Program-made: the position numbers and the translations under genes
Shown: positions 1 to 64,000 of the stretch, piece by piece
Position numbering within the stretch: position 1 is the first letter of the stretch
How the letters are laid out: each line of letters opens with the position of its first letter
NCBI RefSeq assembly: GCF_010668805.1
Contig: NZ_WUFT01000001.1
Location: 558,001-622,000 of the forward strand
DNA: 64,000 nucleotides
Direction of reading: 5' to 3'
Origin: Rhizobium phaseoli
GTDB lineage: Bacteria > Pseudomonadota > Alphaproteobacteria > Rhizobiales > Rhizobiaceae
The notes under the pieces: generated by a model
What the model saw: only the letters and a program-made list of their open reading frames with translations
What the model was told of the DNA's origin: nothing
Databases searched by the model: none

Positions 1-216
1 GAGCTGCTGGTCGCCGATCTCTACATGCCGCTCGACAGCGGCATTGCCTTGGTGAGCAGGCTGCGTCGGGACGATCGTTTCAAAGCGATGCGGCTCGCCG
101 TCTGCAGCGGCTCGGATGCTGCCGAGGATCGCGCGCGCTCACTTAAGGCCGGCGCCGATGCCTATCTGGAAAAGCCGCTTGACCTCGCCAGCATTCTTCT
201 CAATCTTGAGATGTAG
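1..216 (+). CDS. Response regulator receiver domain, C-terminal part (truncated by window edge)
   Basis: The frame is open from the first base and stops at 214-216, so only the last 71 residues are visible. They fit the second half of a CheY-like receiver: a VADLYMP segment whose Asp is the expected phosphorylation site, a hydrophobic strand ending in SGSD where the conserved Thr/Ser sits, and the YLEKPL segment with the conserved Lys-Pro. Nothing follows the receiver, so the protein either ends with this domain or has its output domain upstream, outside the window. Its function is unknown. It lies near other two-component genes at 690-2600. Confidence 0.8.
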   Translation, partial: ELLVADLYMPLDSGIALVSRLRRDDRFKAMRLAVCSGSDAAEDRARSLKAGADAYLEKPLDLASILLNLEM

Positions 217-689
217 GAAACGGCGAGCGCCCGGCAACCCATACTCCATTCTTTGTCCAAGCCATATGACGAACCGCAATTGACAAGGTCGAGGACGCAT
301 CACAAGATGCAACCGACGTGAAGGAAATGGTACGCAAAATAAGCGTTGAGAGAACCGATTAACCCGCGTTCGCCGCCACGAACATCAGCCAACCCCTTAG
401 CTGAATAGGCCTGTCGGCTCTCTCGCGCTTACGTCTGGCACTGCCTTACTGCATTCATGGATGTTGAATACAGGAAGAATACGATACCCAGGTAAGAACT
501 ACTGCCCTCAGTAAAATCTGCCCGTGCATCACTTGTCGTTGAGATAATTGATGATTTCCGCCTTAGATATCGAAAGTCCCCGTTTTCGATATTCGTCATC
601 AACCGTCTCGCAATTTTTGTAGCTCTTCGCGTTAAAGACGTATATCCCAAGATTTCGGGATTGAAGGCATTGGCGGGAGGAGAGGAAGA
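217..689. other. Intergenic region, no gene seen
   Basis: This 473-base stretch lies between the truncated receiver gene and the LuxR-type gene. I see no convincing gene on either strand. A reading frame on the minus strand enters from position 1805, but it is a codon-bias shadow of the plus-strand genes. The last 150 bases are A/T-richer than the surroundings and probably hold the promoter of the LuxR-type gene. I cannot place a promoter box with confidence. Confidence 0.5.
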
Positions 690-1400
690 GTGGGAATGAA
701 CAATGCCCCGGCAATTCCCTTTCACGCCGGACCGGAGCTGAGCCGGGCGATCAACCGCACCGATTTTTTCCGGCTGCTGAAGTCGGCGGCGCAGCACTAT
801 AACTTCGATCATTTCGCGCTCGCCCGCATCTCCGAGGCTTCGGCCCCTTTCGCCGAACGCGATGTCGTCATCACCAATGTTGCCGAGCGGCGTGTCGGCC
901 TTTTCATCACGACGTTGAAGGAAGCGCTCGGGACCGTCCGGGCAAAGTCCGCCCAGTTTCTGGCCACACCGGTTCACGGCAGGAGCGCACAGCCGAAAGA
1001 CTATCGGTCCGATCTCGTTTTCAACGAGTTCCTGAGTGGCGTCTTTTTGTTCATCCCGCTGTTCACGCCGGAAGGGCGGCGCTATTGCCTCGTGCTCAGC
1101 GGCGAGCGCCAGGAGCCGGATCAGAGCGAAGTCGCCGACATGCTTCTCGACGCCATGCGCATTTTCGACAAGCTTTATGAGGAAATCTTGACGCAGGAAA
1201 TGTCCGGACGGCTGACCCAGCGCGAGCAGGAAATTGTCAAATGGACGAGCGAAGGCAAGACGTCGGCTGAGATCGCCATCATCCTCGGTCTTTCCGAACA
1301 TACGGTCAATTCGCACATCACCGCAGCCGCGCGCAAACTTGACGCCGTCAACCGCGTTCACATGGTGGCGATCGCCTTGAGGAATGGTTTGGTGTCGTGA
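690..1400 (+). CDS. LuxR-family transcriptional regulator with autoinducer-binding-like N-terminus
   Basis: A 236-residue protein. Residues 1-165 resemble the autoinducer-binding-like domain found in LuxR-type and VisN/VisR proteins, and residues 175-230 form a LuxR-type helix-turn-helix (TQREQEIVKW, then SAEIAIILGLSEHTVNSHI). A GTG start at 690 sits 7 nt after a GGGAGGAG ribosome site; the ATG at 696 is the alternative. It is a DNA-binding regulator by family, with unknown ligand and targets. The next gene, 30 nt downstream, is a stand-alone receiver, so the two probably form a signalling pair. It is not a recognisable TraR/LuxR with a synthase neighbour: no luxI-type gene is in view. Confidence 0.8.
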   Translation: MGMNNAPAIPFHAGPELSRAINRTDFFRLLKSAAQHYNFDHFALARISEASAPFAERDVVITNVAERRVGLFITTLKEALGTVRAKSAQFLATPVHGRSAQPKDYRSDLVFNEFLSGVFLFIPLFTPEGRRYCLVLSGERQEPDQSEVADMLLDAMRIFDKLYEEILTQEMSGRLTQREQEIVKWTSEGKTSAEIAIILGLSEHTVNSHITAAARKLDAVNRVHMVAIALRNGLVS

Positions 1401-1430
1401 CGTTGGTTTCGGGATTGGGGAAATGAGACG

Positions 1431-1868
1431 ATGACCACCGAAACGGGCCGAAGGAACGCCGTAAAGGTTCTGTTTGTCGACGACGAATTCATCGAATTCC
1501 GTGCGCTCAAGAAGAAGATCGCGGATCTCTCCGAGCCGGCCGTCGAGGTTGAATATTCGCCATCGATCGGTGACGCGCTGGAAAAGATCCGCTTGGCGCG
1601 TTTCGATCTCATCCTGCTCGACAATCGCCTCCTGCCGAACGCCGATTTCCGTGAGACGGTGCCGGAACTGCGCGGCATCGGTTACACCGGCCCGATCGGC
1701 GTCGTCTCGACCGATATATCGGGCGGCTATTTCCAGGAATTCCCGAATTACGGCGTCGATTTCCGCATCGGCAAGGATGAAATCGATGCCCAGACGCTGC
1801 AGCACATCATCCGCGAATATGTGACCTATGACGTCCCGGATTTCTGGAAGGACGACTACAGTATCTGA
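1431..1868 (+). CDS. Stand-alone response regulator (receiver domain only)
   Basis: A 145-residue CheY-like receiver. Visible residues are the acidic pair D17/D18 (VDDE), the phosphorylation site D64 in ILLDNRLLP, T94 in VVSTD and K115 in RIGKDE. The usual Lys-Pro is Lys-Asp, and the chain continues about 30 residues past it (VPDFWKDDYSI end). There is no output domain, so it would act through protein contact. It follows the LuxR-type gene by 30 nt on the same strand and faces a histidine kinase gene tail to tail (16 nt away), a plausible phosphodonor. No flagellar role can be read from the sequence. Confidence 0.8.
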   Translation: MTTETGRRNAVKVLFVDDEFIEFRALKKKIADLSEPAVEVEYSPSIGDALEKIRLARFDLILLDNRLLPNADFRETVPELRGIGYTGPIGVVSTDISGGYFQEFPNYGVDFRIGKDEIDAQTLQHIIREYVTYDVPDFWKDDYSI

Positions 1869-1883
1869 AACGATGCCGTAAGC

Positions 1884-2600
1884 TCAGGCGATCGGAAGGC
1901 GGATGGTGAAGCGGCTGCCGCTCGCATCCGAATGTTGGAGGCTGAGATCGCCGCCAAGCGCCGTCAGAAATTCCCGCGCTGTCGTCAATCCGAGGCCGGC
2001 GCCCTGGACCGCTCCCGGCTTCGGCAATTTCCAGAACGGCTCGAAGATCCGCTGCTGATGAACCGGTTCGATGCCCATCCCATTGTCGGAAATCAGGATG
2101 AACCAATCGATCCCCATTCGCTCGGCTGCAATGGCCACATGCGGCGGCGCTTCGCTGCGATAGGTGAGGGCATTGGTCAGCAGATGCCGCAGCACCAGGC
2201 CGAGCAGGGCAGGATCGGTCCGGATGGAGGGCAGGCCTTGGCTTTCAAGCGTCGCATCGCGCACCGCCATTTCGTCGGTCAGCTCGCCCCAGACATTTTC
2301 GGCCAGCGCCTGCAGGTCGACCTCCTCCGGCGTCACCTGAGGTGTTCCACCGGCAAGGCTCATCAGTGCCTTGGTCAGGCGCTGCGCGGCTTGCGCCTTC
2401 TCCATGATCATTCTGAGGCTCTGAAGCTGTTCGCCGTCGAGCGTTCCCTCAAGGTCGTCGAGCAGCAGCTCGGCATACATGGCGATATGACGCAGCGGCG
2501 ATTGCAGGTCGTGCGACGCGGTTGCGAGAAAACGCTTGATGCGCTCCTCGCTATCGCCGGCAACGTTGGTTTCCTGCGGTCTCGTCGGGTCGGATGACAT
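1884..2600 (-). CDS. Soluble sensor histidine kinase
   Basis: A 238-residue kinase made only of a HisKA dimerisation domain and an ATPase domain. H30 in ATASHDLQSPL is the phospho-accepting His. The N-box Asn is N143 (LLTNALTYR), the G1 box is DNGMGI near 172-177, the F-box is FEPFWKL and the G2 box is GAGLGL at 200-205. There is no membrane segment and no recognisable sensor domain; the first 20 residues are polar. Its signal therefore comes from a partner or from a cytoplasmic cue. It is convergent with the stand-alone receiver at 1431-1868 and separated from secDF by a terminator-like hairpin. Confidence 0.85.
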   Translation of the reverse strand: MSSDPTRPQETNVAGDSEERIKRFLATASHDLQSPLRHIAMYAELLLDDLEGTLDGEQLQSLRMIMEKAQAAQRLTKALMSLAGGTPQVTPEEVDLQALAENVWGELTDEMAVRDATLESQGLPSIRTDPALLGLVLRHLLTNALTYRSEAPPHVAIAAERMGIDWFILISDNGMGIEPVHQQRIFEPFWKLPKPGAVQGAGLGLTTAREFLTALGGDLSLQHSDASGSRFTIRLPIA

Positions 2601-2663
2601 TGCGATTCCCGATCTTTTGGCGGAGAATTCCGAAAGCGGAATCCGGATCTGACTTATTGAAGT

Positions 2664-2711
2664 AGAGCATGATGCCGAAAACGCTCACATTTTTCGCCAC
2701 CGCGCTTTAGC
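2664..2711. repeat. Partial RIME-like palindromic element
   Basis: The stretch starting TAGAGCATGATGCCGAAAA and continuing to TTTTTCGCC matches one arm of the rhizobial mosaic palindrome seen whole elsewhere in this window (60091-60140 reads the same family on the other strand). Both arms are decayed. It sits upstream of the histidine kinase gene. Confidence 0.5.
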
Positions 2712-2721
2712 CGACAATAGA

Positions 2722-2755
2722 AAGAGGGCGCCGGTTCTGCAACCGGCGCCCTCTT
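2722..2755 (-). terminator. Hairpin terminator after secDF
   Basis: A perfect 15-bp inverted repeat (2722-2736 and 2741-2755) with a 4-nt loop lies 24 nt past the secDF stop. On the minus strand it is followed by CTCTTTCTATT, a modest T-rich tail. It separates secDF from the histidine kinase gene on the same strand. Confidence 0.75.
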
Positions 2756-2778
2756 CAAGATGCGTTTACACGCGGATT

Positions 2779-5325
2779 TTAGCTCGCTGACTTGCGCGGG
2801 CGACCCTGTTCCGGCGGGATGATTTCGACTGCGCCATCGGTTGCCGGTGCCTTCGCATGGCGGCGGCGCCAGTCGCCGAGGAAGAGCAGGATCGGTGCCG
2901 CGATGAAGATCGACGAGGCGCCGGCCACGAGAATGCCGAAGACCATCGGGATCGCGAAGCTTGAGACGGCGCTGCCGCCCCAGATCGCCATCGGCACTAG
3001 GGCGAGGAAGGCTGTCGCATTGGTGTAGAGGCTTCGCGCCAGGGTCTCGTTGATCGACTTGTCGATGATCTCGCGCAGCGGCATCGACTTATAGAGCCGC
3101 ATGTTTTCGCGCATGCGGTCATAGACGACGACCTTGTCGTTCACCGAGTAACCGACGAGCGTCAGGATGGCGGCGATGGCCGTCAGGTTGAAGTCGAGGC
3201 CGGTGATCGCGAAGAAGCCGATCGCCTTGGTGACGTCGAGCACCAGCGTGACGATGGCGCCGACGGCAAACGGCCATTCGAACCGCACCCAGATGTAGAT
3301 GAGCATCGCGAAACTGGCGATCACCACCGACAGGATGCCGGCCCAGGCAAGCTCGCCGCTGACCTTCGGACCGATGACGTCCGTGCCTTCGACGGTGGCG
3401 CCCGGATCGATCTTGGCGACTTCGGCCTTCAGCTTGGTCACCGCCGCCGTCTGCGCCTCTTCGCCGCCTTCCTGCCGTTGAGCACGCACAAGAATGCTGT
3501 TTTTGTCGCCGAAAGACTGCAAGGTGATTTCGCCGAGGCCGAGAGTGTTCAGGCCATCGCGAAATGTGCCGAGATCGGCCGGGCCGCTGGTCCTGACGGA
3601 CATCTGGATGCCGCCGCGGAAATCGACGCCGTAATTCAGACCCGGATGAATGAAGAGGATAACGGAGGCAATCGAAAGCAGCGCCGAAACGGTGACCCCG
3701 AAGAAGCGCGCCTTCATGAACTGAATGTGCTTGTCATAGGGGCTGAACGGGATCAGCGGCCGGATGTTCAGCACCTTGAGCTTGCTGCGGCGGGTGATCT
3801 CGATCATCGCGACGCGCACGAAGGCGACCGAGGTGAACATCGAGATGATCAGGCCCAGCGCCATGGTCACGGCGAAGCCGCGAACCGGCCCGGAGCCGAA
3901 ATAAAACAGGATGGCCGCAGCGATCAAGGCCGTCATATTGCCGTCGATAATGGTCGAATAGGCACGGCGGAAGCCGGTATCGATGGCGGCGAAGGCACTC
4001 TTGCCCTTGCGCGTTTCCTCGCGGATGCGCTCATTGATCAGAACGTTGGCGTCGACGGCAAGACCGATGCCAAGCACGACACCGGCAATGCCCGGCAGCG
4101 TCAGCGTCGCACCCACCAGCGTCAGGGCCGAAAAGGTCAGGATCGTGTGGATCAGCAGCGCGATATTCGCCAGCACACCCCAAGAGCCATAGAGAACGAA
4201 GATGAACAGTGCGACGAGCGCAAAGCCGACGAGGCCGGAGTAAATGCCCATCTTGATAGCATCGGCGCCGAGGTCGGCGCCGACGGTGCGTTCTTCGATG
4301 ACCGTCAGCTTGGCGGGCAGGGCGCCGGCGCGCAGCATGGCGGCAAGCGTCGTTGCGCTGTCGGCCGAGAAGCTGCCGGAGATCTGGCCGGAGCCGCCGG
4401 TGATCGGTTCGCGGATATTGGGTGCGCTCAGCACCTTGTCGTCGAGGACGATGGCGAAGGGATTACCGACATTCTGGCGGGTGATTTCGGCAAAGCGGGT
4501 GGCGCCGGCGCTGTCGAAGCGGAAACTGACGACCGGCTCGTGCGTGTTCGGGTCGAAGCTGACGCGGGCATCGGAAAGGCGGTCGCCGGAGAGTTCGACG
4601 CGGTCGAGAACAGCATAGGACCGGCCTTCTTCATCCTGCATCATGGTGATGCCCGGGCCGGGCTGGTTGTTCGGCGCCACCATGTGGAACGACATCTTTG
4701 CCGTGGAGCCGAGAAGTTGGCGCAGCCGCGTCGGATCCTGTGCGCCGGGCAACTGCACGAGCACGCGGTTGGCGCCGATGCGCTGGATGGTCGGCTCGGA
4801 GACGCCGACCTGGTCGACACGCTGGCGGATGACTTCAAGGCTCTGCTGGACGGCATTGTCGACATTGGTCGAGATGCCGGCCCGGGAGAAGCCGATGGTG
4901 ATCGTGGCGCCGTTCGCGGTGACATCAAGATCCGTCTGGCCGGCGCTGATGCCGGTGCTGATCGGATTGGCGAGCGTCTTGAGGTCGGTGACGGCGGCAT
5001 CGCTCTGCGCGGCATCGGCGAGCGTGACGACGATCTGGTTCTGGCTGCGGACGACGGCCTTCGGCTGGATGCCCTTTTCGCGCAGCACGCGGCGTGCGTC
5101 CTGAAGCAGCGATTGCAGCCGCTCCTTGGTCAGGTCCGCTTCGTCGACTTCCAGAACGAGATGCGAGCCGCCGCGAAGGTCGAGGCCGAGCGACACCTGT
5201 TCATGCGGCAGCCATGCCGGAACGCGCTGAAGGACGGATTGTGGCAGGACGTTCGGCAGGGCGATCAATAGGCCGAGAAAGATGATCACCGAATAGGTGA
5301 ACACCAGCCATGGTGAAGTACGCAT
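2779..5325 (-). CDS. secDF: Fused protein translocase subunit SecDF
   Basis: An 848-residue fusion of SecD and SecF, which use the proton gradient to help SecYEG pull proteins across the inner membrane. The start at 5325 (MRTSPWLVF) follows AAGGAA by 6 nt. The first membrane helix is residues 6-28, then the SecD periplasmic domain with the SLGLDLRGGSH motif, five clustered helices near 440-590, and the SecF half, which begins again with a first helix followed by NYGVDFRGG and ends with five more helices near 690-820. The length and fused arrangement are usual for Rhizobiales. It has its own terminator and probably shares transcription with the small membrane protein upstream (83 nt gap). Confidence 0.95.
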   Translation of the reverse strand: MRTSPWLVFTYSVIIFLGLLIALPNVLPQSVLQRVPAWLPHEQVSLGLDLRGGSHLVLEVDEADLTKERLQSLLQDARRVLREKGIQPKAVVRSQNQIVVTLADAAQSDAAVTDLKTLANPISTGISAGQTDLDVTANGATITIGFSRAGISTNVDNAVQQSLEVIRQRVDQVGVSEPTIQRIGANRVLVQLPGAQDPTRLRQLLGSTAKMSFHMVAPNNQPGPGITMMQDEEGRSYAVLDRVELSGDRLSDARVSFDPNTHEPVVSFRFDSAGATRFAEITRQNVGNPFAIVLDDKVLSAPNIREPITGGSGQISGSFSADSATTLAAMLRAGALPAKLTVIEERTVGADLGADAIKMGIYSGLVGFALVALFIFVLYGSWGVLANIALLIHTILTFSALTLVGATLTLPGIAGVVLGIGLAVDANVLINERIREETRKGKSAFAAIDTGFRRAYSTIIDGNMTALIAAAILFYFGSGPVRGFAVTMALGLIISMFTSVAFVRVAMIEITRRSKLKVLNIRPLIPFSPYDKHIQFMKARFFGVTVSALLSIASVILFIHPGLNYGVDFRGGIQMSVRTSGPADLGTFRDGLNTLGLGEITLQSFGDKNSILVRAQRQEGGEEAQTAAVTKLKAEVAKIDPGATVEGTDVIGPKVSGELAWAGILSVVIASFAMLIYIWVRFEWPFAVGAIVTLVLDVTKAIGFFAITGLDFNLTAIAAILTLVGYSVNDKVVVYDRMRENMRLYKSMPLREIIDKSINETLARSLYTNATAFLALVPMAIWGGSAVSSFAIPMVFGILVAGASSIFIAAPILLFLGDWRRRHAKAPATDGAVEIIPPEQGRPRKSAS

Positions 5326-5408
5326 GTTGTATTCCTTAGATAATCGGGGGCCGGCGCTCGGGCGCTGGCGGCATGTCGTCAGATGTCGGAAGCGCCTCGG
5401 CGCAAACG

Positions 5409-5789
5409 TCAGGCAGCAGCCGGCGGTGCGCGCGGCTGATGGGTCCTGGAGACCGCGGCATGAAGCGGAGCTTCGGATGCCGGAAAAGCGGCCGATATGT
5501 TCCATCCGGCGAAATCGACAACCGGGGCAGCGACAAGGGCGGGCGATCCGGCATCATGAGCTGCCTGCTTCGGCGCAAGCCTGCGCTCGGTGGCGAGCAG
5601 CCCGCGCACGGCATCGCGCGCAGTCAGCTGCGGCGGCTGCGGATCACGGCCGGAGGAGGAAAGCGTATTGACGGCAGCGGCCGGCGAGATGACCAGATTG
5701 CCGCCGAAAAGCAGGCCGAGATAGGCAAGGATGGCGACGAGGAGAGAAGCGGCGACACGGTTGGTCAGACGGTGCTGATCCAGCTCCAT
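5409..5789 (-). CDS. Hypothetical single-pass membrane protein
   Basis: A 126-residue protein from the ATG at 5789 (MELDQHRL), with a GGAGAGG stretch directly before it; a TTG at 5828 is an alternative. Residues 10-35 hold one hydrophobic helix (VAASLLVAILAYLGLLFGG). The rest is Ala/Pro-rich and of low complexity, ending in a proline-alanine tail. I recognise no domain. It lies between the antiporter gene (54 nt upstream) and secDF (83 nt downstream) on the same strand, so it may be co-transcribed with them. The function is unknown. Confidence 0.55.
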   Translation of the reverse strand: MELDQHRLTNRVAASLLVAILAYLGLLFGGNLVISPAAAVNTLSSSGRDPQPPQLTARDAVRGLLATERRLAPKQAAHDAGSPALVAAPVVDFAGWNISAAFPASEAPLHAAVSRTHQPRAPPAAA

Positions 5790-5843
5790 CCTCTCCGTCC
5801 CGGCGATGTCACTCCCGTATCGGCTCAAAAGCGCGCCAATCTC

Positions 5844-7661
5844 TCATTCTCTTTGCGGCGGAGCGTTATCCGCCGGGATAATTGTATCAGGCCCACGCTC
5901 GTCTTCATAGGGCACACTCTCATGATGCACTTGGGCGAGCCGGTCAACCATTCCAAGCGCGATTTCACGCTCGCCCATGATGACGGTGTCGGCGCCATAG
6001 TGCTTCAATTCATCGACCTCGGCGTCGGAATGGGCGCGGGCGACGATGAGGATCGACGGATTGACGCTGCGCGCCTGCTCGGCGATGCGGCAAGCCTCGA
6101 AGGCGTTCGGGATGGCGATGGCAATGCTGCGGGCGCCGGAAAGGTTGGCGAGGTCGAGCGTTTCCCGCATCACCGCATTGCCCATCAGGGTTTCAATACC
6201 CTGAGCCTTCAACTCACCGATGCGCTTGTCGGAATCCTCGATGACGAGGAAAGGTGTGGCTGACGATTTGAGATTCTGCCCGACGATGCTGCCAACCCGC
6301 CCGTAGCCGACGAGGATGGCGTGGCCGCTGAGAGCGGTCGGGTGCACCTCGTCGTCTTCCGGCGGCACCTCTTCCTGGGCTGCGATCGCATCTGCAGCGG
6401 GAGGAGCGGCCGCCGCCTCTTCCCGCTTTGCCCCGTCCCGCGGCGGCCGCACGCGGTCGCAGAGGAAGAACAGCAGCGGATTGAGGATGATCGAGATGAT
6501 GGCGCCGGCAAGGATCAGATCACGGCCTTCCTCCGGCAGTAGCCCGAGTTCGACGCCGAGGGCGGCGAGGATGAAGGAGAATTCGCCGATCTGGCCGAGG
6601 CTGGCCGAAATCGTCAGCGCCGTGCTGAGCGGCTTCTTGAAGGCGAGCACGATCAGAAGGGCGGCGACGGATTTGCCGATAACAATGATGAAGAGGGTGG
6701 CGAGGATCGGCAGCGGCTTGTCGATCAGGATGTTCGGATCGAACAGCATGCCGACCGAGACGAAGAAGAGCACGGCAAAGGCGTCGCGCAGCGGCAGGCT
6801 TTCCTGTGCGGCGCGATGGCTGAGCTCGCTTTCGGCAAGCACCATGCCGGCAAAGAAGGCGCCGAGCGCCAGCGACACGCCGAAGAGCTTTGCCGCTCCG
6901 AAAGCGACGCCGAGCGCGATCGCCAGCACACCGAGCCGGAACAGCTCGCGCGACCCGGTATGGGCGATGCGGTGCATCGTCCATGGAATGAGCTTGCGGC
7001 CGAAGATCAGCATCAGCGCCACGAACAGCGCCACCTTCACCAGCGTCATGGCGATCATGCCGCCGATGCCGAGATCGAGGCCCAACAGGCGGTTCAGCCC
7101 GGCCGAGAGCGGCTCGACAGGCGCGTGACCCTCACCGCCGATGCTGGCTGCGGCCGGGATCAGCACCAGCGCCAGCACCATGGCGAGATCCTCGACGATC
7201 AGCCAGCCGACGGCGATCCTGCCGCGCTCCGTTTCGACCAGGCGCCGCTCCTGCAGCGCTTTCAGCAGCACCACGGTTGAAGCGACCGAAAGCGCCAGGC
7301 CAAAGACCAGGCTGCCGCCGGTCGGCCAGCCCATGAAGGCGCCGAGCCCCCAGCCGAGCAGCGTCGCAAAGGCGATCTGCGCAATTGCGCCGGGCACGGC
7401 GATGCCGCGCACCGACAGCAGGTCTTTCAGCGAAAAGTGCAGGCCGACGCCGAACATCAGCAGGATGACGCCGATTTCGGCAAGTTCCGGCGCCAGGCTT
7501 TGATCCGCCACATAACCCGGCGTATGTGGTCCCACAAGCACGCCGGCAATCAGATAGCCCACCAGCGGCGGCATCCGCAGCCGATGGGCAAGCGCGCCGA
7601 AGACGAAAGCCAGCACGAGGCCGCCGACGATTGTCGAAATCAAGGGCGTATCGTGTGGCAT
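5844..7661 (-). CDS. ybaL: CPA2-family cation:proton antiporter with TrkA-N domain (YbaL/KefB type)
   Basis: A 605-residue inner-membrane antiporter. The start at 7661 (MPHDTPL) follows GGGAGAC; a longer frame begins at 7694 without a good ribosome site. Residues 1-390 are a bundle of about 12 hydrophobic helices of the Na+/H+ exchanger type (LRMPPLVGYLIAGVLVGP is typical). A charged linker follows, then a TrkA-N/RCK NAD-binding domain (GYGRVGSIVGQNL near 460). The family exchanges K+ or Na+ for protons. The name ybaL rests on architecture only; KefB/KefC-type is the alternative. The gene is divergent from a small HTH gene. Confidence 0.85.
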   Translation of the reverse strand: MPHDTPLISTIVGGLVLAFVFGALAHRLRMPPLVGYLIAGVLVGPHTPGYVADQSLAPELAEIGVILLMFGVGLHFSLKDLLSVRGIAVPGAIAQIAFATLLGWGLGAFMGWPTGGSLVFGLALSVASTVVLLKALQERRLVETERGRIAVGWLIVEDLAMVLALVLIPAAASIGGEGHAPVEPLSAGLNRLLGLDLGIGGMIAMTLVKVALFVALMLIFGRKLIPWTMHRIAHTGSRELFRLGVLAIALGVAFGAAKLFGVSLALGAFFAGMVLAESELSHRAAQESLPLRDAFAVLFFVSVGMLFDPNILIDKPLPILATLFIIVIGKSVAALLIVLAFKKPLSTALTISASLGQIGEFSFILAALGVELGLLPEEGRDLILAGAIISIILNPLLFFLCDRVRPPRDGAKREEAAAAPPAADAIAAQEEVPPEDDEVHPTALSGHAILVGYGRVGSIVGQNLKSSATPFLVIEDSDKRIGELKAQGIETLMGNAVMRETLDLANLSGARSIAIAIPNAFEACRIAEQARSVNPSILIVARAHSDAEVDELKHYGADTVIMGEREIALGMVDRLAQVHHESVPYEDERGPDTIIPADNAPPQRE

Positions 7662-7740
7662 TGCTGTCTCCCGATCTGGAAATCCCGTTTGCAATATGAC
7701 ATATATGGTCTATGTCGACCAATATGGGTAAATTAGGATT

Positions 7741-7995
7741 ATGGGTCAAGGCGCAAGGGAAACAATTCTCACTCCCGCACTCTGCCGCGCGGCGCGCGGA
7801 TTGCTCGATTGGACCCAGACCGATCTTGCCGACAGAGCCGCCGTCTCGCGCAGTACCATCCGCGATTACGAGGGGCGCCACCACGATATCCACCGCGCGA
7901 CGGAGGCGCAGCTGCGCCTCGCCTTCGAGGACGGCGGCGTCAAATTCGTCGAGATTGATGGGGCGGGTACCGGCCTCTGCCTGTCCACGCCATAA
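7741..7995 (+). CDS. Small HTH (XRE-type) transcriptional regulator
   Basis: An 84-residue protein with one helix-turn-helix at about residues 13-48 (ARGLLDWTQTDLADRAAVS, then STIRDYE), followed by a short tail (AQLRLAFEDGGVKFVE) common in small rhizobial XRE proteins. The start at 7741 is ATG. It is transcribed away from the antiporter gene across a 79-nt shared promoter region, so it may control that gene, itself, or both. It is convergent with the glycosyltransferase gene (24 nt between stops). The ligand and target are unknown. Confidence 0.75.
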   Translation: MGQGARETILTPALCRAARGLLDWTQTDLADRAAVSRSTIRDYEGRHHDIHRATEAQLRLAFEDGGVKFVEIDGAGTGLCLSTP

Positions 7996-8019
7996 TTCCT
8001 CAAATCGGAATCGATCGAC

Positions 8020-9462
8020 TCAGGGCGCCAGGCAGGTGGCGGAGACCCTGTAGACGGAGAGCGACTTGCCCCTGTAATAGCCCTCCGTGGGCTGCCAGTT
8101 CTTCAGAACCTCGGGCGTTTCCGCGGCGCAGGTCAGGGACCCATCCGTCAGGAAAAGCACTTTGCCGGTGATGTCGGCAGGGAGAGCGAATTCCTGTTCG
8201 TAATAGCTTTCCGGAAGGCCGGTCGGCGCCCGTGCATAGATCCGGTAGGATGCATCGCGCAGCGTATAGAAAAGATCGGCGACCATGTCGCGATTGTCGG
8301 TGACGATGATGTCGGTGCCGGCCTGAGCCGCGAGTGCGGCAGCCTCGCGGCTGACCTCGGCGCGGCCGAGATAGCGCTTCATCAACTCGTCGCCGTTCGG
8401 CAGCAGCAACTGCTGCGGAAAGATCGTCGCCAGCGGAAATAGCAGACTCGCGATGCCGTTGATGGTGAGCGATAGTCTCAGGCCCTTCGGCCACATCCGG
8501 TAAAGCAGCCAGACGGCAAGGATGGTGCCGGCGACATAGGCGGTCACCGCCCAGTTGGCATAGGCCTTGGCGACCGTTGCCTGCAGCGTGATCAGCACCA
8601 CCACCGGCATCGACAGCCAGACCAGCATCTCTTCCCGATCGTCGCTCCTGCTCTTGATCATGCGATAGACTGCCCAGAGCATCGCAAAGAAGATGATCGG
8701 CCCGACGACGCCGAATTGGGCGGAGAAGAATTCAAACCCGCGACGGAGATTGATGCCGAGTTCGCTCCAGTGGGCGATGTCCTGCGTATGCCGCACCGTC
8801 GTATTGTTGTGCTGCAGGTTCCACCAGAGGTTTGGCAAGGCAACCACCGCCGCGACCGCGACCGCAATGATGAAATCCCGGATGGCGATGCGCGCCGCCG
8901 GAATGAAGAGGAGAGCAAGCGCGCCGCCCGGAACGACGAACAGCACGGCATATTTCGTCAGGAAGGCGAGGCCGACGCCGAGGCCCATGACGAGCGCGAG
9001 CCCCACCGAGCGACGCTGCGTCAAGCCGAAATAGGCAAGCAAGGTGATTGCGGTGAAGAACAGCAGGATCACGTCGGTCGAGAAGAATACCGAGGAAAGC
9101 GCGACGCCCGGGAGGGTAATGTAGGTCGCCCCCGTCCAGCCTTCGATCTCCGGGCCGACGAAACGCTTTGCGACCTTCATCAGAACCAGTGCCGCCGCCA
9201 TGTGGATCAGCGGTCCGGACAGCCTGATCCAGTAGATGGCGTTGGAGCCGGAAAGCTCGGTCATTCCACGGATCACCCAGGCGATCATCGGCGGTTTGGA
9301 ATAATAGCCGAGATCGAGATTCTGCGCCCAGAACCAGTACTGCGCCTCATCGACGAACAGGTCCGTCCGATCGAAAGCTAGCGTGACGACGCGCCAGAGC
9401 GTGAAGCCAAGAACGATGAGGAGACCGGATCTGGGGGACATAAGCGAGTGTTCCGCTGACAT
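8020..9462 (-). CDS. Glycosyltransferase family 39-like membrane protein (ArnT/PMT type)
   Basis: A 480-residue protein from the ATG at 9462 (MSAEHSLM); the ATG at 9441 is also possible, and neither has a strong ribosome site. The first loop after helix 1 carries the acidic pair in FVDEAQYWFWAQ and then YYSKPPMIAW, the signature of ArnT and PMT-like enzymes that move sugars from a polyprenyl-phosphate donor to an acceptor outside the membrane. About ten hydrophobic helices follow, and the last 130 residues form a soluble domain. The acceptor (lipid A, another glycan or a protein) cannot be read from the sequence. Confidence 0.8.
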   Translation of the reverse strand: MSAEHSLMSPRSGLLIVLGFTLWRVVTLAFDRTDLFVDEAQYWFWAQNLDLGYYSKPPMIAWVIRGMTELSGSNAIYWIRLSGPLIHMAAALVLMKVAKRFVGPEIEGWTGATYITLPGVALSSVFFSTDVILLFFTAITLLAYFGLTQRRSVGLALVMGLGVGLAFLTKYAVLFVVPGGALALLFIPAARIAIRDFIIAVAVAAVVALPNLWWNLQHNNTTVRHTQDIAHWSELGINLRRGFEFFSAQFGVVGPIIFFAMLWAVYRMIKSRSDDREEMLVWLSMPVVVLITLQATVAKAYANWAVTAYVAGTILAVWLLYRMWPKGLRLSLTINGIASLLFPLATIFPQQLLLPNGDELMKRYLGRAEVSREAAALAAQAGTDIIVTDNRDMVADLFYTLRDASYRIYARAPTGLPESYYEQEFALPADITGKVLFLTDGSLTCAAETPEVLKNWQPTEGYYRGKSLSVYRVSATCLAP

Positions 9463-9520
9463 GAAAGGCGCCAGTGCGATACACCAAAGGTGCCGGACTG
9501 CCAACGGGCAGGTGAGGCTT

Positions 9521-9634
9521 TTAGAACACCCGAAGCGCGCGGATATCGCGGTTTGCAGCGAGGAAATCGAGGCGTGCGACGGCGGCGAGCAGCGTCATTG
9601 CAATCAAGCAGGAACCCAATCCGAGAACAATCAT
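9521..9634 (-). CDS. Possible small membrane protein (37 residues)
   Basis: An ATG at 9634 preceded by AAGGACAGAGCA opens a 37-codon frame ending at TAA (9521-9523). The product starts with a hydrophobic helix (MIVLGLGSCLIAMTLLAA) and ends with a basic, amphipathic tail (RLDFLAANRDIRALRVF). It lies 58 nt before the GT39-like gene on the same strand. The ribosome site and clean membrane-protein pattern support it, but short frames arise by chance. Confidence 0.4.
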   Translation of the reverse strand: MIVLGLGSCLIAMTLLAAVARLDFLAANRDIRALRVF

Positions 9635-9794
9635 TGCTCTGTCCTTGTCGACGTCATGTCTTGGTCATCGACCGGCGTATATCACGGGGCTTGCGTGTGC
9701 CTTGTAGCAGCCGTGCAACTCTTCGGCAGTATTTGCAGTGAACGGCCTTGAATTGCTTCAAAAGCCGGCGCTGCCAAAGGCTTATTAACCTTCA

Positions 9795-9815
9795 AGCAAG
9801 GAATTAACCATAAAC
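9795..9815 (+). promoter_or_regulatory. Candidate promoter of the che operon (one-mismatch CGCAAG box)
   Basis: CTTCAAGCAAG, then nine bases, then ATAAAC. It matches the CTTCnCGCAAG-N9 pattern before other flagellar units with one mismatch in the core. TTAACCAT (9804-9811), a CtrA-like half site, overlaps it. It lies 250 nt before icpA. This is inference from repetition, not from a known consensus. Confidence 0.35.
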
Positions 9816-9860
9816 ATTGGCTTACACGTCGGAATGGGAAGATTCACTCGTTCCCACCAG

Positions 9861-9897
9861 GCATGACGCCGTCCCGCCGTACCGGGTTGATCCGGTA
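9861..9897 (+). promoter_or_regulatory. Flagellin-type leader element before the che operon
   Basis: GCATGA at 9861-9866, 24 nt, then TCCGG at 9891-9895. TACCGG (9880-9885) and CCGGTA (9892-9897) can form a 6-bp stem with a 6-nt loop. The same arrangement precedes all four flagellin genes. The GGCATGACGCC start is identical to that of flaD. Confidence 0.45.
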
Positions 9898-10064
9898 TCC
9901 ATCTCTTCAGACAGCTCCGAACCTAGCTGATCAGGGGGCTTCGATCCGCCGGTTGTGACCGGTGGTGAGGACCGTCTCCAGACCTGCGATTCACCGGATG
10001 CTGCAAAAGTTTTTGGCCGGGCTTTCGCTCGGAATGTGGTCGGGGACAGGCGTTGAGGCAGGAC

Positions 10065-11693
10065 ATGCCATCAGATCAGGCTCGTGGAGCGCAGGCAGGC
10101 AGCTTGCGCGACCGCCTGCGCTTTGTCGGTCTCGATGCCGACCAGTGCGAGCTGGTGCGCCGCAACCGGCCGGCCCTCGAAGCGCATTTGAAGGCAGGTC
10201 TCAGAGATCTGTTCCACAGGTTCCAGTCATTCCCCGACGCCGCGCGCAATTTCGAGAGCGAGCGCCAGGTCGAGCGCCTGCATGATCTGCAGTCCTCGCA
10301 CTGGGATGTGCTGACCGATGCGCGGTTCGACAGTCTCTATGCCGAGCGCGTCAAGGTTCTCTCCGATACCGAAAGCAAGATCGGCCTCGATCCGCGCTGG
10401 CACGTGGCCGGCCACGGCGTCATGCTCGAGCACGTCGTTTCCGGTCTCGCCGAGCAGATCGCCGGCCGCCCGCTGCTGCCGTCCGCCAAGCGTCGCACCC
10501 GCGAAATCTCCGATCTGATGACAGCGATCATCCGCATCGTCATGGTCGATGTGGAAATCGCCGTCTCGCTCCGCTTCAACGCCCAGCGCGCCGCCGAACA
10601 GCGCGCGCTTGCCGATCAGCGCGCCGATAACGAGGCCGAGATCGTCAGGATCTTCGGCGATGTCATCGAAGGCCTGTCGGCACGCGACCTGACGCAGCGC
10701 GCGCCCGTCGACGGAGCCCATGCCCCGATCGCCGCCGCGCTGAACGGCGCATTGGATGGCCTCCAGGCCGAGTTCACCGCCATCACCGAGCGCACGCTCA
10801 AGGCCGAAGCGGCGACAGGCGCGCTTGCCGGCCTGTCCAGGCAGTTCGCCGGCACGGCTTCGGGCCAGGCCGACCGGCTGCAGCTTTCTGCCGCTGCCCT
10901 TGCCGGTATCGCCGGCAGTGTCCGCGACGGTGCTGCCGACAGCCGCACTGCCGAACAGGCCGCCGCCTCGACGCGCGCCGCCGTCGAACAAAGCGGCGAG
11001 GTCGTCGGCCGCGCGATCAGCGCCATGGCCGACATCGAGCAGTCAGCCGAAAAGATCGGCCAGATCATCGGCGCGATCGATGAGATCGCCTTTCAGACCA
11101 ATCTTCTGGCGCTGAACGCCGGCATCGAGGCCGCTCGCGCCGGCGATTCCGGCCGCGGTTTTGCCGTCGTCGCCCAGGAAGTCCGGGCGCTGGCCCAGCG
11201 CTCGGCCGAAGCCGCCCGCGAGATCAAGACGCTGGTGACGACGACCAAGGCCCAGGTCGACGCCGGCGTGCAGATGGTCGGCCGCACACAGGATTCGATT
11301 GGCAGCATCGTGCGTCAGGTCACCGACATCAATGCCGCCATCGCAGGCATCGCCACCCGAACCGGCGAACATGCCGCAAGCCTCGACAGCGTGACTTCAG
11401 ACATCAAGGGCCTGGGTGGCGAGGTGGCGGGCAGCGCCGGTCTTGCCGAGCGCTCCGCCGAAGGTGCCGACCACCTCCACACCGTCATTCTGGAACTCGG
11501 TCAGACGATTCGCGAATTCCGCATCGCCCGGGAAAACGCCAGTGCCGGGCGCCCGGCGCCGGCTCGTGTGACGCCGCCGCGCGCCATCGAAGCAGCCGCG
11601 CGTCCGGCTGTGACCGAAGACGAATACGAAAATGATGATTTTAGCCTTCCGCAGGCCTTCGCGAGCGTCGGAGGTGGGCGGAATGTTTACTAA
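10065..11693 (+). CDS. icpA: Soluble globin-coupled chemotaxis receptor IcpA
   Basis: A 542-residue cytoplasmic methyl-accepting chemotaxis protein, first gene of the che operon. The ATG at 10065 follows GAGGCAGG; a TTG at 10053 is in frame. Residues 15-165 resemble a protoglobin sensor domain ([17 protein letters not shown] is the recognisable core), and residues 230-500 are the MCP signalling domain with the hairpin tip [19 protein letters not shown]. No membrane helix is present. The heme-binding proximal His expected three residues before IGL is E103 here, so heme binding is doubtful. It would signal to CheA through CheW. Synteny with the Sinorhizobium meliloti che operon supports the name. 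Confidence 0.88.
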
Positions 11694-11756
11694 CCTATCG
11701 GATGATTGCCTCAGCTCGTCTTCTCGGGCCGGCGACAAGGGGACAAGGAAAAGCTG

Positions 11757-12053
11757 ATGGCAGCAAAGAAGAGTGGCAAAACGCTGGATTTGACAGCGGT
11801 GCTCGACCTCAACGAGGCTTCCGCCTTGCGCGATAAACTCCTCTCCCTCAGGGGCAGCGGTCTGTCGATCGACGCCTCAGGCGTCGAACGGATCGGTGCT
11901 CTTTGTGCCCAGGTTCTGATGTCCGCCGAGAAGACCTGGGCGCTGGACAAGCAGCCATTCACCTTCTCCAAGGTGTCCGACGCATTTCAGAAAACCATGC
12001 AGCTGGTTGGTGTCAACTTTGATCACCTGCTTGCCAAGGAGATTCGGCAATGA
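11757..12053 (+). CDS. cheS: CheS, STAS-domain partner of CheA
   Basis: A 98-residue single-domain protein of the STAS fold (SIDASGVERIGALCAQVLMSA is the core, with a Ser of the phosphorylatable type near the strand). The ATG at 11757 follows AAGGAAAAG. In Sinorhizobium meliloti the product of this position, CheS, binds CheA and speeds loss of phosphate from CheY1, which acts as a phosphate sink. The stop overlaps the cheY1 start (ATGA), so the two are translationally coupled. The function is taken from the homologue at the same operon position. Confidence 0.85.
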   Translation: MAAKKSGKTLDLTAVLDLNEASALRDKLLSLRGSGLSIDASGVERIGALCAQVLMSAEKTWALDKQPFTFSKVSDAFQKTMQLVGVNFDHLLAKEIRQ

Positions 12054-12415
12054 AGAAAAAAGTTCTTACCGTGGATGATTCCCGCACCATCCGAAACATG
12101 CTTCTCGTGACGCTGAACAATGCCGGCTTCGAGACGATCCAGGCGGAAGACGGCATCGAGGGTCTCGAAGTTCTCGAAGAGTCCAATCCTGACGTCATCG
12201 TGACTGACATCAACATGCCGCGGCTCGACGGTTTCGGTTTCATCGAAGGTGTCCGCCGCAACGAGAAATATCGGGCGATCCCGATCCTGGTCCTGACCAC
12301 CGAGAGCGACGCGGAAAAGAAGAACCGCGCCCGCCAGGCCGGTGCCACGGGCTGGATCGTCAAGCCTTTCGACCCGGCCAAACTGATCGATGCCATTGAG
12401 CGTGTAACCGCTTAA
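12050..12415 (+). CDS. cheY1: Chemotaxis response regulator CheY1
   Basis: A 121-residue single receiver domain. The acidic pair is D9/D10, the phosphorylation site D53 (VTDINMPRLDG), with T83 and K105 (VKPF) in place. In rhizobia with two CheY proteins this one, next to cheA, serves mainly as a phosphate sink, while CheY2 acts on the motor; that assignment rests on gene order. It overlaps cheS by four bases and precedes cheA by 17 nt. Confidence 0.93.
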   Translation: MKKKVLTVDDSRTIRNMLLVTLNNAGFETIQAEDGIEGLEVLEESNPDVIVTDINMPRLDGFGFIEGVRRNEKYRAIPILVLTTESDAEKKNRARQAGATGWIVKPFDPAKLIDAIERVTA

Positions 12416-12432
12416 ACCCAGGATTTGCACCG

Positions 12433-14727
12433 ATGGATATGAACGAAATCAAAGAGATCTTTTTCCAGGAGTGCGAGGAACAGCTCGCCGAGCTGGAATC
12501 CGGTCTGCTGAAATTGAATGATGGCGATCGCGATCCGGAAACCGTCAATGCGGTGTTCCGTGCCGTGCATTCGATCAAGGGTGGCGCCGGCGCCTTCGGC
12601 CTTGATGATCTGGTCGCCTTCGCCCATGTTTTCGAGACCACTCTCGATTGCGTTCGATCCAACAAGCTTGAGCCGACCCAGGACGTCCTGAAGGTGATGC
12701 TGAAGTCGGCCGACGTGCTCGCCGACCTGACGAATGCTGCGCGCGACGGCGGCAGCGTCGATGAAAGCCGCAGCCGAAGCCTGGTCAAGGAGCTCGAGGC
12801 GCTGGCCAACGGTGAGTTGCCGTCTCCCTCGGCATTGGCCGAGGCGCCGGCCGCAAAGCCCGTAGCCAAGGCCGTTCCGGCCGCTGCGGCGCCGACAGCC
12901 AAGCCCACCGACGAGAGCGGCTTCCAGCCGGTCCCCTTTTCCTTCGACGATTTTGGCGGCGAGGGCGATGCGGGTTCCGACATGCCGGCCTATGAAATCA
13001 CCTTCAAGCCGCGCTACGAACTCTATTCCAAGGGCAATGACGCCACGCTGCTGCTGCGCGATCTCTCGCGCCTCGGCGAAATGACCATCTATTGCAATAC
13101 CGATGACCTGCCGGGCCTCGAGGAACTTGATCCGGAAGGCGCTTATTTCTTCTGGAACGTCACGATCAAGACGGACAAGGGCGAGGACGCCATTCGCACC
13201 GTCTTCGAATTCGCCGAGTGGGATTGCGAATTGTCGGTGAAGCCGGTCGAGGACGCAAGGGCCGACGCGACCAGCAACGACGAACTGCCGATGGTGCCGG
13301 TTCCCTTCGATCTGTCGATCCTGGATGAGAGCGGCGCAACGGAAGAGGTTTCCGCCTCCGCAAGGGCCGAGGAGACGGCCGCAGCCGTTGCCGCCGCCGA
13401 GATCGCCTCCAACGTCACGCAGATGGCCTCAGCCGCCGCCCGTGTCGAGAAGAAGGAATCGGCCGCCGCAGCAGCCGCGGCTGCAAGTGCCGCCGCCCAG
13501 AACAACGCCGCCGCCGGCGCCGGCCAGACGATCCGCGTCGATCTCGACCGTGTCGACCGCCTCATCAACCTCGTCGGCGAACTGGTCATCAACCAGGCGA
13601 TGCTGTCGCAGAGCGTCATCGAGAACGATACGACCGGCACCTCCTCGATCAATATGGGTCTGGAAGAGCTGCAGCAGCTCACCCGTGAGATCCAGGACTC
13701 GGTCATGGCGATCCGCGCCCAGCCGGTGAAGCCGGTGTTCCAGCGCATGTCGCGTATCGTCCGCGAAATCGCCGACATGACCGGCAAATCGATCCGCCTC
13801 ATCACCGAAGGTGAAAATACCGAAGTCGACAAGACTGTCATCGACAAGCTGGCCGAGCCGCTGACCCACATGATCCGCAATGCCGTCGACCACGGCATTG
13901 AAACGCCTGAAAAGCGCGCGGCCGCCGGGAAGAACACCGAGGGCACGGTCCGCCTGACCGCCAAGCATCGTTCGGGACGCATCCTGATCGAGCTTGCCGA
14001 TGACGGCGCCGGCATCAACCGCGAGAAGGTCCGCCAGAAGGCGATCGACAACGACCTCATCCCGGCCGATTCCAACCTGTCTGACGAAGAAATCGACAAC
14101 CTGATCTTCCTGCCGGGTTTCTCGACGGCCGACAAGATCTCCGACATCTCCGGCCGCGGCGTCGGCATGGACGTCGTCAAGCGCTCGATCCAGGCGCTCG
14201 GCGGTCGTATCAACATCACCTCGAAGCCCGGCCACGGCTCGGTCTTCACCATGAGCCTGCCGCTGACGCTCGCCGTCCTCGACGGCATGGTGGTCACCGT
14301 CGCCGGCCAGACCTTGGTCGTGCCGCTGACTGCGATCGTCGAAACCTTGCAGCCGGAAGCGGCCGCGATCCACTCCTTCGGTGCAAACCACCGGCTAATC
14401 TCGATTCGCAACAGCTTCTGCCCGCTGGTCGATGTCGGCCGCATCCTGAACTTCCGTGCGACCCAGGCCAACCCGGTCGAGGGCGTGGCGCTTCTAGTGG
14501 AGTCCGAAGGCGGCGGCCAGCGCGCCCTGATGGTCGACGCCATCCAGGGTCAGCGCCAGGTGGTCATCAAGAGCCTGGAAGCCAACTACACCCATGTGCC
14601 GGGCATTGCCGCCGCGACCATTCTCGGCGACGGGCGCGTCGCTCTCATCCTCGATGTCGACGCGGTTGTCGGCGCCTCGCGCGGCCAGTCGCTCAAAGCG
14701 GAAATGTCGTTAGCAGCGGTAGGATAA
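12433..14727 (+). CDS. cheA: Chemotaxis sensor histidine kinase CheA
   Basis: A 764-residue kinase that receives signals from receptors through CheW and phosphorylates CheY1, CheY2 and CheB. Domains in order: P1 histidine phosphotransfer (H46 in [14 protein letters not shown]), an Ala/Pro linker, a P2-like docking domain near 190-280, a second Ala-rich linker near 310-355, the P3 dimerisation helices ([15 protein letters not shown]), the P4 ATPase with N-box [11 protein letters not shown] near 480, DDGAGI near 522 and GRGVGM near 576, and the P5 CheW-like domain from about 620. The linkers are long and Ala-rich, with alanine runs near 350. It lies 17 nt after cheY1 and 4 nt before cheW. Confidence 0.97.
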
Positions 14728-14731
14728 GGCA

Positions 14732-15199
14732 ATGTCGTACGCCGTGAAAAATCTGAACGAGGGGGACCGCGAGCTGATCGCGTTCCGCATCGGGGATCAG
14801 GAATTTTGCGTGAACATCATGTCGGTTCGTGAGATCCGGGGCTGGACCCCGGCGACCGCGATGCCGCACTCGCCTGCCTATATGCTTGGAGTTATCAACC
14901 TGCGCGGCGCGGTGCTGCCGATCATCGACCTTGCCGCCCGGCTTGGCATGAAGCCGGCCGATCCGACCGCCCGTCATGTGATCATCGTTGCCCAGGTGCG
15001 GCGCAAGGTCGTCGGCCTGCTGGTCGATGCCGTGTCCGATATCCTGACGGTGACCGACGAAACCGTCCAGCCGACGCCAGAGATCTCCTCCGAACTCGAG
15101 CGTCAATTTGCCCGCGGCATTCTTGCCATCGACAAGCGCATGATCTGCCTGATCGAACTCGAAGCCCTCTTTCCCGAGACCGAAAGCGAAGCCGCATGA
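14732..15199 (+). CDS. cheW: Chemotaxis coupling protein CheW
   Basis: A 155-residue CheW-fold adaptor that joins receptors to CheA. The typical strands [18 protein letters not shown] and [18 protein letters not shown] are clear, as is the end segment [15 protein letters not shown]. It starts 4 nt after cheA and its TGA overlaps the cheR ATG (ATGA), so it is coupled on both sides. Confidence 0.96.
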
Positions 15200-16104
15200 A
15201 CCCAATGGGCGCAAAAGATCAGAGGCAGGGATCCGACGAGGTCCTGGCGAGTGGAGAATATCCGCTAACGCGCCGCGACCTCACGGAGATCGCCGCGATG
15301 ATCTATTCGGATGCGGGCATCTTCCTCAACGAGACGAAGGCGTCGCTCGTCTATTCGCGCCTGTCGAAACATATCCGCAATCTCGGTCTGTCCGGCTTCC
15401 GGGAATATTGTGACCTCGTCGCCTCGCCGGCGGGTGCTGCGCCGCGCCGCGAGATGCTCTCGCATCTGACCACCAATTTCACCCGCTTCTTCCGCGAAAA
15501 CCATCATTTCGACCACCTGCGCGACCATGTCCTACCGGAACTTCTGCAGCGGGCGAGATCGGGCGGCAGGGTGCGCATCTGGTCGGCCGCTTCCTCCGAC
15601 GGGCAGGAACCCTATTCGATTGCGCTGACGGTGCTGTCGCTGATGCCGAATGTCGCCGATTACGATTTCAAGATCCTGGCAACCGACATCGACCCGAAGA
15701 TCCTGGCGATTGCCCGGGCCGGCGCCTATGACGAAAGCGCGCTCGAAACCGTTTCGCCCGCCATGCGCAAGCAATGGTTCAGCGAAGTCGAGGTCCAGGG
15801 CCGCAGGAAGTTCCAGGTCGACGACCGGGTCAAGCGGCTGATCACTTACAACGAGCTGAACCTGATGGCGCAATGGCCGTTCAAGGGCAAGTTCGACGTC
15901 ATCTTCTGCCGCAACGTCGTCATCTATTTCGACGAGCCGACGCAGATGAAGATCTGGCAGCGTTTCGCCGGCCTGCTGCCGGAGGGCGGACATCTTTATA
16001 TCGGCCATTCCGAGCGTGTGTCGGGCGAGGCAAAACACGTCTTCGACAATATCGGCATTACGACCTATCGCTATACCGCCAAAGGTCTCGGGAGGAAGGC
16101 ATGA
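15196..16104 (+). CDS. cheR: Chemotaxis protein methyltransferase CheR
   Basis: A 302-residue enzyme that methylates receptor glutamates with S-adenosylmethionine. An N-terminal helical domain (about 20-90, with [15 protein letters not shown] at the junction) precedes the methyltransferase domain: [14 protein letters not shown] is the SAM-binding loop, [14 protein letters not shown] the acidic strand that contacts the ribose, and [14 protein letters not shown] the catalytic-side strand. It overlaps cheW and cheB by four bases each. There is no TPR extension, the usual short form. Confidence 0.96.
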
Positions 16105-17144
16105 GCGCGCCGGCAAGGGTTCTCGTTGTTGACGACTCCCCGACGATGCGGGGTCTGATCACCGCCGTCTTGAGTTCTGACCCCGAGGTCAACGTCATCG
16201 GCCAGGCCGGCGACGCGCTGGAAGCGCGCGAGGCGATCAAGCGGCTGAACCCCGACGTCGTGACGCTCGACATCGAGATGCCGAATATGAACGGTCTCGA
16301 TTTCCTCGAAAAGATCATGACGCTGCGTCCGATGCCTGTCATCATGGTCTCGACAATGACCCATCGCGGCGCCGAGGCGACGCTTGCAGCACTTGAGATC
16401 GGGGCGTTCGATTGCGTCGGCAAGCCGGGGCCGGGCGAACTCAGGCCCTTTGGCGACCTCGCCGAGAAGGTCAAGGCTGCCGCGCGCACGCAGCGCCAGT
16501 TCTCCCATCCGGTTGCTCCCGCAGCACCTCCGCCCTCGGTTGCCGATTTCCGCGTCGGCCGCAAGATCGTCGCGATCGGCTCGTCCACAGGCGGCGTCGA
16601 GGCGCTGATCGCCGTGCTGCAGAAGTTTCCGGCCAATTGTCCGCCGACGGTTATCACCCAGCATATGCCGCCGACCTTTACAAAGAGCTTCGCCGAACGG
16701 CTGAACCGCCTCTGTGCGCCGGTGGTGCAGGAAGCAACCGACGGTGCCCGCCTCGAAATCGGCAAGATCTATCTGGCGCCCGGCGGCGAGCGCCATCTCC
16801 AGGTCAGCAGTGCCTCGGCGCCGTGCTGCCGTCTCGTCGACCGGGCGCCGGTCAACGGTCACCGGCCATCGGTCGACGTGCTGTTCGATTCGGTCGCGGA
16901 GTTGGCGGGCCGTAACGCCGTTGGCGTGATTTTGACCGGAATGGGCCGCGATGGTGCCGCCGGATTGTTGAAAATGCGCCACGCCGGCGCCAGAACACTC
17001 GGCCAGAACGAAAAAACCTGTGTCGTTTACGGAATGCCAAGGGTTGCCCATGAACTTGGCGCCGTTGAGCAGCAGTTGCCCCTGTCTGCCATCGGGGAAG
17101 AAATATTGAAAATGACAGCCGCCCGAAAGGAAGGGACCGAATAA
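16101..17144 (+). CDS. cheB: Chemotaxis protein-glutamate methylesterase CheB
   Basis: A 347-residue enzyme that removes methyl groups from receptors when phosphorylated by CheA, the adaptation feedback. The start at 16101 ([14 protein letters not shown]) follows GGGAGGAAG and overlaps the cheR stop (ATGA). Residues 1-125 are the receiver with D57 (VTLDIEMP). After a linker, the methylesterase domain shows the catalytic Ser in GSSTGG near 159-164, His in [12 protein letters not shown] near 187 and Asp in GMGRDGAAG near 282. All key residues are present. Confidence 0.96.
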
Positions 17145-17145
17145 A

Positions 17146-17535
17146 ATGTCGATCGCGGAGAAAATCAAAGTTCTGATCGTCGACGATCAGGTAACGAGCC
17201 GGTTGCTGCTCAGCGACGCGCTGACCCAGCTCGGTTTCAAGCAGATCACGTCCGCAGGCGACGGCGAGCAGGGCATGAAGATCATGGCCGAGCAGCCGCA
17301 CCACCTGGTGATCTCGGACTTCAACATGCCGAAGATGGATGGCATCGGCTTCCTTCAGGCCGTGCGCACCAACCCGAACACCAAGAAGGCGGCCTTCATC
17401 ATCCTCACCGCCCAGGGCGACCGCGCACTGGTGCAGAAGGCAGCCCAGCTCGGCGCCAACAACGTGCTCGCCAAGCCGTTCACGATCGAGAAGATGAAAG
17501 CGGCTATCGAAGCCGTGTTTGGAGCCCTGAAATGA
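17146..17535 (+). CDS. cheY2: Chemotaxis response regulator CheY2
   Basis: A 129-residue receiver: acidic pair D13/D14, phosphorylation site D58 ([12 protein letters not shown]), T88 and K110 (LAKPF). In Sinorhizobium meliloti the CheY at this position is the one that slows the motor by binding FliM; assignment here is by position. It follows cheB by one base and its stop overlaps cheD (ATGA). Confidence 0.93.
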
Positions 17536-18086
17536 TCACTGAGGGGGCAGCCCGCCGCGTGCACATCATTCAGGGCGAGTACAAGGTTCTGAACGATCCG
17601 AATGCGGTCCTCTCGACCATTCTCGGTTCCTGCGTGGCTGCGTGCCTTCGAGACCCTGTCGCCGGCATCGGCGGCATGAACCACTTCTTGCTGCCCGGTT
17701 CGGCGACGTCGCCGACATCAGGCGGCGATGCCACCCGTTACGGCGTGCATCTGATGGAACTGCTGATCAACGGTCTCCTGAAGCAGGGCGCCCGGCGCGA
17801 CAGGCTGGAGGCCAAGATCTTCGGCGGCGCCAAGACGATCTCGACATTCTCCAATGTCGGTGAGCAGAACGCGGCCTTCGCCATGCAGTTCCTGAGGGAT
17901 GAAGGCATTCCGGTGGTCGGTTCCTCCACAGGCGGAGACCATGGACGCAAGCTTGAATTTTGGCCCGTCTCCGGTCGTGCCCGGCAGTACCCCCTGACCG
18001 GCGCCGAAACGCAGAGAACCGTCGCTCTCGAGCAGCGTCCCGCCGCTCCGCCGAAGCCCGTCGAAACCAGTATCGAATTTTTTTGA
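17532..18086 (+). CDS. cheD: Chemoreceptor glutamine deamidase CheD
   Basis: A 184-residue deamidase that converts receptor Gln to Glu. The catalytic Cys lies in [12 protein letters not shown] and the His in [11 protein letters not shown], followed by the [14 protein letters not shown] helix, as in the family. The C-terminal 30 residues (after [11 protein letters not shown]) are a Pro-rich tail ending VETSIEFF. It overlaps cheY2 by four bases and precedes cheT by 16 nt. Confidence 0.94.
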
Positions 18087-18102
18087 TGGCGAGGATTTTC
18101 AT

Positions 18103-18492
18103 ATGACATTTAACCCGGTGATGGAGCCGCCCGCGCCTGTCGAGGCGTTGAGCGACATCCTGATGCGCATCGTTTCCGAACTGCACGATGTCGCCTATCT
18201 CATCGAGCGCATCGAGCCGCAGCTTCTCGATCTCGGCGGCGCCGAAATCCTGAATTCGCCGGATGCCATGAAGGTCATGCAGGGCATCGATCTCGCCGTG
18301 CAGAAATCGCGTGGCCTCGCCGAGTTCATCGACACCATCACCGGCGAAATCCCGCACGGCTGGGCAGTCGACGTCGCCACCGCGCTCAGCCTCGTCAAGC
18401 TGGCGGAAATGCAGAAGGCATTGGGCGGCGCCACACGCCACGGCCATTCCCAGCCATTGAGCAAGGCAGCCGGCGACTTCGATTTCTTCTAA
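18103..18492 (+). CDS. cheT: CheT, small chemotaxis protein with a CheZ-like DxxxQ motif
   Basis: A 129-residue, mostly helical protein at the cheT position of the rhizobial che operon. Residues D63 to Q67 read DLAVQ, matching the DxxxQ pair that CheZ uses to remove phosphate from CheY; the flanking helices (VSELHDVAYLIERIEPQLLDL and SRGLAEFIDTITG) fit a helical hairpin. The Sinorhizobium meliloti homologue has been linked to signal termination. The tail ends AAGDFDFF, similar to the FF end of the preceding CheD. It has no membrane segment. Confidence 0.8.
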   Translation: MTFNPVMEPPAPVEALSDILMRIVSELHDVAYLIERIEPQLLDLGGAEILNSPDAMKVMQGIDLAVQKSRGLAEFIDTITGEIPHGWAVDVATALSLVKLAEMQKALGGATRHGHSQPLSKAAGDFDFF

Positions 18493-18585
18493 GGCGCATC
18501 GCGTCAAGCCGGATTCATGCGGCGCTTCAAGTCTTGATTTGGGCACGTCGTTTCCCAAAACCGCTGCGACGTTTTGGGAGGCATT
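18493..18585 (-). repeat. RIME-like mosaic element
   Basis: Read on the minus strand this is a full rhizobial mosaic: a CCCAAAAC/GTTTTGGG palindrome (within 18554-18579), then an ACGACGTGCCCAAATCAAG-type segment and a GAAGCGCCGCATGAATCC-type segment. It sits between cheT and fliF. Transcription of fliF must read through it or start after it. Confidence 0.65.
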
Positions 18586-18703
18586 CGTTCGGGCTTTTTT
18601 GCTCCCGCCCGCGCTTCACGAAACGCTCGCACAAGTTTCGCCGACTATTCGTCAGATGAGGCAATAAGCCTGCTTTGTCTTTGACGAATCGTGCGAGAAC
18701 AGA

Positions 18704-20395
18704 ATGAATCTGTTAAATCAATTAGTTCAGATCTTTAAGAACTTCAGTTCCCTTGGCCGAACACGCCTGATGATTCTCGGAGGCGTCGGTGCCGTCTCCA
18801 TCGCAATCGTCCTTGCGGCCGCTCTTTTCGTCAACAAGCCGGCACAGGAAACACTCTATGTCGGTCTGGATGCGCCGGATCTCAACCAGATCAGCATGGC
18901 GCTTGCCGAAGCCAACGTCAATTTCCAGGTCGGTACGGACGGCACCAGTATCAGCGTCCCCGCAGGGATGACGGGCAAGGCCCGGCTGTTGCTTGCCGAG
19001 CGCGGCCTGCCGAACAGCGCCAATGCCGGTTACGAACTCTTCGACAATGTCGGCTCCCTCGGCCTGACCTCCTTCATGCAGGAGGTGACGCGGGTTCGAG
19101 CGCTGGAAGGCGAAATCGCTCGCACCATCCAATCGATCTCGGGCATAACAGCCGCGCGCGTGCATATCGTCATGCCGGAGGTTGGAAACTTCCGAAAGGC
19201 GGAGCAGAAGCCGACCGCCTCCGTCATGATTCGCGCCAGCGCCACCACCGGGCGCAGTGCAGCGACCTCGATCCGCCACCTCGTCGCCTCGGCCGTGCCG
19301 GGGCTTGACGTCGATGACGTGACGATCCTCGATTCCGCCGGCCAGTTGCTCGCTTCCGGCGACGACGCGAGCAACAGCTCGCTGAACCGCTCGCTCAGCA
19401 TCGTCCAAAACGTCCAGCAGGAAGTCGAATCCAACATCGACAAGGCGCTGGCGCCCTTCCTCGGCATGGACAACTTCCGTTCCAGCGTGACCGCCGATCT
19501 CAACACGGACGCCCAGCAGATCCAGGAAACGACCTACGATCCCGAATCCAAGGTCGAACGCTCTGTCCGCTCGACCAAGGAAGCCCAGCAGTCGCAGCAG
19601 AAGCAGTCGGACAGTGCGACGACGGTCGAGCAGAACATTCCGCAGGCGGCTCCCGAGGCCGGCGGTTCCGCCGGACCTGAATCGCAGGACAAGTCCGACA
19701 AGCGCGAAGAGCAGACCAATTACGAAATCAACAGCAGGACGACGGCGACGACCCGCAACAGCTACAAGGTCGAGAAGCTCTCGATCGCCGTGGTGGTCAA
19801 TAAGGGCCGCATCGCCAAGATGGTCGGCGAGCCCGCCGACCAGGCCAAGATCGATGCCTACGTTGCCGAAATGCAGAAGATCGTCGCTTCGGCCGCCGGC
19901 ATCGACGCCAAGCGCGGCGACGCCGTCACCGTCACGGCGATGGACTTCCTCGAGAACCAGCTGCTCGAAGACGCCACCGGTGGTGTCCGCGTCATGGATA
20001 TACTGAGCCGCAATCTCGCCGGCATCATCAACTCTCTCGCCTTCGTCGCGGTCGCCTTCGTGGTGGTCTGGATGGGCCTGCGGCCCCTGGTGCGCAGCGT
20101 CAGCGGCAATGGCAGCTCGCCGGTCCTCGGCGACGCCACGCCGGAGGCGGCGGGCCTCGAGCTTCCGGACTTCGCGCCTTCCGCAGGCGCGCCCGGAGGA
20201 GCTCTTATGGACGGCTTCGGCTCCGACTTCGGCTTCGACAGCACCGAGGATCTGCTCAGCCTCGGCGACGACGACGGAAATTTCAATCGCCGCGTCAAGG
20301 AAGGCCCGGAGCGCAAGCTCTCCCGCATGGTCGAGATCAACGAGGAACGCGCCGCGAAAATCCTCCGGAAATGGGCGATCGACGAGGCAGCATAA
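18704..20395 (+). CDS. fliF: Flagellar MS-ring protein FliF
   Basis: A 563-residue protein that forms the MS ring in the inner membrane, the base on which the flagellum is built. The first helix is at 24-43 (LILGGVGAVSIAIVLAAALF). The ring-building motifs follow (SLGLTSFMQEVTRVRALEGEIARTI is the family hallmark), then a disordered Gln/Ser-rich region near 280-330, and a second helix near 447-465. The C-terminal LSRMVEINEERAAKILRKW binds FliG. It ends the che operon: a strong terminator follows directly. Its place in a chemotaxis operon is normal for Rhizobiaceae. Confidence 0.97.
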   Translation: MNLLNQLVQIFKNFSSLGRTRLMILGGVGAVSIAIVLAAALFVNKPAQETLYVGLDAPDLNQISMALAEANVNFQVGTDGTSISVPAGMTGKARLLLAERGLPNSANAGYELFDNVGSLGLTSFMQEVTRVRALEGEIARTIQSISGITAARVHIVMPEVGNFRKAEQKPTASVMIRASATTGRSAATSIRHLVASAVPGLDVDDVTILDSAGQLLASGDDASNSSLNRSLSIVQNVQQEVESNIDKALAPFLGMDNFRSSVTADLNTDAQQIQETTYDPESKVERSVRSTKEAQQSQQKQSDSATTVEQNIPQAAPEAGGSAGPESQDKSDKREEQTNYEINSRTTATTRNSYKVEKLSIAVVVNKGRIAKMVGEPADQAKIDAYVAEMQKIVASAAGIDAKRGDAVTVTAMDFLENQLLEDATGGVRVMDILSRNLAGIINSLAFVAVAFVVVWMGLRPLVRSVSGNGSSPVLGDATPEAAGLELPDFAPSAGAPGGALMDGFGSDFGFDSTEDLLSLGDDDGNFNRRVKEGPERKLSRMVEINEERAAKILRKWAIDEAA

Positions 20396-20396
20396 G

Positions 20397-20424
20397 AAAA
20401 AAGGCCGGGCAACCGGCCTTTTTC
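20397..20424 (+). terminator. Rho-independent terminator of the che-fliF operon
   Basis: AAGGCCGG, a GCAA loop and CCGGCCTT, followed by TTT, begin right after the fliF stop. The A-run before and T-run after could also let it work on the minus strand. Confidence 0.85.
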
Positions 20425-20869
20425 ACGTCGGTACCATGGTTGATTTCCTGTAACGGGATCGTTGTCAGATCCCGCAAACAAATGACGAACCGCTCTGGAA
20501 GCCGTGACGGTAATGTCGGGCATTCGGCATGAAAACAGGAACAGATCCGACCGAACCAGAGGATGATGCCGAAATGTGTCGCTGTCGAGAAATTTAATAA
20601 GGCGAACTCGCGTAAAACGCGAATGAAGTTGCGATACCCCCAGAATCACCTTAGCCTCCCCTATATCTTGAGGGGTGGAATTGATCATCGAATCAGGGCA
20701 TGGGCGACAGCGAAAGTAAATCCCTAGAAGTCGGAGATGGTGATTTGCATCGGCTGGCTTACCCTTGGGTGATTCGAAATGGGATTCGAACGGAACTTGA
20801 ATTGAATCCCTTACAGAAAAATCGCTGTTGCACCGAGTTCGATCGTTTCTCAGCCGCAGGACATTGCCA
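20425..20869 (+). other. visN upstream region
   Basis: This 445-base gap holds no gene I can support. It is A/T-richer than the neighbouring genes, and the promoter of visN must lie here. The CGCAAG-type box found before other flagellar units is absent, which fits visN being above them in the hierarchy. A small inverted repeat (ACTCGCGTAAAACGCGA, near 20607) is visible and may be an operator. Confidence 0.5.
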
Positions 20870-21616
20870 ATGGATATGAACGTAATTCAGGCGAGCAAAG
20901 GCGAGAGGCAGATGGCGAATTTCGCAAGCGCGGTGGTGCCGGATCTGTTGCCGCGCGATCAACTCCTCCAGCGCCTGCACGGCGTTGCCAACACTGGCAG
21001 GTTGCAGTCCGGTCTGCGGGCGCTGACGGAGTATGTGGGGGCTTCCCACTACCTCCTGGCGCGCTGTGATCTCCTCCAGGAAAGCGGTCTCGATTTCATT
21101 GTTTCATCGGATTGGCCCTTTGACCTGGTCAGGGATATCGCCAATGATCTGGTTCGCGGCTATGCCCGTTCGACGGAGCTGGAAAAATGCATGCAGGTCT
21201 TCCAGCCGAATTTTGCTCTTATGCCTGATACTGCCGACGTGCCCGACGGCGCCAGCCGTCAATATTGTTCTCTCACCTTCAATGTCGGCCGGTCGCGGCT
21301 TGCCCTGATGTTCCTGTTCGGCGAGGGGTTCATCCTGTCGCCGGAGCGCCTGCGAGATGTCGGCCTGCTTGCAGGTTATGTCGCGAGTTTCCTCCGCTGC
21401 GGTGGTACGAGGGTCGACCGCGATTTCGAATTGACGGACCGCGAGCTGGAATGCCTCTTCTGGATCGCCGAGGGCAAGACCAGCGACGAGATCGCCATGA
21501 TCCTCGGAATCTCCCGCAATACCATCAACAACTACATCACCAGCGTGATGCGCAAGACGGCGACCAAGACCCGGTCCGAGGCGATTGCCTTCGCCGTCCG
21601 CAATAATCTCGTATAG
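20870..21616 (+). CDS. visN: LuxR-type master regulator of motility VisN
   Basis: A 248-residue regulator. An N-terminal ligand-binding-like domain (about 20-175) precedes a LuxR-type helix-turn-helix (LTDRELECLFWIAEGKTSDE, then ISRNTINNYITSVMRKT). The ATG at 20870 (MDMNVIQ) is preferred over an in-frame ATG at 20828. VisN and VisR act together as a heteromer at the top of the rhizobial flagellar cascade and activate rem. It is followed 8 nt later by visR. The identification rests on the tandem pair, the domain order and the place between fliF and flhB. Confidence 0.92.
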   Translation: MDMNVIQASKGERQMANFASAVVPDLLPRDQLLQRLHGVANTGRLQSGLRALTEYVGASHYLLARCDLLQESGLDFIVSSDWPFDLVRDIANDLVRGYARSTELEKCMQVFQPNFALMPDTADVPDGASRQYCSLTFNVGRSRLALMFLFGEGFILSPERLRDVGLLAGYVASFLRCGGTRVDRDFELTDRELECLFWIAEGKTSDEIAMILGISRNTINNYITSVMRKTATKTRSEAIAFAVRNNLV

Positions 21617-21624
21617 GGGGATCC

Positions 21625-22371
21625 ATGGGGCATTCATCAGCCAGGACGATGAGCAGCGCCGAGCAGCTGCGCATGGTGCGTGTGAACAGGATTTCCAGCC
21701 GGTCCGATCTTTTCCCGCGGCTGATTGCGATGCAGAAGCTTGCCGATGCTCAAGGGTTCGCGATCTTCCGCGTCAGCGGTTCGGGTCTTCCGGCAAAGCA
21801 GCGCCTCGTCTGCGAACTCGAGAACTGGGGATCTTCCAATGCCGGCTTCGGCAAGGCCTTCACGGATGCCTATGGCGATATCCTTCTCGACCATATCGAG
21901 AAGTCTTTGTTGCCGCTCTCATGGGCCGGCGGTTACGACCGTGCGGCACCTAGTCCTGCGGACTTCGCCCCGTTCATGACGCGGCTGCAGGACGGTATTT
22001 TGCCTTTTTCCGGCCTTGCCTTTCCAGTGCGGCTCGGCACCGTCGGCAACGGGTTCATCCTTTTCACCGGCGATGAGATTGATCCCTCGAGCGATACGAT
22101 CGTCGAGCTGCACGGTCGCTGCTGCCACATTATGATGGATCTGCTCTCGCTCGACGAACGCCGCACGGCCACCGCCGAGGCGCTCAGCGAACGCGAGATC
22201 GCCTGTCTCCAACTCGCCGGCGACGGCCGCATCAGCGAAGAGATCGCCGACAAGCTCGGCCTGTCCGTGCACACCGTGAACGCCTATCTCGGCTCGGCGA
22301 CCATCAAACTCGATTCCGTCAATCGCATCCAAGCGATCGCCAAGGCGATCCGGCTCGGCTACATCAGCTGA
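21625..22371 (+). CDS. visR: LuxR-type master regulator of motility VisR
   Basis: A 248-residue partner of VisN with the same layout: ligand-binding-like domain, then helix-turn-helix (LSEREIACLQLAGDGRISEE, then LSVHTVNAYLGSATIKLDSVNR). It begins 8 nt after visN behind GGGGGATCC, so the two are co-transcribed. Its C-terminal helix resembles that of the LuxR-type protein at 690-1400 (AARKLDAVNRVHMVAIALR there, IKLDSVNRIQAIAKAIRLG here), pointing to a common origin. It converges with the gene at 22543-22986. Confidence 0.92.
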   Translation: MGHSSARTMSSAEQLRMVRVNRISSRSDLFPRLIAMQKLADAQGFAIFRVSGSGLPAKQRLVCELENWGSSNAGFGKAFTDAYGDILLDHIEKSLLPLSWAGGYDRAAPSPADFAPFMTRLQDGILPFSGLAFPVRLGTVGNGFILFTGDEIDPSSDTIVELHGRCCHIMMDLLSLDERRTATAEALSEREIACLQLAGDGRISEEIADKLGLSVHTVNAYLGSATIKLDSVNRIQAIAKAIRLGYIS

Positions 22372-22412
22372 GGCCCAGCGGGCCGGGGCTCTTTCATTTT
22401 AAGATTGCGTTT

Positions 22413-22500
22413 GATGCGTGTCGCCCGGAACTGTGCAGTGGTTCCGGGTCAACGACCCGCCTCGTTGCATGAATCAAGTTCGATGCGACGCGCCTGAGTG
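22413..22500. repeat. RIME-like element, diverged
   Basis: GATGCGTGTCGCCCGGAACT, then a GTGCAGTGGTTCCGGGT arm, then TTCGATGCGACGCGCC: the layout of the mosaic element at 28880-28970, with the CCCAAAA core changed to CCCGGAAC and the partner arm changed to match, so the stem is kept. It fills the gap between two convergent genes. Confidence 0.6.
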
Positions 22501-22542
22501 CGCTGTCGAAGGACGGATGAAGCGCGGTTGTCCTGAGAGATG

Positions 22543-22986
22543 TCAGCCCGCCAGGGCCTGGGGCGATTGATTGACGTTGTAGCGCGATTCCCGAAGGCTC
22601 TTTTCGAGGAAGCGGGTGTTTTCATCGGGATCGGCCGAGGGATCCTGGAACGCGATATGGTTGATCTCGATGCCGGCGTGATCTTCGGCAAGCGTCAGCT
22701 GCGCATAGACGGTGACGCCGCGCGGCTTGATTTCCAGATCGAGGACGACTTCGGGCTTGCCGCCCCATTCCAGCGTATAATTGCCGCCCAGGCCGAAATT
22801 CACCGTGCCCGGATGAAAGAAAAGCTCTGCCGCCGAAGCGACGAGATCGGAAAGGTTGCCGTAATACTCGAAGCGCAGCAGTGAAATAAGGTCAGAAGCA
22901 TCCAGAAGGCGCAGTTCCGTGGCGACCGGGCTGATCGCAACTGCGAGGATTTTTTCACGCTGGGTAGAGTGGGGGCATTTTTTCAT
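22543..22986 (-). CDS. Conserved hypothetical protein downstream of flhB
   Basis: A 147-residue soluble protein with no membrane helix or signal peptide. The start at 22986 (MKKCPHSTQREK) is 5 nt from the flhB stop, so it is the last gene of the flhB transcript. Residues 14-110 look like an alpha/beta domain (ISPVATELRLLDASDLISLL, VTVYAQLTLAEDHAGIEIN). The C-terminal part carries DPSADPDENTRFLEKSL. I do not recognise the family. Tight linkage to flhB suggests a flagellar or motility-related role, but this is context only. Confidence 0.7.
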   Translation of the reverse strand: MKKCPHSTQREKILAVAISPVATELRLLDASDLISLLRFEYYGNLSDLVASAAELFFHPGTVNFGLGGNYTLEWGGKPEVVLDLEIKPRGVTVYAQLTLAEDHAGIEINHIAFQDPSADPDENTRFLEKSLRESRYNVNQSPQALAG

Positions 22987-22991
22987 TCGGC

Positions 22992-24071
22992 TTATCTTAC
23001 CCGTTTGTTCTTGGCATCGGCGGCGTAGACCCGGTGGATCAGCTCCGCAACGGCCTTATAGAAGACTGACGGTATGACACTATCGATCGAGACTTGCGCA
23101 AACATGGAGCGTGCAAGCGGCGGATCCTCGAACACCGGGATGCCGTTTTTTTCGGCAATCTCCCTGATCTTGAGCGCAATAAGGTCCTGGCCCTTGGCCA
23201 GCACCACCGGCGCATCGTTTTCTTCGCGGGCATAGCGTAGCGCCACCGCATAGTGCGTCGGGTTGGCGATGACGAGCGTCGCCCGGTCCACATTGGCGAT
23301 CATGCGCCGGCGCGCGCGGTCGCGCATCAGCGAGCGCTGCCGGCCCTTGACGAAGGGGTCGCCCTGCGCCTGCTTGTTTTCTTCCTTGATTTCGTGCCGC
23401 GTCATCTTCAGCTCGGTGAACCAGTGATGGCGCGTCCAGAAGACATCGGCGATCGCCACGATCGCGGTGGCGATCAGCACGACGATGATGATCTTGCGCA
23501 TCGCCGTCGAGATCCGCACCAGAATCGTCTGCGGGTCCGAGAACATCGCGTCGATCGAGCTGAAATATTCGCTTCTGAGCACAAAAAACAGGATCACCCC
23601 GACGACGACGACCTTGAACAGCGATTTTCCGAACTCGACGAGGCCCGGCAGGCTGAAGAGCCGTTCCCAGCCTTTGGCGGGAGAGATGCGCGAGGCCTGC
23701 GGCCGGATGCGTTCGAGGACCGGCGTCGGCAGGTTCTGAAAGACGGAGGAGGCGATGCCGAACACCATGAACAGGATAAAGGCCGGCGCCAGCAGCGCCG
23801 CGGTGGCCCAGCCGAGCTTGACGAACAGCGAGAGGACGTCGGGACCCGTCTCGATCTTCCACTGGTCGGGTTGCTCGAAGATGTCGCGCAGGGTTTCGGT
23901 CATGCGCCCGACGCCGTCGGGGAGGAAGAACACAAGATAGATATAGGTGGCAAGGATGGTCGCAAAGATCGACAGCTCGCGCGAAGACGGCAAGTTGCCT
24001 TTCTCAGCCGCGTCGCTTTGCTTTTTTGCGGTCGGGGCTTCTGTTTTGCTGTCCTTGTCATCGTCTGCCAA
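22992..24071 (-). CDS. flhB: Flagellar export switch protein FlhB
   Basis: A 359-residue export-gate protein that switches secretion from hook to filament subunits. The preferred start is TTG at 24071 ([17 protein letters not shown]), because GGAGGG lies 7 nt before it; the in-frame TTG at 24089 would place that ribosome site inside the gene. Four hydrophobic segments precede the cytoplasmic domain, which has the self-cleavage motif NPTH at 270-273 ([17 protein letters not shown]). The charged N-terminal stretch [17 protein letters not shown] is typical. It is separated from fliG upstream by about 276 bases holding a RIME-like repeat. Confidence 0.95.
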
Positions 24072-24108
24072 GTCGCGGCCCTCCGTCAAAGAAATGGGCA
24101 GCAGCTAC

Positions 24109-24219
24109 TGCATGTCGCCCAAAAGTGTGCAGCGGTTCTGGAATGACGACATGCATCAAAACAAAGAGCTAAAGCGCGCCGCGGAAAGCGGGTTCCCTGC
24201 GACGCGCCTTAGAGCGCGG
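24109..24219. repeat. RIME-like mosaic element
   Basis: TGCATGTCGCCCAAAAGTGT, GCAGCGGTTCTGG and GACGACATGCATCAAAAC follow one another, then AAAGCGCGCC and CTTAGAGCGC. This is the same element as 28880-28970 with a damaged right arm, followed by the long-form tail. It lies between fliG and flhB. A third fragment of the family (TGCATGTCGCCCGGAAGCGGG) begins near 24307. Confidence 0.7.
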
Positions 24220-24347
24220 CCTATCGTTGGAAGGGTAGTCGCCTGTGGCATGACGATCAACAGCCGCCTTGCGGGCGGCTGGATTTGTCAACAGTCTGGC
24301 AGTGCCATGCATGTCGCCCGGAAGCGGGCAGCCGGAATCCGCCCGCG

Positions 24348-25388
24348 TTAGGCGGCTGCCGAAGCGTCGCCTTCCTTCTCCTTGAGCTCGATCTGGCCTG
24401 AGTTGGCCAGGCGAATCGCTTCCTGCGCCACGGCGCGGCGGGCAATGGCAATCTCGCGCGGATTGACGCCGCCCATGCCGCTCTGCAGATCCGATTCGAT
24501 CATGCGGCGCTGGCGCGGGCTGATGGCGGAGAGAACCGATTCGCGGATCTCTGGCGGCGAACCGCGCAACGCGACGGTGAGCACATCCGTCGAGATGTCG
24601 TTGAGCAGCAAGACGCGGCTGCGCTGCGGCATGTACATGAGGTCCTCGAACAGGAAGATCTTCGGGCGGACCTTGTTGACGGATTCGCGGCTGATCGATT
24701 CCAGCGAGGTGAGCAGCGTGTCGACCTGCGGCTTGTCGAGTTCGTTCATGAGATCGGCGACCTTCGTCGAGCCGGCGGCATTGCGCTCTGCCTCGACCTC
24801 GGCAAGCAGCGTCATGACCTGGTTCTCGATGATCTGCGCAGCCTTCGGGCTGACGGTCTTCATGTTGACCGTTCGGTTCATGATGTCGGCGCGGCGGTTG
24901 TCAGGGAGCTGCAGCAGCACCTTGGCGCCAAAGTTGGAAGGCATCATCGAAAGAATATAGGCGACGGTCTGCGGATGTTCGCGCAACAGGAACTGGGCGA
25001 CAAACGTCGGCTCTGCCTCGCTGAGACGATCCCAGATCGAGGTTTCGTAGGCCTGGAATGCCGTGCGGCGGCCGAGCAGGCTGTCGACCTCGTCGGGCGT
25101 CAGGCCTTCTTCCAGAATGGCCTCGATCGCCTTGGCATTGTCCATCAGTCCGGCGCCCTCGGTGAAGAGGTCTTCGAATTCGCCGACGAGCATCAAAAGT
25201 TCATCCGGCGGGATGGCGCGCAGCGACTGCGCGGATGAGATAATGGTCTGCAGTTCGGCCTGGGTGAAATATTTCAACAGCCGGCCGGCGACTCCCTTTC
25301 CCATGGCGAGAAGAACAGCCGCCGCCTTTTCAGCCTGGGTCAACGGTTTCCCGGCTAGCGCGCCGCCGAAATCGTCAAAGTCCATCAT
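24348..25388 (-). CDS. fliG: Flagellar motor switch protein FliG
   Basis: A 346-residue protein of the C-ring rotor that meets the stators. The N-terminal domain (about 15-110, LTQAEKAAAVLLAMGKGVA) binds FliF, the middle domain carries EHPQTVAYILS (the EHPQ motif) near 155, and the C-terminal domain holds the charged helix RSRVLLLNDISTDVLTVAL near 260-280 that contacts MotA. The length is normal. It follows fliN by 28 nt in the motA-fliM-fliN-fliG minus-strand operon. Confidence 0.97.
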   Translation of the reverse strand: MMDFDDFGGALAGKPLTQAEKAAAVLLAMGKGVAGRLLKYFTQAELQTIISSAQSLRAIPPDELLMLVGEFEDLFTEGAGLMDNAKAIEAILEEGLTPDEVDSLLGRRTAFQAYETSIWDRLSEAEPTFVAQFLLREHPQTVAYILSMMPSNFGAKVLLQLPDNRRADIMNRTVNMKTVSPKAAQIIENQVMTLLAEVEAERNAAGSTKVADLMNELDKPQVDTLLTSLESISRESVNKVRPKIFLFEDLMYMPQRSRVLLLNDISTDVLTVALRGSPPEIRESVLSAISPRQRRMIESDLQSGMGGVNPREIAIARRAVAQEAIRLANSGQIELKEKEGDASAAA

Positions 25389-25416
25389 GGTCTAACCTCT
25401 CCGTCCCACACAGGGA

Positions 25417-26004
25417 TCAGGCTTTTTTCGTACTCAAAACTTCTATCAGTTTCACACCGAATCGCGTGTCGTCGTTATCAAGCACCGTAATCTCGCCGCG
25501 TGCAATCCTGCGGCCATTCACCATGATCTCGACCGGTTCGCCGATCTTCTTATCGAGGGCGATCGTCGCCCCTTCATTGAGGTTCATCAGGCCGGAGACC
25601 TGCATGCGGCTGGTGCCGAGCATGATCTGGACATCGATCGGGATGTCCATGATCAGGTCGAAGTTCGAATTCAGCGCGCTGCCGAGCGGAGCCGGCGACG
25701 CGTCGAAGGAGGAGCTGCCGCCGAAATCCATGCCGGCCGCCGGGCTGGCATTGCCGGCGCCGAAATCGCCGCCGAAATCGTCGCCGCCGAACGGGGTTTC
25801 CGACATCTCGCCGCCGAAGGCCGCCAGGTCGGTTCCTGCTGCGAAGGCGTCGTTCTGCAGGTCGTCGCCAAACTGCGGCAGGTCGCCATCGGCATCCTGC
25901 TTCAGCACGCCGCGCAGATCGTCGATCGCCTGGTCGAGATCCGCTTCGCTGCCCGGAAGATCCAGGGAGAGGTCGCTGTTCTGCTGTGTTTTCTTCGTAG
26001 CCAT
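25417..26004 (-). CDS. fliN: Flagellar motor switch protein FliN (extended N-terminus)
   Basis: A 195-residue C-ring protein. The last 85 residues are the SpoA domain ([20 protein letters not shown], then [24 protein letters not shown]). The first 110 are Gly/Asp/Ala-rich and look disordered ([16 protein letters not shown]), longer than in enteric FliN. FliN completes the base of the switch with FliM and is also a docking site for export ATPase complexes. It lies between fliM and fliG on one transcript. Confidence 0.94.
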
Positions 26005-26069
26005 GAAATCACTATTCCAGTTGAAACTTGCCTCAAACTGCCTTTGCAGCCCGAAAGCCAGAGAACCGA

Positions 26070-27020
26070 TTAATTCATTAAATGACGGATGAGTTCGTCA
26101 TCCGAGTTCATCGTATCCTTGACGCGGACCATGTAGTTTTCGCCTGAACGCCCGAACTCGCACACATACAATTCCTTGCTGTTGGCGCTGACCTCGACGC
26201 GCACGTCGCCGCTGTCGCGGAACGGAATGACGTCGCCGACCATCAGCTTCGATATCGTGCGCAGCGTCAGGTCCTGCAGCCTGATCTTGGCCTCGAGCGT
26301 GACCTGCGAGCGGCGGACCTGGTCGCCCAGCTGTTCGGTCCACTCCGCCGACTTGCCGGTCGCCTGGCGCTTCGGCTTCGGCGGCGTCACCTTGGTTTTG
26401 AGCAGCGCCGTCTGCGGAACCATCAACGAAAATTCCGAAACGATGCCGGCCAGCGTGATCGACATATTGATGGCGGCGGCGAATTCGTCCGGGCGGTCTT
26501 CCGGCGGCCGGACGCGCATCTCAAGGGCGTGCGGGGCCGTAAGGCTCGGTTCGAAACCGCCGGGCGCGTTGACGGCCGAGCGCAGCACCTTGGCGATCTT
26601 GTCGAAAACCATCACCGCAAGGTCGATTTCGATGATCGAGAGCAGCCGGTCGGCCGGCTCCTCAATCGTATCGGCGGTGGCGCCGAGCAGGTGCTCCATC
26701 AGCGTGATGACGAAACCGTTGCCGCAGGCAAGCGTGATGTTCTGCGACCAGTTGCGCAGTGTCACGTCGACGAGCGTGACGTTCGAGTTCAAGTCGTCGA
26801 TCAGGTGGTTCTTATAGCCGATCTCGCAGCCGAGATAGTTGACCGTCACGTCGAGGCCGGTCTCGCTCTTGATGACGTCGGGAAAGAATTCGCTGTAGAC
26901 TTCCCCGAAGGAACTGCAGATCTTGGCGACCCTGCCTCTGTCGCCAAGCCCGCCTGTCAGCTTGGCGAGAAGGGCAGGATCCATTGCCGGTTTGTCTTGC
27001 GAAGCATTGCTCATAGTCAT
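26070..27020 (-). CDS. fliM: Flagellar motor switch protein FliM
   Basis: A 316-residue switch protein. A middle CheC-like domain and a C-terminal SpoA domain ([23 protein letters not shown]) are visible. The short N-terminal region lacks an obvious copy of the enteric LSQDEID CheY-binding motif, as is common in rhizobia; the start here is [20 protein letters not shown]. Its ATG directly follows the motA stop (TAAATG). CheY2-phosphate should act here to change rotation speed. Confidence 0.92.
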
Positions 27021-27893
27021 TTAAGCCGCCTTGTTTTCGCCGCCTGGGTTCATCATTTCCTGTTCGACCGCGTCGATGGACGGACGCTCGTAAGCCGAAA
27101 TCGTCTTGCGGCCGTATTCGAGAGCGACCTGCGGCACCGAGCCGTTCATGTAGGCAAGCAGCGTCTGCTTGACGATGACGTAGAGGCGGTGCTGCTTGTT
27201 GCGCACGACTTTGATCTGGGAGACCAGCGGCGAGCAAACGCAGTAGGACAAGAGGATGCCGAGGAAGGTGCCGACGAGCGCCGAGCCGATCAGGTGGCCG
27301 AGCACCTCAGGTGAATCGTTGATGTGGGCCATCGCCTTGATGACGCCGAGAACCGCGGCGACGATACCGATCGCCGGGAAGGAATCGCCCATGATCTGGA
27401 TCGCGTGGTAAGGCTTCATCTTGTCGTGCATGATGGTGTTGAGTTCTTCGTCCATCAGCGCCTCGATTTCGTGGCTGCGGGCATTGCCGATGATGATCAG
27501 GCGCACGTAGTCGCAGATGAACGCCGTCAGTTCCTTGTTCTTCAGCACCGTCGGAGCCGACTGGAAGATCGTCGATTCGGCCGGATTGTCGATATGGGCT
27601 TCGATTTCGTTTCGCGACTTGGTGCGCAGGTCGCGCATCAGCGAATAGAGCACGCCGAGCGTGTCGAGATAATTGCGTTCCTTCGGCACGGCGTGCTTGA
27701 AGGCTTCGCCGAGCGCCTTGCCGGAATCCTTCACCACCTTCATTGGGTTCGCCATGATGAAGCTGCCGAGACCGGCGCCGCCGATGATGACGAATTCGAA
27801 GGGCTGGAACAGGGAGTCGACGTGGCCGCCCATCGCCATGAAGCTGCCGATGATAGAGCCGCAAACAACTACAAATCCAATAATAATGTTCAT
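27021..27893 (-). CDS. motA: Flagellar stator protein MotA
   Basis: A 290-residue inner-membrane stator subunit. The start at 27893 ([18 protein letters not shown]) gives the first helix at the N-terminus; the frame runs 37 codons further upstream without a good start. The four helices, the cytoplasmic loop with basic and acidic residues that touches FliG ([15 protein letters not shown]), and the proton-channel helices ([17 protein letters not shown]) are clear. MotB is encoded far away (44944), the usual rhizobial split. The gene starts the motA-fliM-fliN-fliG run, with a CGCAAG-type promoter box on its own strand. Confidence 0.96.
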
Positions 27894-27929
27894 CGTCAGC
27901 CCAATCTGAACGTTACTTTTCTTTGAGAC

Positions 27930-27950
27930 GGATAGGGTTTCTGCCTTGCG
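27930..27950 (-). promoter_or_regulatory. Candidate promoter of motA-fliM-fliN-fliG (CGCAAG box)
   Basis: Reading the minus strand: CTCACGCAAG, nine bases, then CTATCC. CGCAAG occupies 27950-27945. It is one of two back-to-back copies in the motA/flgF intergenic region, each facing its own gene, which argues against chance. Confidence 0.5.
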
Positions 27951-27999
27951 TGAGGCTGATGAAAGCCCGCCGGCAAGGCATTTTCGCGTGCCAGCTTCG

Positions 28000-28024
28000 C
28001 GCAAGCATATGCCGTCAGGCTAAA
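28000..28024 (+). promoter_or_regulatory. Candidate promoter of flgF (CGCAAG box)
   Basis: CTTCGCGCAAG ends at 28005, followed by nine bases and TCAGGCTAAA. The 11-base upstream core is identical to that before flhA. It lies 141 nt before flgF. Confidence 0.45.
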
Positions 28025-28145
28025 GGAGACGAATGGGTGTCCGCACCCGTTTCTGAGATGCCGCCTCAGCGAAATCCCGGCCGAACCACAAAGACGACGC
28101 CAGGCTTTTCGTTCCGTTCATCGCCAATGCTTGGAGCTTACCGAC

Positions 28146-28880
28146 ATGCAATCCGGTCTTTATGTTTCACTGTCGTCGCAGATGGCGCTCGAAAAGCGCC
28201 TGACCACCATCGCAGACAACATGGCGAACGTGAACACGACCGGCTTTCGCGCCACCGAGGTGAAGTTCGACGAGATGGTGGCGAACACCAAAAATAAGAC
28301 CAACACCAAGGTCGCCTTCGTTTCCCAGGGCAACGACTATCTCAACGAGGGAAATGGCGAACTGCAGCACACCGGCAACATGCTCGATTTCGCCATCAAA
28401 GGTGATGCCTGGTTCTCGCTCGATACGCCGGCCGGCCGGGTACTGACGAGGGACGGCCGCTTCACGCTCAAGGATACCGGCGAACTCGTGTCGATCCGCG
28501 GATATCCCGTTCTCGACGCCGGCGGCGCGCCCATCCAGCTCAACTCGAAGGGCGGCGAGCCGGCTGTCGGCACCGACGGCATCATCTACCAGGGCGACCG
28601 CCAGGTCGCCTCGCTCGGGCTGTTCGAGGCCGATGTCAGCAAGGGTTACCTACGCTACGAAAACAGCGGCATCATGACCACTGACCAGCCGCGCGCCGTC
28701 GTCGACCGCTTCAATGTCGGCGTCGAGCAGGGTTACCTCGAAAACTCCAACGTCAATGCCATGCGCGAGATCACCCAACTGATCGAAGTCAACCGCGCCT
28801 TCGAAAGCGTCTCGTCGCTGATGCGCGACAGCGAGGATTCCTTCAAGGAAGCCGTGCAGACGCTTGGGGGTAGCCGCTAA
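28146..28880 (+). CDS. flgF: Flagellar basal-body rod protein FlgF
   Basis: A 244-residue proximal-rod protein. It starts with ATG at 28146 (MQSGLYVSLSSQMALEKRL) behind TTGGAG. Typical rod-protein features are the N-terminal helix with IADNMANVNTTGFRA, the central domain (GDAWFSLDTPAGRVLTRDGR) and the C-terminal coil (YLENSNVNAMREITQLIEVN). It is the first gene of the plus-strand flagellar run, divergent from motA. A palindromic repeat begins at its stop codon. Confidence 0.94.
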   Translation: MQSGLYVSLSSQMALEKRLTTIADNMANVNTTGFRATEVKFDEMVANTKNKTNTKVAFVSQGNDYLNEGNGELQHTGNMLDFAIKGDAWFSLDTPAGRVLTRDGRFTLKDTGELVSIRGYPVLDAGGAPIQLNSKGGEPAVGTDGIIYQGDRQVASLGLFEADVSKGYLRYENSGIMTTDQPRAVVDRFNVGVEQGYLENSNVNAMREITQLIEVNRAFESVSSLMRDSEDSFKEAVQTLGGSR

Positions 28881-28970
28881 TGCATGTCGCCCAAAAGTGT
28901 GCAGCGGTTTTGGGCGACATGCATAAGAACAGAGACCGAAAATGCGTCGCATTTTCGGGTGGGATTGAAG
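28880..28970. repeat. RIME-like mosaic element with perfect palindromes
   Basis: Two stem-loops in tandem. The first has perfect 17-bp arms (28880-28896 and 28908-28924, ATGCATGTCGCCCAAAA and its complement) with an 11-nt loop; the second has perfect 10-bp arms (28936-28945 and 28949-28958). This is the best-preserved copy in the window. It starts at the last base of the flgF stop and ends next to the fliI start, so the flgF-fliI transcript carries both hairpins. Confidence 0.85.
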
Positions 28971-28971
28971 C

Positions 28972-30369
28972 ATGAGCACCACACTACTGTCCGAGGACAA
29001 TCTTTCCCCAAAACTGGCGCATCTGGCAGATCTCGCCGACCGATACGCATCGCCGGAGTTCGCGGTTGCCCATGGCGGTCGCGTGCAGACCATCGCCGCA
29101 GGCCACTACACGGTTCGCGGTCTCTCCCGCCATGTTCGCCTCGGTGAGTTCGTCGCCCATAAATCGGCGACCGGCGTCCATCTCGGTGAGGTTGTTCGCG
29201 TCGAGCCGGACCTGATTTACGTCTGCCCGATCGAACCCGGCGAGCCGATCGGCATCGACGATACGGTCATCCGCAAGGGTGCGTTCCGTATCTCACCGTC
29301 TGACAGCTGGTGCGGGCGCACCGTCAACTCGCTCTGCGAGCCGATCGACGGGCTGGGTCCGATCACCGAGGGCCTCGATCGCCGTTCGATCGCCAATACC
29401 GCGCCCCCCTCGATGACCCGCAAGCGTGTCCAGACCGGCTTCAAGACCGGCGTACGCGCGATCGACATCTTCTCGCCGCTCTGCCTCGGGCAACGTCTCG
29501 GCATCTTTGCCGGTTCCGGTGTCGGCAAGTCGACGCTTCTGTCCATGCTCGCCCGCGCCGACGCCTTCGACAAGGTCGTCATTGCGCTTGTCGGCGAACG
29601 CGGCCGCGAAGTGCGCGAATTCATCGAGGACACGCTCGGCAGCAATATGAAGAAGGCGATCGCCGTCGTTGCAACCAGCGACGAGAGCCCGATGCTGCGC
29701 AAGATGGCGCCACTGACGGCCGTCACCATCGCCGAACATTTCCGCGACAAGGGCGAGAATGTTCTCTTCATCGTCGACAGCGTCACGCGTTTCGCCCATG
29801 CGATCCGCGAGGTGGCGACTGCCTCCGGCGAGCCGCCGATCGCGCGCGGTTACCCGGCTTCCGTGTTCACCGAGCTGCCGCGCCTGTTGGAGCGCGCCGG
29901 TCCCGGCCCGGAGGGTGCCGGCACCATCACGGCGATCATCTCGATTCTCGTCGACGGCGACAACCACAACGACCCGATCGCCGATTCGACGCGCGGCATC
30001 CTCGACGGTCATATCGTCCTGCAGCGCAGCCTCGCCGAAGAAGGGCGTTACCCGCCGATCGATCCGCTTGCCTCGATTTCGCGTCTTGCCCGCAAGGCGT
30101 GGACGCCGGACCAGGAAAAGCTGGTCTCGCGGCTGAAGGTGCTGATCCATCGCTTCGAGGAAACGCGCGACCTGCGCCTGATCGGCGGTTACCGCCAGGG
30201 TGCCGATCCCGATCTCGATATGGCGGTCAAGCAGGTACCGATCATTTACGACGTCCTGAAACAGTCGCCGGGCGACCGCGACTCGGCCGATGCCTTCGCC
30301 GATCTCGCCGGCGCGCTCAAAGCTGCAGCCGGCATGGGCAATCAGGGCGCACCCATTCAGAGGAGATAG
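28972..30369 (+). CDS. fliI: Flagellum-specific ATPase FliI
   Basis: A 465-residue ATPase of the flagellar export apparatus, related to the F1 beta subunit. Walker A is GSGVGKST at 181-188, and the Walker B strand is NVLFIVDSVTRFAHA near 260. The N-terminal beta-barrel (residues 20-95) and a C-terminal helical domain are present. The ATG follows the RIME-like repeat directly, with GGGTGGGATTG as the ribosome site, so the repeat borders the leader. An unknown gene (30372) follows 2 nt later. Confidence 0.96.
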   Translation: MSTTLLSEDNLSPKLAHLADLADRYASPEFAVAHGGRVQTIAAGHYTVRGLSRHVRLGEFVAHKSATGVHLGEVVRVEPDLIYVCPIEPGEPIGIDDTVIRKGAFRISPSDSWCGRTVNSLCEPIDGLGPITEGLDRRSIANTAPPSMTRKRVQTGFKTGVRAIDIFSPLCLGQRLGIFAGSGVGKSTLLSMLARADAFDKVVIALVGERGREVREFIEDTLGSNMKKAIAVVATSDESPMLRKMAPLTAVTIAEHFRDKGENVLFIVDSVTRFAHAIREVATASGEPPIARGYPASVFTELPRLLERAGPGPEGAGTITAIISILVDGDNHNDPIADSTRGILDGHIVLQRSLAEEGRYPPIDPLASISRLARKAWTPDQEKLVSRLKVLIHRFEETRDLRLIGGYRQGADPDLDMAVKQVPIIYDVLKQSPGDRDSADAFADLAGALKAAAGMGNQGAPIQRR

Positions 30370-30371
30370 AC

Positions 30372-30914
30372 GTGGCTGAATTCGACGACGAACGCATCGC
30401 TTCCCTGAAGCAACGCCGGAAGACCGTCATCCTGGATCGGCTTCTGACCTTCACCGGCCTGGCGCTTGCCGGCGCTTCCGCCTTCTTTCCCTGGTATGTC
30501 TTCTTCAACGAAGATAAGTTCGGCATCAATGTTGCCGCCAGCGACAATTCGCGCGAACTGCCGGATTGGCCGGCCCGCAACGTCTTCAGCGTCTCGCCGC
30601 TTGCCATGGTCAACAAGAACGAGCCGGACAAGAAGGCCCCGCCGATCGATCCGCTGACGACGGCAACGGTCTCCGACCTCGGCAAGGAGCGCAATGGCGG
30701 CCCCATACTCGAGGATCAGCCTTTCCCCGGCAAGTCTTCCTTCCGCCTGCTGCACGTTTCCAACGGCCGGGCGCTGATCGAGGATCCCTCGGGCATGTAT
30801 GTGGTGCGCATCGGTTCGATCCTGCCCGACGAGAGCCGCCTAGCGACACTCGAGCAGCGCGACGGCAAATGGGTGATCGTTACCTCCAAGGGCGATACTT
30901 ACCAGAACAATTGA
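30372..30914 (+). CDS. Unknown membrane protein of the flagellar cluster
   Basis: A 180-residue protein starting with GTG at 30372, 2 nt after fliI, behind AGGAGA. Residues 22-44 form one hydrophobic helix (RLLTFTGLALAGASAFFPWY), so it has a short basic cytoplasmic start (ERIASLKQRRK) and a periplasmic bulk. The last 70 residues (FRLLHVSNGRALIEDPSGM, then YVVRIGSILPDESRLATLE) look like a small beta domain. I do not recognise the family. It is the last gene before a terminator in the flgF-fliI unit. A role in flagellar assembly or in supporting FliI is inferred from position only. Confidence 0.75.
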   Translation: MAEFDDERIASLKQRRKTVILDRLLTFTGLALAGASAFFPWYVFFNEDKFGINVAASDNSRELPDWPARNVFSVSPLAMVNKNEPDKKAPPIDPLTTATVSDLGKERNGGPILEDQPFPGKSSFRLLHVSNGRALIEDPSGMYVVRIGSILPDESRLATLEQRDGKWVIVTSKGDTYQNN

Positions 30915-30941
30915 ACCAGTCGGCCAAATCGGAAAGCAACA

Positions 30942-30979
30942 GGGGCTCCACCGCGAACCGGCCGGAGCCCCGCTCTTTT
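30942..30979 (+). terminator. Terminator after the flgF-fliI unit
   Basis: GGGGCTCC (30942-30949) pairs with GGAGCCCC (30964-30971) across a 14-nt loop and is followed by GCTCTTTT. A separate promoter for flgB follows 53 nt later. Confidence 0.65.
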
Positions 30980-31031
30980 GAGCGTGCGCTGCCCGAAAAG
31001 CGCCTTGAAACCTGAATTCCCGTAAGTCCCA

Positions 31032-31052
31032 CGCAAGATTACCGCACTAGGT
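31032..31052 (+). promoter_or_regulatory. Candidate promoter of the flgB operon (CGCAAG box)
   Basis: CCCACGCAAG ends at 31037, then nine bases and CTAGGT. It lies 27 nt before the flgB start and after the previous terminator. The CTAGGT box resembles CTAGTT at the FliH-like gene with the same spacing. Confidence 0.5.
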
Positions 31053-31078
31053 TCGGGACAGTAAAAACGGAGAGTCTC

Positions 31079-31471
31079 ATGCAACCGATCCAACTTTTCG
31101 ACTTGGCTTCGCGACAGGCGGAATGGCTGACGATCCGTCAGCAGGTTGTTGCCGGCAACATCGCGAATGCCAACACCCCGAAGTTCCGCGCCAAGGACGT
31201 CACGCCCTTCGACGCCGTGCTTGATAAGTCCGACATCACCATGGCGCGCACCAATCCGGCCCATCTCAGCGGCAATGATTTCAGCGCCAGCGGCGATATC
31301 GACGTCAAGGACGCCACGCTCGACCAGGAAATCGGCGTCCAGGAATCCGGCAATACGGTCGGTGTGGCCGAGGAGCTCTCCAAGTCGGGCGATATCAAGC
31401 GCCAGTACGATCTGAACACCTCGCTGGTCAGTTCCTTCAACCGCATGATGTTGATGACCGTCAGGAAGTAA
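31079..31471 (+). CDS. flgB: Flagellar basal-body rod protein FlgB
   Basis: A 130-residue proximal-rod subunit. It begins with [20 protein letters not shown] and carries the rod-family segment [19 protein letters not shown], with a C-terminal coil ending [11 protein letters not shown]. It is the first gene of the flgB-flgC-fliE-flgG-flgA-flgI-motE-flgH-fliL-fliP operon and lies 5 nt before flgC. Confidence 0.94.
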
Positions 31472-31476
31472 AAATC

Positions 31477-31893
31477 ATGGATCCGCTTTCAGCAGCAATG
31501 AAAATCGCCGGTTCCGGGCTCGAGGCGCAGTCGACGCGCCTGCGCATCGTTTCGGAAAACATCGCCAACGCCCGCTCGACCGGCGACACGCCCGGAGCCG
31601 ACCCCTATCGCCGCAAGACGATCACCTTCGGCCAGCAGATGGATCGCGCCAGCGGCGTCGAGACGGTCGATGTCAAGAAGGTCGGCGTCGACGAAGGCGA
31701 CTTCAGCACCGAATTCGACCCCAGCAATCCGGCTGCGGATCAGAAGGGTGTCGTCAAGCTGCCGAACGTCAACATCCTCGTCGAGATGGCCGACATGCGC
31801 GAAGCCAACCGCTCGTATGACGCCAATCTGCAGACCATCAAGCAGACCCGCGATCTCATCTCCTCCACGATCGACCTCCTGAAGAGCCAATAA
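31477..31893 (+). CDS. flgC: Flagellar basal-body rod protein FlgC
   Basis: A 138-residue proximal-rod subunit. The rod-family N-terminus ([20 protein letters not shown]) and the C-terminal coil ([19 protein letters not shown]) are both visible. It lies 2 nt before fliE. Confidence 0.95.
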
Positions 31894-31895
31894 TA

Positions 31896-32237
31896 ATGAT
31901 CAGCAGCGTCCAGAATGTCAGCAACCTTTCCATGACCCGAGCGCTCGGCGCCGTCGACACCGAAAATTCCGCCTCGTCGTCTGCCGCCACCATGCCGCGC
32001 ACCGCAGGTGCGGCCAACGGCATGAGCTTTGCCTCCGTCATGGGCAACATGGCGACCGACGCGGTCACCAGCCTGAAGGGTGCGGAAAGCATGTCCTTCG
32101 CCGGCATCAAGGGCACGGCGACGACGCGTGAAGTCGTCGATTCCATGCTCCAGGCCGAGCAGACGCTGCAGACCGCCATCGCCATCCGCGACAAGGTCGT
32201 CTCGGCCTTTCTCGAAGTCACCAAGATGCAGATGTAA
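31896..32237 (+). CDS. fliE: Flagellar hook-basal body protein FliE
   Basis: A 113-residue protein that joins the MS ring to the rod. The C-terminal 75 residues match FliE (SFASVMGNMATDAVTSLKG, then VVDSMLQAEQTLQTAIAIR and a VSAFLEVTKMQM end). The N-terminal 35 residues are Ser/Ala-rich. It lies between flgC and flgG in the rod operon. Confidence 0.94.
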   Translation: MISSVQNVSNLSMTRALGAVDTENSASSSAATMPRTAGAANGMSFASVMGNMATDAVTSLKGAESMSFAGIKGTATTREVVDSMLQAEQTLQTAIAIRDKVVSAFLEVTKMQM

Positions 32238-32256
32238 CTGATTTGAGGACGAACAC

Positions 32257-33045
32257 ATGAGAGCGCTCGCCATCGCAGCAACGGGCATGGATGCCCAGCA
32301 GACCAATCTGGAAGTCATCGCGAACAATATTGCCAACATCAATACGACGGGTTTCAAGCGCGCTCGCGCCGAATTCTCCGATCTTCTCTACCAGACCGAA
32401 CGCGCCAAGGGTGTCGCCAACCGCGCCAACCAGGCCGTCGTCCCGGAAGGCGCCAATATCGGCCTCGGCGTCCAGACCTCGGCAGTGCGCAATCTGCATC
32501 TCCAAGGCGAACTGACCCAGACCGGCAACGACCTCGACGTGGCGCTGATCGGCAAGGGCTTCTTTCAGATCCAGTCGACCGACGGTACGACGCTCTACAG
32601 CCGTGCCGGCGCCTTTAACAAGAACGAGCAGGGTCAGCTCGTCACCATCGACGGCTACGAGGTCCTTCCCGGCATCACCATTCCGACGGGCTCGACCGAG
32701 CTGACGATCAGCCGCTCCGGCCAGGTTTCGGCCAAGCTGCCCGGCGCGACCACCGCGACCACGCTTGGCCAGTTGACGCTTGCCGATTTCGTCAATGAGG
32801 CCGGCCTCCAGCCGATCGGCGACAATCTCTTCCAGGAAACGGCTGCCTCCGGCGAAGCCGTCGTCGGCAATCCCGACGAGGAGGGTTTCGCCTACATGAA
32901 GCAGGGTTATCTGGAATCCTCGAACGTCGACCCGGTGAAGGAAATCACCGAGCTGATCTCGGCCCAGCGCGCTTACGAAATGAATTCCAAGGTCATCACC
33001 ACCGCTGACGAAATGGCCACCGTCGTCAGCAAGAACCTGAAGTAG
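32257..33045 (+). CDS. flgG: Flagellar distal-rod protein FlgG
   Basis: A 262-residue distal-rod subunit. The N-terminus carries the rod-family [20 protein letters not shown]; the middle has [19 protein letters not shown]; the C-terminus is [20 protein letters not shown]. It follows GAGGACGAAC and lies 17 nt before flgA. Length and ends match the family. Confidence 0.97.
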
Positions 33046-33061
33046 AGGGAAGGGCCGAAAC

Positions 33062-33544
33062 ATGATGTTTTGCCGGGCAGGACACATCTCAGGATGGGTG
33101 GCGGCAGCCACGATCGCAGTCGCGGGCATTTTCTTGCCCGCGGACGCGGGTGCCGGCATGGGTTATGCCGTCGTCCCGACGACGATCATCTACCCCGGCG
33201 ACACACTGTCGGCGAGCCAGCTTCAGGAGGTCGAGGTCACCAACCCCAATCTCGCCGGAGATTTTGCCAAATCCATTTCCCAGGTCGAAGGCCTGGTCTC
33301 CAAGCGCACGCTGTTGCCGGGCCGGACGATTTCGGTTTCGGCTCTGCGCGAAGCCTACACGGTGACTCGCGGATCTTCGATCCGCCTGGTTTTTTCGCTC
33401 GGCCCGATGACGATCTCGGCTGCCGGCTCGCCGCTCGAAGACGGCTCAACCGGGCAGGTCGTGCGCGCACGCAATATGGATTCCGGCGTTATCGTCAGCG
33501 GCACGGTGCTTGCGGACGGCACGGTCCATGTGAGGGCAAAATGA
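33062..33544 (+). CDS. flgA: Flagellar P-ring chaperone FlgA
   Basis: A 160-residue periplasmic chaperone for P-ring assembly. The first 32 residues are a signal peptide (WVAAATIAVAGIFLPADAGA). The SAF-type domain follows (LLPGRTISVSALREAYTVTRGS), with the family's pattern of a later VVRARNMDSGVIVSGTV. It is followed by flgI with a four-base overlap (ATGA). GTG/ATG choices near the start make the first residue uncertain by one codon (MM). Confidence 0.93.
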   Translation: MMFCRAGHISGWVAAATIAVAGIFLPADAGAGMGYAVVPTTIIYPGDTLSASQLQEVEVTNPNLAGDFAKSISQVEGLVSKRTLLPGRTISVSALREAYTVTRGSSIRLVFSLGPMTISAAGSPLEDGSTGQVVRARNMDSGVIVSGTVLADGTVHVRAK

Positions 33545-34662
33545 AATTGTTCTTCCGTCTCTTGACCCTTGTCGCGGTCCTCGCCATGAGCCTGGCCGAC
33601 GTCGCGCCCGCCTGGGCGCTGACCTCCCGCATCAAGGATATCGCTTCGCTTCAGGCCGGCCGCGACAATCAGCTGATCGGTTATGGCCTGATCGTCGGCT
33701 TGCAGGGAACCGGGGACGGCTTCCGCGCCTCGCCTTTCACCGAGCAGTCGATGCGGGCGATGCTGCAGAATCTCGGCATCTCGACCCAAGGCGGCCAGTC
33801 CAACGCCAAGAACACCGCGGCCGTCATGGTCACCGCCAACCTGCCGCCCTTCGCAAGCCCGGGCAGCCGCATCGACGTGACGGTGAGCTCGCTCGGCGAC
33901 GCAACGTCGCTGCGCGGCGGCACACTCGTCATGACCTCGCTTTCCGGCGCCGACGGCCAGATCTACGCCGTCGCGCAGGGCGCTGCCATCGTCACCGGCT
34001 TCCAGGCCCAGGGCCAGGCCGCGACCGTGACTGAAGGCGTCACCACCGCCGGCCGCGTGCCGGGCGGCGCCATCATCGAACGCGAACTTCCGTCCCGCTT
34101 CAAGGATTCGGTCAATCTCGTCCTGCAGCTGCGCAACCCCGACTTCTCGACGGCAATCCGCATCGCCGACATCGTCAACGGTTATGCCTCGGCACGCTTC
34201 GGCGGCCCGGTCGCCGAAGCCAAGGATTCGCAGGAAGTGGTGATCCAGAAGCCGCGCACGGCCGATCTCACCCGGCTGATGGCCGACCTCGAAAATCTCA
34301 TCGTCGAAACTGATACGCCGGCCAAGGTGGTCATCAACGAGCGCACCGGAACGATCGTCATCGGCTCGGACGTCCGCGTTTCGCCGGTTGCCGTCAGCTA
34401 CGGCACACTGACGGTTCAGGTTACCGAGACGCCGCAGATCATCCAGCCCGAACCCTTCTCGCAGGGCCGGACCGCCGTCCAGCCGCAGACCGATATCGCG
34501 GCTGAGCAGACCGGCGGGCGCGTTGCCATCATCGACGGTCCCGACCTCAGGACCCTCGTCGCCGGTCTCAACAATATCGGCGTGAAACCGGATGGCATCA
34601 TCGCCATTCTCCAGGGCATCAAGTCGGCAGGCGCCCTGCAGGCGGAGCTTGTGCTGCAATGA
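33541..34662 (+). CDS. flgI: Flagellar P-ring protein FlgI
   Basis: A 373-residue P-ring subunit in the peptidoglycan layer. The start at 33541 (MKLFFRLLTL) gives a clear signal peptide ending near 28 (AWALTSRIKDI), followed by the hallmark DNQLIGYGLIVGLQGTGDG. The C-terminal region ends LNNIGVKPDGIIAILQGIKS. The same frame is open further upstream inside flgA, but that part is a codon-bias shadow. The start overlaps the flgA stop and the stop overlaps motE. Confidence 0.96.
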   Translation: MKLFFRLLTLVAVLAMSLADVAPAWALTSRIKDIASLQAGRDNQLIGYGLIVGLQGTGDGFRASPFTEQSMRAMLQNLGISTQGGQSNAKNTAAVMVTANLPPFASPGSRIDVTVSSLGDATSLRGGTLVMTSLSGADGQIYAVAQGAAIVTGFQAQGQAATVTEGVTTAGRVPGGAIIERELPSRFKDSVNLVLQLRNPDFSTAIRIADIVNGYASARFGGPVAEAKDSQEVVIQKPRTADLTRLMADLENLIVETDTPAKVVINERTGTIVIGSDVRVSPVAVSYGTLTVQVTETPQIIQPEPFSQGRTAVQPQTDIAAEQTGGRVAIIDGPDLRTLVAGLNNIGVKPDGIIAILQGIKSAGALQAELVLQ

Positions 34663-35201
34663 TAAAGATCATCAACTCTGACATGACGGTCCTGCAATTG
34701 CTGCGCCGGCTGGCGCTGCCGGCAGCAGGCCTCGTCCTTCTGTCGATCCCGGGCGCCTTCGCGCAGGAGCATGCGCCGGCGGGAGACATCATCTCCCAGG
34801 ACGAGGTCAAGCAGTTCTGCACCAACATCGCCGACCCCGCCCGCGACCAGCGTTACCTCCTGCAGAAGCAGGAGCTGGAAAAGCTTCGCGCCGACATCGA
34901 CGCCCGCATGGCGGAAATGGACAAGCGCAAGGCCGAATACCAGGACTGGCTGAAGCGGCGCGACGATTTCCTGAAGCAGGCGGAAGCCGGCCTCACCGAG
35001 ATCTACAAGAAGATGAAGCCGGATGTGGCCGCACTCCAGCTGCAGGATATGAAGATCGAGGTGGCCTCCGCCGTGATCATGCGGCTCGGACCGCGTCAGT
35101 CGAGCCTCATCCTCAACGAGATGGACGCGAAGAAGGCCGCGGCCATCGCCAGCGTCATCGCCAGTGCGTCCGATCCCAATACGTCGAAGGATCCTTCATG
35201 A
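34659..35201 (+). CDS. motE: MotE, periplasmic chaperone for MotC (MgtE_N-like)
   Basis: A 180-residue periplasmic protein. The signal peptide covers about residues 1-36 (LPAAGLVLLSIPGAFAQE). Residues 60-115 are a coiled coil (LLQKQELEKLRADIDARMA), and residues 120-170 match the small MgtE_N-like fold (ASAVIMRLGPRQSSLILNEM). In Sinorhizobium meliloti the gene at this position, between flgI and flgH, is MotE, which helps MotC fold and stay stable. The start overlaps the flgI stop (ATGA) and the stop overlaps flgH. Confidence 0.82.
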   Translation: MIKIINSDMTVLQLLRRLALPAAGLVLLSIPGAFAQEHAPAGDIISQDEVKQFCTNIADPARDQRYLLQKQELEKLRADIDARMAEMDKRKAEYQDWLKRRDDFLKQAEAGLTEIYKKMKPDVAALQLQDMKIEVASAVIMRLGPRQSSLILNEMDAKKAAAIASVIASASDPNTSKDPS

Positions 35202-35914
35202 ATATGCGTCTCCCGGCCGCGATTGCCGCCCTCGCACTCCTTGCGGGTTGCCAGTCTCCGACGGCAGTCAGCGAAATCGGCCGTGCGCCTGCCATGAGCC
35301 CGATCGGCAGCGGCCTTGCCTACGGCCAGACGCCGCAGATGGCGCTTTATCCGAAGCAGCCGCGCGCTGTGGCGCAGGGTTATTCGCTGTGGAGCGATTC
35401 GCAGGCGGCGCTCTTCAAGGATGCGCGCGCGCTCAACGTCGGCGACATCCTGACCGTCGACATTCAGATCAACGACAAGGGCTCTTTCGACAACGAGACC
35501 AACCGCAGCCGCAAGAATTCGAGCGGCATGAACTGGGACGTCAACGCCCAGATCTTCGGCTGGACGCCTGAGTCCAAGACCGACCTGACCTATGGCTCCG
35601 ACACCAGCACCGACGGCAAGGGCAAGATCGAGCGCACCGACAAGCTGACGCTTCTGGTCGCCGCCGTCGTCACCGGCATTCTCGAAAACGGCAACCTCGT
35701 GATATCGGGCTCGCAGGAAGTCCGATTGAACCAGGAACTGCGTATCCTGAACGTCGCCGGTATCGTTCGTCCGCAGGACGTCAATGCCGAAAACCAGATC
35801 TCCTACGACAAGATCGCCGAAGCCCGCATCTCCTACGGTGGCCGCGGCCGTCTGATGGAAGTGCAGCAGCCTCCGCGCGGCCAGCAGGCCGTCGATCTTT
35901 TCTCGCCGCTTTGA
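35198..35914 (+). CDS. flgH: Flagellar L-ring lipoprotein FlgH
   Basis: A 238-residue outer-membrane ring subunit. A lipoprotein signal ends in LLAGC with the lipid-carrying Cys at residue 18. The family's ADALNVGDILTV-type segment (ALNVGDILTVDIQINDKG) and the C-terminal RGRLMEVQQPPRGQQAVDLF are clear. It overlaps motE by four bases and precedes fliL by 12 nt. Confidence 0.96.
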   Translation: MNMRLPAAIAALALLAGCQSPTAVSEIGRAPAMSPIGSGLAYGQTPQMALYPKQPRAVAQGYSLWSDSQAALFKDARALNVGDILTVDIQINDKGSFDNETNRSRKNSSGMNWDVNAQIFGWTPESKTDLTYGSDTSTDGKGKIERTDKLTLLVAAVVTGILENGNLVISGSQEVRLNQELRILNVAGIVRPQDVNAENQISYDKIAEARISYGGRGRLMEVQQPPRGQQAVDLFSPL

Positions 35915-35926
35915 GGCTGAACGACG

Positions 35927-36433
35927 ATGGCAGAGCCAGACGCAAGCGCAGATCAATCAAAGAAGAAATCCGGCGCGCTGATGACGATCATCGGCGTTGC
36001 TGTCCTGACGCTGCTCGGCGCCGTCGGCGGCTGGGCGGTCGGCACGATCGTCGCGCCCAACATCAAGGGCGCCAAGGAGGCCGAGCAGGCCAAGGACGCC
36101 GAAGCTAAGAAAAAGGGCGAGGAAGGCCTGGCCCACATCTCGACGGAGGCCAACAACGTCGTCCAGCTCGAGCCGATCACCTCCAATCTGGCTTACCCCT
36201 CCGAAAACTGGGTCCGACTCGAGGTCGCGCTGCTCTTCAACGGGCCGCCGGATGTCAAGGTTTCCGAGGATATTCATCAGGATATCCTCGCATATATCAG
36301 GACCGTTTCCCTGCAGCAGATCGAGGGGCCGCGGGGCTTTCAATATCTCAAGGATGACATACAGGAACGTGTTGACCTTCGCTCGCAAGGGCGCGTATCG
36401 AAGGTCATGTTCAGGACCTTTGTCATCGAATGA
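35927..36433 (+). CDS. fliL: Flagellar basal body-associated protein FliL
   Basis: A 168-residue single-pass inner-membrane protein that sits around the stators. The helix is at 17-40 (ALMTIIGVAVLTLLGAVGGW), after a short charged cytoplasmic start. A Lys/Glu/Ala-rich linker follows, then a periplasmic domain ending VDLRSQGRVSKVMFRTFVIE. Its stop overlaps fliP (ATGA). Confidence 0.92.
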   Translation: MAEPDASADQSKKKSGALMTIIGVAVLTLLGAVGGWAVGTIVAPNIKGAKEAEQAKDAEAKKKGEEGLAHISTEANNVVQLEPITSNLAYPSENWVRLEVALLFNGPPDVKVSEDIHQDILAYIRTVSLQQIEGPRGFQYLKDDIQERVDLRSQGRVSKVMFRTFVIE

Positions 36434-37167
36434 TTCGTCTCATAGTTTTCCTTGCCGCCATGATAGCGGTACCGGAACTGGCGGTGGCACAGCAGCTGCC
36501 GACTAACCTGTTGAACGTGCCGGTCGATGGCTCGGTCGCCGCCTGGATCATCCGCACCTTCGGCCTGCTGACCATTCTTTCGGTCGCGCCGGGCATCCTG
36601 ATCATGGTGACGAGCTTCCCGCGCTTCATCATCGCCTTCTCGATCCTGCGCTCGGGCATGGGGCTCTCCTCGACCCCCTCCAACATGATCCTTCTGTCGC
36701 TGTCGCTGTTCATGACCTTCTACGTCATGTCGCCGACCTTCGATCAGGCCTGGCAGAACGGCGTGCAGCCGCTGCTTGCCAATCAGATCAATGAGACCGA
36801 GGCGGTCCAGCGGATCGCCGAACCGTTCCGCACCTTCATGTCGGCCAATACCCGCGAAAAGGATCTGGCGCTCTTCGTCGATCTGGCGCGTGAGCGCGGA
36901 CAGAATATTCAGACAACCGACCCGATCGACTACCGCGTTCTGATCCCGGCCTTCATGATTTCCGAGATTCGCCGCGGCTTCGAGATCGGCTTCCTCGTCG
37001 TCCTGCCGTTCCTCGTCATCGACCTGATCGTCGCCACCATCACCATGGCGATGGGCATGATGATGCTGCCGCCGACCTCGATCTCGCTGCCGTTCAAAAT
37101 TCTCTTCTTCGTGCTGATCGACGGCTGGAACCTGCTTGTCGGCAGCCTGGTGCGCTCATTCAACTGA
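36430..37167 (+). CDS. fliP: Flagellar export-gate protein FliP
   Basis: A 245-residue component of the FliPQR export gate. It has a signal peptide (residues 1-22) and the family signature FPRFIIAFSILRSGMGLSST. Four hydrophobic segments follow. It ends the flgB operon before a two-way terminator. fliQ and fliR lie apart at 55832 and 58272, and no fliO is seen in the window. Confidence 0.97.
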   Translation: MIRLIVFLAAMIAVPELAVAQQLPTNLLNVPVDGSVAAWIIRTFGLLTILSVAPGILIMVTSFPRFIIAFSILRSGMGLSSTPSNMILLSLSLFMTFYVMSPTFDQAWQNGVQPLLANQINETEAVQRIAEPFRTFMSANTREKDLALFVDLARERGQNIQTTDPIDYRVLIPAFMISEIRRGFEIGFLVVLPFLVIDLIVATITMAMGMMMLPPTSISLPFKILFFVLIDGWNLLVGSLVRSFN

Positions 37168-37202
37168 GCGGCTGCTGCCCCTGCCTTTTCCCAAAACGTG
37201 AA

Positions 37203-37232
37203 AACCCGCCGGATCGCTCCGGCGGGGTTTTT
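37203..37232. terminator. Bidirectional terminator between fliP and the GT41 gene
   Basis: AACCCGCCGGA, TCGC loop and TCCGGCGGGGTTTTT form a strong stem with a T-tail on the plus strand and an A-run before it that works as a T-tail on the minus strand. It lies between two convergent genes. Confidence 0.88.
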
Positions 37233-37249
37233 CATGGCAGTTATGAGCC

Positions 37250-39166
37250 TCACTCCGCCGCGAACGGCGCGGTGCGCGGCGGCAGCGCCGCAATGTCCAT
37301 GTGGTCGGGTGCGAGACCCTGCTTGGCGCGCGCGGCCATGATTTCATAGGCCTGCTCCAGATGGTCGCAGAACCGTTCGGCATCGAAGAGCGGCGCGATA
37401 TAGCGCTTCTCCTTGAGATGTGTCTTGTATTCGGCGATCCGCCCGGGATTCTCGGCCAGTTCGACGGCGATATCCTCATAGTCCTGCAGGTCGCTTGCGA
37501 CGAGGTCGGGTAGATCGATGGCCCGCAGCAGGCTCTCGCTGACGCGTGAGGCGAAGTTGGTGCCCTTGACGGTCAGGACCGGCAGGCCGCCCCAGAGCTG
37601 CTCCGAGGTGGTCGTGTGGCCGTTGACGGGGAAGGTGTCGATGCCGAGGTCGGCCGCCTGCTGACGGTCGATGTGCTGTTCGTAGGGAGCGCGCGGACAG
37701 AAGATGATCCGCTTGGGCGAAATGCCCGCCGCCTGGAACTGCTTCAAGAGGTTTGCCTGGTTGCGCGGCGTGTTCGCCATCAGCCAGAGCACGCTGTTCG
37801 GCGCGCGCTTGAGGATCCGGCACCAGCTGTCGATTACCTCAGGCGTAATCTTGCGGTTGCCGTTGAAGGAGGCGAAGATGAAGGCATCTTCCGGCAGGCC
37901 GAGCTGCTCACGGGTGACGGCGCGCGGCTTCGGACGATGCATCGGATCGTTTGGCTGGTAGCTTTCCGGCAGCCGGCAGAATTTCTCGTGATAGAAAGGT
38001 TTTGCCACCTCGGGCAGCACGGAATGGTCGCCGATCACATAGTCCAGGTCGATGTTGACGGTGCTGCCGGGAAAGCCGAGCCAGCCGACATGCACCGGTG
38101 CGAGCGGCATGTTGAAGGCCGCCGCGCGGCTGCCTGATGTATGACCCTTCAGGTCGACCATGATGTCGATATTGTGCTCGCGCACCGCCTCCAGCATCGC
38201 CGGGTCGGAGAAGCCGTGAACGTCGACGATCCGGCCCCAGCGGCTACGATCGGTATCGTTATGCTTCAGGAATTCCGGGCCTGTATGGCAGAAGAGCGTC
38301 ACCTCGAACCGCTCCCTGTCATGCAGTTCGAGAATGCGTTGCAGCAGCTTCATCGTCGCATGGCGATCCCAGAAGTCCGACGACATGTAGCCGATGCGGA
38401 TCTTGTCCGACCAGATGTGCGGCTGGTTGCGGCGGAAGTTCACCCGTTCCTGGTTGAGGGGCGTGGTGCCGATCGTCGCATAGCGGTTGAAGTCCTCGTT
38501 GCCGCACCAGTGCAGGTGATAAAACGGGTTGTCCCTGCGTAGGATCTCGATATCACCCTTTGCAAGGGCCGCGTCGATCACTGCCTGATGCTTGGCTGCT
38601 TCTTCGAATTCGTTGAATTCGCGGGCAAAAACGAGGTGGAGAAAGCGGAAGGCGTGATTGCCTGGAAAGCGCTTGAAGAGATTGCGCGCCAGCTTCTGGT
38701 TGGTTGCGTCGTTGAGATCGTCGCTGAGCAGCAGGCCCGCCAGGCGCATGTGATCGGGATTCATGCTTTCCGACAGCACGGTCTTGAACGGACGGATGAT
38801 ATCGCGCTGCTGGCGCTTCAGATAGATCGCGGTGATGATGAAGGCGAGTTCCGCATCTTCCTGCGCCTTGGCGAGGTTTCGCATGGCGATCAGCAGCGCG
38901 TCGTCCTCGTTGCCGGTCTCATAGTGCAGCTTGGCAGCCTGTTTCTGATATTCGTAGGCGTTCGGTCCTTCGCAGTTGCCAGCCAGACCATAGGCTTTCG
39001 CGGCGTCGGCCTTGAAGCCGAGCTGCACGAGGTTCTTGGCTAGCAGCGCATAGGTCTTGGCGTCCTGCTGGATATCCATCAGCTGGTTGAGCGTTGCCAG
39101 GGACTGTGTGTAGCGGCCCAGCTGGTAATCCTTGGATGCCGCAGAGAACGAAATTTTGCTGTTCAA
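37250..39166 (-). CDS. OGT-like (GT41) glycosyltransferase with TPR-like helices
   Basis: A 638-residue protein. Residues 1-210 are helical repeats of TPR type (YTQSLATLNQLMDIQQDAKTY, KAYGLAGNCEGPNAYEYQKQ). The rest matches the catalytic half of O-GlcNAc transferases (SPINDLY family): GYMSSDFWDRHATM with H269 at the place of the OGT catalytic His, HTSGSRAAAF, VHVGWLGFPGST, FNGNRKITPEV with K439 at the place of the UDP-binding Lys, and HTTTSEQLWGGLPVLTVKG. It would transfer a sugar, probably GlcNAc-like, to Ser/Thr. It sits between fliP and flaA on the opposite strand, so flagellins are the obvious substrate. That is inference. Confidence 0.85.
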   Translation of the reverse strand: MNSKISFSAASKDYQLGRYTQSLATLNQLMDIQQDAKTYALLAKNLVQLGFKADAAKAYGLAGNCEGPNAYEYQKQAAKLHYETGNEDDALLIAMRNLAKAQEDAELAFIITAIYLKRQQRDIIRPFKTVLSESMNPDHMRLAGLLLSDDLNDATNQKLARNLFKRFPGNHAFRFLHLVFAREFNEFEEAAKHQAVIDAALAKGDIEILRRDNPFYHLHWCGNEDFNRYATIGTTPLNQERVNFRRNQPHIWSDKIRIGYMSSDFWDRHATMKLLQRILELHDRERFEVTLFCHTGPEFLKHNDTDRSRWGRIVDVHGFSDPAMLEAVREHNIDIMVDLKGHTSGSRAAAFNMPLAPVHVGWLGFPGSTVNIDLDYVIGDHSVLPEVAKPFYHEKFCRLPESYQPNDPMHRPKPRAVTREQLGLPEDAFIFASFNGNRKITPEVIDSWCRILKRAPNSVLWLMANTPRNQANLLKQFQAAGISPKRIIFCPRAPYEQHIDRQQAADLGIDTFPVNGHTTTSEQLWGGLPVLTVKGTNFASRVSESLLRAIDLPDLVASDLQDYEDIAVELAENPGRIAEYKTHLKEKRYIAPLFDAERFCDHLEQAYEIMAARAKQGLAPDHMDIAALPPRTAPFAAE

Positions 39167-39518
39167 AACCCAACTCCGTGAAGGAAATGTTTTGGCATGG
39201 CTGTCGATCGCCCGGCGCGCGCACGGACAGTCCTCCCCGGAAACGGGTGGATCGGTCTGATGGTGCTATCCCGGCGCCTGCCACATTGCCATGCGAAGCT
39301 TGCTTGAAACCGGTGCGCCTCATGAAACGCTTCATTCCCTGAGAGAAAACGGTTTCTTTCCCTGTATGTTAGCATGCGAAGAAATAGATTCAGCCGGCAT
39401 TAACTATGCGATGTAAGGAGCCGGCACGGACCCTCTGTTTTTAAGAAGTTGGCAAGCATTGGCTGCGAGATTGCCCTGGACATGACGGGTTTGGGCCAAA
39501 CAAATAAAGGCGCCGAGT
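39167..39518 (+). other. Upstream region of flaA and the GT41 gene
   Basis: About 350 bases between the divergent GT41 gene and the flaA leader. I see no gene. The half near flaA is A/T-richer. No CGCAAG-type box with the N9 arrangement and no TTAA-N7-TTAA box is present, unlike flaB and flaC. The promoters of both neighbours should lie here. Confidence 0.5.
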
Positions 39519-39598
39519 AGCATGAAGCTGGTCCGTCATCGCCGGTACTTAGTCCGGTATGTCCTCCTTTTTGTATCTAGTTTCCAGGGGACAGATTT
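39519..39598 (+). promoter_or_regulatory. flaA leader element
   Basis: GCATGA at 39520-39525, 27 nt, then TCCGG at 39553-39557, with CCGG (39542-39545) and CCGG (39554-39557) able to pair, then TATGTCCTCC and the start codon. The order and spacing repeat before flaB, flaC, flaD and the che operon. Confidence 0.55.
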
Positions 39599-40504
39599 AT
39601 GACTAGCATTAACACGAACACTTCCGCACAGGCCGCTCTTCAGACGCTGCGCAGCGTCAACCAGGGTCTCCAGTCAACCCAGGCTCATGTTTCGTCCGGC
39701 TATCGCGTCGGCAAGGCATCCGACAACGCGGCTTACTGGTCGATCGCAACGACCATGCGCTCGGACAACAAGGCACTTTCCGCCGTCTCCGACGCTCTCG
39801 GCATGGGTGCTGCGAAGGTCGACACCGCTTACACCGCCATGGACAGCGCCATCGACGTCGTCGGCGACATTAAGGCCAAGCTCGTTGCCGCCACTGAAAA
39901 CGGCGTCGACAAGGCCAAGGTCCAGGAAGAAATCGGCCAGCTGCAGCAGCAGCTGCTCAGCATCGCTCAGTCGGCTTCCTTCAACGGCGAAAACTGGGTG
40001 GCCGGCGCTTCCGGCACCAAGAGCGTTGTCTCCTCCTTCGTCCGCGATGGCTCGAACGCCGTTTCGGTCACCACGACCGACTATGCTCTCGACGACAGCT
40101 CTGCGGGCAACGTTCTGTTCGGCATGAGCGGCGGCTCGGTCGACACCGCTACGGGTATCCTCGGCACGTCGAATGGTTCAAACGCTTCTATCTACGCGAT
40201 GGACATCACAAGCTTCACTTCCGGCCAGATCCAGACGGCTCTGACCAGCGTCGAATCGGCTCTGAAGTCCATGACCAGCGCCGGTGCTGCTCTCGGCTCG
40301 CTTTCCAAGCGCATCGACAACCAGGACACCTTCGTCAACGCCCTCAGCGACTCGATCGACTCCGGTATCGGCCGTCTCGTCGATGCCAACATGGAAGAGG
40401 AATCCTCCAAGCTCAGCGCCTTGCAGACCCAGCAGCAGCTGGCGATCCAGTCGCTGTCGATCGCGAATTCCTCTTCGCAGAACATCCTGTCGCTGTTCCG
40501 CTAA
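39599..40504 (+). CDS. flaA: Flagellin FlaA
   Basis: A 301-residue short flagellin with conserved ends: N-terminal coil (SAQAALQTLRSVNQGLQSTQ) and C-terminal coil (QLAIQSLSIANSSSQNILSL), and a small variable middle rich in Ser/Thr/Gly. It is the first of four tandem flagellin genes and is nearly identical to flaB over long stretches of the first 130 codons. It has its own leader and terminator. Rhizobial filaments mix several flagellins, with FlaA usually the main one; here that is inference. Confidence 0.96.
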   Translation: MTSINTNTSAQAALQTLRSVNQGLQSTQAHVSSGYRVGKASDNAAYWSIATTMRSDNKALSAVSDALGMGAAKVDTAYTAMDSAIDVVGDIKAKLVAATENGVDKAKVQEEIGQLQQQLLSIAQSASFNGENWVAGASGTKSVVSSFVRDGSNAVSVTTTDYALDDSSAGNVLFGMSGGSVDTATGILGTSNGSNASIYAMDITSFTSGQIQTALTSVESALKSMTSAGAALGSLSKRIDNQDTFVNALSDSIDSGIGRLVDANMEEESSKLSALQTQQQLAIQSLSIANSSSQNILSLFR

Positions 40505-40529
40505 GACCGGTCGGCACAAGGCTTCCAAG

Positions 40530-40568
40530 TTTCGCGGCCGGGTCATCCCCGGCCGCGAAATGTTTTAA
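40530..40568 (+). terminator. flaA terminator
   Basis: TTTCGCGGCCGG (40530-40541) pairs perfectly with CCGGCCGCGAAA (40549-40560), followed by TGTTTTAAC. It ends the flaA transcript. Confidence 0.85.
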
Positions 40569-40579
40569 CATAAGGTTAA
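40565..40579 (+). promoter_or_regulatory. CtrA-like box upstream of flaB
   Basis: TTAA, seven bases, TTAA, the full CtrA recognition pattern of alphaproteobacteria, directly after the flaA terminator stem and about 208 nt before flaB. A TTAACCAT half site lies at about 40640. Confidence 0.45.
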
Positions 40580-40706
40580 TAAAAACTCTTCTAAGTGTCA
40601 GATATTTTTAAGTAATTTCCAATTTGGATTTAGCTTTCCTTAACCATCTTGGTGTTTTCTAGGCCCATCGAAACGGCGAGTTAACCTTAACAAAAAATGG
40701 TTAGCA

Positions 40707-40787
40707 GGCATGATGCTGATCGCTGTGGGCCGGCCGAAAATCCGGAATGTCCCTTCTTAAAATCTGCCAACAAGGGGCAAGCAAACT
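40707..40787 (+). promoter_or_regulatory. flaB leader element
   Basis: GCATGA at 40708-40713, 27 nt, TCCGG at 40741-40745, with CCGG at 40730-40733 and 40742-40745 able to pair. Then AATGTCCCTT and AAGGGGCAAGC before the start. The last part is nearly identical to that of flaC. Confidence 0.6.
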
Positions 40788-41696
40788 ATGACGAGCATCA
40801 ACACCAATAATGCTGCAATGGCAGCCCTCCAGACTCTCCGTGGCATCAACCAGGGTCTCCAGGAAACCCAGGCTCACGTTTCGTCCGGCTATCGCGTCGG
40901 CAAGGCATCCGACAACGCGGCTTACTGGTCGATCGCAACGACTATGCGTTCGGATAACAAGGCACTTTCTGCCGTTTCCGACGCTCTCGGCCTCGGCGCC
41001 GCCAAGGTCGACACCGCTTACTCCGCCATGGACAGCGCCATTGACGTCGTCGGCGACATCAAGGCCAAGCTGGTTGCCGCCACTGAAAACGGTGTCGACA
41101 AGGCCAAGGTCCAGGAAGAAGTCAGCCAGCTGCAGCAGCAGCTGCTCAGCATTGCTCAGTCGGCTTCCTTCTCCGGTGAAAACTGGGTGGCCGGCGCTGA
41201 CGGCACCAAGAACGTCGTTGCCTCCTTCGTCCGCGACGGCTCCAACGCCGTGTCGGTCGTGATGACCGACTACGTTCTCGACGACAGCTCTGCGGGCAAC
41301 GTTCTGTTTGGCATGAGCGGCGGGGCGGTCGATACCGCCACGGGTATTCTCGGCACCTCGAATGGTTCGAACGCCTCTATCTACGCGATGGACATCACCA
41401 ACTTCACCCTCGGTGACATCCAGACGGCTCTGACCAGCGTCGAATCAGCTCTGAAGGCCATGACCAGCGCCGGCGCTGCTCTCGGCTCGATCTCTAAGCG
41501 CATCGAACTGCAGGAAAACTTCGTGTCCGCACTCAGCGACTCGATCGACTCCGGTGTCGGCCGTCTCGTCGACGCCGACATGGAGGAAGAATCTTCCAAG
41601 CTCAGCGCCTTGCAGACCCAGCAGCAGCTGGCCGTCCAGTCTCTGTCGATTGCGAACTCCTCTTCGCAGACCATCCTCACGCTGTTCCGCGGCTAA
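40788..41696 (+). CDS. flaB: Flagellin FlaB
   Basis: A 302-residue flagellin, close paralogue of FlaA and FlaC. The N-terminal coil (NNAAMAALQTLRGINQGLQE) and C-terminal coil (QLAVQSLSIANSSSQTILTL) are conserved, and the middle differs at scattered positions. Near-identical nucleotide blocks shared with flaA (GGCTATCGCGTCGGCAAGGC and following) suggest recent duplication or gene conversion. It has its own leader, CtrA-like site and terminator. Confidence 0.96.
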   Translation: MTSINTNNAAMAALQTLRGINQGLQETQAHVSSGYRVGKASDNAAYWSIATTMRSDNKALSAVSDALGLGAAKVDTAYSAMDSAIDVVGDIKAKLVAATENGVDKAKVQEEVSQLQQQLLSIAQSASFSGENWVAGADGTKNVVASFVRDGSNAVSVVMTDYVLDDSSAGNVLFGMSGGAVDTATGILGTSNGSNASIYAMDITNFTLGDIQTALTSVESALKAMTSAGAALGSISKRIELQENFVSALSDSIDSGVGRLVDADMEEESSKLSALQTQQQLAVQSLSIANSSSQTILTLFRG

Positions 41697-41748
41697 TAAC
41701 CGCAGAAAACATCGGCCCGCCGGTCTCCGGCGGGCATCCAGCAACAAG

Positions 41749-41777
41749 CCGCGCTTCTATGGAGCGCGGTTTTTTTA
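41749..41777 (+). terminator. flaB terminator
   Basis: CCGCGCT and AGCGCGG form a stem across a TCTATGG loop and are followed by TTTTTTT. A second, upstream hairpin (CCCGCCGG/CCGGCGGG) near 41715-41735 adds to it. Confidence 0.88.
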
Positions 41778-41784
41778 ATGTCCG

Positions 41785-41800
41785 TTAACGATCGATTAAC
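41785..41800 (+). promoter_or_regulatory. CtrA-like box upstream of flaC
   Basis: TTAA, seven bases (CGATCGA), TTAACC, a perfect TTAA-N7-TTAA site 143 nt before flaC and 8 nt after the flaB terminator. Confidence 0.5.
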
Positions 41801-41862
41801 CATAATGCTGTCTTCTCAGGTCAACGAGACGGTGGGTTAACCAAATCTAAGAATCGGTTAAC

Positions 41863-41942
41863 AGGCATGAGGCTGGTCCCCGTTCCCGGTAACGTTCCGG
41901 AATGTCCCTTTTTTCCATCTGCCGACAAGGGGCAATCATTTC
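41863..41942 (+). promoter_or_regulatory. flaC leader element
   Basis: GCATGA at 41865-41870, 25 nt, TCCGG at 41896-41900, with CCGG at 41886-41889 and 41897-41900 able to pair, then AATGTCCCTTTTTT and AAGGGGCAATC before the start codon. Confidence 0.6.
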
Positions 41943-42854
41943 ATGACCAGCATTTTGACCAACGTCGCGGCCATGGCCGCGCTTCAGACACTCCGCGGAA
42001 TCAATGACGGCCTCGAGGCTACGCAGAACCGCGTATCGTCGGGCTACCGTGTCGAAAAAGCGTCCGACAACGCCGCTTATTGGTCGATCGCAACGACCAT
42101 GCGTTCCGACAACAAGGCGCTCTCCGCCGTCTCCGACGCTCTCGGTCTCGGCGCCGCCAAGGTCGACACCGCGTACTCCGCCATGAGCAGTGCTATCGAC
42201 ATCATCAGCGAAATCAAGGCGAAGATCGTTGCCGCTACCGAAAAGGGCGTCGACAAGGCCAAGGTCCAGGAAGAAATCGGCCAGTTGCAGCAGCAGCTGC
42301 TCAGCATTGGGCAATCGGCTTCCTTCTCCGGGGAAAACTGGGTTGCCGGCGCCGACGGCACCAAGAGCGTCGTTTCCACTTTCGTACGCGACGGCAGCGG
42401 CAATGTCTCGGTCAAGACGACGGACTACGTCCTCGACACGAGCTCTCAGGGCAACGTTCTCTTCGGCATGACCTCGACCGGTACGATCGAGACGACCTCC
42501 GGGATTATCGGCACATCATACGGCACAATCGGTTCGATCTACTCGATGGACATCACCACCTTCGGCTCGGTTGAGATCTCCATGGCGCTGACGTCGATCG
42601 AGGCCGGCCTGGACTCGATGACCAAGGCTGCATCGCAGCTCGGCTCGATTTCCACGCGCATCGAACTGCAGGAAAATTTCGTCAGCTCCCTCAGTGATTC
42701 GATTGACTCGGGCGTCGGCCGCCTCGTTGACGCCAATATGGAAGAGGAATCGAGTAAGTTGACGGCGCTTCAGACACAGCAGCAACTGGCCATTCAGTCG
42801 CTGTCGATCGCCAACTCCAGCGCGCAGAACATCCTCACGCTATTCCGCAGCTAA
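41943..42854 (+). CDS. flaC: Flagellin FlaC
   Basis: A 303-residue flagellin with the same conserved ends (VAAMAALQTLRGINDGLEAT; QLAIQSLSIANSSAQNILTL). The central part (about 140-210) is more divergent and Thr/Ser-rich (SSQGNVLFGMTSTGTIETTS), a stretch that could carry O-glycans. It has its own leader, CtrA-like box and terminator, so the four flagellins can be set at different levels. Confidence 0.95.
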   Translation: MTSILTNVAAMAALQTLRGINDGLEATQNRVSSGYRVEKASDNAAYWSIATTMRSDNKALSAVSDALGLGAAKVDTAYSAMSSAIDIISEIKAKIVAATEKGVDKAKVQEEIGQLQQQLLSIGQSASFSGENWVAGADGTKSVVSTFVRDGSGNVSVKTTDYVLDTSSQGNVLFGMTSTGTIETTSGIIGTSYGTIGSIYSMDITTFGSVEISMALTSIEAGLDSMTKAASQLGSISTRIELQENFVSSLSDSIDSGVGRLVDANMEEESSKLTALQTQQQLAIQSLSIANSSAQNILTLFRS

Positions 42855-42918
42855 GCCAGGCGCTGAAGCTGGACCGAATCTTGCGCCATCGTTCGGCAGC
42901 AAGCAAAAAGCCTCCCGG

Positions 42919-42950
42919 ACCGCGCCCGAAACGGCGCGGTTCTTTCTTTT
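42919..42950 (+). terminator. flaC terminator
   Basis: ACCGCGCC (42919-42926) pairs with GGCGCGGT (42933-42940) and is followed by TCTTTCTTTT. Confidence 0.8.
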
Positions 42951-43084
42951 ATATCAACAGCTTGCCTGCTATCGTGATCAGTGCGGCGAGTTCGGCGCCG
43001 CGCTCTTGCCGAACGGGTTGATATCGAGTTAACCTCGCTTTGAGTTGATTTGCTTTGCGACACGCCGGTAGAAACGCTGCCGGA

Positions 43085-43153
43085 GGCATGACGCCATTTT
43101 AGTCGCCGCCGGCAATCCGGCCTGCCCTTTTACCTTACTCCGAGAGCCTGTCG
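43085..43153 (+). promoter_or_regulatory. flaD leader element
   Basis: GCATGA at 43086-43091, 24 nt, TCCGG at 43116-43120. GCCGG (43108-43112) and CCGGC (43117-43121) pair around a CAAT loop. The first 11 bases, GGCATGACGCC, equal those of the che leader. Confidence 0.55.
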
Positions 43154-44116
43154 ATGACCGTTAAGATTACCAGCGCGGCCGCGGTGAATGCGCTTGCGGT
43201 GCTGCGCAGCATCAACAAAGAAGCCGGCCAGACCCAGCAGCAAGTGTCCTCGGGATATCGTATCGAGACGGCCGCCGACGATGCATCCTACTGGTCGGTT
43301 GCGACCGTCATGCGCTCGGACAGCACCAATCTCGGGACGATCGGGGATGCGCTCGGTCTCGGCGCGGCCAAGGTGGACTCGACCTACACGGCGATGAATT
43401 CGGCGATCGATCTCATGGGCCAGATTCGCGCCAAGCTGGTGTCGGCAAGAGAGCCGGGCACCGACAAGGACAAGATCAACGCCGAGATCAGCGAATACAA
43501 ACAGCAACTGCAGACGGTCGTTGAATCGACCTCGTTTGCGGGCGAGAACTGGCTGCTGAACGGCAATACCACCGCGCCCCCGACATGGTCGGTGATCTCA
43601 AGCTTCGTGCGCGCTCCGACCGGCGAATATCAGGCCCGGACCATCGATTTCCCGTCGTCGCAGACCATCCTCATCGACGAGAACAATGCGAGCGGTGGCC
43701 TGTTTACCAAGGCGGTCGACGCCAATGCGATCAACAACAGCGGCGCGACGGCGCGCAACTACTACTTGCTGAACGCCAACTCGGCCACGCCGGCGGCAGG
43801 GACGGAAATTGCGATCGGCCAGAATACGACCGATGCGCAGCTCACCGATATGCTTGATGTGACCGACTCGCTGCTCTCCTCGCTGACGACGACGGCTGCT
43901 TCGATCGGCGTGATGAAGACGCGTATCGACGATCAGATAGATTACACGGCCGATCTCGCCGATTCGATCGACAAGAGCGTCGGTGCGCTCGTCGATACCG
44001 ACATGGACGAGGCTTCGATCCGGCAGAAGGCGATCGAAACCCAGAAGCAGATGGCTGTCGAAGCAATCTCGATCCTCAACACGGCTTCGAGCAAGATTCT
44101 GATTCTGCTGGAATAA
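43154..44116 (+). CDS. flaD: Divergent flagellin FlaD
   Basis: A 320-residue flagellin, longer and much more divergent than FlaA-C. The ends are recognisable (AVNALAVLRSINKEAGQTQQ; ETQKQMAVEAISILNTASSK), but the middle has extra segments (WLLNGNTTAPPTW; NASGGLFTKAVDANAINNSG). The gene keeps its own leader element but lacks an obvious strong terminator. It is probably a minor filament component; whether it forms a distinct segment of the filament cannot be told. It ends the flagellin row. Confidence 0.92.
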   Translation: MTVKITSAAAVNALAVLRSINKEAGQTQQQVSSGYRIETAADDASYWSVATVMRSDSTNLGTIGDALGLGAAKVDSTYTAMNSAIDLMGQIRAKLVSAREPGTDKDKINAEISEYKQQLQTVVESTSFAGENWLLNGNTTAPPTWSVISSFVRAPTGEYQARTIDFPSSQTILIDENNASGGLFTKAVDANAINNSGATARNYYLLNANSATPAAGTEIAIGQNTTDAQLTDMLDVTDSLLSSLTTTAASIGVMKTRIDDQIDYTADLADSIDKSVGALVDTDMDEASIRQKAIETQKQMAVEAISILNTASSKILILLE

Positions 44117-44156
44117 AGGTGAGCGCGATCGCGGGTGGCGGCGCCATTCATCCTCG

Positions 44157-44177
44157 CGCAAGTTTGACTTCCTAGTT
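44157..44177 (+). promoter_or_regulatory. Candidate promoter of the fliH-like/motB operon (CGCAAG box)
   Basis: CCTCGCGCAAG ends at 44162, then nine bases (TTTGACTTC) and CTAGTT. It lies 140 nt before the FliH-like gene. Confidence 0.5.
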
Positions 44178-44317
44178 TCCGGCATGAAGGCATCGTCCGA
44201 ATCCGTGCCGGCGCAAGGTGAAGCCCTTGCCCGTTTCGAAGCGACATGCCGGCGCGCAAGGTCGTTTTGAGCGGGGGTGGATATGCTGCATGCCTCCCGA
44301 ATGCTGGATGGTTTCTT

Positions 44318-44947
44318 ATGAGCATTACGCTTTCCCGGTATTTGAAGGATTTCGGTGAACCGGAACCGTCAGCGCCGATTATCGACATCGACGATTTCGG
44401 CGGCGACGGCTTTCCCGAAATGCCGAGCGAACCGCCAATCGACGTCGAGGTGGAGCGTCGCGAAGCCTATGCGCAAGGTCATGCCGCGGCCACCGCTGAT
44501 TTGACCGAGAAATACCAAGCCGAAGTGCGGACGTTGGCCGAGGTCCATGCACGTGAGCTCGAGGAGCTGAAGCTTCGCTACGAAGTCGAGGCGGCGGCGG
44601 TCATTGGCTCCCGAATCCGCGATATCGCCGAAGAGGTCGCACAGCTGGTCAGCGCCGGCGCCGCCGTTGCCTTAGCGCCTGTGATGACCGAAGCGCTGGC
44701 CGCCAAGGCTGCCGAAAGCCTCGCCGTTCTGCTGCGTGACGCGATCCTCGAGGGGGCTGCCGGCCCGATTGTCGTCCGCGGGCCGACCCGGCTTTTCGAA
44801 CTCCTAACGGCCGAACTCGGCGAACATGCCGGGGCGGTTCGACACGTTGAGACTGACGATATCGATCTTGCCGTCGAAATCGGTGAATCCGTCATCGTCA
44901 CCCGTATGTCCGCCTGGGCGGCCAGCTTGAAGAAAGTTCTCGAATGA
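44318..44947 (+). CDS. FliH-like flagellar export protein (putative)
   Basis: A 209-residue protein starting at 44318 (MSITLSRYLKDFGEPEPSA). Residues 60-100 form a charged coiled coil (VERREAYAQGHAAATADL, then AEVRTLAEVHARELEELKLR), and the C-terminal half (LLRDAILEGAAGPIVVRGP, then LFELLTAELGEHAGAVRH) resembles the FliH/YscL end that binds FliI. This fits FliH, the ATPase regulator, for which no other candidate exists in the window. Match is by pattern only; the family is divergent. The gene overlaps motB by four bases (ATGA). Confidence 0.6.
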   Translation: MSITLSRYLKDFGEPEPSAPIIDIDDFGGDGFPEMPSEPPIDVEVERREAYAQGHAAATADLTEKYQAEVRTLAEVHARELEELKLRYEVEAAAVIGSRIRDIAEEVAQLVSAGAAVALAPVMTEALAAKAAESLAVLLRDAILEGAAGPIVVRGPTRLFELLTAELGEHAGAVRHVETDDIDLAVEIGESVIVTRMSAWAASLKKVLE

Positions 44948-46296
44948 GCGAAGGCGAAAACCACCACCACGGCAAGAACGAGATCATCATCGTCAAGAGA
45001 CATGGCGGCGGTGATCACGATGGCGCCCATGGCGGTGCGTGGAAAATTGCCTATGCCGACTTCATGACGGCGATGATGGCGTTCTTCCTGGTCATGTGGC
45101 TGGTCAACGCCGCCAATGAGGAGACCAAGGCCTCGGTCGCGACCTATTTCAATCCGATCAAGCTCTCCGACGAAAAGCCGACCGAAAAGGGACTGAAGAA
45201 GCCCGTCGACAACGCCGAAGGCGAGGAGAAGCAGGAAAAGTCGAAACAGAAGGAAGAAAATCCGAACGACGGCAAATCGGCGGCGGACGGTGACGACCAG
45301 ACATCGACATCAGGCGACCAGACCAATTATTCCGAGGCCGATTTCTTCGAAAATCCTTATTCGGTTCTCGCCGAAATCGCGCAGGAAGTCGGCCAGCAGG
45401 CCAATGTCAGCGCCAAGGGCGATGGCGGTGCCGCCGATTCCGGCCCGGCCACCGGCGCCGATGGCGGCGAGGCCTATCGTGATCCCTTCGATCCGGATTT
45501 TTGGACGAAGCAGGTCGAGGTCACGACAGCCGGCAAGTCCGCCCCTCCGGGCAAGAACGACGAGCAGGCGGCCGAGAGCGGGACAACCGAGATCGCCAAG
45601 GTCGAGGATATGAAGCCGATACCGCTGACCACCGATCAGAAGGTCGTCGCTCAGGAAACCAAGGAAAACAAAGACTTGGTCGAGGCCAGGGACGGCAAGG
45701 CGCCGGATGACAAAAAGCCCGGCGACAAGAAGGCTGGGGATAAGAAGGCTGGCGATAAGAAGGCCGAAGCGCAAAAGGACGCCGATCATCAGAAGGATGC
45801 CGACAAGAGCGCGGCCGAGACCGAGCAGCAGCAGAAGGAAGCCGAGCAGTTGCAAGAGCAGATCGCCCAGCAGATCGGCGGCGTCGCCGGCAAGCTTGCC
45901 GAAGGCCTGACTGTGACGGCATCCGAAGGCGGATTGCTGGTCAGCATCTCCGACCAGAACGACGATTCGATGTTCAATATCGGTTCTGCGGTTCCACGCC
46001 AGGAGATGGTGCTCGCCATGGAAAAGATCGGCGCGATCCTCAAGGAGAGGGGTGGCGCGGTCGCCATCCGCGGCCACACGGACGGGCGCCCCTACAAGGG
46101 CGGACAGAATGAGAACTGGCGGCTTTCGATGGACCGCGCCCAGAGCGCCTATTACATGCTCGTGCGCGGCGGGTTCGACGAGAAGCGCATCTCCCAGGTC
46201 TCGGGCTTCGCCGACCGTCGGCTGAAGCTGCCGTCCGACCCGTTCAATGCGACCAACCGCCGGATCGAGATTCTGGTGCAGGCGGATCATGGATAA
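44944..46296 (+). CDS. motB: Flagellar stator protein MotB
   Basis: A 450-residue stator subunit that anchors MotA to peptidoglycan. The single helix (YADFMTAMMAFFLVMWLVNA) carries the proton-carrying D39. The C-terminal OmpA-like domain holds GHTDGRPYKGGQNENWRLSM and ends RRIEILVQADHG. Between them lies an unusually long charged linker (about 70-310) rich in Lys/Asp/Glu, with a four-fold 15-bp repeat (45706-45765). The start overlaps the FliH-like gene, and the stop overlaps motC by 8 nt. Confidence 0.96.
   Translation: MSEGENHHHGKNEIIIVKRHGGGDHDGAHGGAWKIAYADFMTAMMAFFLVMWLVNAANEETKASVATYFNPIKLSDEKPTEKGLKKPVDNAEGEEKQEKSKQKEENPNDGKSAADGDDQTSTSGDQTNYSEADFFENPYSVLAEIAQEVGQQANVSAKGDGGAADSGPATGADGGEAYRDPFDPDFWTKQVEVTTAGKSAPPGKNDEQAAESGTTEIAKVEDMKPIPLTTDQKVVAQETKENKDLVEARDGKAPDDKKPGDKKAGDKKAGDKKAEAQKDADHQKDADKSAAETEQQQKEAEQLQEQIAQQIGGVAGKLAEGLTVTASEGGLLVSISDQNDDSMFNIGSAVPRQEMVLAMEKIGAILKERGGAVAIRGHTDGRPYKGGQNENWRLSMDRAQSAYYMLVRGGFDEKRISQVSGFADRRLKLPSDPFNATNRRIEILVQADHG
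45706..45765 (+). repeat. 15-bp tandem repeat within motB
   Basis: Four in-frame 15-bp units, the first diverged (GATGACAAAAAGCCC), the last three near identical (GGCGACAAGAAGGCT and variants). They encode DDKKP, GDKKA, GDKKA and GDKKA in the periplasmic linker. Unit-length change would keep the frame. Confidence 0.8.
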
Positions 46297-47596
46297 CAGG
46301 ATGGCGCGTCGGCAGCATCGCTATGTCGGATTTGTGGCCCTCGGCTTGGCGTTGCTTTCGTCGGCCGCAGGCAGGGCGCAGGATCAGGACGATCTCGAGC
46401 CGTACAAGATGATGCGGTCGCTGCAGTTCGTGCAGGATTCCGTGGTCTCCGGCGATCATTCGGCCGGTGAGATGCAGCGCTTCATGCTGAGCACGATCGA
46501 CGAGCGGTTGCGCAGCGTCGATACATCGGTCTTCGATGACGACCGCAATGTCGACGCAGCGCTGATCTACGCGATGAGCGGCGGCAATCCGCAAACGCTG
46601 GAATATCTGATCGCCCACGACGTCAACGGATATTTCGACAACCGTGTTACCGATGTGCTCAGAAAATATCTGAGCGGCAAGGGGCTGCTCGTCGCCAAGA
46701 CGCTGGAGGAAACCGCCAGGGAATACCGCGACAAGAAGATCGGCCCTTACCTCGCACTGATCGGCGGCAACGTGCTGATTGCGACGAAGCCGACTGATGC
46801 ACTGGATCTCTACGACCAGGCGCGCCTTGCTGCGCCGGGTACGATCGTCGAGGAAGCGGCGCTGCGCCGCTCGGTCGCCATCTGCGTCGACAAGGGCATG
46901 CTCGACAGGGGAATGGCCTATTCTCAGCGTTATATCAGGCGCTTCCTGCATTCGCCCTATGCCAGCCAGTTCGCCGATCTTTTCGTCACGCTCGTCGTCG
47001 GCCACGATCACGACGTGAAGCCACAGGATGTCATCGACATCCTGTCCTTCATGGACCCGCCGCGCCAGCGCGAGGTCTATCTGCGCATCGCCCGCGCTGC
47101 CGCGATCGCGGGTAAGCCGGAGCTGGCCCACATGGCGGTCGAGCGTGTGCAGTCGCTTGGCGGCGGCACCGACAATGCCTTCGGTCCGCTGGCGAATTTC
47201 TATGGCGGCATGGCCGGCCTTCCCACCGAGGATATCGACCGGGCGGCGAAGAATGTCAGCGACATCGCCGGCAACACGCTTTCACCGCGCGATCAGGCGC
47301 TGCAGGACGCGGCGCGATCGGTTGCCGAGCAGATCCTGCGCGCTCCCGACCCGGCAAGCCTGACGCAAGTCTCAAACCCTAACACATCTAATCAAGAAAT
47401 CACTTCTGAAAAGGCTGCGGCTATAGTGACGCAACCGGGAGCGCCAGGCGCGCTTCCCGAGCCTGTTCCGGGAGGTGTGGCATCGACTGGCCAGAGCCAG
47501 GGTACCGACCCCTCATTCAACGCATTTGTGACGACCAATCGGTCCAAGCTCGACGAGATCGACGGTCTTCTGGCGCAGGAAGGCAACGAACAATGA
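46289..47596 (+). CDS. motC: Periplasmic motility protein MotC
   Basis: A 435-residue periplasmic protein. The start at 46289 (MDNRMARRQHRYVG) overlaps the end of motB by 8 nt; an ATG at 46301 is the alternative. A signal peptide (YVGFVALGLALLSSAAGRAQ) is followed by a helical body. In Sinorhizobium meliloti MotC binds MotB in the periplasm and is needed for motor rotation; the length and place are the same here. The stop overlaps fliK (ATGA). MotE, its likely chaperone, is encoded at 34659. Confidence 0.9.
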   Translation: MDNRMARRQHRYVGFVALGLALLSSAAGRAQDQDDLEPYKMMRSLQFVQDSVVSGDHSAGEMQRFMLSTIDERLRSVDTSVFDDDRNVDAALIYAMSGGNPQTLEYLIAHDVNGYFDNRVTDVLRKYLSGKGLLVAKTLEETAREYRDKKIGPYLALIGGNVLIATKPTDALDLYDQARLAAPGTIVEEAALRRSVAICVDKGMLDRGMAYSQRYIRRFLHSPYASQFADLFVTLVVGHDHDVKPQDVIDILSFMDPPRQREVYLRIARAAAIAGKPELAHMAVERVQSLGGGTDNAFGPLANFYGGMAGLPTEDIDRAAKNVSDIAGNTLSPRDQALQDAARSVAEQILRAPDPASLTQVSNPNTSNQEITSEKAAAIVTQPGAPGALPEPVPGGVASTGQSQGTDPSFNAFVTTNRSKLDEIDGLLAQEGNEQ

Positions 47597-49026
47597 TGGA
47601 TATGAGCGTTTCCGGCGGAGCCGCCGGTGCGGAGTCCGCCGCGATTGCGAAATCTGCGCGACCGACCGGAAAAGACGATGCGGCCGGCCAAAAGAATGGC
47701 TTCTCCGACGCGCTTGCCAAGGCAAGCGGCGGTACCGCCAATGACGACGCCGACGATGCGCAGCCGGATCAGAGTGCGGTTGCTGATGGCAGCGCCGAGA
47801 AAGTGGCGCGGACGATCCGCGGCCGCAACAGCGCAAAACCGTTGATCGATCTCGGCGACGCCGCGCTGAAGGCGCAGGCTGGGGTGCAGCCGGAAACGAT
47901 CGCCAATGCCGAAAAGGTCGCGGCAAAGCCTGGAAAGGCCGCGGTCAAAATGCCGGCGGATCTTGCCTTCGGCAAGCTCGACCCAAAGGACCGCTCGGCA
48001 GACGAGGTCGTTCAGGCAGCCAAGGGCGGCAAACACGCTAGGGCCGACGCGTTGGACACCGACACGGACAAGGACGGCGACGATGATGACGGCGGCATTT
48101 CCGATGTCCTCGGCTTGCTGAAGCAGGAACCGACCGACGGGGCGGTCGCTTTATCGACGGCAGCAGGCGCGCATCACACCTCCGCCAAAGCCGGTGAAGT
48201 CAAACCTGACGGCAAGAAGCTCGATGGTATCGAAGCCAAGGCAGGCGGCCATGCGTCGGACGCCCTGGCGGCCGTCAGCGGCAAGGCGGATGACGTCAAG
48301 GTTCCCGGATCGGAGAATGCCGAAGCCGCCGACGGCAGGACGTTCAGGATCAGCCGCGCCGATGGCCGAGGCGTGTCGATGGATGTGCACCTCGGCACCG
48401 ATCAGGCCGGGCCGAAGGACGGCTCGAAGAAGGCCGATGTTGAAAATGTTTCGGTCCTTGAATCGCGCCGCTATATCGGCCTGATGCAGAATTCGAATTC
48501 CGCGTCCGTCACTGCCGCTCTCTCCGGAGATTCCGAATGGGCGCGTGCCATGGAGCCGAGCTCGGCACTCTCCAACGCGGCTGAATGGACGAGCACCGGC
48601 AAGGTGGTCAATACGTTGAAGATCCAGATGAACCCGCTCGATCTCGGCTTGGTGACGGCGACCATGCGCCTGTCCGGTGATGCCCTCAACATCGACCTCA
48701 AGGTCGAAACCGGCGCGGCGTATCGTCAGATGAAGGAAGATCACGGCAAGATTCTCGAAGCTCTGCGCAGCCAAGGCTACGCCGTCGACAACGTCACCAT
48801 CAGCATGGCGCCGGTCGAGCGTAGCGACGCCGGCAACCAGGCCGGCAGCCAAAGCCAGGCCTCCCAGCAGCAGTCGCTCCCTCAGCAGGGGCAGGGCGGC
48901 GAGGCGCGCGAGCGCCACAATCAGACGACACAGCGGACGGATGGGGGCTTCAATGGCGCAGGCGAGACCGGTATTGAAGACGCTTCTGCTGGCCGTAGCG
49001 GCGGCGCTGGCGGCGTTTACCTCTGA
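47593..49026 (+). CDS. fliK: Flagellar hook-length control protein FliK (formerly MotD)
   Basis: A 477-residue protein. The first 300 residues are disordered, rich in Ala/Asp/Lys, as in FliK rulers. The C-terminal domain (KVVNTLKIQMNPLDLGLVTA, then GDALNIDLKVETGAAYRQMK) matches the FliK C-domain that meets FlhB to switch export. The gene was first called motD in rhizobia. It overlaps motC by four bases. Its last 74 bases overlap the lytic transglycosylase gene in another frame. Confidence 0.9.
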   Translation: MMDMSVSGGAAGAESAAIAKSARPTGKDDAAGQKNGFSDALAKASGGTANDDADDAQPDQSAVADGSAEKVARTIRGRNSAKPLIDLGDAALKAQAGVQPETIANAEKVAAKPGKAAVKMPADLAFGKLDPKDRSADEVVQAAKGGKHARADALDTDTDKDGDDDDGGISDVLGLLKQEPTDGAVALSTAAGAHHTSAKAGEVKPDGKKLDGIEAKAGGHASDALAAVSGKADDVKVPGSENAEAADGRTFRISRADGRGVSMDVHLGTDQAGPKDGSKKADVENVSVLESRRYIGLMQNSNSASVTAALSGDSEWARAMEPSSALSNAAEWTSTGKVVNTLKIQMNPLDLGLVTATMRLSGDALNIDLKVETGAAYRQMKEDHGKILEALRSQGYAVDNVTISMAPVERSDAGNQAGSQSQASQQQSLPQQGQGGEARERHNQTTQRTDGGFNGAGETGIEDASAGRSGGAGGVYL

Positions 49027-49531
49027 GGCGGTCGCCTCTACCGGTGCCTGCGAGCGCGAAATCCAGTCCGCAGCTGCCAAGTACGGCATCCCGGAGGGCA
49101 TCCTCTATTCGGTCGGGCTGACGGAGACCGGACGCAAGGGCTCGCTTTATCCCTACGCCATGAACGTCGAAGGCAAGGCGATCTTTCCGCCCTCGGAGCA
49201 GGATGCAATGAGGCAGTTCGATGTCGCCCGCAGCGGCGGCGCCAAGCTCATCGACATCGGCTGCATGCAGATCAACCACTATTATCATGGCGAAAATTTC
49301 GGCTCGGCCGAAGATATGTTCGACCCGCATCGCAATGTGGAGTATGCGGCGAAATTCCTGCGCAACCTGCATGACCGTCACGAGACATGGACAATGGCGG
49401 TAGCAAGATACCACGCAGGCCCCAACAACGACCCCGCGCAGAAGCAATATGTCTGCCGCGTTATCGCCAATCTGGTCGCTACGGGCTACGGCAAGTGGAC
49501 TCCCAATGCGAGTAACTTTTGCCGAAATTGA
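48953..49531 (+). CDS. Lytic transglycosylase, probably for flagellar rod passage
   Basis: A 192-residue secreted enzyme of the SLT type that cleaves peptidoglycan. The signal peptide runs to about residue 29 (LLLAVAAALAAFTSEAVAS). The catalytic Glu is E58 (LYSVGLTETG), and the family's DIGCMQINHYYHGENF and AVARYHAGPNND follow. The ATG at 48953 lies inside fliK, so the two genes overlap by 74 nt. The rod-binding FlgJ of this cluster (59477) lacks a muramidase domain, and this enzyme is the likely partner, as with SltF in Rhodobacter sphaeroides. The pairing is inference. Confidence 0.85.
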   Translation: MAQARPVLKTLLLAVAAALAAFTSEAVASTGACEREIQSAAAKYGIPEGILYSVGLTETGRKGSLYPYAMNVEGKAIFPPSEQDAMRQFDVARSGGAKLIDIGCMQINHYYHGENFGSAEDMFDPHRNVEYAAKFLRNLHDRHETWTMAVARYHAGPNNDPAQKQYVCRVIANLVATGYGKWTPNASNFCRN

Positions 49532-49555
49532 CTCAACTAAAGATGGAAGTGGCCT

Positions 49556-49579
49556 ATTGTGACGAAACTGTGTCACAAT
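49556..49579. promoter_or_regulatory. Palindromic operator-like site upstream of rem
   Basis: ATTGTGAC, eight bases, GTCACAAT: a perfect 8-bp inverted repeat with an 8-nt spacer, 24 nt after the transglycosylase stop. There is no T-tail, so it is not a terminator. The spacer is too long for a standard CRP/FNR site (TGTGA-N6-TCACA). The factor is unknown. Confidence 0.45.
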
Positions 49580-49607
49580 ATGGCAGGAATCCGGCATGAA
49601 TCACCTG

Positions 49608-49628
49608 CGCAAGTCTTAATTAAGAGAC
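49608..49628 (+). promoter_or_regulatory. Candidate CGCAAG box upstream of rem
   Basis: CCTGCGCAAG ends at 49613, followed by nine bases. The first box base pair context differs from the others (CTGCGCAAG). It overlaps the CtrA-like site at 49620-49634, so the two factors could compete or cooperate. Confidence 0.4.
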
Positions 49629-49634
49629 CGTTAA
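49620..49634 (+). promoter_or_regulatory. CtrA-like box upstream of rem
   Basis: TTAA, seven bases (GAGACCG), TTAA: a perfect match to the CtrA pattern, 178 nt before the rem start. Confidence 0.5.
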
Positions 49635-49811
49635 CTTTTCCACGAAATTTTGGTGTGCATAAACCGTTCCACCCACTAGATATAGATCAAATCGCCACAC
49701 GGATCTTAATCAATTATTAGTTTCTGCCATTAACTTTAACGAGTTGTCGCCGATTCGTGCGATTCGTACCCATGGATCATCGAAGTGCCACACTGATTCG
49801 GAGGCGGACGA

Positions 49812-50483
49812 ATGATCGTCGTGGTTGATGAGCGTGAGCTCGTAAAAGATGGATACACATCTCTGTTTGGCCGTGAGGGCATTCCCTCCACCGGCTTTGA
49901 TCCGACGGAATTTGGCGAGTGGGTACAGACCGCTGCCGATTCCGATATAGCGGCAGTCGAGGCCTTCCTGATCGGTCAGGGTCAGCGTAACTACGAACTG
50001 CCCCGGGCGATCCGGGACCGGTCGATGGCGCCGGTGATTGCGGTCAGCGACCAGCACTCGTTGGAAAACACCCTTGCACTGTTCGATTGCGGCGTCGACG
50101 ACGTGGTGCGCAAACCGGTGCATCCTCGCGAAATCCTCGCAAGGGCGGCTGCGATCCGGCGCCGGCTGAAGGCGATCGCCAACTACACCGAGATCGGCGG
50201 GATCCGTGTTTTCTCGGATGGTCGTGACCCCGAGATCAACGGCGAAGTCTTCGCGCTTCCCCGGCGCGAGCGCCGTATCCTCGAATATTTGATCGCCAAT
50301 CGCGGTCGCCGGGTTACCAAGACCCAGATCTTCAACGCCATCTACGGCATCTTCGATGAAGAGGTCGAGGAGAACGTCGTCGAAAGCCACATCTCGAAGC
50401 TGCGCAAGAAGCTGCGCAAAAAGCTCGGCGTCGATCCGGTCGATTCCAAGCGCTTCCTTGGTTACTGCATCGATTGGTCCTGA
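49812..50483 (+). CDS. rem: OmpR-family motility activator Rem
   Basis: A 223-residue regulator. Residues 1-120 are a degenerate receiver: the acidic pair is reduced to one Asp and a Glu (VDERE), and the phosphorylation strand reads [10 protein letters not shown] with Glu in place of Asp. Residues 130-222 are a winged helix ([20 protein letters not shown], then [19 protein letters not shown]). Rem is the mid-level activator of rhizobial flagellar genes, under VisNR, and works without phosphorylation. It lies before flgE with its own upstream region (49532-49811), which holds an operator-like palindrome, a CGCAAG box and a CtrA-like site. Confidence 0.93.
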
Positions 50484-50557
50484 TTTTTCCGGCCGGGCGG
50501 CGGCGCCCGGCTGAACCTCGATATTGGCCTCGCAGCGCGCCATCACAGACAGCTTCA

Positions 50558-50578
50558 CGCAAGGCCCGACAAATACTC
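50558..50578 (+). promoter_or_regulatory. Candidate promoter of the flgE operon (CGCAAG box)
   Basis: CTTCACGCAAG ends at 50563, nine bases, then ATACTC. It lies 47 nt before flgE, in the 126-nt gap after rem. Confidence 0.5.
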
Positions 50579-50609
50579 TCGAGCTTAACAGGTAAAACGA
50601 GGTTTTCAG

Positions 50610-51911
50610 ATGAGCATTTTCGGCAGCATGAAGACGGCAGTATCGGGGATGAACGCACAGGCGAACCGCCTCAGCACCGTCGCCGACAATATCGCCAACG
50701 TTAACACCTCCGGCTACAAGGCGGTGTCGACGAGCTTCTCGTCGCTGGTCCTGCCTTCCTCGGGCGGCAACTACAACTCCGGCGGCGTTCAAAGCTCGGT
50801 CCGCCAGGCCGTCTCCGACCAGGGCGATATTTCCTACACCACTTCGAGCACCGACCTTGCGATCTCGGGTGACGGCTTCTTCATCGTCCAGGGCGCTGAC
50901 GGCACGCCGGTTCTGACCCGCGCCGGCGATTTCCAGAAGGACGATGAAGGCAATCTCGTCAACGCCGCCGGCTTCCAACTGATGGGCTATTCCTACGACT
51001 CTGGCTCTCCAGCCGTCGTCGTCAACGGCTTCGACGGCCTCGTTCCCATTAACGTTACTCAGGATGGCCTGACCGCCATCGCCTCGACATCAGGGGTCTT
51101 CAAAGGCAACCTCGATTCCAACGCCAAGGTCGCTCCGGTTGCTCCTGCGACGCTGCCGAGCGCCAACCTCGCCACCACGACAACCGACACCAAGAAGGTC
51201 TCGATGGTGGCCTATGACCGCCTCGGCAATAAGGTGATGTACGACTTCTATTTCACCAAGACCTCAGTCGCAGCAGCCCCGCCGCCGGCACCTCCGGCTA
51301 CGGCTGCCAGCTGGCAAGTGTCGATGTTCCGTAACGCCGATGCTGCGGTGGGCGGCAACACCTCTTTCCCCTACACGACTGCCTCTGTCGGCACCGGAAC
51401 ACTCAACTTCGACGCCAACGGCAAATTGACCACGGGCGGCGCCGTTAACATCGTCGATCCGGTGACCGGACAGACGATCGCCATGGATTTCTCCGCTTTC
51501 ACGCAGCTCGGCGCCGACTTTTCCGGTACCGGTACGCCGAACGGCCAGGCGGCGACGCCGGTCAAGGATGTCACGATCGACGGCGACGGCATCGTCTATG
51601 CCAAGTATGAAGACGGCAGCACCAAGCCGCTCTACCGTATCCCGCTGGCAAACGTGGCAAGCCCCGACAAGCTGACGCTGATGAGCGGCAACGTCTACAG
51701 CGCCAACGGCCAGTCGGGCGTGACCGTCACGGGCTTCCCGCAGACCAACGGCCTCGGCACAATCAAGTCGGGCGCTCTCGAAGGTTCGAACGTCGACCTC
51801 GCCGGCGAGTTGACCGAGATGATCGAATCGCAGCGCAGCTATACCGCCAATTCCAAGGTCTTCCAGACGGGTTCCGACATCATGGACGTTCTCGTCAACC
51901 TCAAGAGATAA
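50610..51911 (+). CDS. flgE: Flagellar hook protein FlgE
   Basis: A 433-residue hook subunit. The rod/hook N-terminus (LSTVADNIANVNTSGYKAVS) and C-terminal coil (EGSNVDLAGELTEMIESQRS) are present. The middle is Ala/Thr-rich, with a short Pro run (AAAPPPAPPATAAS) near residue 225. It is the first gene of a long run from hook to export genes and sits 126 nt after rem. Confidence 0.96.
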   Translation: MSIFGSMKTAVSGMNAQANRLSTVADNIANVNTSGYKAVSTSFSSLVLPSSGGNYNSGGVQSSVRQAVSDQGDISYTTSSTDLAISGDGFFIVQGADGTPVLTRAGDFQKDDEGNLVNAAGFQLMGYSYDSGSPAVVVNGFDGLVPINVTQDGLTAIASTSGVFKGNLDSNAKVAPVAPATLPSANLATTTTDTKKVSMVAYDRLGNKVMYDFYFTKTSVAAAPPPAPPATAASWQVSMFRNADAAVGGNTSFPYTTASVGTGTLNFDANGKLTTGGAVNIVDPVTGQTIAMDFSAFTQLGADFSGTGTPNGQAATPVKDVTIDGDGIVYAKYEDGSTKPLYRIPLANVASPDKLTLMSGNVYSANGQSGVTVTGFPQTNGLGTIKSGALEGSNVDLAGELTEMIESQRSYTANSKVFQTGSDIMDVLVNLKR

Positions 51912-51931
51912 GCAGGGGTAACGAGTAAGCC

Positions 51932-53419
51932 ATGTCGCTCACATCCGCACTTAATACCGCGCAGAACATATTCAACAATACCGGCACGCAGAGCAGTGTC
52001 GTATCGAACAATATCTCGAATGTGGGCAACAAAGATTACGTGCGCCGGCAGGCGATGCTCACCACGTCCTTGAACGGCGCGCAGGTCGTCAAGATCGACC
52101 GGGCACAGGAAGATGCCCTGTTGCGGCAATATCTGAAGTCCTCCTCTCAGGACAGCGCCCAGCAGGCCCTGCTCGGCGGTCTCGAGGACCTCAAGTCGAT
52201 CATGGGTGGCAACGACTATGAAACGTCGCCATCCACCTATCTCGGGGTTTTCCAGCAGAAGCTTCAGGCTTTTCGCACGACGCCGGGCAGCACCGTCGCC
52301 GCCCAAGGCGCCATCACTGCCGCCCAGGACGTTGCCACCTCGCTGAACAACGCGTCGAGTTCCGTTCAGGACGTCCGCGCCAACGCCGACAAGCAGATCG
52401 CCACCAATGTCGATACGCTGAATACGCTGCTTAGCCAGTTCGAGAAGGCCAACAATGCGGTGAAGACCGCCACGGCCTCGGGTGCGGATGCCTCAGGCGC
52501 TCTCGACGAACGTGAGAAGGCTCTCAAGCAGATTTCGCAGATCGTCGGCGTCAACACGACGACACGCGACAACAATGACATGGTGCTGAGCACCTCCGAC
52601 GGGACAATCCTTTTCGAGACGGTCCCGCGAAAGGTGACGTTCAAGTCTCAGGATGTCTATACCGCCACCACTCTCGGCAATTCGGTTTATATCGACGGTG
52701 TCGCACTTCCGCGCGGCAGCGGATCGACGACGACGGCGCAGGGGAGCCTCCAGTCGCTGCTCCAAGTCCGCGATGAGATCGCCCCGAACTTCCAGAAACA
52801 GCTCGACGAAATCGCCCGAGGCATGGTTTCGCTCTTCAAGGAGCAGAACACGGCAGCCGGGCCGACCTATGTGCCCGGCCTCTTTACCTGGAGCGGCGGC
52901 ACGGTCGATACCGGCGCCACCGCGGTTGCAGGCATGGCGGCGACCATCACCGTCAGCAGCCGCGTTATCACCTCGCAGGGCGGCGATCCCATGCGCCTGC
53001 GCGATGGCGGCGTCAACGCCAACGGCCTCGTCCTCAATCCCACCGGCCTCAGCGGTTATACGACGGAACTCGATCGCCTCTATACGGCGCTGGGCTCTGA
53101 CATCGATTTCGACCCGGCAGCAGGACCGGCGGTCGGTTTCGACGCTACGACGGGCATCGATTCCAACGTCAGCATCATGGAATATGCCACCAATTCCCTC
53201 GGCTGGCTCGAACAGTACCGCAGCAACGCCACGACGGCGGCGGAGAACACCTCGGCGGCGCTGTCGCGCTCCGACGAAGCCTATTCCAATGAGACCGGCG
53301 TCAATCTCGACGAGGAACTGACGCTGCTCCTCGACATAGAGCAGTCCTACAAGGCAGCGACCAAGATCCTTAACGCTGTCGACGAAATGCTGAAGTCATT
53401 GCTGGATATTGCGAGTTAA
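51932..53419 (+). CDS. flgK: Hook-filament junction protein FlgK
   Basis: A 495-residue first junction protein. The N-terminus (ALNTAQNIFNNTGTQSSVVS, then NNISNVGNKDYVRRQ) and C-terminal coil (NLDEELTLLLDIEQSYKAAT) are conserved. It starts 20 nt after flgE and precedes flgL by 3 nt. Its likely chaperone, FlgN, may be the protein at 60163. Confidence 0.95.
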   Translation: MSLTSALNTAQNIFNNTGTQSSVVSNNISNVGNKDYVRRQAMLTTSLNGAQVVKIDRAQEDALLRQYLKSSSQDSAQQALLGGLEDLKSIMGGNDYETSPSTYLGVFQQKLQAFRTTPGSTVAAQGAITAAQDVATSLNNASSSVQDVRANADKQIATNVDTLNTLLSQFEKANNAVKTATASGADASGALDEREKALKQISQIVGVNTTTRDNNDMVLSTSDGTILFETVPRKVTFKSQDVYTATTLGNSVYIDGVALPRGSGSTTTAQGSLQSLLQVRDEIAPNFQKQLDEIARGMVSLFKEQNTAAGPTYVPGLFTWSGGTVDTGATAVAGMAATITVSSRVITSQGGDPMRLRDGGVNANGLVLNPTGLSGYTTELDRLYTALGSDIDFDPAAGPAVGFDATTGIDSNVSIMEYATNSLGWLEQYRSNATTAAENTSAALSRSDEAYSNETGVNLDEELTLLLDIEQSYKAATKILNAVDEMLKSLLDIAS

Positions 53420-53422
53420 GCC

Positions 53423-54469
53423 ATGAAGAGCTCATTTATTTCAAGTTCGGCCATTCAGAACGCGATGCGGTTGACAATCCGTCAGGCGCAGAACCAGATG
53501 ACCAAGGCAACGATGGAAGCAACGACGGGAGTCTATGCGGATATCGGTGTCTCGCTCGGCGGCAATGCCGCCAGAAGCGTCGACTTCAGCCGCGAGGTCG
53601 ACAGGATAGACTCGATCAAATCAAGCAATTCCCTGGTCACCGCCCGGATGGAATCCTCGCAGCTCGGCCTTTCCAAGATGAAGGACGTCGGCGACGGGCT
53701 CGTTTCGAAGCTGACAGCGCTCCAGGGCAGCCATGATCCCGGCAGCATCACCGTCGCCATCCAATCGGCGACCAGCGCTCTGTCCACCATGATGGACACG
53801 GCCAATACCATGGTGAACGGCGAATATCTGTTCTCGGGCATCAATACCGATGTGCAGCCGCTGACGGACAAGACGGCGGCGACGAGCGCGGCCATCGTTA
53901 CACAGTTGAACACCTATGCGACGGGCCTCGGCAAGCCGGTCAGCGCTCTCACCGGCACCGAGATGAGCACCTTCATCACGACGACGGTGGAGCCGATGTT
54001 CAGCCAGGCAAACTGGACCAATGCGACGACCGGTTGGTCGCAGGCATCGAACCAGAACATGACGAGCCGGATCAGCAACTCCGAAGTGATCGAATCCTCG
54101 ACCAACGCCAATTCCGAAGGCATGCGCTACATGGCGCTCGCCTCGGTGATGACCTCGGCGCTGCTCGGCCAGAACCTCAGCAGCGATGCGATGAGCACGG
54201 TGTCGAAGCAGGCGATCACCTACACGACGAAGGCGACCAGCGGCCTCGTGACCCAGGCAAGCCAGCTCGGCCTTTCCCAGGAGCGCGTCAAGAAGTCCAA
54301 CGACGCCCTCGACGCCCAGTCGAACATCATCAAGAACAAGCTCGTCGATCTTCAGGGCGTTGATCCCTACGAAGCCTCGACCCTCGTCAAGACTTTGGAA
54401 ACACAGCTTGAAACGGCTTACACGATCGTCTCGAAGATCCAGCAGTTGAGTCTCGTAAACTACCTTTGA
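53423..54469 (+). CDS. flgL: Hook-filament junction protein FlgL
   Basis: A 348-residue second junction protein, related to flagellin. The N-terminal coil (NAMRLTIRQAQNQMTKATME) and C-terminal coil (LVKTLETQLETAYTIVSKIQ) are recognisable. It starts 3 nt after flgK. Because flagellins, FlgK and FlgL are exported together late, they share an operon with the flagellin regulators flaF and flbT here. Confidence 0.93.
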   Translation: MKSSFISSSAIQNAMRLTIRQAQNQMTKATMEATTGVYADIGVSLGGNAARSVDFSREVDRIDSIKSSNSLVTARMESSQLGLSKMKDVGDGLVSKLTALQGSHDPGSITVAIQSATSALSTMMDTANTMVNGEYLFSGINTDVQPLTDKTAATSAAIVTQLNTYATGLGKPVSALTGTEMSTFITTTVEPMFSQANWTNATTGWSQASNQNMTSRISNSEVIESSTNANSEGMRYMALASVMTSALLGQNLSSDAMSTVSKQAITYTTKATSGLVTQASQLGLSQERVKKSNDALDAQSNIIKNKLVDLQGVDPYEASTLVKTLETQLETAYTIVSKIQQLSLVNYL

Positions 54470-54505
54470 TGAGCAAAGGCGCGCAGTATAAAGAAGGATG
54501 CATGA

Positions 54506-54853
54506 ATGTATCAGTTCTCATATGCCGAAGTCATGCAGGACTCGGTGGCCGACGCGAAAGAGCGGGAATGGCAGGTTCTTGACCGGTCCATAGACCTGCT
54601 GTCGTTGGCGCGCGAAAAGGAAAAATACGGCCGAGAAGCCATCGAAGCGCTGTTCTATACGCGCCGAGTGTGGATCAGTTTCATCGAAGATTTGAAACAT
54701 CCCGACAATCAGCTGGAGATCCAGCTCAGGGCCAACCTCATCTCGATCGCGATCTGGATATTGAAGGAATGCGACAGGATCCGAAAACGTCTGTCGAATA
54801 ACTACCAGGGCATCATCGACGTTACCACCATCATCAGGGATGGACTTAAATGA
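54506..54853 (+). CDS. flaF: Flagellar biosynthesis regulator FlaF
   Basis: A 115-residue helical protein that in alphaproteobacteria is required for flagellin production after translation starts. The segment [20 protein letters not shown] and the following [16 protein letters not shown] are the family pattern. Its stop overlaps flbT (ATGA). Confidence 0.93.
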
Positions 54854-55299
54854 AAAGTACACTTCGCATTTCTCTGAAAGCCGGAGAAAGAATCTTCATC
54901 AACGGCGCCGTCCTGCGCGTCGACCGCAAGGTCGCGCTGGAATTCCTGAATGATGTGACGTTCCTTCTCGAAAACCACGTCCTCCAGCCGGAAGCGGCCA
55001 CCACGCCCCTACGTCAGCTCTATTTCATCGCGCAGATGATCCTCATCAATCCCGAGGGCAAGGACCACTCGACGGCGATGTTCCGCAAGTCGATTACCAT
55101 GCTGCTCAGTTGCTTCAAAAACGAGGAAATCCTCGCGGAACTGAAGCGCATCGATGCGCTCGTCTCGACCGGCCGCGCTTTTGATGCGTTGAAGGCGATC
55201 CGCGGCCTCTATGCGATCGAAGACAATATCCTCAACAACCACGAAATGCCGCCGACGATGGTCGAGCAGATTCGCAGGGAGATTGCACCATGGCGGTAG
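54850..55299 (+). CDS. flbT: Flagellin synthesis regulator FlbT
   Basis: A 149-residue regulator. In Caulobacter FlbT acts on the untranslated leader of the flagellin message and blocks it until the hook is complete; in Brucella it has been linked to flagellin activation. The sequence ([43 protein letters not shown] is its core) is typical. The conserved hairpin leaders of the four flagellin genes in this window are a candidate target. It overlaps flaF and flgD. Confidence 0.93.
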
Positions 55300-55742
55300 A
55301 TGCAACATCAAGCGTGACCAACACGAGCACGACGAGCACGACGAATTCGGCCCAGCAGAAAGCGACGCTGAACTACGACAATTTCCTTCAGCTGCTTATC
55401 GCGCAGATGAAGAACCAGGATCCGACCGACCCGGTCGATGCCAGCCAGCAGATGTCGCAACTGGCAAGCTTCTCGCAGGTCGAGCAGACGATCCAGACCA
55501 ACACCAAGCTGGACACATTGCTATCCAGCTCCAGCCTTACCCAGGCCAGCAGCTACGTCGGCAAATACATGGAAAGCGCCGACGGCACCGTCAAAGGCAT
55601 CATCGATTCCGTCAAAGTTTATTCCGACGGCGTCATTGCGACGACTAAGGATGGGGGTAAGATACTCGTGCAGGCGGGAATCACTGTTGCCAGCCAGGCG
55701 CCGGCCACGACGACCACGACCAGCGACAGCACTGATACCTGA
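55290..55742 (+). CDS. flgD: Flagellar hook-cap protein FlgD
   Basis: A 150-residue hook scaffolding protein, of the short alphaproteobacterial form. The N-terminal region [20 protein letters not shown] and the following [19 protein letters not shown] are the family hallmark. The C-terminal domain is small and Thr-rich ([12 protein letters not shown] end). The ATG at 55290 overlaps the end of flbT by 10 nt. Confidence 0.93.
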
Positions 55743-55831
55743 TACCGCGGCGCCGTCGCGTCGGGTGATACCAACCAACAGCGGCCCGGCCATGGCGGGG
55801 CTGCTTCGAGGCGATATGAGGTTGCCTTCAG

Positions 55832-56098
55832 ATGAATGAAGCTGATGCATTGGATCTGTTTCAGGCCGCGATCTGGACCGTCCTGATTTCCGCCGGTCCC
55901 GCCGTCATCGCCGCAATGGTGGTGGGTCTTATCATTGCCTTGATCCAGGCGCTGACCCAAGTGCAGGAAGCGACGCTGACCTTCGTGCCGAAGATCGTCG
56001 CGGTGCTGATCACCGTCGGCGTCACAGCACCCTTCGTCGGCTCGCAGATCTCAATTTTCACCAATCTGGTCTTCTCGCGCATCCAGTCCGGCTTCTGA
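55832..56098 (+). CDS. fliQ: Flagellar export-gate protein FliQ
   Basis: An 88-residue two-helix component of the export gate. The sequence (ALDLFQAAIWTVLISAGPAV, then FVPKIVAVLITVGVTAPFVG) matches the family. It lies 89 nt after flgD and before the flhA promoter region. Confidence 0.95.
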   Translation: MNEADALDLFQAAIWTVLISAGPAVIAAMVVGLIIALIQALTQVQEATLTFVPKIVAVLITVGVTAPFVGSQISIFTNLVFSRIQSGF

Positions 56099-56108
56099 GC
56101 CACCTTCG

Positions 56109-56129
56109 CGCAAGCTTCGCCATTTAACT
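56109..56129 (+). promoter_or_regulatory. Candidate promoter of flhA (CGCAAG box)
   Basis: CTTCGCGCAAG ends at 56114, nine bases (CTTCGCCAT), then TTAACT. It lies 59 nt before flhA in the fliQ-flhA gap. Confidence 0.5.
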
Positions 56130-56187
56130 CTCGATCCGAATTGGGCGGACTGTAGTCCTCCTCCTCTCATGAAGAGACGGAATCGTT

Positions 56188-58275
56188 ATGGCGCAACCAC
56201 CTGCATTACCCCTTCCGAAAGTCGCCCCGGGCCTGCGCGATGTCGGTTTTGCCCTCGGCATCATCTTCATCATCTGCATTCTCTTCCTGCCGATCCCGCC
56301 ATTCCTCATCGACATGGGGCTGGCCTTCTCGATCGCCTTCTCGGTGCTGATCCTGATGGTTGCGCTGTGGATCCAGAAACCGCTCGATTTCTCCTCTTTC
56401 CCGACCATTCTGCTGATCGCGACGATGACCCGGCTGGCGCTGAACATCGCGACGACCCGCGTCATCCTGTCCCACGGCAATGAAGGCCACGACGCGGCGG
56501 GTGGCGTCATCGCTGGTTTCGCAAGCCTGGTGATGTCTGGCGACTTCGTCATCGGTCTGATCGTCTTCCTGATCCTCATCACCATCAACTTCATCGTCAT
56601 CACCAAGGGCGCCACGCGCATCGCCGAAGTCGGCGCTCGTTTCACGCTCGATGCCATTCCCGGTAAGCAGATGTCGATTGACGCCGATCTTTCGGCCGGC
56701 ATCATCGACGAGAAGGAAGCCCAGCGCCGGCGCAGGGAGCTCGAAGAGGAAAGCTCCTTCTTCGGTGCGATGGACGGTGCTTCGAAATTCGTGCGTGGCG
56801 ATGCCGTCGCCGGCCTTATCATTACCGCCATCAACGTCTTCGGTGGCATCATCATCGGCTATTTCCGCCACGGCATGCCGATCGGCGAAGCGGCCGACGT
56901 CTTCGTCAAGCTCTCCGTCGGCGACGGCCTCGTCTCGCAGATGCCGGCTCTGATTGTCTCGCTCGCCGCCGGCCTTCTCGTTTCTCGCGGCGGCACCACC
57001 GGCTCCACCGACCAGGCAGTCGTCAATCAGCTCAGCGGTTACCCTCGTGCGCTTTCCGTCTCGGCCGTGCTGATGTTCATCCTGGCGTTGATGCCGGGCC
57101 TGCCGTTTGTCCCTTTCACGATCCTCGGCGGTCTTCTCGCCTTCGGCGCCTGGTTCATACCGCGTAAGGTCGAGGCTGAAAACAAGCTTCGCCGCGAGCA
57201 AGAGGAAAATAAGGTCGTCCAAAGCAAGGAACTGGAAAAGGATTCGGTCAAGGCGGTACTGCGCACCTCGGAGATCGAGCTCGCACTCGGCAAGATGGTC
57301 TCGACGCGCCTGCTCGGCGCCCACCAGGAACTCGCCTTCCGCGTCGGCAAGATGCGCAAGAAGTTCGCCACGCAATACGGCTTCGTTGTGCCAGAGATCA
57401 AGGTCACCGACGATATTGCCATCGCCGAGAAGTCGTACCAGATCCGCATTCACGGCACGACGGTTGCCTCCAACCTGCTGCGCGTCGGCGAAGTCCTCGT
57501 CGTCACCGGTGCCGGCCGCCGGCCGAGCATCCCCGGCGACGAAATCCGCGAACCCGCCTTCGGCATGCCTGCCGTCTCGATTCTCGAAAACTTCACCGAT
57601 GATCTGAAACGCGAGGGCTTCCAGCCGATCGACAATGTCTCTGTCGTGCTGACCCATATGAGCGAGGTCATCCGCAACAACCTTCCGCAGCTTCTGTCCT
57701 ACAAGGACGTCAAGGTTCTGATCGACCGGCTCGATCCCGAATACAAGAAGCTCGCCGACGAGATATGCTCGTCGCACATGTCCTATTCGGGCCTGCAGGC
57801 GGTGCTCAAGCTTCTGCTTGCCGAACGCGTGTCGATCCGCAACCTGCACCTCATTCTCGAAGCAGTGGCCGAGCTCGCGCCGCATGTCAGAAAGACCGAG
57901 CAGATCGTCGAGCATGTCCGCATCCGCATGGCCCAGCAGCTCTGTGGCGACCTCGCCGACAACGGCGTGCTGCGTGTCCTCCGGCTGGGTAGCAAATGGG
58001 ATCTCGCTTTCCACCAGGCATTGAAGCGCGACGCCAAGGGCGAAGTGATCGAATTCGACATCGATCCGCGCAGCCTCGAGGAGTTCAGCGAGCAAGCCAC
58101 CAAAGTTATCCGTGAGTTCATGGATCGCGGCCTGCCATTCGTACTTGTCACGTCGCCGGAAACACGCTCCTATGTGCGCATGATCATCGAACGGCTGTTC
58201 GCCACGCTCCCGGTCCTGTCGCATGTCGAACTGGCCAAGGGCATCGAGATAAAGATTTTGGGCTCTATTTCATGA
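56188..58275 (+). CDS. flhA: Flagellar export-gate protein FlhA
   Basis: A 695-residue gate protein with eight hydrophobic helices in the first 320 residues ([40 protein letters not shown]) and a cytoplasmic domain that docks chaperone-substrate complexes. The conserved [17 protein letters not shown] and [20 protein letters not shown] segments of the family are present. It starts 89 nt after fliQ behind its own candidate promoter and overlaps fliR by four bases (ATGA). Confidence 0.97.
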
Positions 58276-59024
58276 TAACAGACCCGCAAGGGACCGTTCT
58301 CGCGCTGTTTCTGGTTTTCTGCCGGATCGGTGGCTGTGTGCTGGCTCTTCCGGGTTTTTCCTCGGCGCGCGTGCCCGACCAACTGCGCGTCTTCATTGCC
58401 GGCGCGCTCTCGATCTCTGTCATGCCGCTGCTCTGGGACACTGTCTATCCGGCCGTTCACACCGGTTCCGGAACCTATATCGGCCTGATCGTCAGCGAAT
58501 CGCTGATCGGCGTGATGTACGGCATGCTGGCAAGGATCTACACGCTCGGCATGCAGTTCGCCGCCTCGATCCTCGCCATGATGGTAGGCTATTCCCAGCC
58601 GGGCTCCGCCGACATCCTCGAAGATACGCCTGAGACCAGCCTTTCTGCCTTCGTCACCTTTGCCGGCATCATGATCCTGTTCATCATGGATTTTCATCAC
58701 ATCGTCTTCCGCGCGCTGATCGATTCCTACACGACCATGCCGTTCGGCGGCCTGATGCAGATGCGCGCGACGCTGATCTCCTTTGCCGACACGCTGGAGC
58801 AGACCACCTACATCATGCTGCGGCTGTCGAGCCCGTTCTTGATCTACGGCCTGATCTTCAACGTCTCGATCGGCTTCATCAACAAGTTGGCGCCGCAGAT
58901 CCCGGTTTACTTCATCTCAACGCCCTATCTGCTGATGGGCGGGCTCTTCCTGATATATTTCTCGATTGCGGCGATGGTCAGCCAGTTTGGCCAGTCCTTC
59001 GGCTCGATCTATATCGGGCGATGA
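58272..59024 (+). CDS. fliR: Flagellar export-gate protein FliR
   Basis: A 250-residue gate protein with about six hydrophobic segments. Typical pieces are [20 protein letters not shown] and [20 protein letters not shown], and the C-terminal [20 protein letters not shown]. It overlaps flhA and is followed 7 nt later by a FliJ-like gene. FliR, FliP and FliQ form the export pore with FlhB. Confidence 0.95.
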
Positions 59025-59031
59025 GGCTGTC

Positions 59032-59445
59032 ATGATCGAAAGGAACCGCTCCCAGAAGCTCAAGCGATTGCTCTCGGTGCAGCGGCATATCGAAAGGATG
59101 GCCGAGAACGATCTGGCAGAAACCAGCCGCCAGCGCGTCGAGGTCAATGCGGCGATGGACGATGTCATCCTCGCGCTCGGCTCGATGGACCCGGTCCACC
59201 ACGCCTTCTCGCAGAATTACGCCGATCGATTCGGCAGGCTCAGCATCAAGGACCAGCAGCTGATAGGCATGCAGCAGGTCCACGAGATGCGGCTGGCGCG
59301 CGAGCGCGCCAAGGGCGACCGTTTCGAAGAAGGCATGAAAGAGGCCCTCGAGGCCGAGCGCCGCGAGGCCGATGACAATGCCGTCTACGATGTCATCGAT
59401 CAGCAATTCGCAACACCAGCCTCCAGCAAGCTTCGAAACCCATAG
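59032..59445 (+). CDS. FliJ-like coiled-coil protein (putative)
   Basis: A 137-residue, highly charged, helical protein starting at 59032 (MIERNRSQKLKRLLSVQRHI). Long coiled-coil stretches (EMRLARERAKGDRFEEGMKE, AERREADDNAVYDVIDQQF) fit FliJ, the export-ATPase stalk, by size, charge and location next to fliR. No residue-level signature of FliJ is certain. It starts 7 nt after fliR and ends 31 nt before flgJ. Confidence 0.55.
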   Translation: MIERNRSQKLKRLLSVQRHIERMAENDLAETSRQRVEVNAAMDDVILALGSMDPVHHAFSQNYADRFGRLSIKDQQLIGMQQVHEMRLARERAKGDRFEEGMKEALEAERREADDNAVYDVIDQQFATPASSKLRNP

Positions 59446-59476
59446 TCGTTACGATCTTAATTTAGAGGATTGTAAC

Positions 59477-60040
59477 GTGGCTATTTCGCCCCCCAGTGAC
59501 CTGGTCCTGGATGTTGTCAAAGCTGCCGACCCCATGGAGGTTCAGGCAGCCCAGGAAAAATTGAAGGCAAATCGTGCGGCCTTTGCTGCAACGAGCCTCG
59601 CCGAGAACGGCAAGGGCTTCGCCAATACGGTTGATGTTCTCGATCATATCGGCCAGAAGAGCGGCCTCAACAACATCCAGAACCGCACCAAGGCTGAGGA
59701 AGTGCCGGAGAGCTACCGGAAATTTGAGGCCATGGTTCTGCAGAATTTCGTCAAGAACATGCTGCCGAGCGAAAGCGACGACGTCTACGGCAAGGGCGCG
59801 ACCGGCGATATCTGGAAAGGCATGATGGCCGAGCAGCTCGGCAACGTCATGGCCAAGGGTGACGGCATCGGCATCGCCAAGCAGATGTACAGCGAGCAGC
59901 TGCGCAGGCAGGAAGGCAAGATCGTCAATGCTTCGACCGACAAAGACGACCGCAACGTAGCGCTCAGCATGATCGACGATTTCCAGCGCAAGACATTTGG
60001 CACGCCGACCGCCGAAGCCAAGACCGATAAAACAGGATGA
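59477..60040 (+). CDS. flgJ: Rod-binding FlgJ-type protein without muramidase domain
   Basis: A 187-residue protein starting with GTG at 59477 behind AGAGGAT. Residues 75-150 match the rod-binding domain of FlgJ (SYRKFEAMVLQNFVKNMLPS, then GMMAEQLGNVMAKGDGIGIA). The N-terminal 70 and C-terminal 35 residues are polar. The peptidoglycan-cleaving domain found in enteric FlgJ is absent, and a separate transglycosylase is encoded at 48953. It is the flgJ assignment for the domain, not for a full enteric-type enzyme. Confidence 0.8.
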   Translation: MAISPPSDLVLDVVKAADPMEVQAAQEKLKANRAAFAATSLAENGKGFANTVDVLDHIGQKSGLNNIQNRTKAEEVPESYRKFEAMVLQNFVKNMLPSESDDVYGKGATGDIWKGMMAEQLGNVMAKGDGIGIAKQMYSEQLRRQEGKIVNASTDKDDRNVALSMIDDFQRKTFGTPTAEAKTDKTG

Positions 60041-60090
60041 ATCAGGCGCGTTGGCCTAAAATGTGAATCTTGTTCTCAATCAGATAGTTA

Positions 60091-60140
60091 GAGCATGATG
60101 TCGTCCGAAAGCCGCGCACACTTTTCGGCATCTTCTCTAA
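60091..60140. repeat. RIME-like palindrome (opposite orientation)
   Basis: GAGCATGATGTCGTCCGAAA, then CCGCGCACAC, then TTTTCGGCATC: two matching arms around a loop. Its reverse strand reads as the family seen at 2664. It lies in the 122-nt gap before the gene at 60163. Confidence 0.6.
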
Positions 60141-60162
60141 ACGACGCATAACCGGGGGTACC

Positions 60163-60528
60163 ATGGAAATAGTTTCGAACGAATACAGGATCAAATCCGT
60201 TCTCGGACGCCTCGAAATGATCATCGACAATGAGAACACCCGGATCGGCAACGACCCGCAGTTCGATCTCAAGGTCTCCAATGCGCATAAAAGCCGCTGC
60301 CTTTACGAGCTGTCCATGCTGTTCCGCGACACCGAGCCGGCCGAGCTCGCCGCTGCCCATCTCGATCAGCTGCACGGCCTGAAGAAGAAGCTGGTTCTCA
60401 ATGCCCGTCGTGTCGAGGCGCACCTCGAAGCGGTTCGCGCTGTCGCTGACCTCCTGAAGAACGCCGTCCAGGACGCCGATGCCGACGGGACCTATTCCCA
60501 GGAACAATTCGCCGTGCGTGGAAACTGA
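60163..60528 (+). CDS. FlgN-like export chaperone (putative)
   Basis: A 121-residue helical protein. The second half (LDQLHGLKKKLVLNARRVEA, then HLEAVRAVADLLKNAVQDA) resembles the C-terminal part of FlgN, the chaperone for FlgK and FlgL, and the length fits. The first half carries ENTRIGNDPQFDLKVSNAHK, which I do not recognise. The evidence is pattern and place after flgJ. The stop overlaps the next gene by one base (TGATG). Confidence 0.5.
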   Translation: MEIVSNEYRIKSVLGRLEMIIDNENTRIGNDPQFDLKVSNAHKSRCLYELSMLFRDTEPAELAAAHLDQLHGLKKKLVLNARRVEAHLEAVRAVADLLKNAVQDADADGTYSQEQFAVRGN

Positions 60529-61067
60529 TGATCAAGCTCGTCCTCACCGGTGTCTGGGTTTGCGCCATCACCTTGGCATCGGTCTATTTCTCGGTGTACT
60601 TGGCGACCGCGCCCGCGCCCGCGGCAACGGATTCCAAGCAGAGCGCGCTCGAACTGGTGAAGGGTGAAACGATCACGGTGCCGATCATCGGTAACGGCGC
60701 GGTGACCGGCTACTTTCTTGGCCGCGTTTCCTTCATGATGAACAAGGAGATGCTGAAGGGCGTGACGCTGCCGCTGGCCGAGATGACGACGGACGAGCTT
60801 TTCAGCCTGCTCGTCGGCAACAAGATGGTCGATATCGCCCACATCAAATCCTTCGATCCAAAGGGCTTCCGCGAAGAGATCAAGAAGGGCATGAACGAGC
60901 GCCTCGGCGGCGAGTATGTCGCTGACGTGATGCTGGAGCAGCTCGACTATCTCTCCAAGGAAGATGTCAAGCAAAGCTCCGCCGGGCAGCCGAAGAAGAT
61001 GGGCACACCTGTCAAGATTGTCGAGACCGCACCGGCCGGTGAAGCGCCGGCGCCAGCCGCCCACTAG
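60528..61067 (+). CDS. Unknown membrane-anchored protein at the end of the flagellar cluster
   Basis: A 179-residue protein starting at 60528, one base inside the stop of the FlgN-like gene. Residues 4-28 form one hydrophobic helix (LVLTGVWVCAITLASVYFSV), leaving a periplasmic body with ALELVKGETITVPIIGNGAV, FLGRVSFMMNKEMLKGVTLP and an Ala/Pro tail. I do not recognise the family; it is not FliL by sequence, although the layout is similar. It ends the long flgE-to-flagellar run before a strong terminator. Tight coupling to the chaperone-like gene suggests a shared flagellar role. Confidence 0.7.
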   Translation: MIKLVLTGVWVCAITLASVYFSVYLATAPAPAATDSKQSALELVKGETITVPIIGNGAVTGYFLGRVSFMMNKEMLKGVTLPLAEMTTDELFSLLVGNKMVDIAHIKSFDPKGFREEIKKGMNERLGGEYVADVMLEQLDYLSKEDVKQSSAGQPKKMGTPVKIVETAPAGEAPAPAAH

Positions 61068-61087
61068 GGATTATTTTATCATCGACG

Positions 61088-61116
61088 AAAAACGGCGCCG
61101 CAGGGCGCCGTTTTTC
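61088..61116. terminator. Terminator at the end of the flagellar cluster
   Basis: AAAAACGGCGCC (61088-61099) pairs perfectly with GGCGCCGTTTTT (61104-61115) around a GCAG loop. It ends the flgE-to-60528 run and separates it from the polysaccharide genes. Confidence 0.9.
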
Positions 61117-61357
61117 GTTGGCACGTGTGGTTAATGAACCACTTATACGCGCATAGAAATTCAAGGAATTTTCCTAAGGGTTGTTTGAAACCGTCCTGTT
61201 ATATCAGGTGTCACAGCTTGGCGTGTGCCGCTTCCCGAAATCGGGGCGGCGCCGTCCGGGCGGGACGCGCCCGGTCCTTTCGAGACCTCCGGTGCGGAAT
61301 TATGGGCTTGTTTTCCGGGATGTCGGGCGCATGCAGCACCCTCGGCAGGAGGTAGGA

Positions 61358-62197
61358 ATGAATCTGATTGCAAACTTCGCGGTGCTCGCATCGCGGCGGA
61401 CGATCTTCGATCTGCCGGTCTGCGATCTCGGCTGGGACGACGCCCTCGTTTTCATCAACGAGCTGGCCTCCATTCCCGTCGGCCAGACCGTGGTTTGCTT
61501 CGTCAACGCCCACAATATGCTGACCGCGCTTCACGACGACGAATATTACCGGATCATGTCGCACAATCTGGTGCTGCCGGATGGCATCGGCCTGAACATC
61601 GCATCGCAGATCGCCCATGGTGCGCCGTTTCCCGCCAATCTGAACGGCACCGATTTCGTCCCGGCTTTCCTGACCTTCATGGAGGCTCCACGCCGCATCG
61701 GCCTCATCGGCGGCACACGTTCGGTCGTCGAGGCGGCGGCGGAAAATTTCCGCCGGCATACACCCTGGCATGAATTCGTCGTCGTTTCCGACGGTTATTT
61801 CGACAAGGTCGATTCGACTGAGGTCACCGAGGAGATCGAACGCCAGAAGCTCGACATTCTGATCGTCGGCATGGGAACGCCGCTGCAGGAAAAATGGGTC
61901 CACGACAATATCCGTGCCGATCATGCGCGCCTGGTGCTGACGGTCGGCGCTCTGTTCGACTTCGTCTCCGGCGCCGTCCCGCGCGCGCCGAAGACGGTGC
62001 GGATGATGCGAATGGAATGGGCTTATCGCCTGCTGCAGGAGCCGACGCGCCTTTGGCGCCGCTACATCGTCGGCATCCCGATCTTTCTTTTCCATGTCCT
62101 GCGCTACCGCTTCCGCCGGCGCGAAAGGATCCTGAGCTATCCGGAGGAGCAGGTGACCGTACTGCAGCCGCAGTCAGACCAAAAGAAAGCGAGCTGA
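61358..62197 (+). CDS. WecG/TagA/CpsF-family glycosyltransferase (GT26)
   Basis: A 279-residue cytoplasmic glycosyltransferase. The start at 61358 (MNLIANFAVLASRRTIFDL) lies behind AGGAGGTAGGA; a longer open frame upstream has no ribosome site. The family motifs are VCFVNAHNMLTAL, VLPDGIGLNIASQI (the active-site DG), LNGTDFVPAF and LIVGMGTPLQEKWV. Enzymes of this type add ManNAc-type or other sugars from a UDP or CMP donor to a lipid-linked intermediate. It begins the polysaccharide region after the flagellar terminator. Confidence 0.85.
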   Translation: MNLIANFAVLASRRTIFDLPVCDLGWDDALVFINELASIPVGQTVVCFVNAHNMLTALHDDEYYRIMSHNLVLPDGIGLNIASQIAHGAPFPANLNGTDFVPAFLTFMEAPRRIGLIGGTRSVVEAAAENFRRHTPWHEFVVVSDGYFDKVDSTEVTEEIERQKLDILIVGMGTPLQEKWVHDNIRADHARLVLTVGALFDFVSGAVPRAPKTVRMMRMEWAYRLLQEPTRLWRRYIVGIPIFLFHVLRYRFRRRERILSYPEEQVTVLQPQSDQKKAS

Positions 62198-62408
62198 CGC
62201 TGCAGCGTTGCGCGTCCTTTCGGGCGCTGTCGCACCTTGGAATGTCGTATAATTTTAGCCTTGGATCGATTCCGATTTAAGGAATGATGCATAATTCTTA
62301 CACGCTGCGGTTAACCATTTCTTTGCCATGAAGATTTAGACTGGATTAATCATCTGCATCCGTGCGGATGATTAAATTCTGCCATCATGTGCATGAGATG
62401 TGGCGCAA

Positions 62409-64000
62409 ATGTACGATATCAGGGCCAGAAGCAGCTTTCACGATCGCGCAGCCACCCGGCTTGCGGCGCCTGCGCCGGCGCGCGCCCATGACGATCTCTA
62501 CGGATTGCCCCAAGGATTGCCCCGGTCGAACCGGTCCGATATCGCGCCGCCCGAGGCCGAACTGCTGCGCGCCATCGGCCGCGCGCTGGAAGAGCAGCGC
62601 GCAAAAGCGGCGCCCACGGCGCCGCTGGTTGATCGCATCGAGACCATCCTTGGTAATCGCCTGCGGGCCGCCAACGACGTTGGCCACGCGCTTCTTCAGC
62701 AACAGGCGCACAGTGAACAACCGGCTGCTCCGGCCAGCGAACCGATGTTCTCGCCAGAACCGCTGGCAGCGCTCGTTAACGAACCGGCCGGCCCCCGCCC
62801 GGCGCCGCCACGGCGGCGCGTCGGCGGCATTGGTCTTGCAATGATAGTGACCGCTGCGACGATGATCGGCGCCGGCCTGCCGGCACTGATGCCGGCTTCA
62901 CCAGCCCTCTACCGCGCAGAAGCGACGCTTGTGGTGAAGACCGATGCCGCAAGCCGGGCCGCTTTCACAGAGGCTGCAGCGAAAGGGCTGATGTCGGCGC
63001 GGGTGGTTGCTTCGACGGTCGCCGCCCTGAAACTCGATCACGATCCCGAATTTGCCGGCCCCAGAGCCAATGCGTTTGGCGTTGCGCTCGATCTCCTCTC
63101 GGCGACCGGGGCTGCTGCCGATCCGGCTTCGCGCGCCGAGGCAGCGTTGAAGCATGCTGTGGAGATACTACCCGATGCCGCCGCCGGCACGATCCTCGTC
63201 AGGGTGACGACCGGCGACAGCGGCAAATCCATGCGCATTGTCGCAAGGCTTGCCGGAGCGGTTTCCCCGGCAGATGGACCCGGCGGCAACACCGCAACCG
63301 ACGCCGCCTTGCGCAAGGCCTATGACGAGGCGAAGGCGGAACTGACCGCCTTCACGGCAAAGAGCGGCGAGGGCAACGTCAAGGTGGCGGTCGATCTTCG
63401 CCGTCAGATCGACGGGCTCGATGCCGATCTGAAAGAGGCCGACCAGACTATCCTGGACGCCAAGGCGCAGGCCGACCGGTTGAAAGCCGCAAAACTTGCC
63501 GGGGTGCTCGACGGTTCGTTGCCCTCCGACATGCTTTCGCCGGCGCTGCAGGACTGGCGCGACAAATATGCGGTCGCCAAGACAGCGCTTGCGCAGCTTT
63601 CGGCCGAGCTTGGCCCGCGCCATCCGCGCCTCTTGCAGCAGCAGGCCGAAACCGATGGTCTGAAGGAGAATATGGGCAAGGAACTGACCCGTCTTGCCCA
63701 GACCGCCAATGTCGCCGCCAAGGCCGCCGTCGATGCGCGCAAGGCCTTGAACGACCGCCGCAACACCCTGATCGCTCAAAGCCGGGATACCGGTGTCGAT
63801 CTTTCCCGGCTGACCGAGCTCAGCGACAAGGCGGCCGCCGCGCGTGCGCGCCTGGAAGATTCGGCTTCGACGTCGCCGGCAACGGGCGCCGACGGCCAAA
63901 TCACTCTCATGAAGCCGGCGCTGGCAACGGCGGTATCGGCGCCCGACGGCCTGACCGGCGGCTCGCTGGCCGGCGCTGCCGCGGGTCTCGCCGCCGGCCT
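62409..64000 (+). CDS. GumC/Wzz-type polysaccharide chain-length or export protein, N-terminal part (truncated)
   Basis: From the ATG at 62409 (MYDIRARSS) the frame stays open to the end of the window (530 codons), so the C-terminus is missing. Residues 1-135 are polar and Ala/Pro-rich. A first membrane helix lies near 140-162 (IGLAMIVTAATMIGAGLPAL), followed by LYRAEATLVVKTD, typical of Wzz/GumC proteins, a long coiled-coil periplasmic region with ELGPRHPRLLQQQ (a GumC hallmark) near residue 400, and a Gly/Ala-rich second helix at the window edge. It would control polysaccharide chain length or export. A kinase domain, if any, would lie outside the window. Confidence 0.8.
   Translation, partial: MYDIRARSSFHDRAATRLAAPAPARAHDDLYGLPQGLPRSNRSDIAPPEAELLRAIGRALEEQRAKAAPTAPLVDRIETILGNRLRAANDVGHALLQQQAHSEQPAAPASEPMFSPEPLAALVNEPAGPRPAPPRRRVGGIGLAMIVTAATMIGAGLPALMPASPALYRAEATLVVKTDAASRAAFTEAAAKGLMSARVVASTVAALKLDHDPEFAGPRANAFGVALDLLSATGAAADPASRAEAALKHAVEILPDAAAGTILVRVTTGDSGKSMRIVARLAGAVSPADGPGGNTATDAALRKAYDEAKAELTAFTAKSGEGNVKVAVDLRRQIDGLDADLKEADQTILDAKAQADRLKAAKLAGVLDGSLPSDMLSPALQDWRDKYAVAKTALAQLSAELGPRHPRLLQQQAETDGLKENMGKELTRLAQTANVAAKAAVDARKALNDRRNTLIAQSRDTGVDLSRLTELSDKAAAARARLEDSASTSPATGADGQITLMKPALATAVSAPDGLTGGSLAGAAAGLAAG

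Follow-up and report, generated by a model that had tools for sequence, protein, structure and literature searches.

What does the sequence element repeated in front of the flagellin genes of this Rhizobium phaseoli locus represent? In the 64,000-nt stretch of DNA analyzed here (the window), a sequence-only reading had described a leader, GCATGA-N24-27-TCCGG with a CCGG hairpin, upstream of flaA, flaB, flaC, flaD and the che operon. Its positions are confirmed: GCATGA occurs at 39520, 40708, 41865, 43086 and 9861, followed by TCCGG at a spacing of 27, 27, 25, 24 and 24 nt. The combination GCATGA...TCCGG has six matches in the window versus 0.88 expected, a count reached in 0 of 100 shuffles; the sixth, at 42466, lies within the flaC coding sequence. 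GCATGA alone is not enriched in the window (62 versus 54.35 expected, with 14 of 100 shuffles giving at least that count). A stricter pattern, requiring GC after the loop and two copies of CCGG, yields seven matches in the 6.6 Mb genome, five of which are the flagellin and che leaders, and its reversed control has none in the whole 6.6 Mb. Our model R1, whose training rows include the four flagellin sites of the window and exclude the che leader, detects the five leader sites at E ≤ 1e-6, with the next match at 0.054 among the 150 of 6589 first-look candidates that were scored. Within the window's array the leader does stand before all four flagellin genes; a further flagellin-like match lies elsewhere in the genome, on contig C11, where R1 found no leader among the 150 of 6589 candidates scored. 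Between GCATGA and the first CCGG the spacing is nearly fixed, at 21-23 nt in 75 of 83 cases. The five sites are a fragment of a larger five-helix RNA leader, not a linear motif plus one hairpin.

In this leader a helix, P0, surrounds two hairpins, P1 and P2, to form a three-way junction. P1 lies upstream of P2, and its sequence varies between genes with the pairing maintained. P2 is a small hairpin, GGC-AUGAN-GCC, of which GCATGA is the left stem and loop, so that GCATGA does not stand as an independent motif. P3 is the CCGG hairpin; here the earlier proposal of a selected hairpin common to the flagellin and che leaders is supported, and it had missed the three further helices P0, P1 and P4. 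In flaA, flaB and flaC the Shine-Dalgarno sequence is paired within P4 (UGUCCC/GGGACA), a hairpin not found in flaD or che.

All features are on the forward strand and are given in window coordinates. In flaA, P0 (39482..39539; ATGACGG at 39482-39488 with CCGTCAT at 39533-39539) surrounds P1 and P2. The flaA P1 region (39489..39518) has a weak stem with G-U pairs (GTTTGG/CCGAGT) or another pairing, and is followed by P2 (AGC-AUGAA-GCU, including GCATGA, 39519..39529), P3 (GCCGG/CCGG(U), 39541..39557) and P4 over the Shine-Dalgarno sequence (GUCC/GGGGAC, 39560..39593; start codon at 39599); in a longer fold, the Shine-Dalgarno sequence pairs instead with CCCUGGA upstream of P0. The flaB leader comprises P0 (ACGGCGA/UCGCUGU, 40673..40726), P1 (GUUAACC/GGUUAGC, 40680..40705), P2 (GGC-AUGAU-GCU, 40707..40717), P3 (CCGG/CCGG, 40730..40745) and P4 over the Shine-Dalgarno sequence (UGUCCCUU/AAGGGGCA, 40748..40779; start codon at 40788). 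For flaC these are P0 with one bulge (GACGGUGGG/CCCCGUUC, 41828..41885), P1 (GUUAACC/GGUUAAC, 41836..41862), P2 (GGC-AUGAG-GCU, 41864..41874), P3 (CCGG/CCGG, 41886..41900) and P4, again over the Shine-Dalgarno sequence (UGUCCCUU/AAGGGGCA, 41903..41934; start codon at 41943). In flaD, P0 (GCGAC/GUCGC, 43057..43106) is present in the minimum-energy fold and absent from the centroid, P1 (CCGGUAG/CUGCCGG) is at 43065..43083, P2 (GGC-AUGAC-GCC) at 43085..43095 and P3 (GCCGG/CCGGC) at 43108..43121, with no P4 seen between P3 and the start codon at 43154. The che leader has an imperfect P0 (ACGUCGG/CCGCCGU, 9826..9880), in place of which the fold pairs nearby GGC/GCC, a P1 (UGGGAA/UUCCCA, 9835..9856) that is not significant for the che set, a P2 (GGC-AUGAC-GCC, 9860..9870) found in the minimum-energy fold and not in the centroid, and P3 (UACCGG/CCGGUA, 9880..9897); no P4 was seen in it. 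The first gene 3' of it (10068..11693) encodes a protoglobin-MCP, with Pfam Protoglobin and MCPsignal matches on the ORF 10053-11693, which we take to be IcpA-like.

RNAalifold run without a given structure predicted P2, P3 and P4 from 51 leaders of the family, and the full set of five helices from 14 leaders of other families. The layout also appears when single sequences are folded, in flaB, flaC and five leaders picked from the order. The folding energies of the window leaders are not unusually low (z of -0.70, -1.05 and +0.74). The P2 loop and the joint between P3 and P4 are nearly constant, with few invariant unpaired positions beyond the P2 loop. Two further pairings were rejected: in folds beginning at P2, pairing of P2 with the flagellin gene start has a mean of -9.85 for own versus -9.89 for genome-swapped sequences, and a pseudoknot between the AUGA loop and the spacer, judged by eye only, is not supported by AUCAG loops.

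For the comparative analysis, 38 of 49 other flagellin-bearing genomes were taken in; of 85 anchored leaders, four mis-anchored ones were removed. The alignments A1 (70 rows) and A2 (51 rows) were selected for the CCGG anchor, and A2 also for P4. The order set of 25 leaders comprises the 30 loci of a second model, R2, minus five of the own family, with near-identical ones kept; A5 is the 14 of these 25 selected because P1 aligns. A first run over named records took in 80 of 119 loci and gave 99 of 104, with 82 leaders, some of them in earlier sets, and a repeat run took in all 119 loci with earlier leaders removed. A covariation search over flagellin leaders had been suggested as the check on the hairpin, and base pairs do covary, P0 and P1 included. 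Both-sided changes number 24 in A1 (6.0 shuffled), 18 in A2 (5.6) and 31 in A5 (10.7), each with 0 of 500 shuffles as high; the number of pairs changed on both sides is less decisive than these cell counts (45, 35 and 13 of 500 shuffles as high for A1, A2 and A5), and the number of pair types in A5 is within shuffles (166 of 500). At least six P1 pairs form in 64 of 81 leaders versus 20.3 with swapped arms (maximum 31 in 300 rounds), and the P0 mean score is 17.53 versus 13.72 (maximum 14.56 in 200 rounds). Named-record leaders, picked for these tests by a pattern without P0 and P1 and with earlier leaders removed, gave 73 of 99 versus 26.4 for P1 (maximum 39 in 200 rounds) and 17.71 versus 14.40 for P0 (maximum 15.17 in 200 rounds). 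The right arm of P4 is found in 140 of 146 named-record leaders versus 1 of 146 shuffled, and P4 variation is mostly one-sided. In the order set, the count of leaders with at least six P1 pairs and the P0 score are above all rounds; the count with at least five P1 pairs is within the swap rounds (16 versus 9.8, maximum 17), and the tally of P0 helices of at least six positions with one mismatch allowed is close to its control (22 versus 21.5). P0 and P1 are not significant in 14 che leaders, and the P1 test on the four MCP leaders is without power.

Since CCGG is its own complement, two copies will always resemble a stem; its core hardly varies, and rows were selected by it. The case for P3 as a stem rests instead on the surrounding helices and the closing pair, which is kept in 45 of 70 leaders; shuffles gave 28.2, and none of 5000 came up to 45. 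Thirty leaders without the CCGG pair were inspected singly, and several have another stem; most of these are not beyond shuffles and are therefore not counted as proof. The che leader is matched by the model built from flagellin leaders only, in a run in which 22 of 30 loci were given to R1, with P2 and P3 common to both. At the level of sequence comparison, we consider the predicted P0/P1/P2 three-way junction followed by P3, and by P4 in most, established for flagellin leaders, and for che P2 and P3 alone. Given the covariation, a hairpin outside the transcript is unlikely in the flagellin leaders; for che this is less clear. GCATGA and CCGG might also be promoter or operator elements in DNA, such as a flagellar sigma or Rem site, and both the nearly fixed distance between them and their place before late flagellar genes would suit this. 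We regard it as very improbable: the arms of P1 and P0 change in sequence and keep pairing, as is not expected of protein sites on DNA, P3 loops range from 4 to 14 nt, and the sigma-28 model FliA (TIGR02479) has five matches in the genome, none over its cut-off. A linear promoter reading was dropped, P2, P1 and P0 being pairing regions.

Among 249 genomes of the order searched with the model, at least 56 have the leader. R2 was also run on 385 genomes of the class under strict filters, with 11 candidates from each genome going on to scoring, so that divergent versions may be missed; it found the leader in the own genome and in a single genome of the order, and gave one weak match outside the order (E 0.0017). 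All 30 fetched R2 loci adjoin a flagellin start, as do 140 of the 149 matches that the pattern gave in named records; some matches precede chemoreceptor genes, one precedes an EAL-GGDEF gene, and leaders are present in records named B. diazoefficiens. Rfam 15 gave no family match at gathering scores in the window or over the gathering score in the flagellin regions of seven relatives, and a permissive scan of 39300-43300 gave four weak matches (E 2.3-5.8), none a flagellar RNA. No description of the leader was found in the examined passages of openly licensed PubMed Central papers. In our reading, the leader represents a new family of cis-regulatory RNAs that would gate the translation of flagellin.

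The account we favor, and hold to be somewhat probable, is that P4, whose 3' arm holds the Shine-Dalgarno sequence, would shut the flagellin start site to ribosomes, and that a trans-acting factor that recognizes the unvarying parts (the P2 hairpin and its AUGAN loop, P3, and the joint between P3 and P4) would decide whether P4 opens, so that flagellin production would be confined to the appropriate stage of flagellar assembly. The likeliest factor would be FlbT. As the earlier reading had said, flbT is present in the genome and in the same cluster as the flagellin genes (flaF at 54506..54853, Pfam PF07309; flbT, the candidate binder, at 54850..55299, PF07378). Start masking cannot be the whole function because P4 is absent in flaD and che, and che might be controlled likewise through an effect on the message other than masking. 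The retention of P2 and P3 without P4 in these two would also fit upstream helices that act as a 5' stabilizer against message decay, with P4 as an independent translation element; this seems to us rather improbable, as the constancy of the P2 loop and the P3/P4 joint is, in our judgement, beyond what a plain stabilizer needs.

FlbT as the binder of the leader is plausible from its co-occurrence and its published action on flagellin mRNA elsewhere. The flbT gene is found in 55 of the 56 leader genomes, the exception being 86% complete, and where a genome has two flbT genes with both places listed (five genomes: G184, G291, G382, G383 and G385), one copy lies 12-14 kb from a leader and the other is not near. 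Of the 249 genomes of the order, 175 carry flbT, and in 120 of these 175 no leader was detected, so FlbT cannot need the leader in general; the co-occurrence could reflect joint inheritance of one flagellar system. The text drawn on from one review proposes that FlbT binds flagellin 5' UTRs, lists the mechanism as 'Unresolved', assigns it flagellin mRNA decay in Caulobacter and activation in Brucella, and has a table that gives no FlbT recognition sequence (PMC4347634); in part of another, the lateral flagellins of B. diazoefficiens are said to be induced by FlbT at the level of translation (PMC8429497). A likeness of FlbT to CsrA was rejected: hhalign against one CsrA sequence is not significant, CsrA is absent from the 19 families listed when 21 FlbT proteins were scanned against Pfam, FlbT being the only family to match all of them, and the modeled N-terminal 52 residues (mean pLDDT 76) have no fold match with E ≤ 0.001. 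The C-terminal helices of FlbT are similar to FliS, as they are to many other helical bundles (Z 8-9), a likeness too common to interpret. The same RNA might be read by something other than FlbT, be it another protein, a small RNA or a small molecule such as c-di-GMP at the junction, as in a riboswitch. The three-way junction and nearly constant AUGAN loop would be apt for ligand binding, flbT occurs in many more genomes than the leader was detected in, and the leader also precedes chemoreceptor genes and one EAL-GGDEF gene; the scarcity of invariant unpaired positions beyond the P2 loop and the lack of any Rfam family, riboswitches included, in the regions scanned speak against a ligand, and we rate a reader other than FlbT as unlikely, if a serious competitor. 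That an order-wide family of three-way junction and start-masking hairpin is an FlbT code, joining flagellins, chemoreceptors and che in one post-transcriptional regulon in Hyphomicrobiales, is a tentative extension that we hold possible and would not yet bet on.

A defined RNA with known helices offers a concrete target for tests of FlbT control and permits stem-swap mutants, predicts other genes under the same control (che and some chemoreceptors), and is a candidate new Rfam family. Among known RNAs, the flg-Rhizobiales motif RF01736 (Weinberg 2010, PMC2864571) is similar, in the parts of its descriptions drawn on, in being found in Rhizobiales with flagellar genes and having three stem-loops (PMC3765529). 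Identity with it was rejected: its best score in the own genome is 25.1 bits against a gathering score of 55, with none of five weak matches at the leaders, and 20 fetched matches in the order (seven over cut-off) are without a FlaA-D-like gene within their 3.1 kb. Of five such loci inspected, the four in reading direction (L198, L202, L205 and L209) begin TTGGCACG, presumably a sigma-54 promoter. These four lead into a gene starting MEN/MQN that is FlgF-like by eye. FlbT-controlled flagellin 5' UTRs are cited, in the portions of the sources used, for Caulobacter (Anderson and Gober 2000) and Brucella fliC (Ferooz 2011) (PMC4347634, PMC8781033, PMC9812332). Outside the order, R2 gave one weak match in the class; as far as those portions describe the Caulobacter and Brucella systems, ours resembles them in its flagellin leader, flaF-flbT in the cluster and putative post-transcriptional control.

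Sequence comparison leaves us in little doubt that the flagellin leaders form a real RNA structure, in which a helix P0 encloses the hairpins P1 and P2 and is followed by P3 (CCGG/CCGG) and, in most leaders, by P4, over the Shine-Dalgarno sequence. The case rests on comparison because the folding energies of the window leaders are unremarkable (z -0.70, -1.05 and +0.74). The five sites that the sequence-only reading had placed before flaA-flaD and the che operon were confirmed at window positions 39520, 40708, 41865, 43086 and 9861, with GCATGA followed by TCCGG at 27, 27, 25, 24 and 24 nt. The window has six matches to this pattern, the sixth within flaC, versus 0.88 by chance, and six were reached in none of 100 shuffles. 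A stricter pattern (GC after the loop plus two CCGG copies) occurs at seven places in the genome (6.6 Mb), and these leaders account for five. R1, a model built from flagellin leaders, found the five sites in the same genome, four of which had been training rows, and the next match among those listed has only E 0.054, at a place spanned by open frames. The genome has a further flagellin-like gene (contig C11:159296-159808), with no R1 match there among the matches listed.

The family comparison covers 111 flagellin genes, from the window and from 40 stretches of DNA in 38 same-family genomes, and uses the sequence upstream of each. Exact GCATGA is present upstream of 95 of them; allowing one mismatch gives 106, a less telling figure because chance alone often produces matches this loose. 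In the 83 family leaders with GCATGA and two CCGG copies, the first CCGG lies 21-23 nt downstream in 75, and the copies are 4-14 nt apart. GCATGA stands as a conserved element but is not a motif by itself: it supplies the left stem arm and the loop of hairpin P2 (3-bp stem, five-base loop, in leaders anchored on AUGA or AUCA), since the bases on both sides of the anchor form pairs and 74 of 85 leaders retain the outer pair, in GC, AU, CG, UA and GU versions, versus 59.7 shuffled (maximum 68). The pair next outward does not form in these 85 leaders. As for the CCGG hairpin of the same reading, the CCGG itself is no proof, because the core is near-invariant (1 of 280 cells broken) in rows chosen for CCGG; its closing pair, in AU, GC, CG, UA and GU versions, is nevertheless kept in 45 of 70 rows versus 28.2 shuffled (0 of 5000 shuffles). 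At one locus (L107), five flagellin leaders of a single genome keep P2 and UGUCCC while other sequences replace CCGG/CCGG; a 7-bp stem occupies that place in two of the five.

The hairpin P1, upstream of P2, differs in sequence by gene (for example GUUAACC/GGUUAAC, CCGGUAG/CUGCCGG, CUUCGACC/GGUCGAAG), and P0 pairs the sequence before P1 with the P2-P3 spacer (AUGACGG/CCGUCAU in flaA). When 5' parts were exchanged between genomes, P1 with at least six contiguous pairs, present in 64 of 81 leaders, fell to a mean of 20.3 (maximum 31, 300 rounds), and the mean P0 score fell from 17.53 to 13.72 (maximum 14.56, 200 rounds). The 25 order leaders, from other families of the same order, gave 13 versus 4.5 (maximum 10) for P1 and 17.92 versus 15.12 (maximum 17.08) for P0. 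In 99 non-redundant leaders from named records, retrieved by a pattern without P0 or P1 and with earlier leaders removed, P1 was found in 73 versus 26.4 (maximum 39, 200 rounds) and P0 scored 17.71 versus 14.40 (maximum 15.17). For 14 of those 25 order leaders, selected because their P1 could be aligned, RNAalifold predicted all five helices with nine pairs changed on both sides; both-sided cells numbered 31 versus 10.7 shuffled (0 of 500), and the number of pair types was not above shuffles. Covariance had been proposed as a check across rhizobial flagellin leaders, and P0 and P1 keep their pairing while the sequence changes, beyond the level of the swaps. The GTTAACC/GGTTAAC arms of P1 (window 40680-40705 in flaB, 41836-41862 in flaC) resemble CtrA half sites. 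A start-site study in S. meliloti reports CtrA motifs ahead of flaA, flaC and flaD, as well as a TTTGTTAACCAT motif (PMC3616915). Since GTTAACC is also a P1 arm in flaB and flaC here, part of the CtrA motifs published for flagellin genes could be RNA stem arms.

The arms of P4 are UGUCCC, directly after P3, and GGGACA or GGGGCA ahead of the start codon. RNAalifold with no structure supplied predicts P2, P3 and P4 in 51 family leaders. Most variation in P4 is a change of U-A to U-G, so its support is the presence of both arms: of 146 named-record leaders chosen by the left arm, 140 have the right arm GGGRC further on, versus 1 of 146 shuffled. In the window, flaA, flaB and flaC have P4, and flaD and che are without it. 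In their minimum-energy folds, flaB, flaC and five order leaders (picked from the 25 because their stems are clear) have P0 around P1 and P2, then P3 and P4, with P3 in another register in L179; the fold of flaA has P0-P3, its Shine-Dalgarno pairing with a stretch upstream of P0 rather than in P4. The minimum-energy folds of the flaD and che leaders (window, L070, L072, L073) have P0-P3, P0 being short in the che leaders of the window and L072, and the centroids of flaD and the window che leader miss part of this layout.

That the che leader shares the flagellin element holds up, as R1, trained on flagellin leaders only, finds it at the IcpA-like gene in 12 of 12 loci (L068-L079, the first two from the same genome and genus as the window) and with E <1e-4 in 14 of the 22 IcpA-like loci supplied. 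In 14 che leaders neither P1 (4 versus 2.6) nor the P0 score (14.23 versus 13.89) differed significantly from swaps, a test with little power for che P1 because this is often UGGGA..UCCCA.

R2, the model used over the order and class, matches at least 56 of 249 order genomes under strict filters with 18 candidates scored per genome, and 30 of 30 fetched order loci adjoin a flagellin start. In 385 genomes drawn from the class, the matches listed are those in the genome of the window and in one order genome, plus a weak one outside the order. We fetched 18 weaker R2 matches from the order. A Pfam scan of eight places four before an MCP gene and one each before a protoglobin-MCP, an EAL-GGDEF gene, ribosomal protein L11 (probably a chance match) and a flagellin. 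The other ten stand before frames of 295-349 aa with flagellin-like starts, by eye. A protoglobin-MCP locus (L236) and a flagellin locus (L240) derive from the pattern list for the family. L230, from a same-family genome, has an EAL-GGDEF gene after a weak leader match (R2 E 0.0034). The pattern was found in at least 119 named-record stretches, and 140 of the 149 matches listed adjoin a flagellin start; of the other nine, seven lie <120 nt from the end of available DNA and two (L316, L323) have no recognised flagellin following. Named carriers include at least Bradyrhizobium, Ensifer, Agrobacterium, Mesorhizobium, Hyphomicrobium, Methylocystis, Microvirga and Xanthobacter.

We consider it likely that P4 masks the start site, holding that of the flagellins closed. 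The state of P4 would be set by a factor that recognises P2, P3 and the junction, with FlbT (window 54850-55299) the likeliest, although still a tentative candidate as reader of the leader. Since che and flaD are without P4, the effect on them must be of another kind, perhaps on the stability of the message. The flbT gene is present in 175 of 249 order genomes and in 55 of 56 leader genomes, the sole exception being 86% complete. A second flbT gene is present in twelve of the leader genomes; in five with both places listed (G184, G291, G382, G383, G385) one of the two lies 12-14 kb from a leader, and the remaining seven have one place each among the matches listed. In G184 and G382, the second is within about 22 kb of a match to RF01736 (flg-Rhizobiales of Rfam). 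This placement fits a pairing of FlbT with the leader, and joint inheritance of one flagellar system fits equally. The FlbT model has five short strands, then helices, the C-terminal ones resembling FliS among common helical bundles, and gave no significant fold match.

One review gives binding of FlbT to the flagellin 5' UTR as a proposal and its mode of action as not clear, with FlbT promoting decay in Caulobacter and proposed as an activator in Brucella (PMC4347634). Another describes the lateral flagellins of B. diazoefficiens as translationally induced by flbT (PMC8429497), and an Agrobacterium fabrum screen for strongly non-motile mutants found flbT and flaF (PMC9812332). A record named B. 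diazoefficiens (L282) carries three leaders in tandem. No Rfam 15 family reaches threshold in the window or in the flagellin regions of seven relatives, a permissive scan of window 39300-43300 gave weak unrelated matches only, and we found no description of the leader in openly licensed PubMed Central papers. Identity with flg-Rhizobiales was rejected, as this is another RNA: its matches at four loci (L198, L202, L205, L209) start with what we take to be a sigma-54 promoter and, by eye, precede an FlgF-like gene, not a flagellin.
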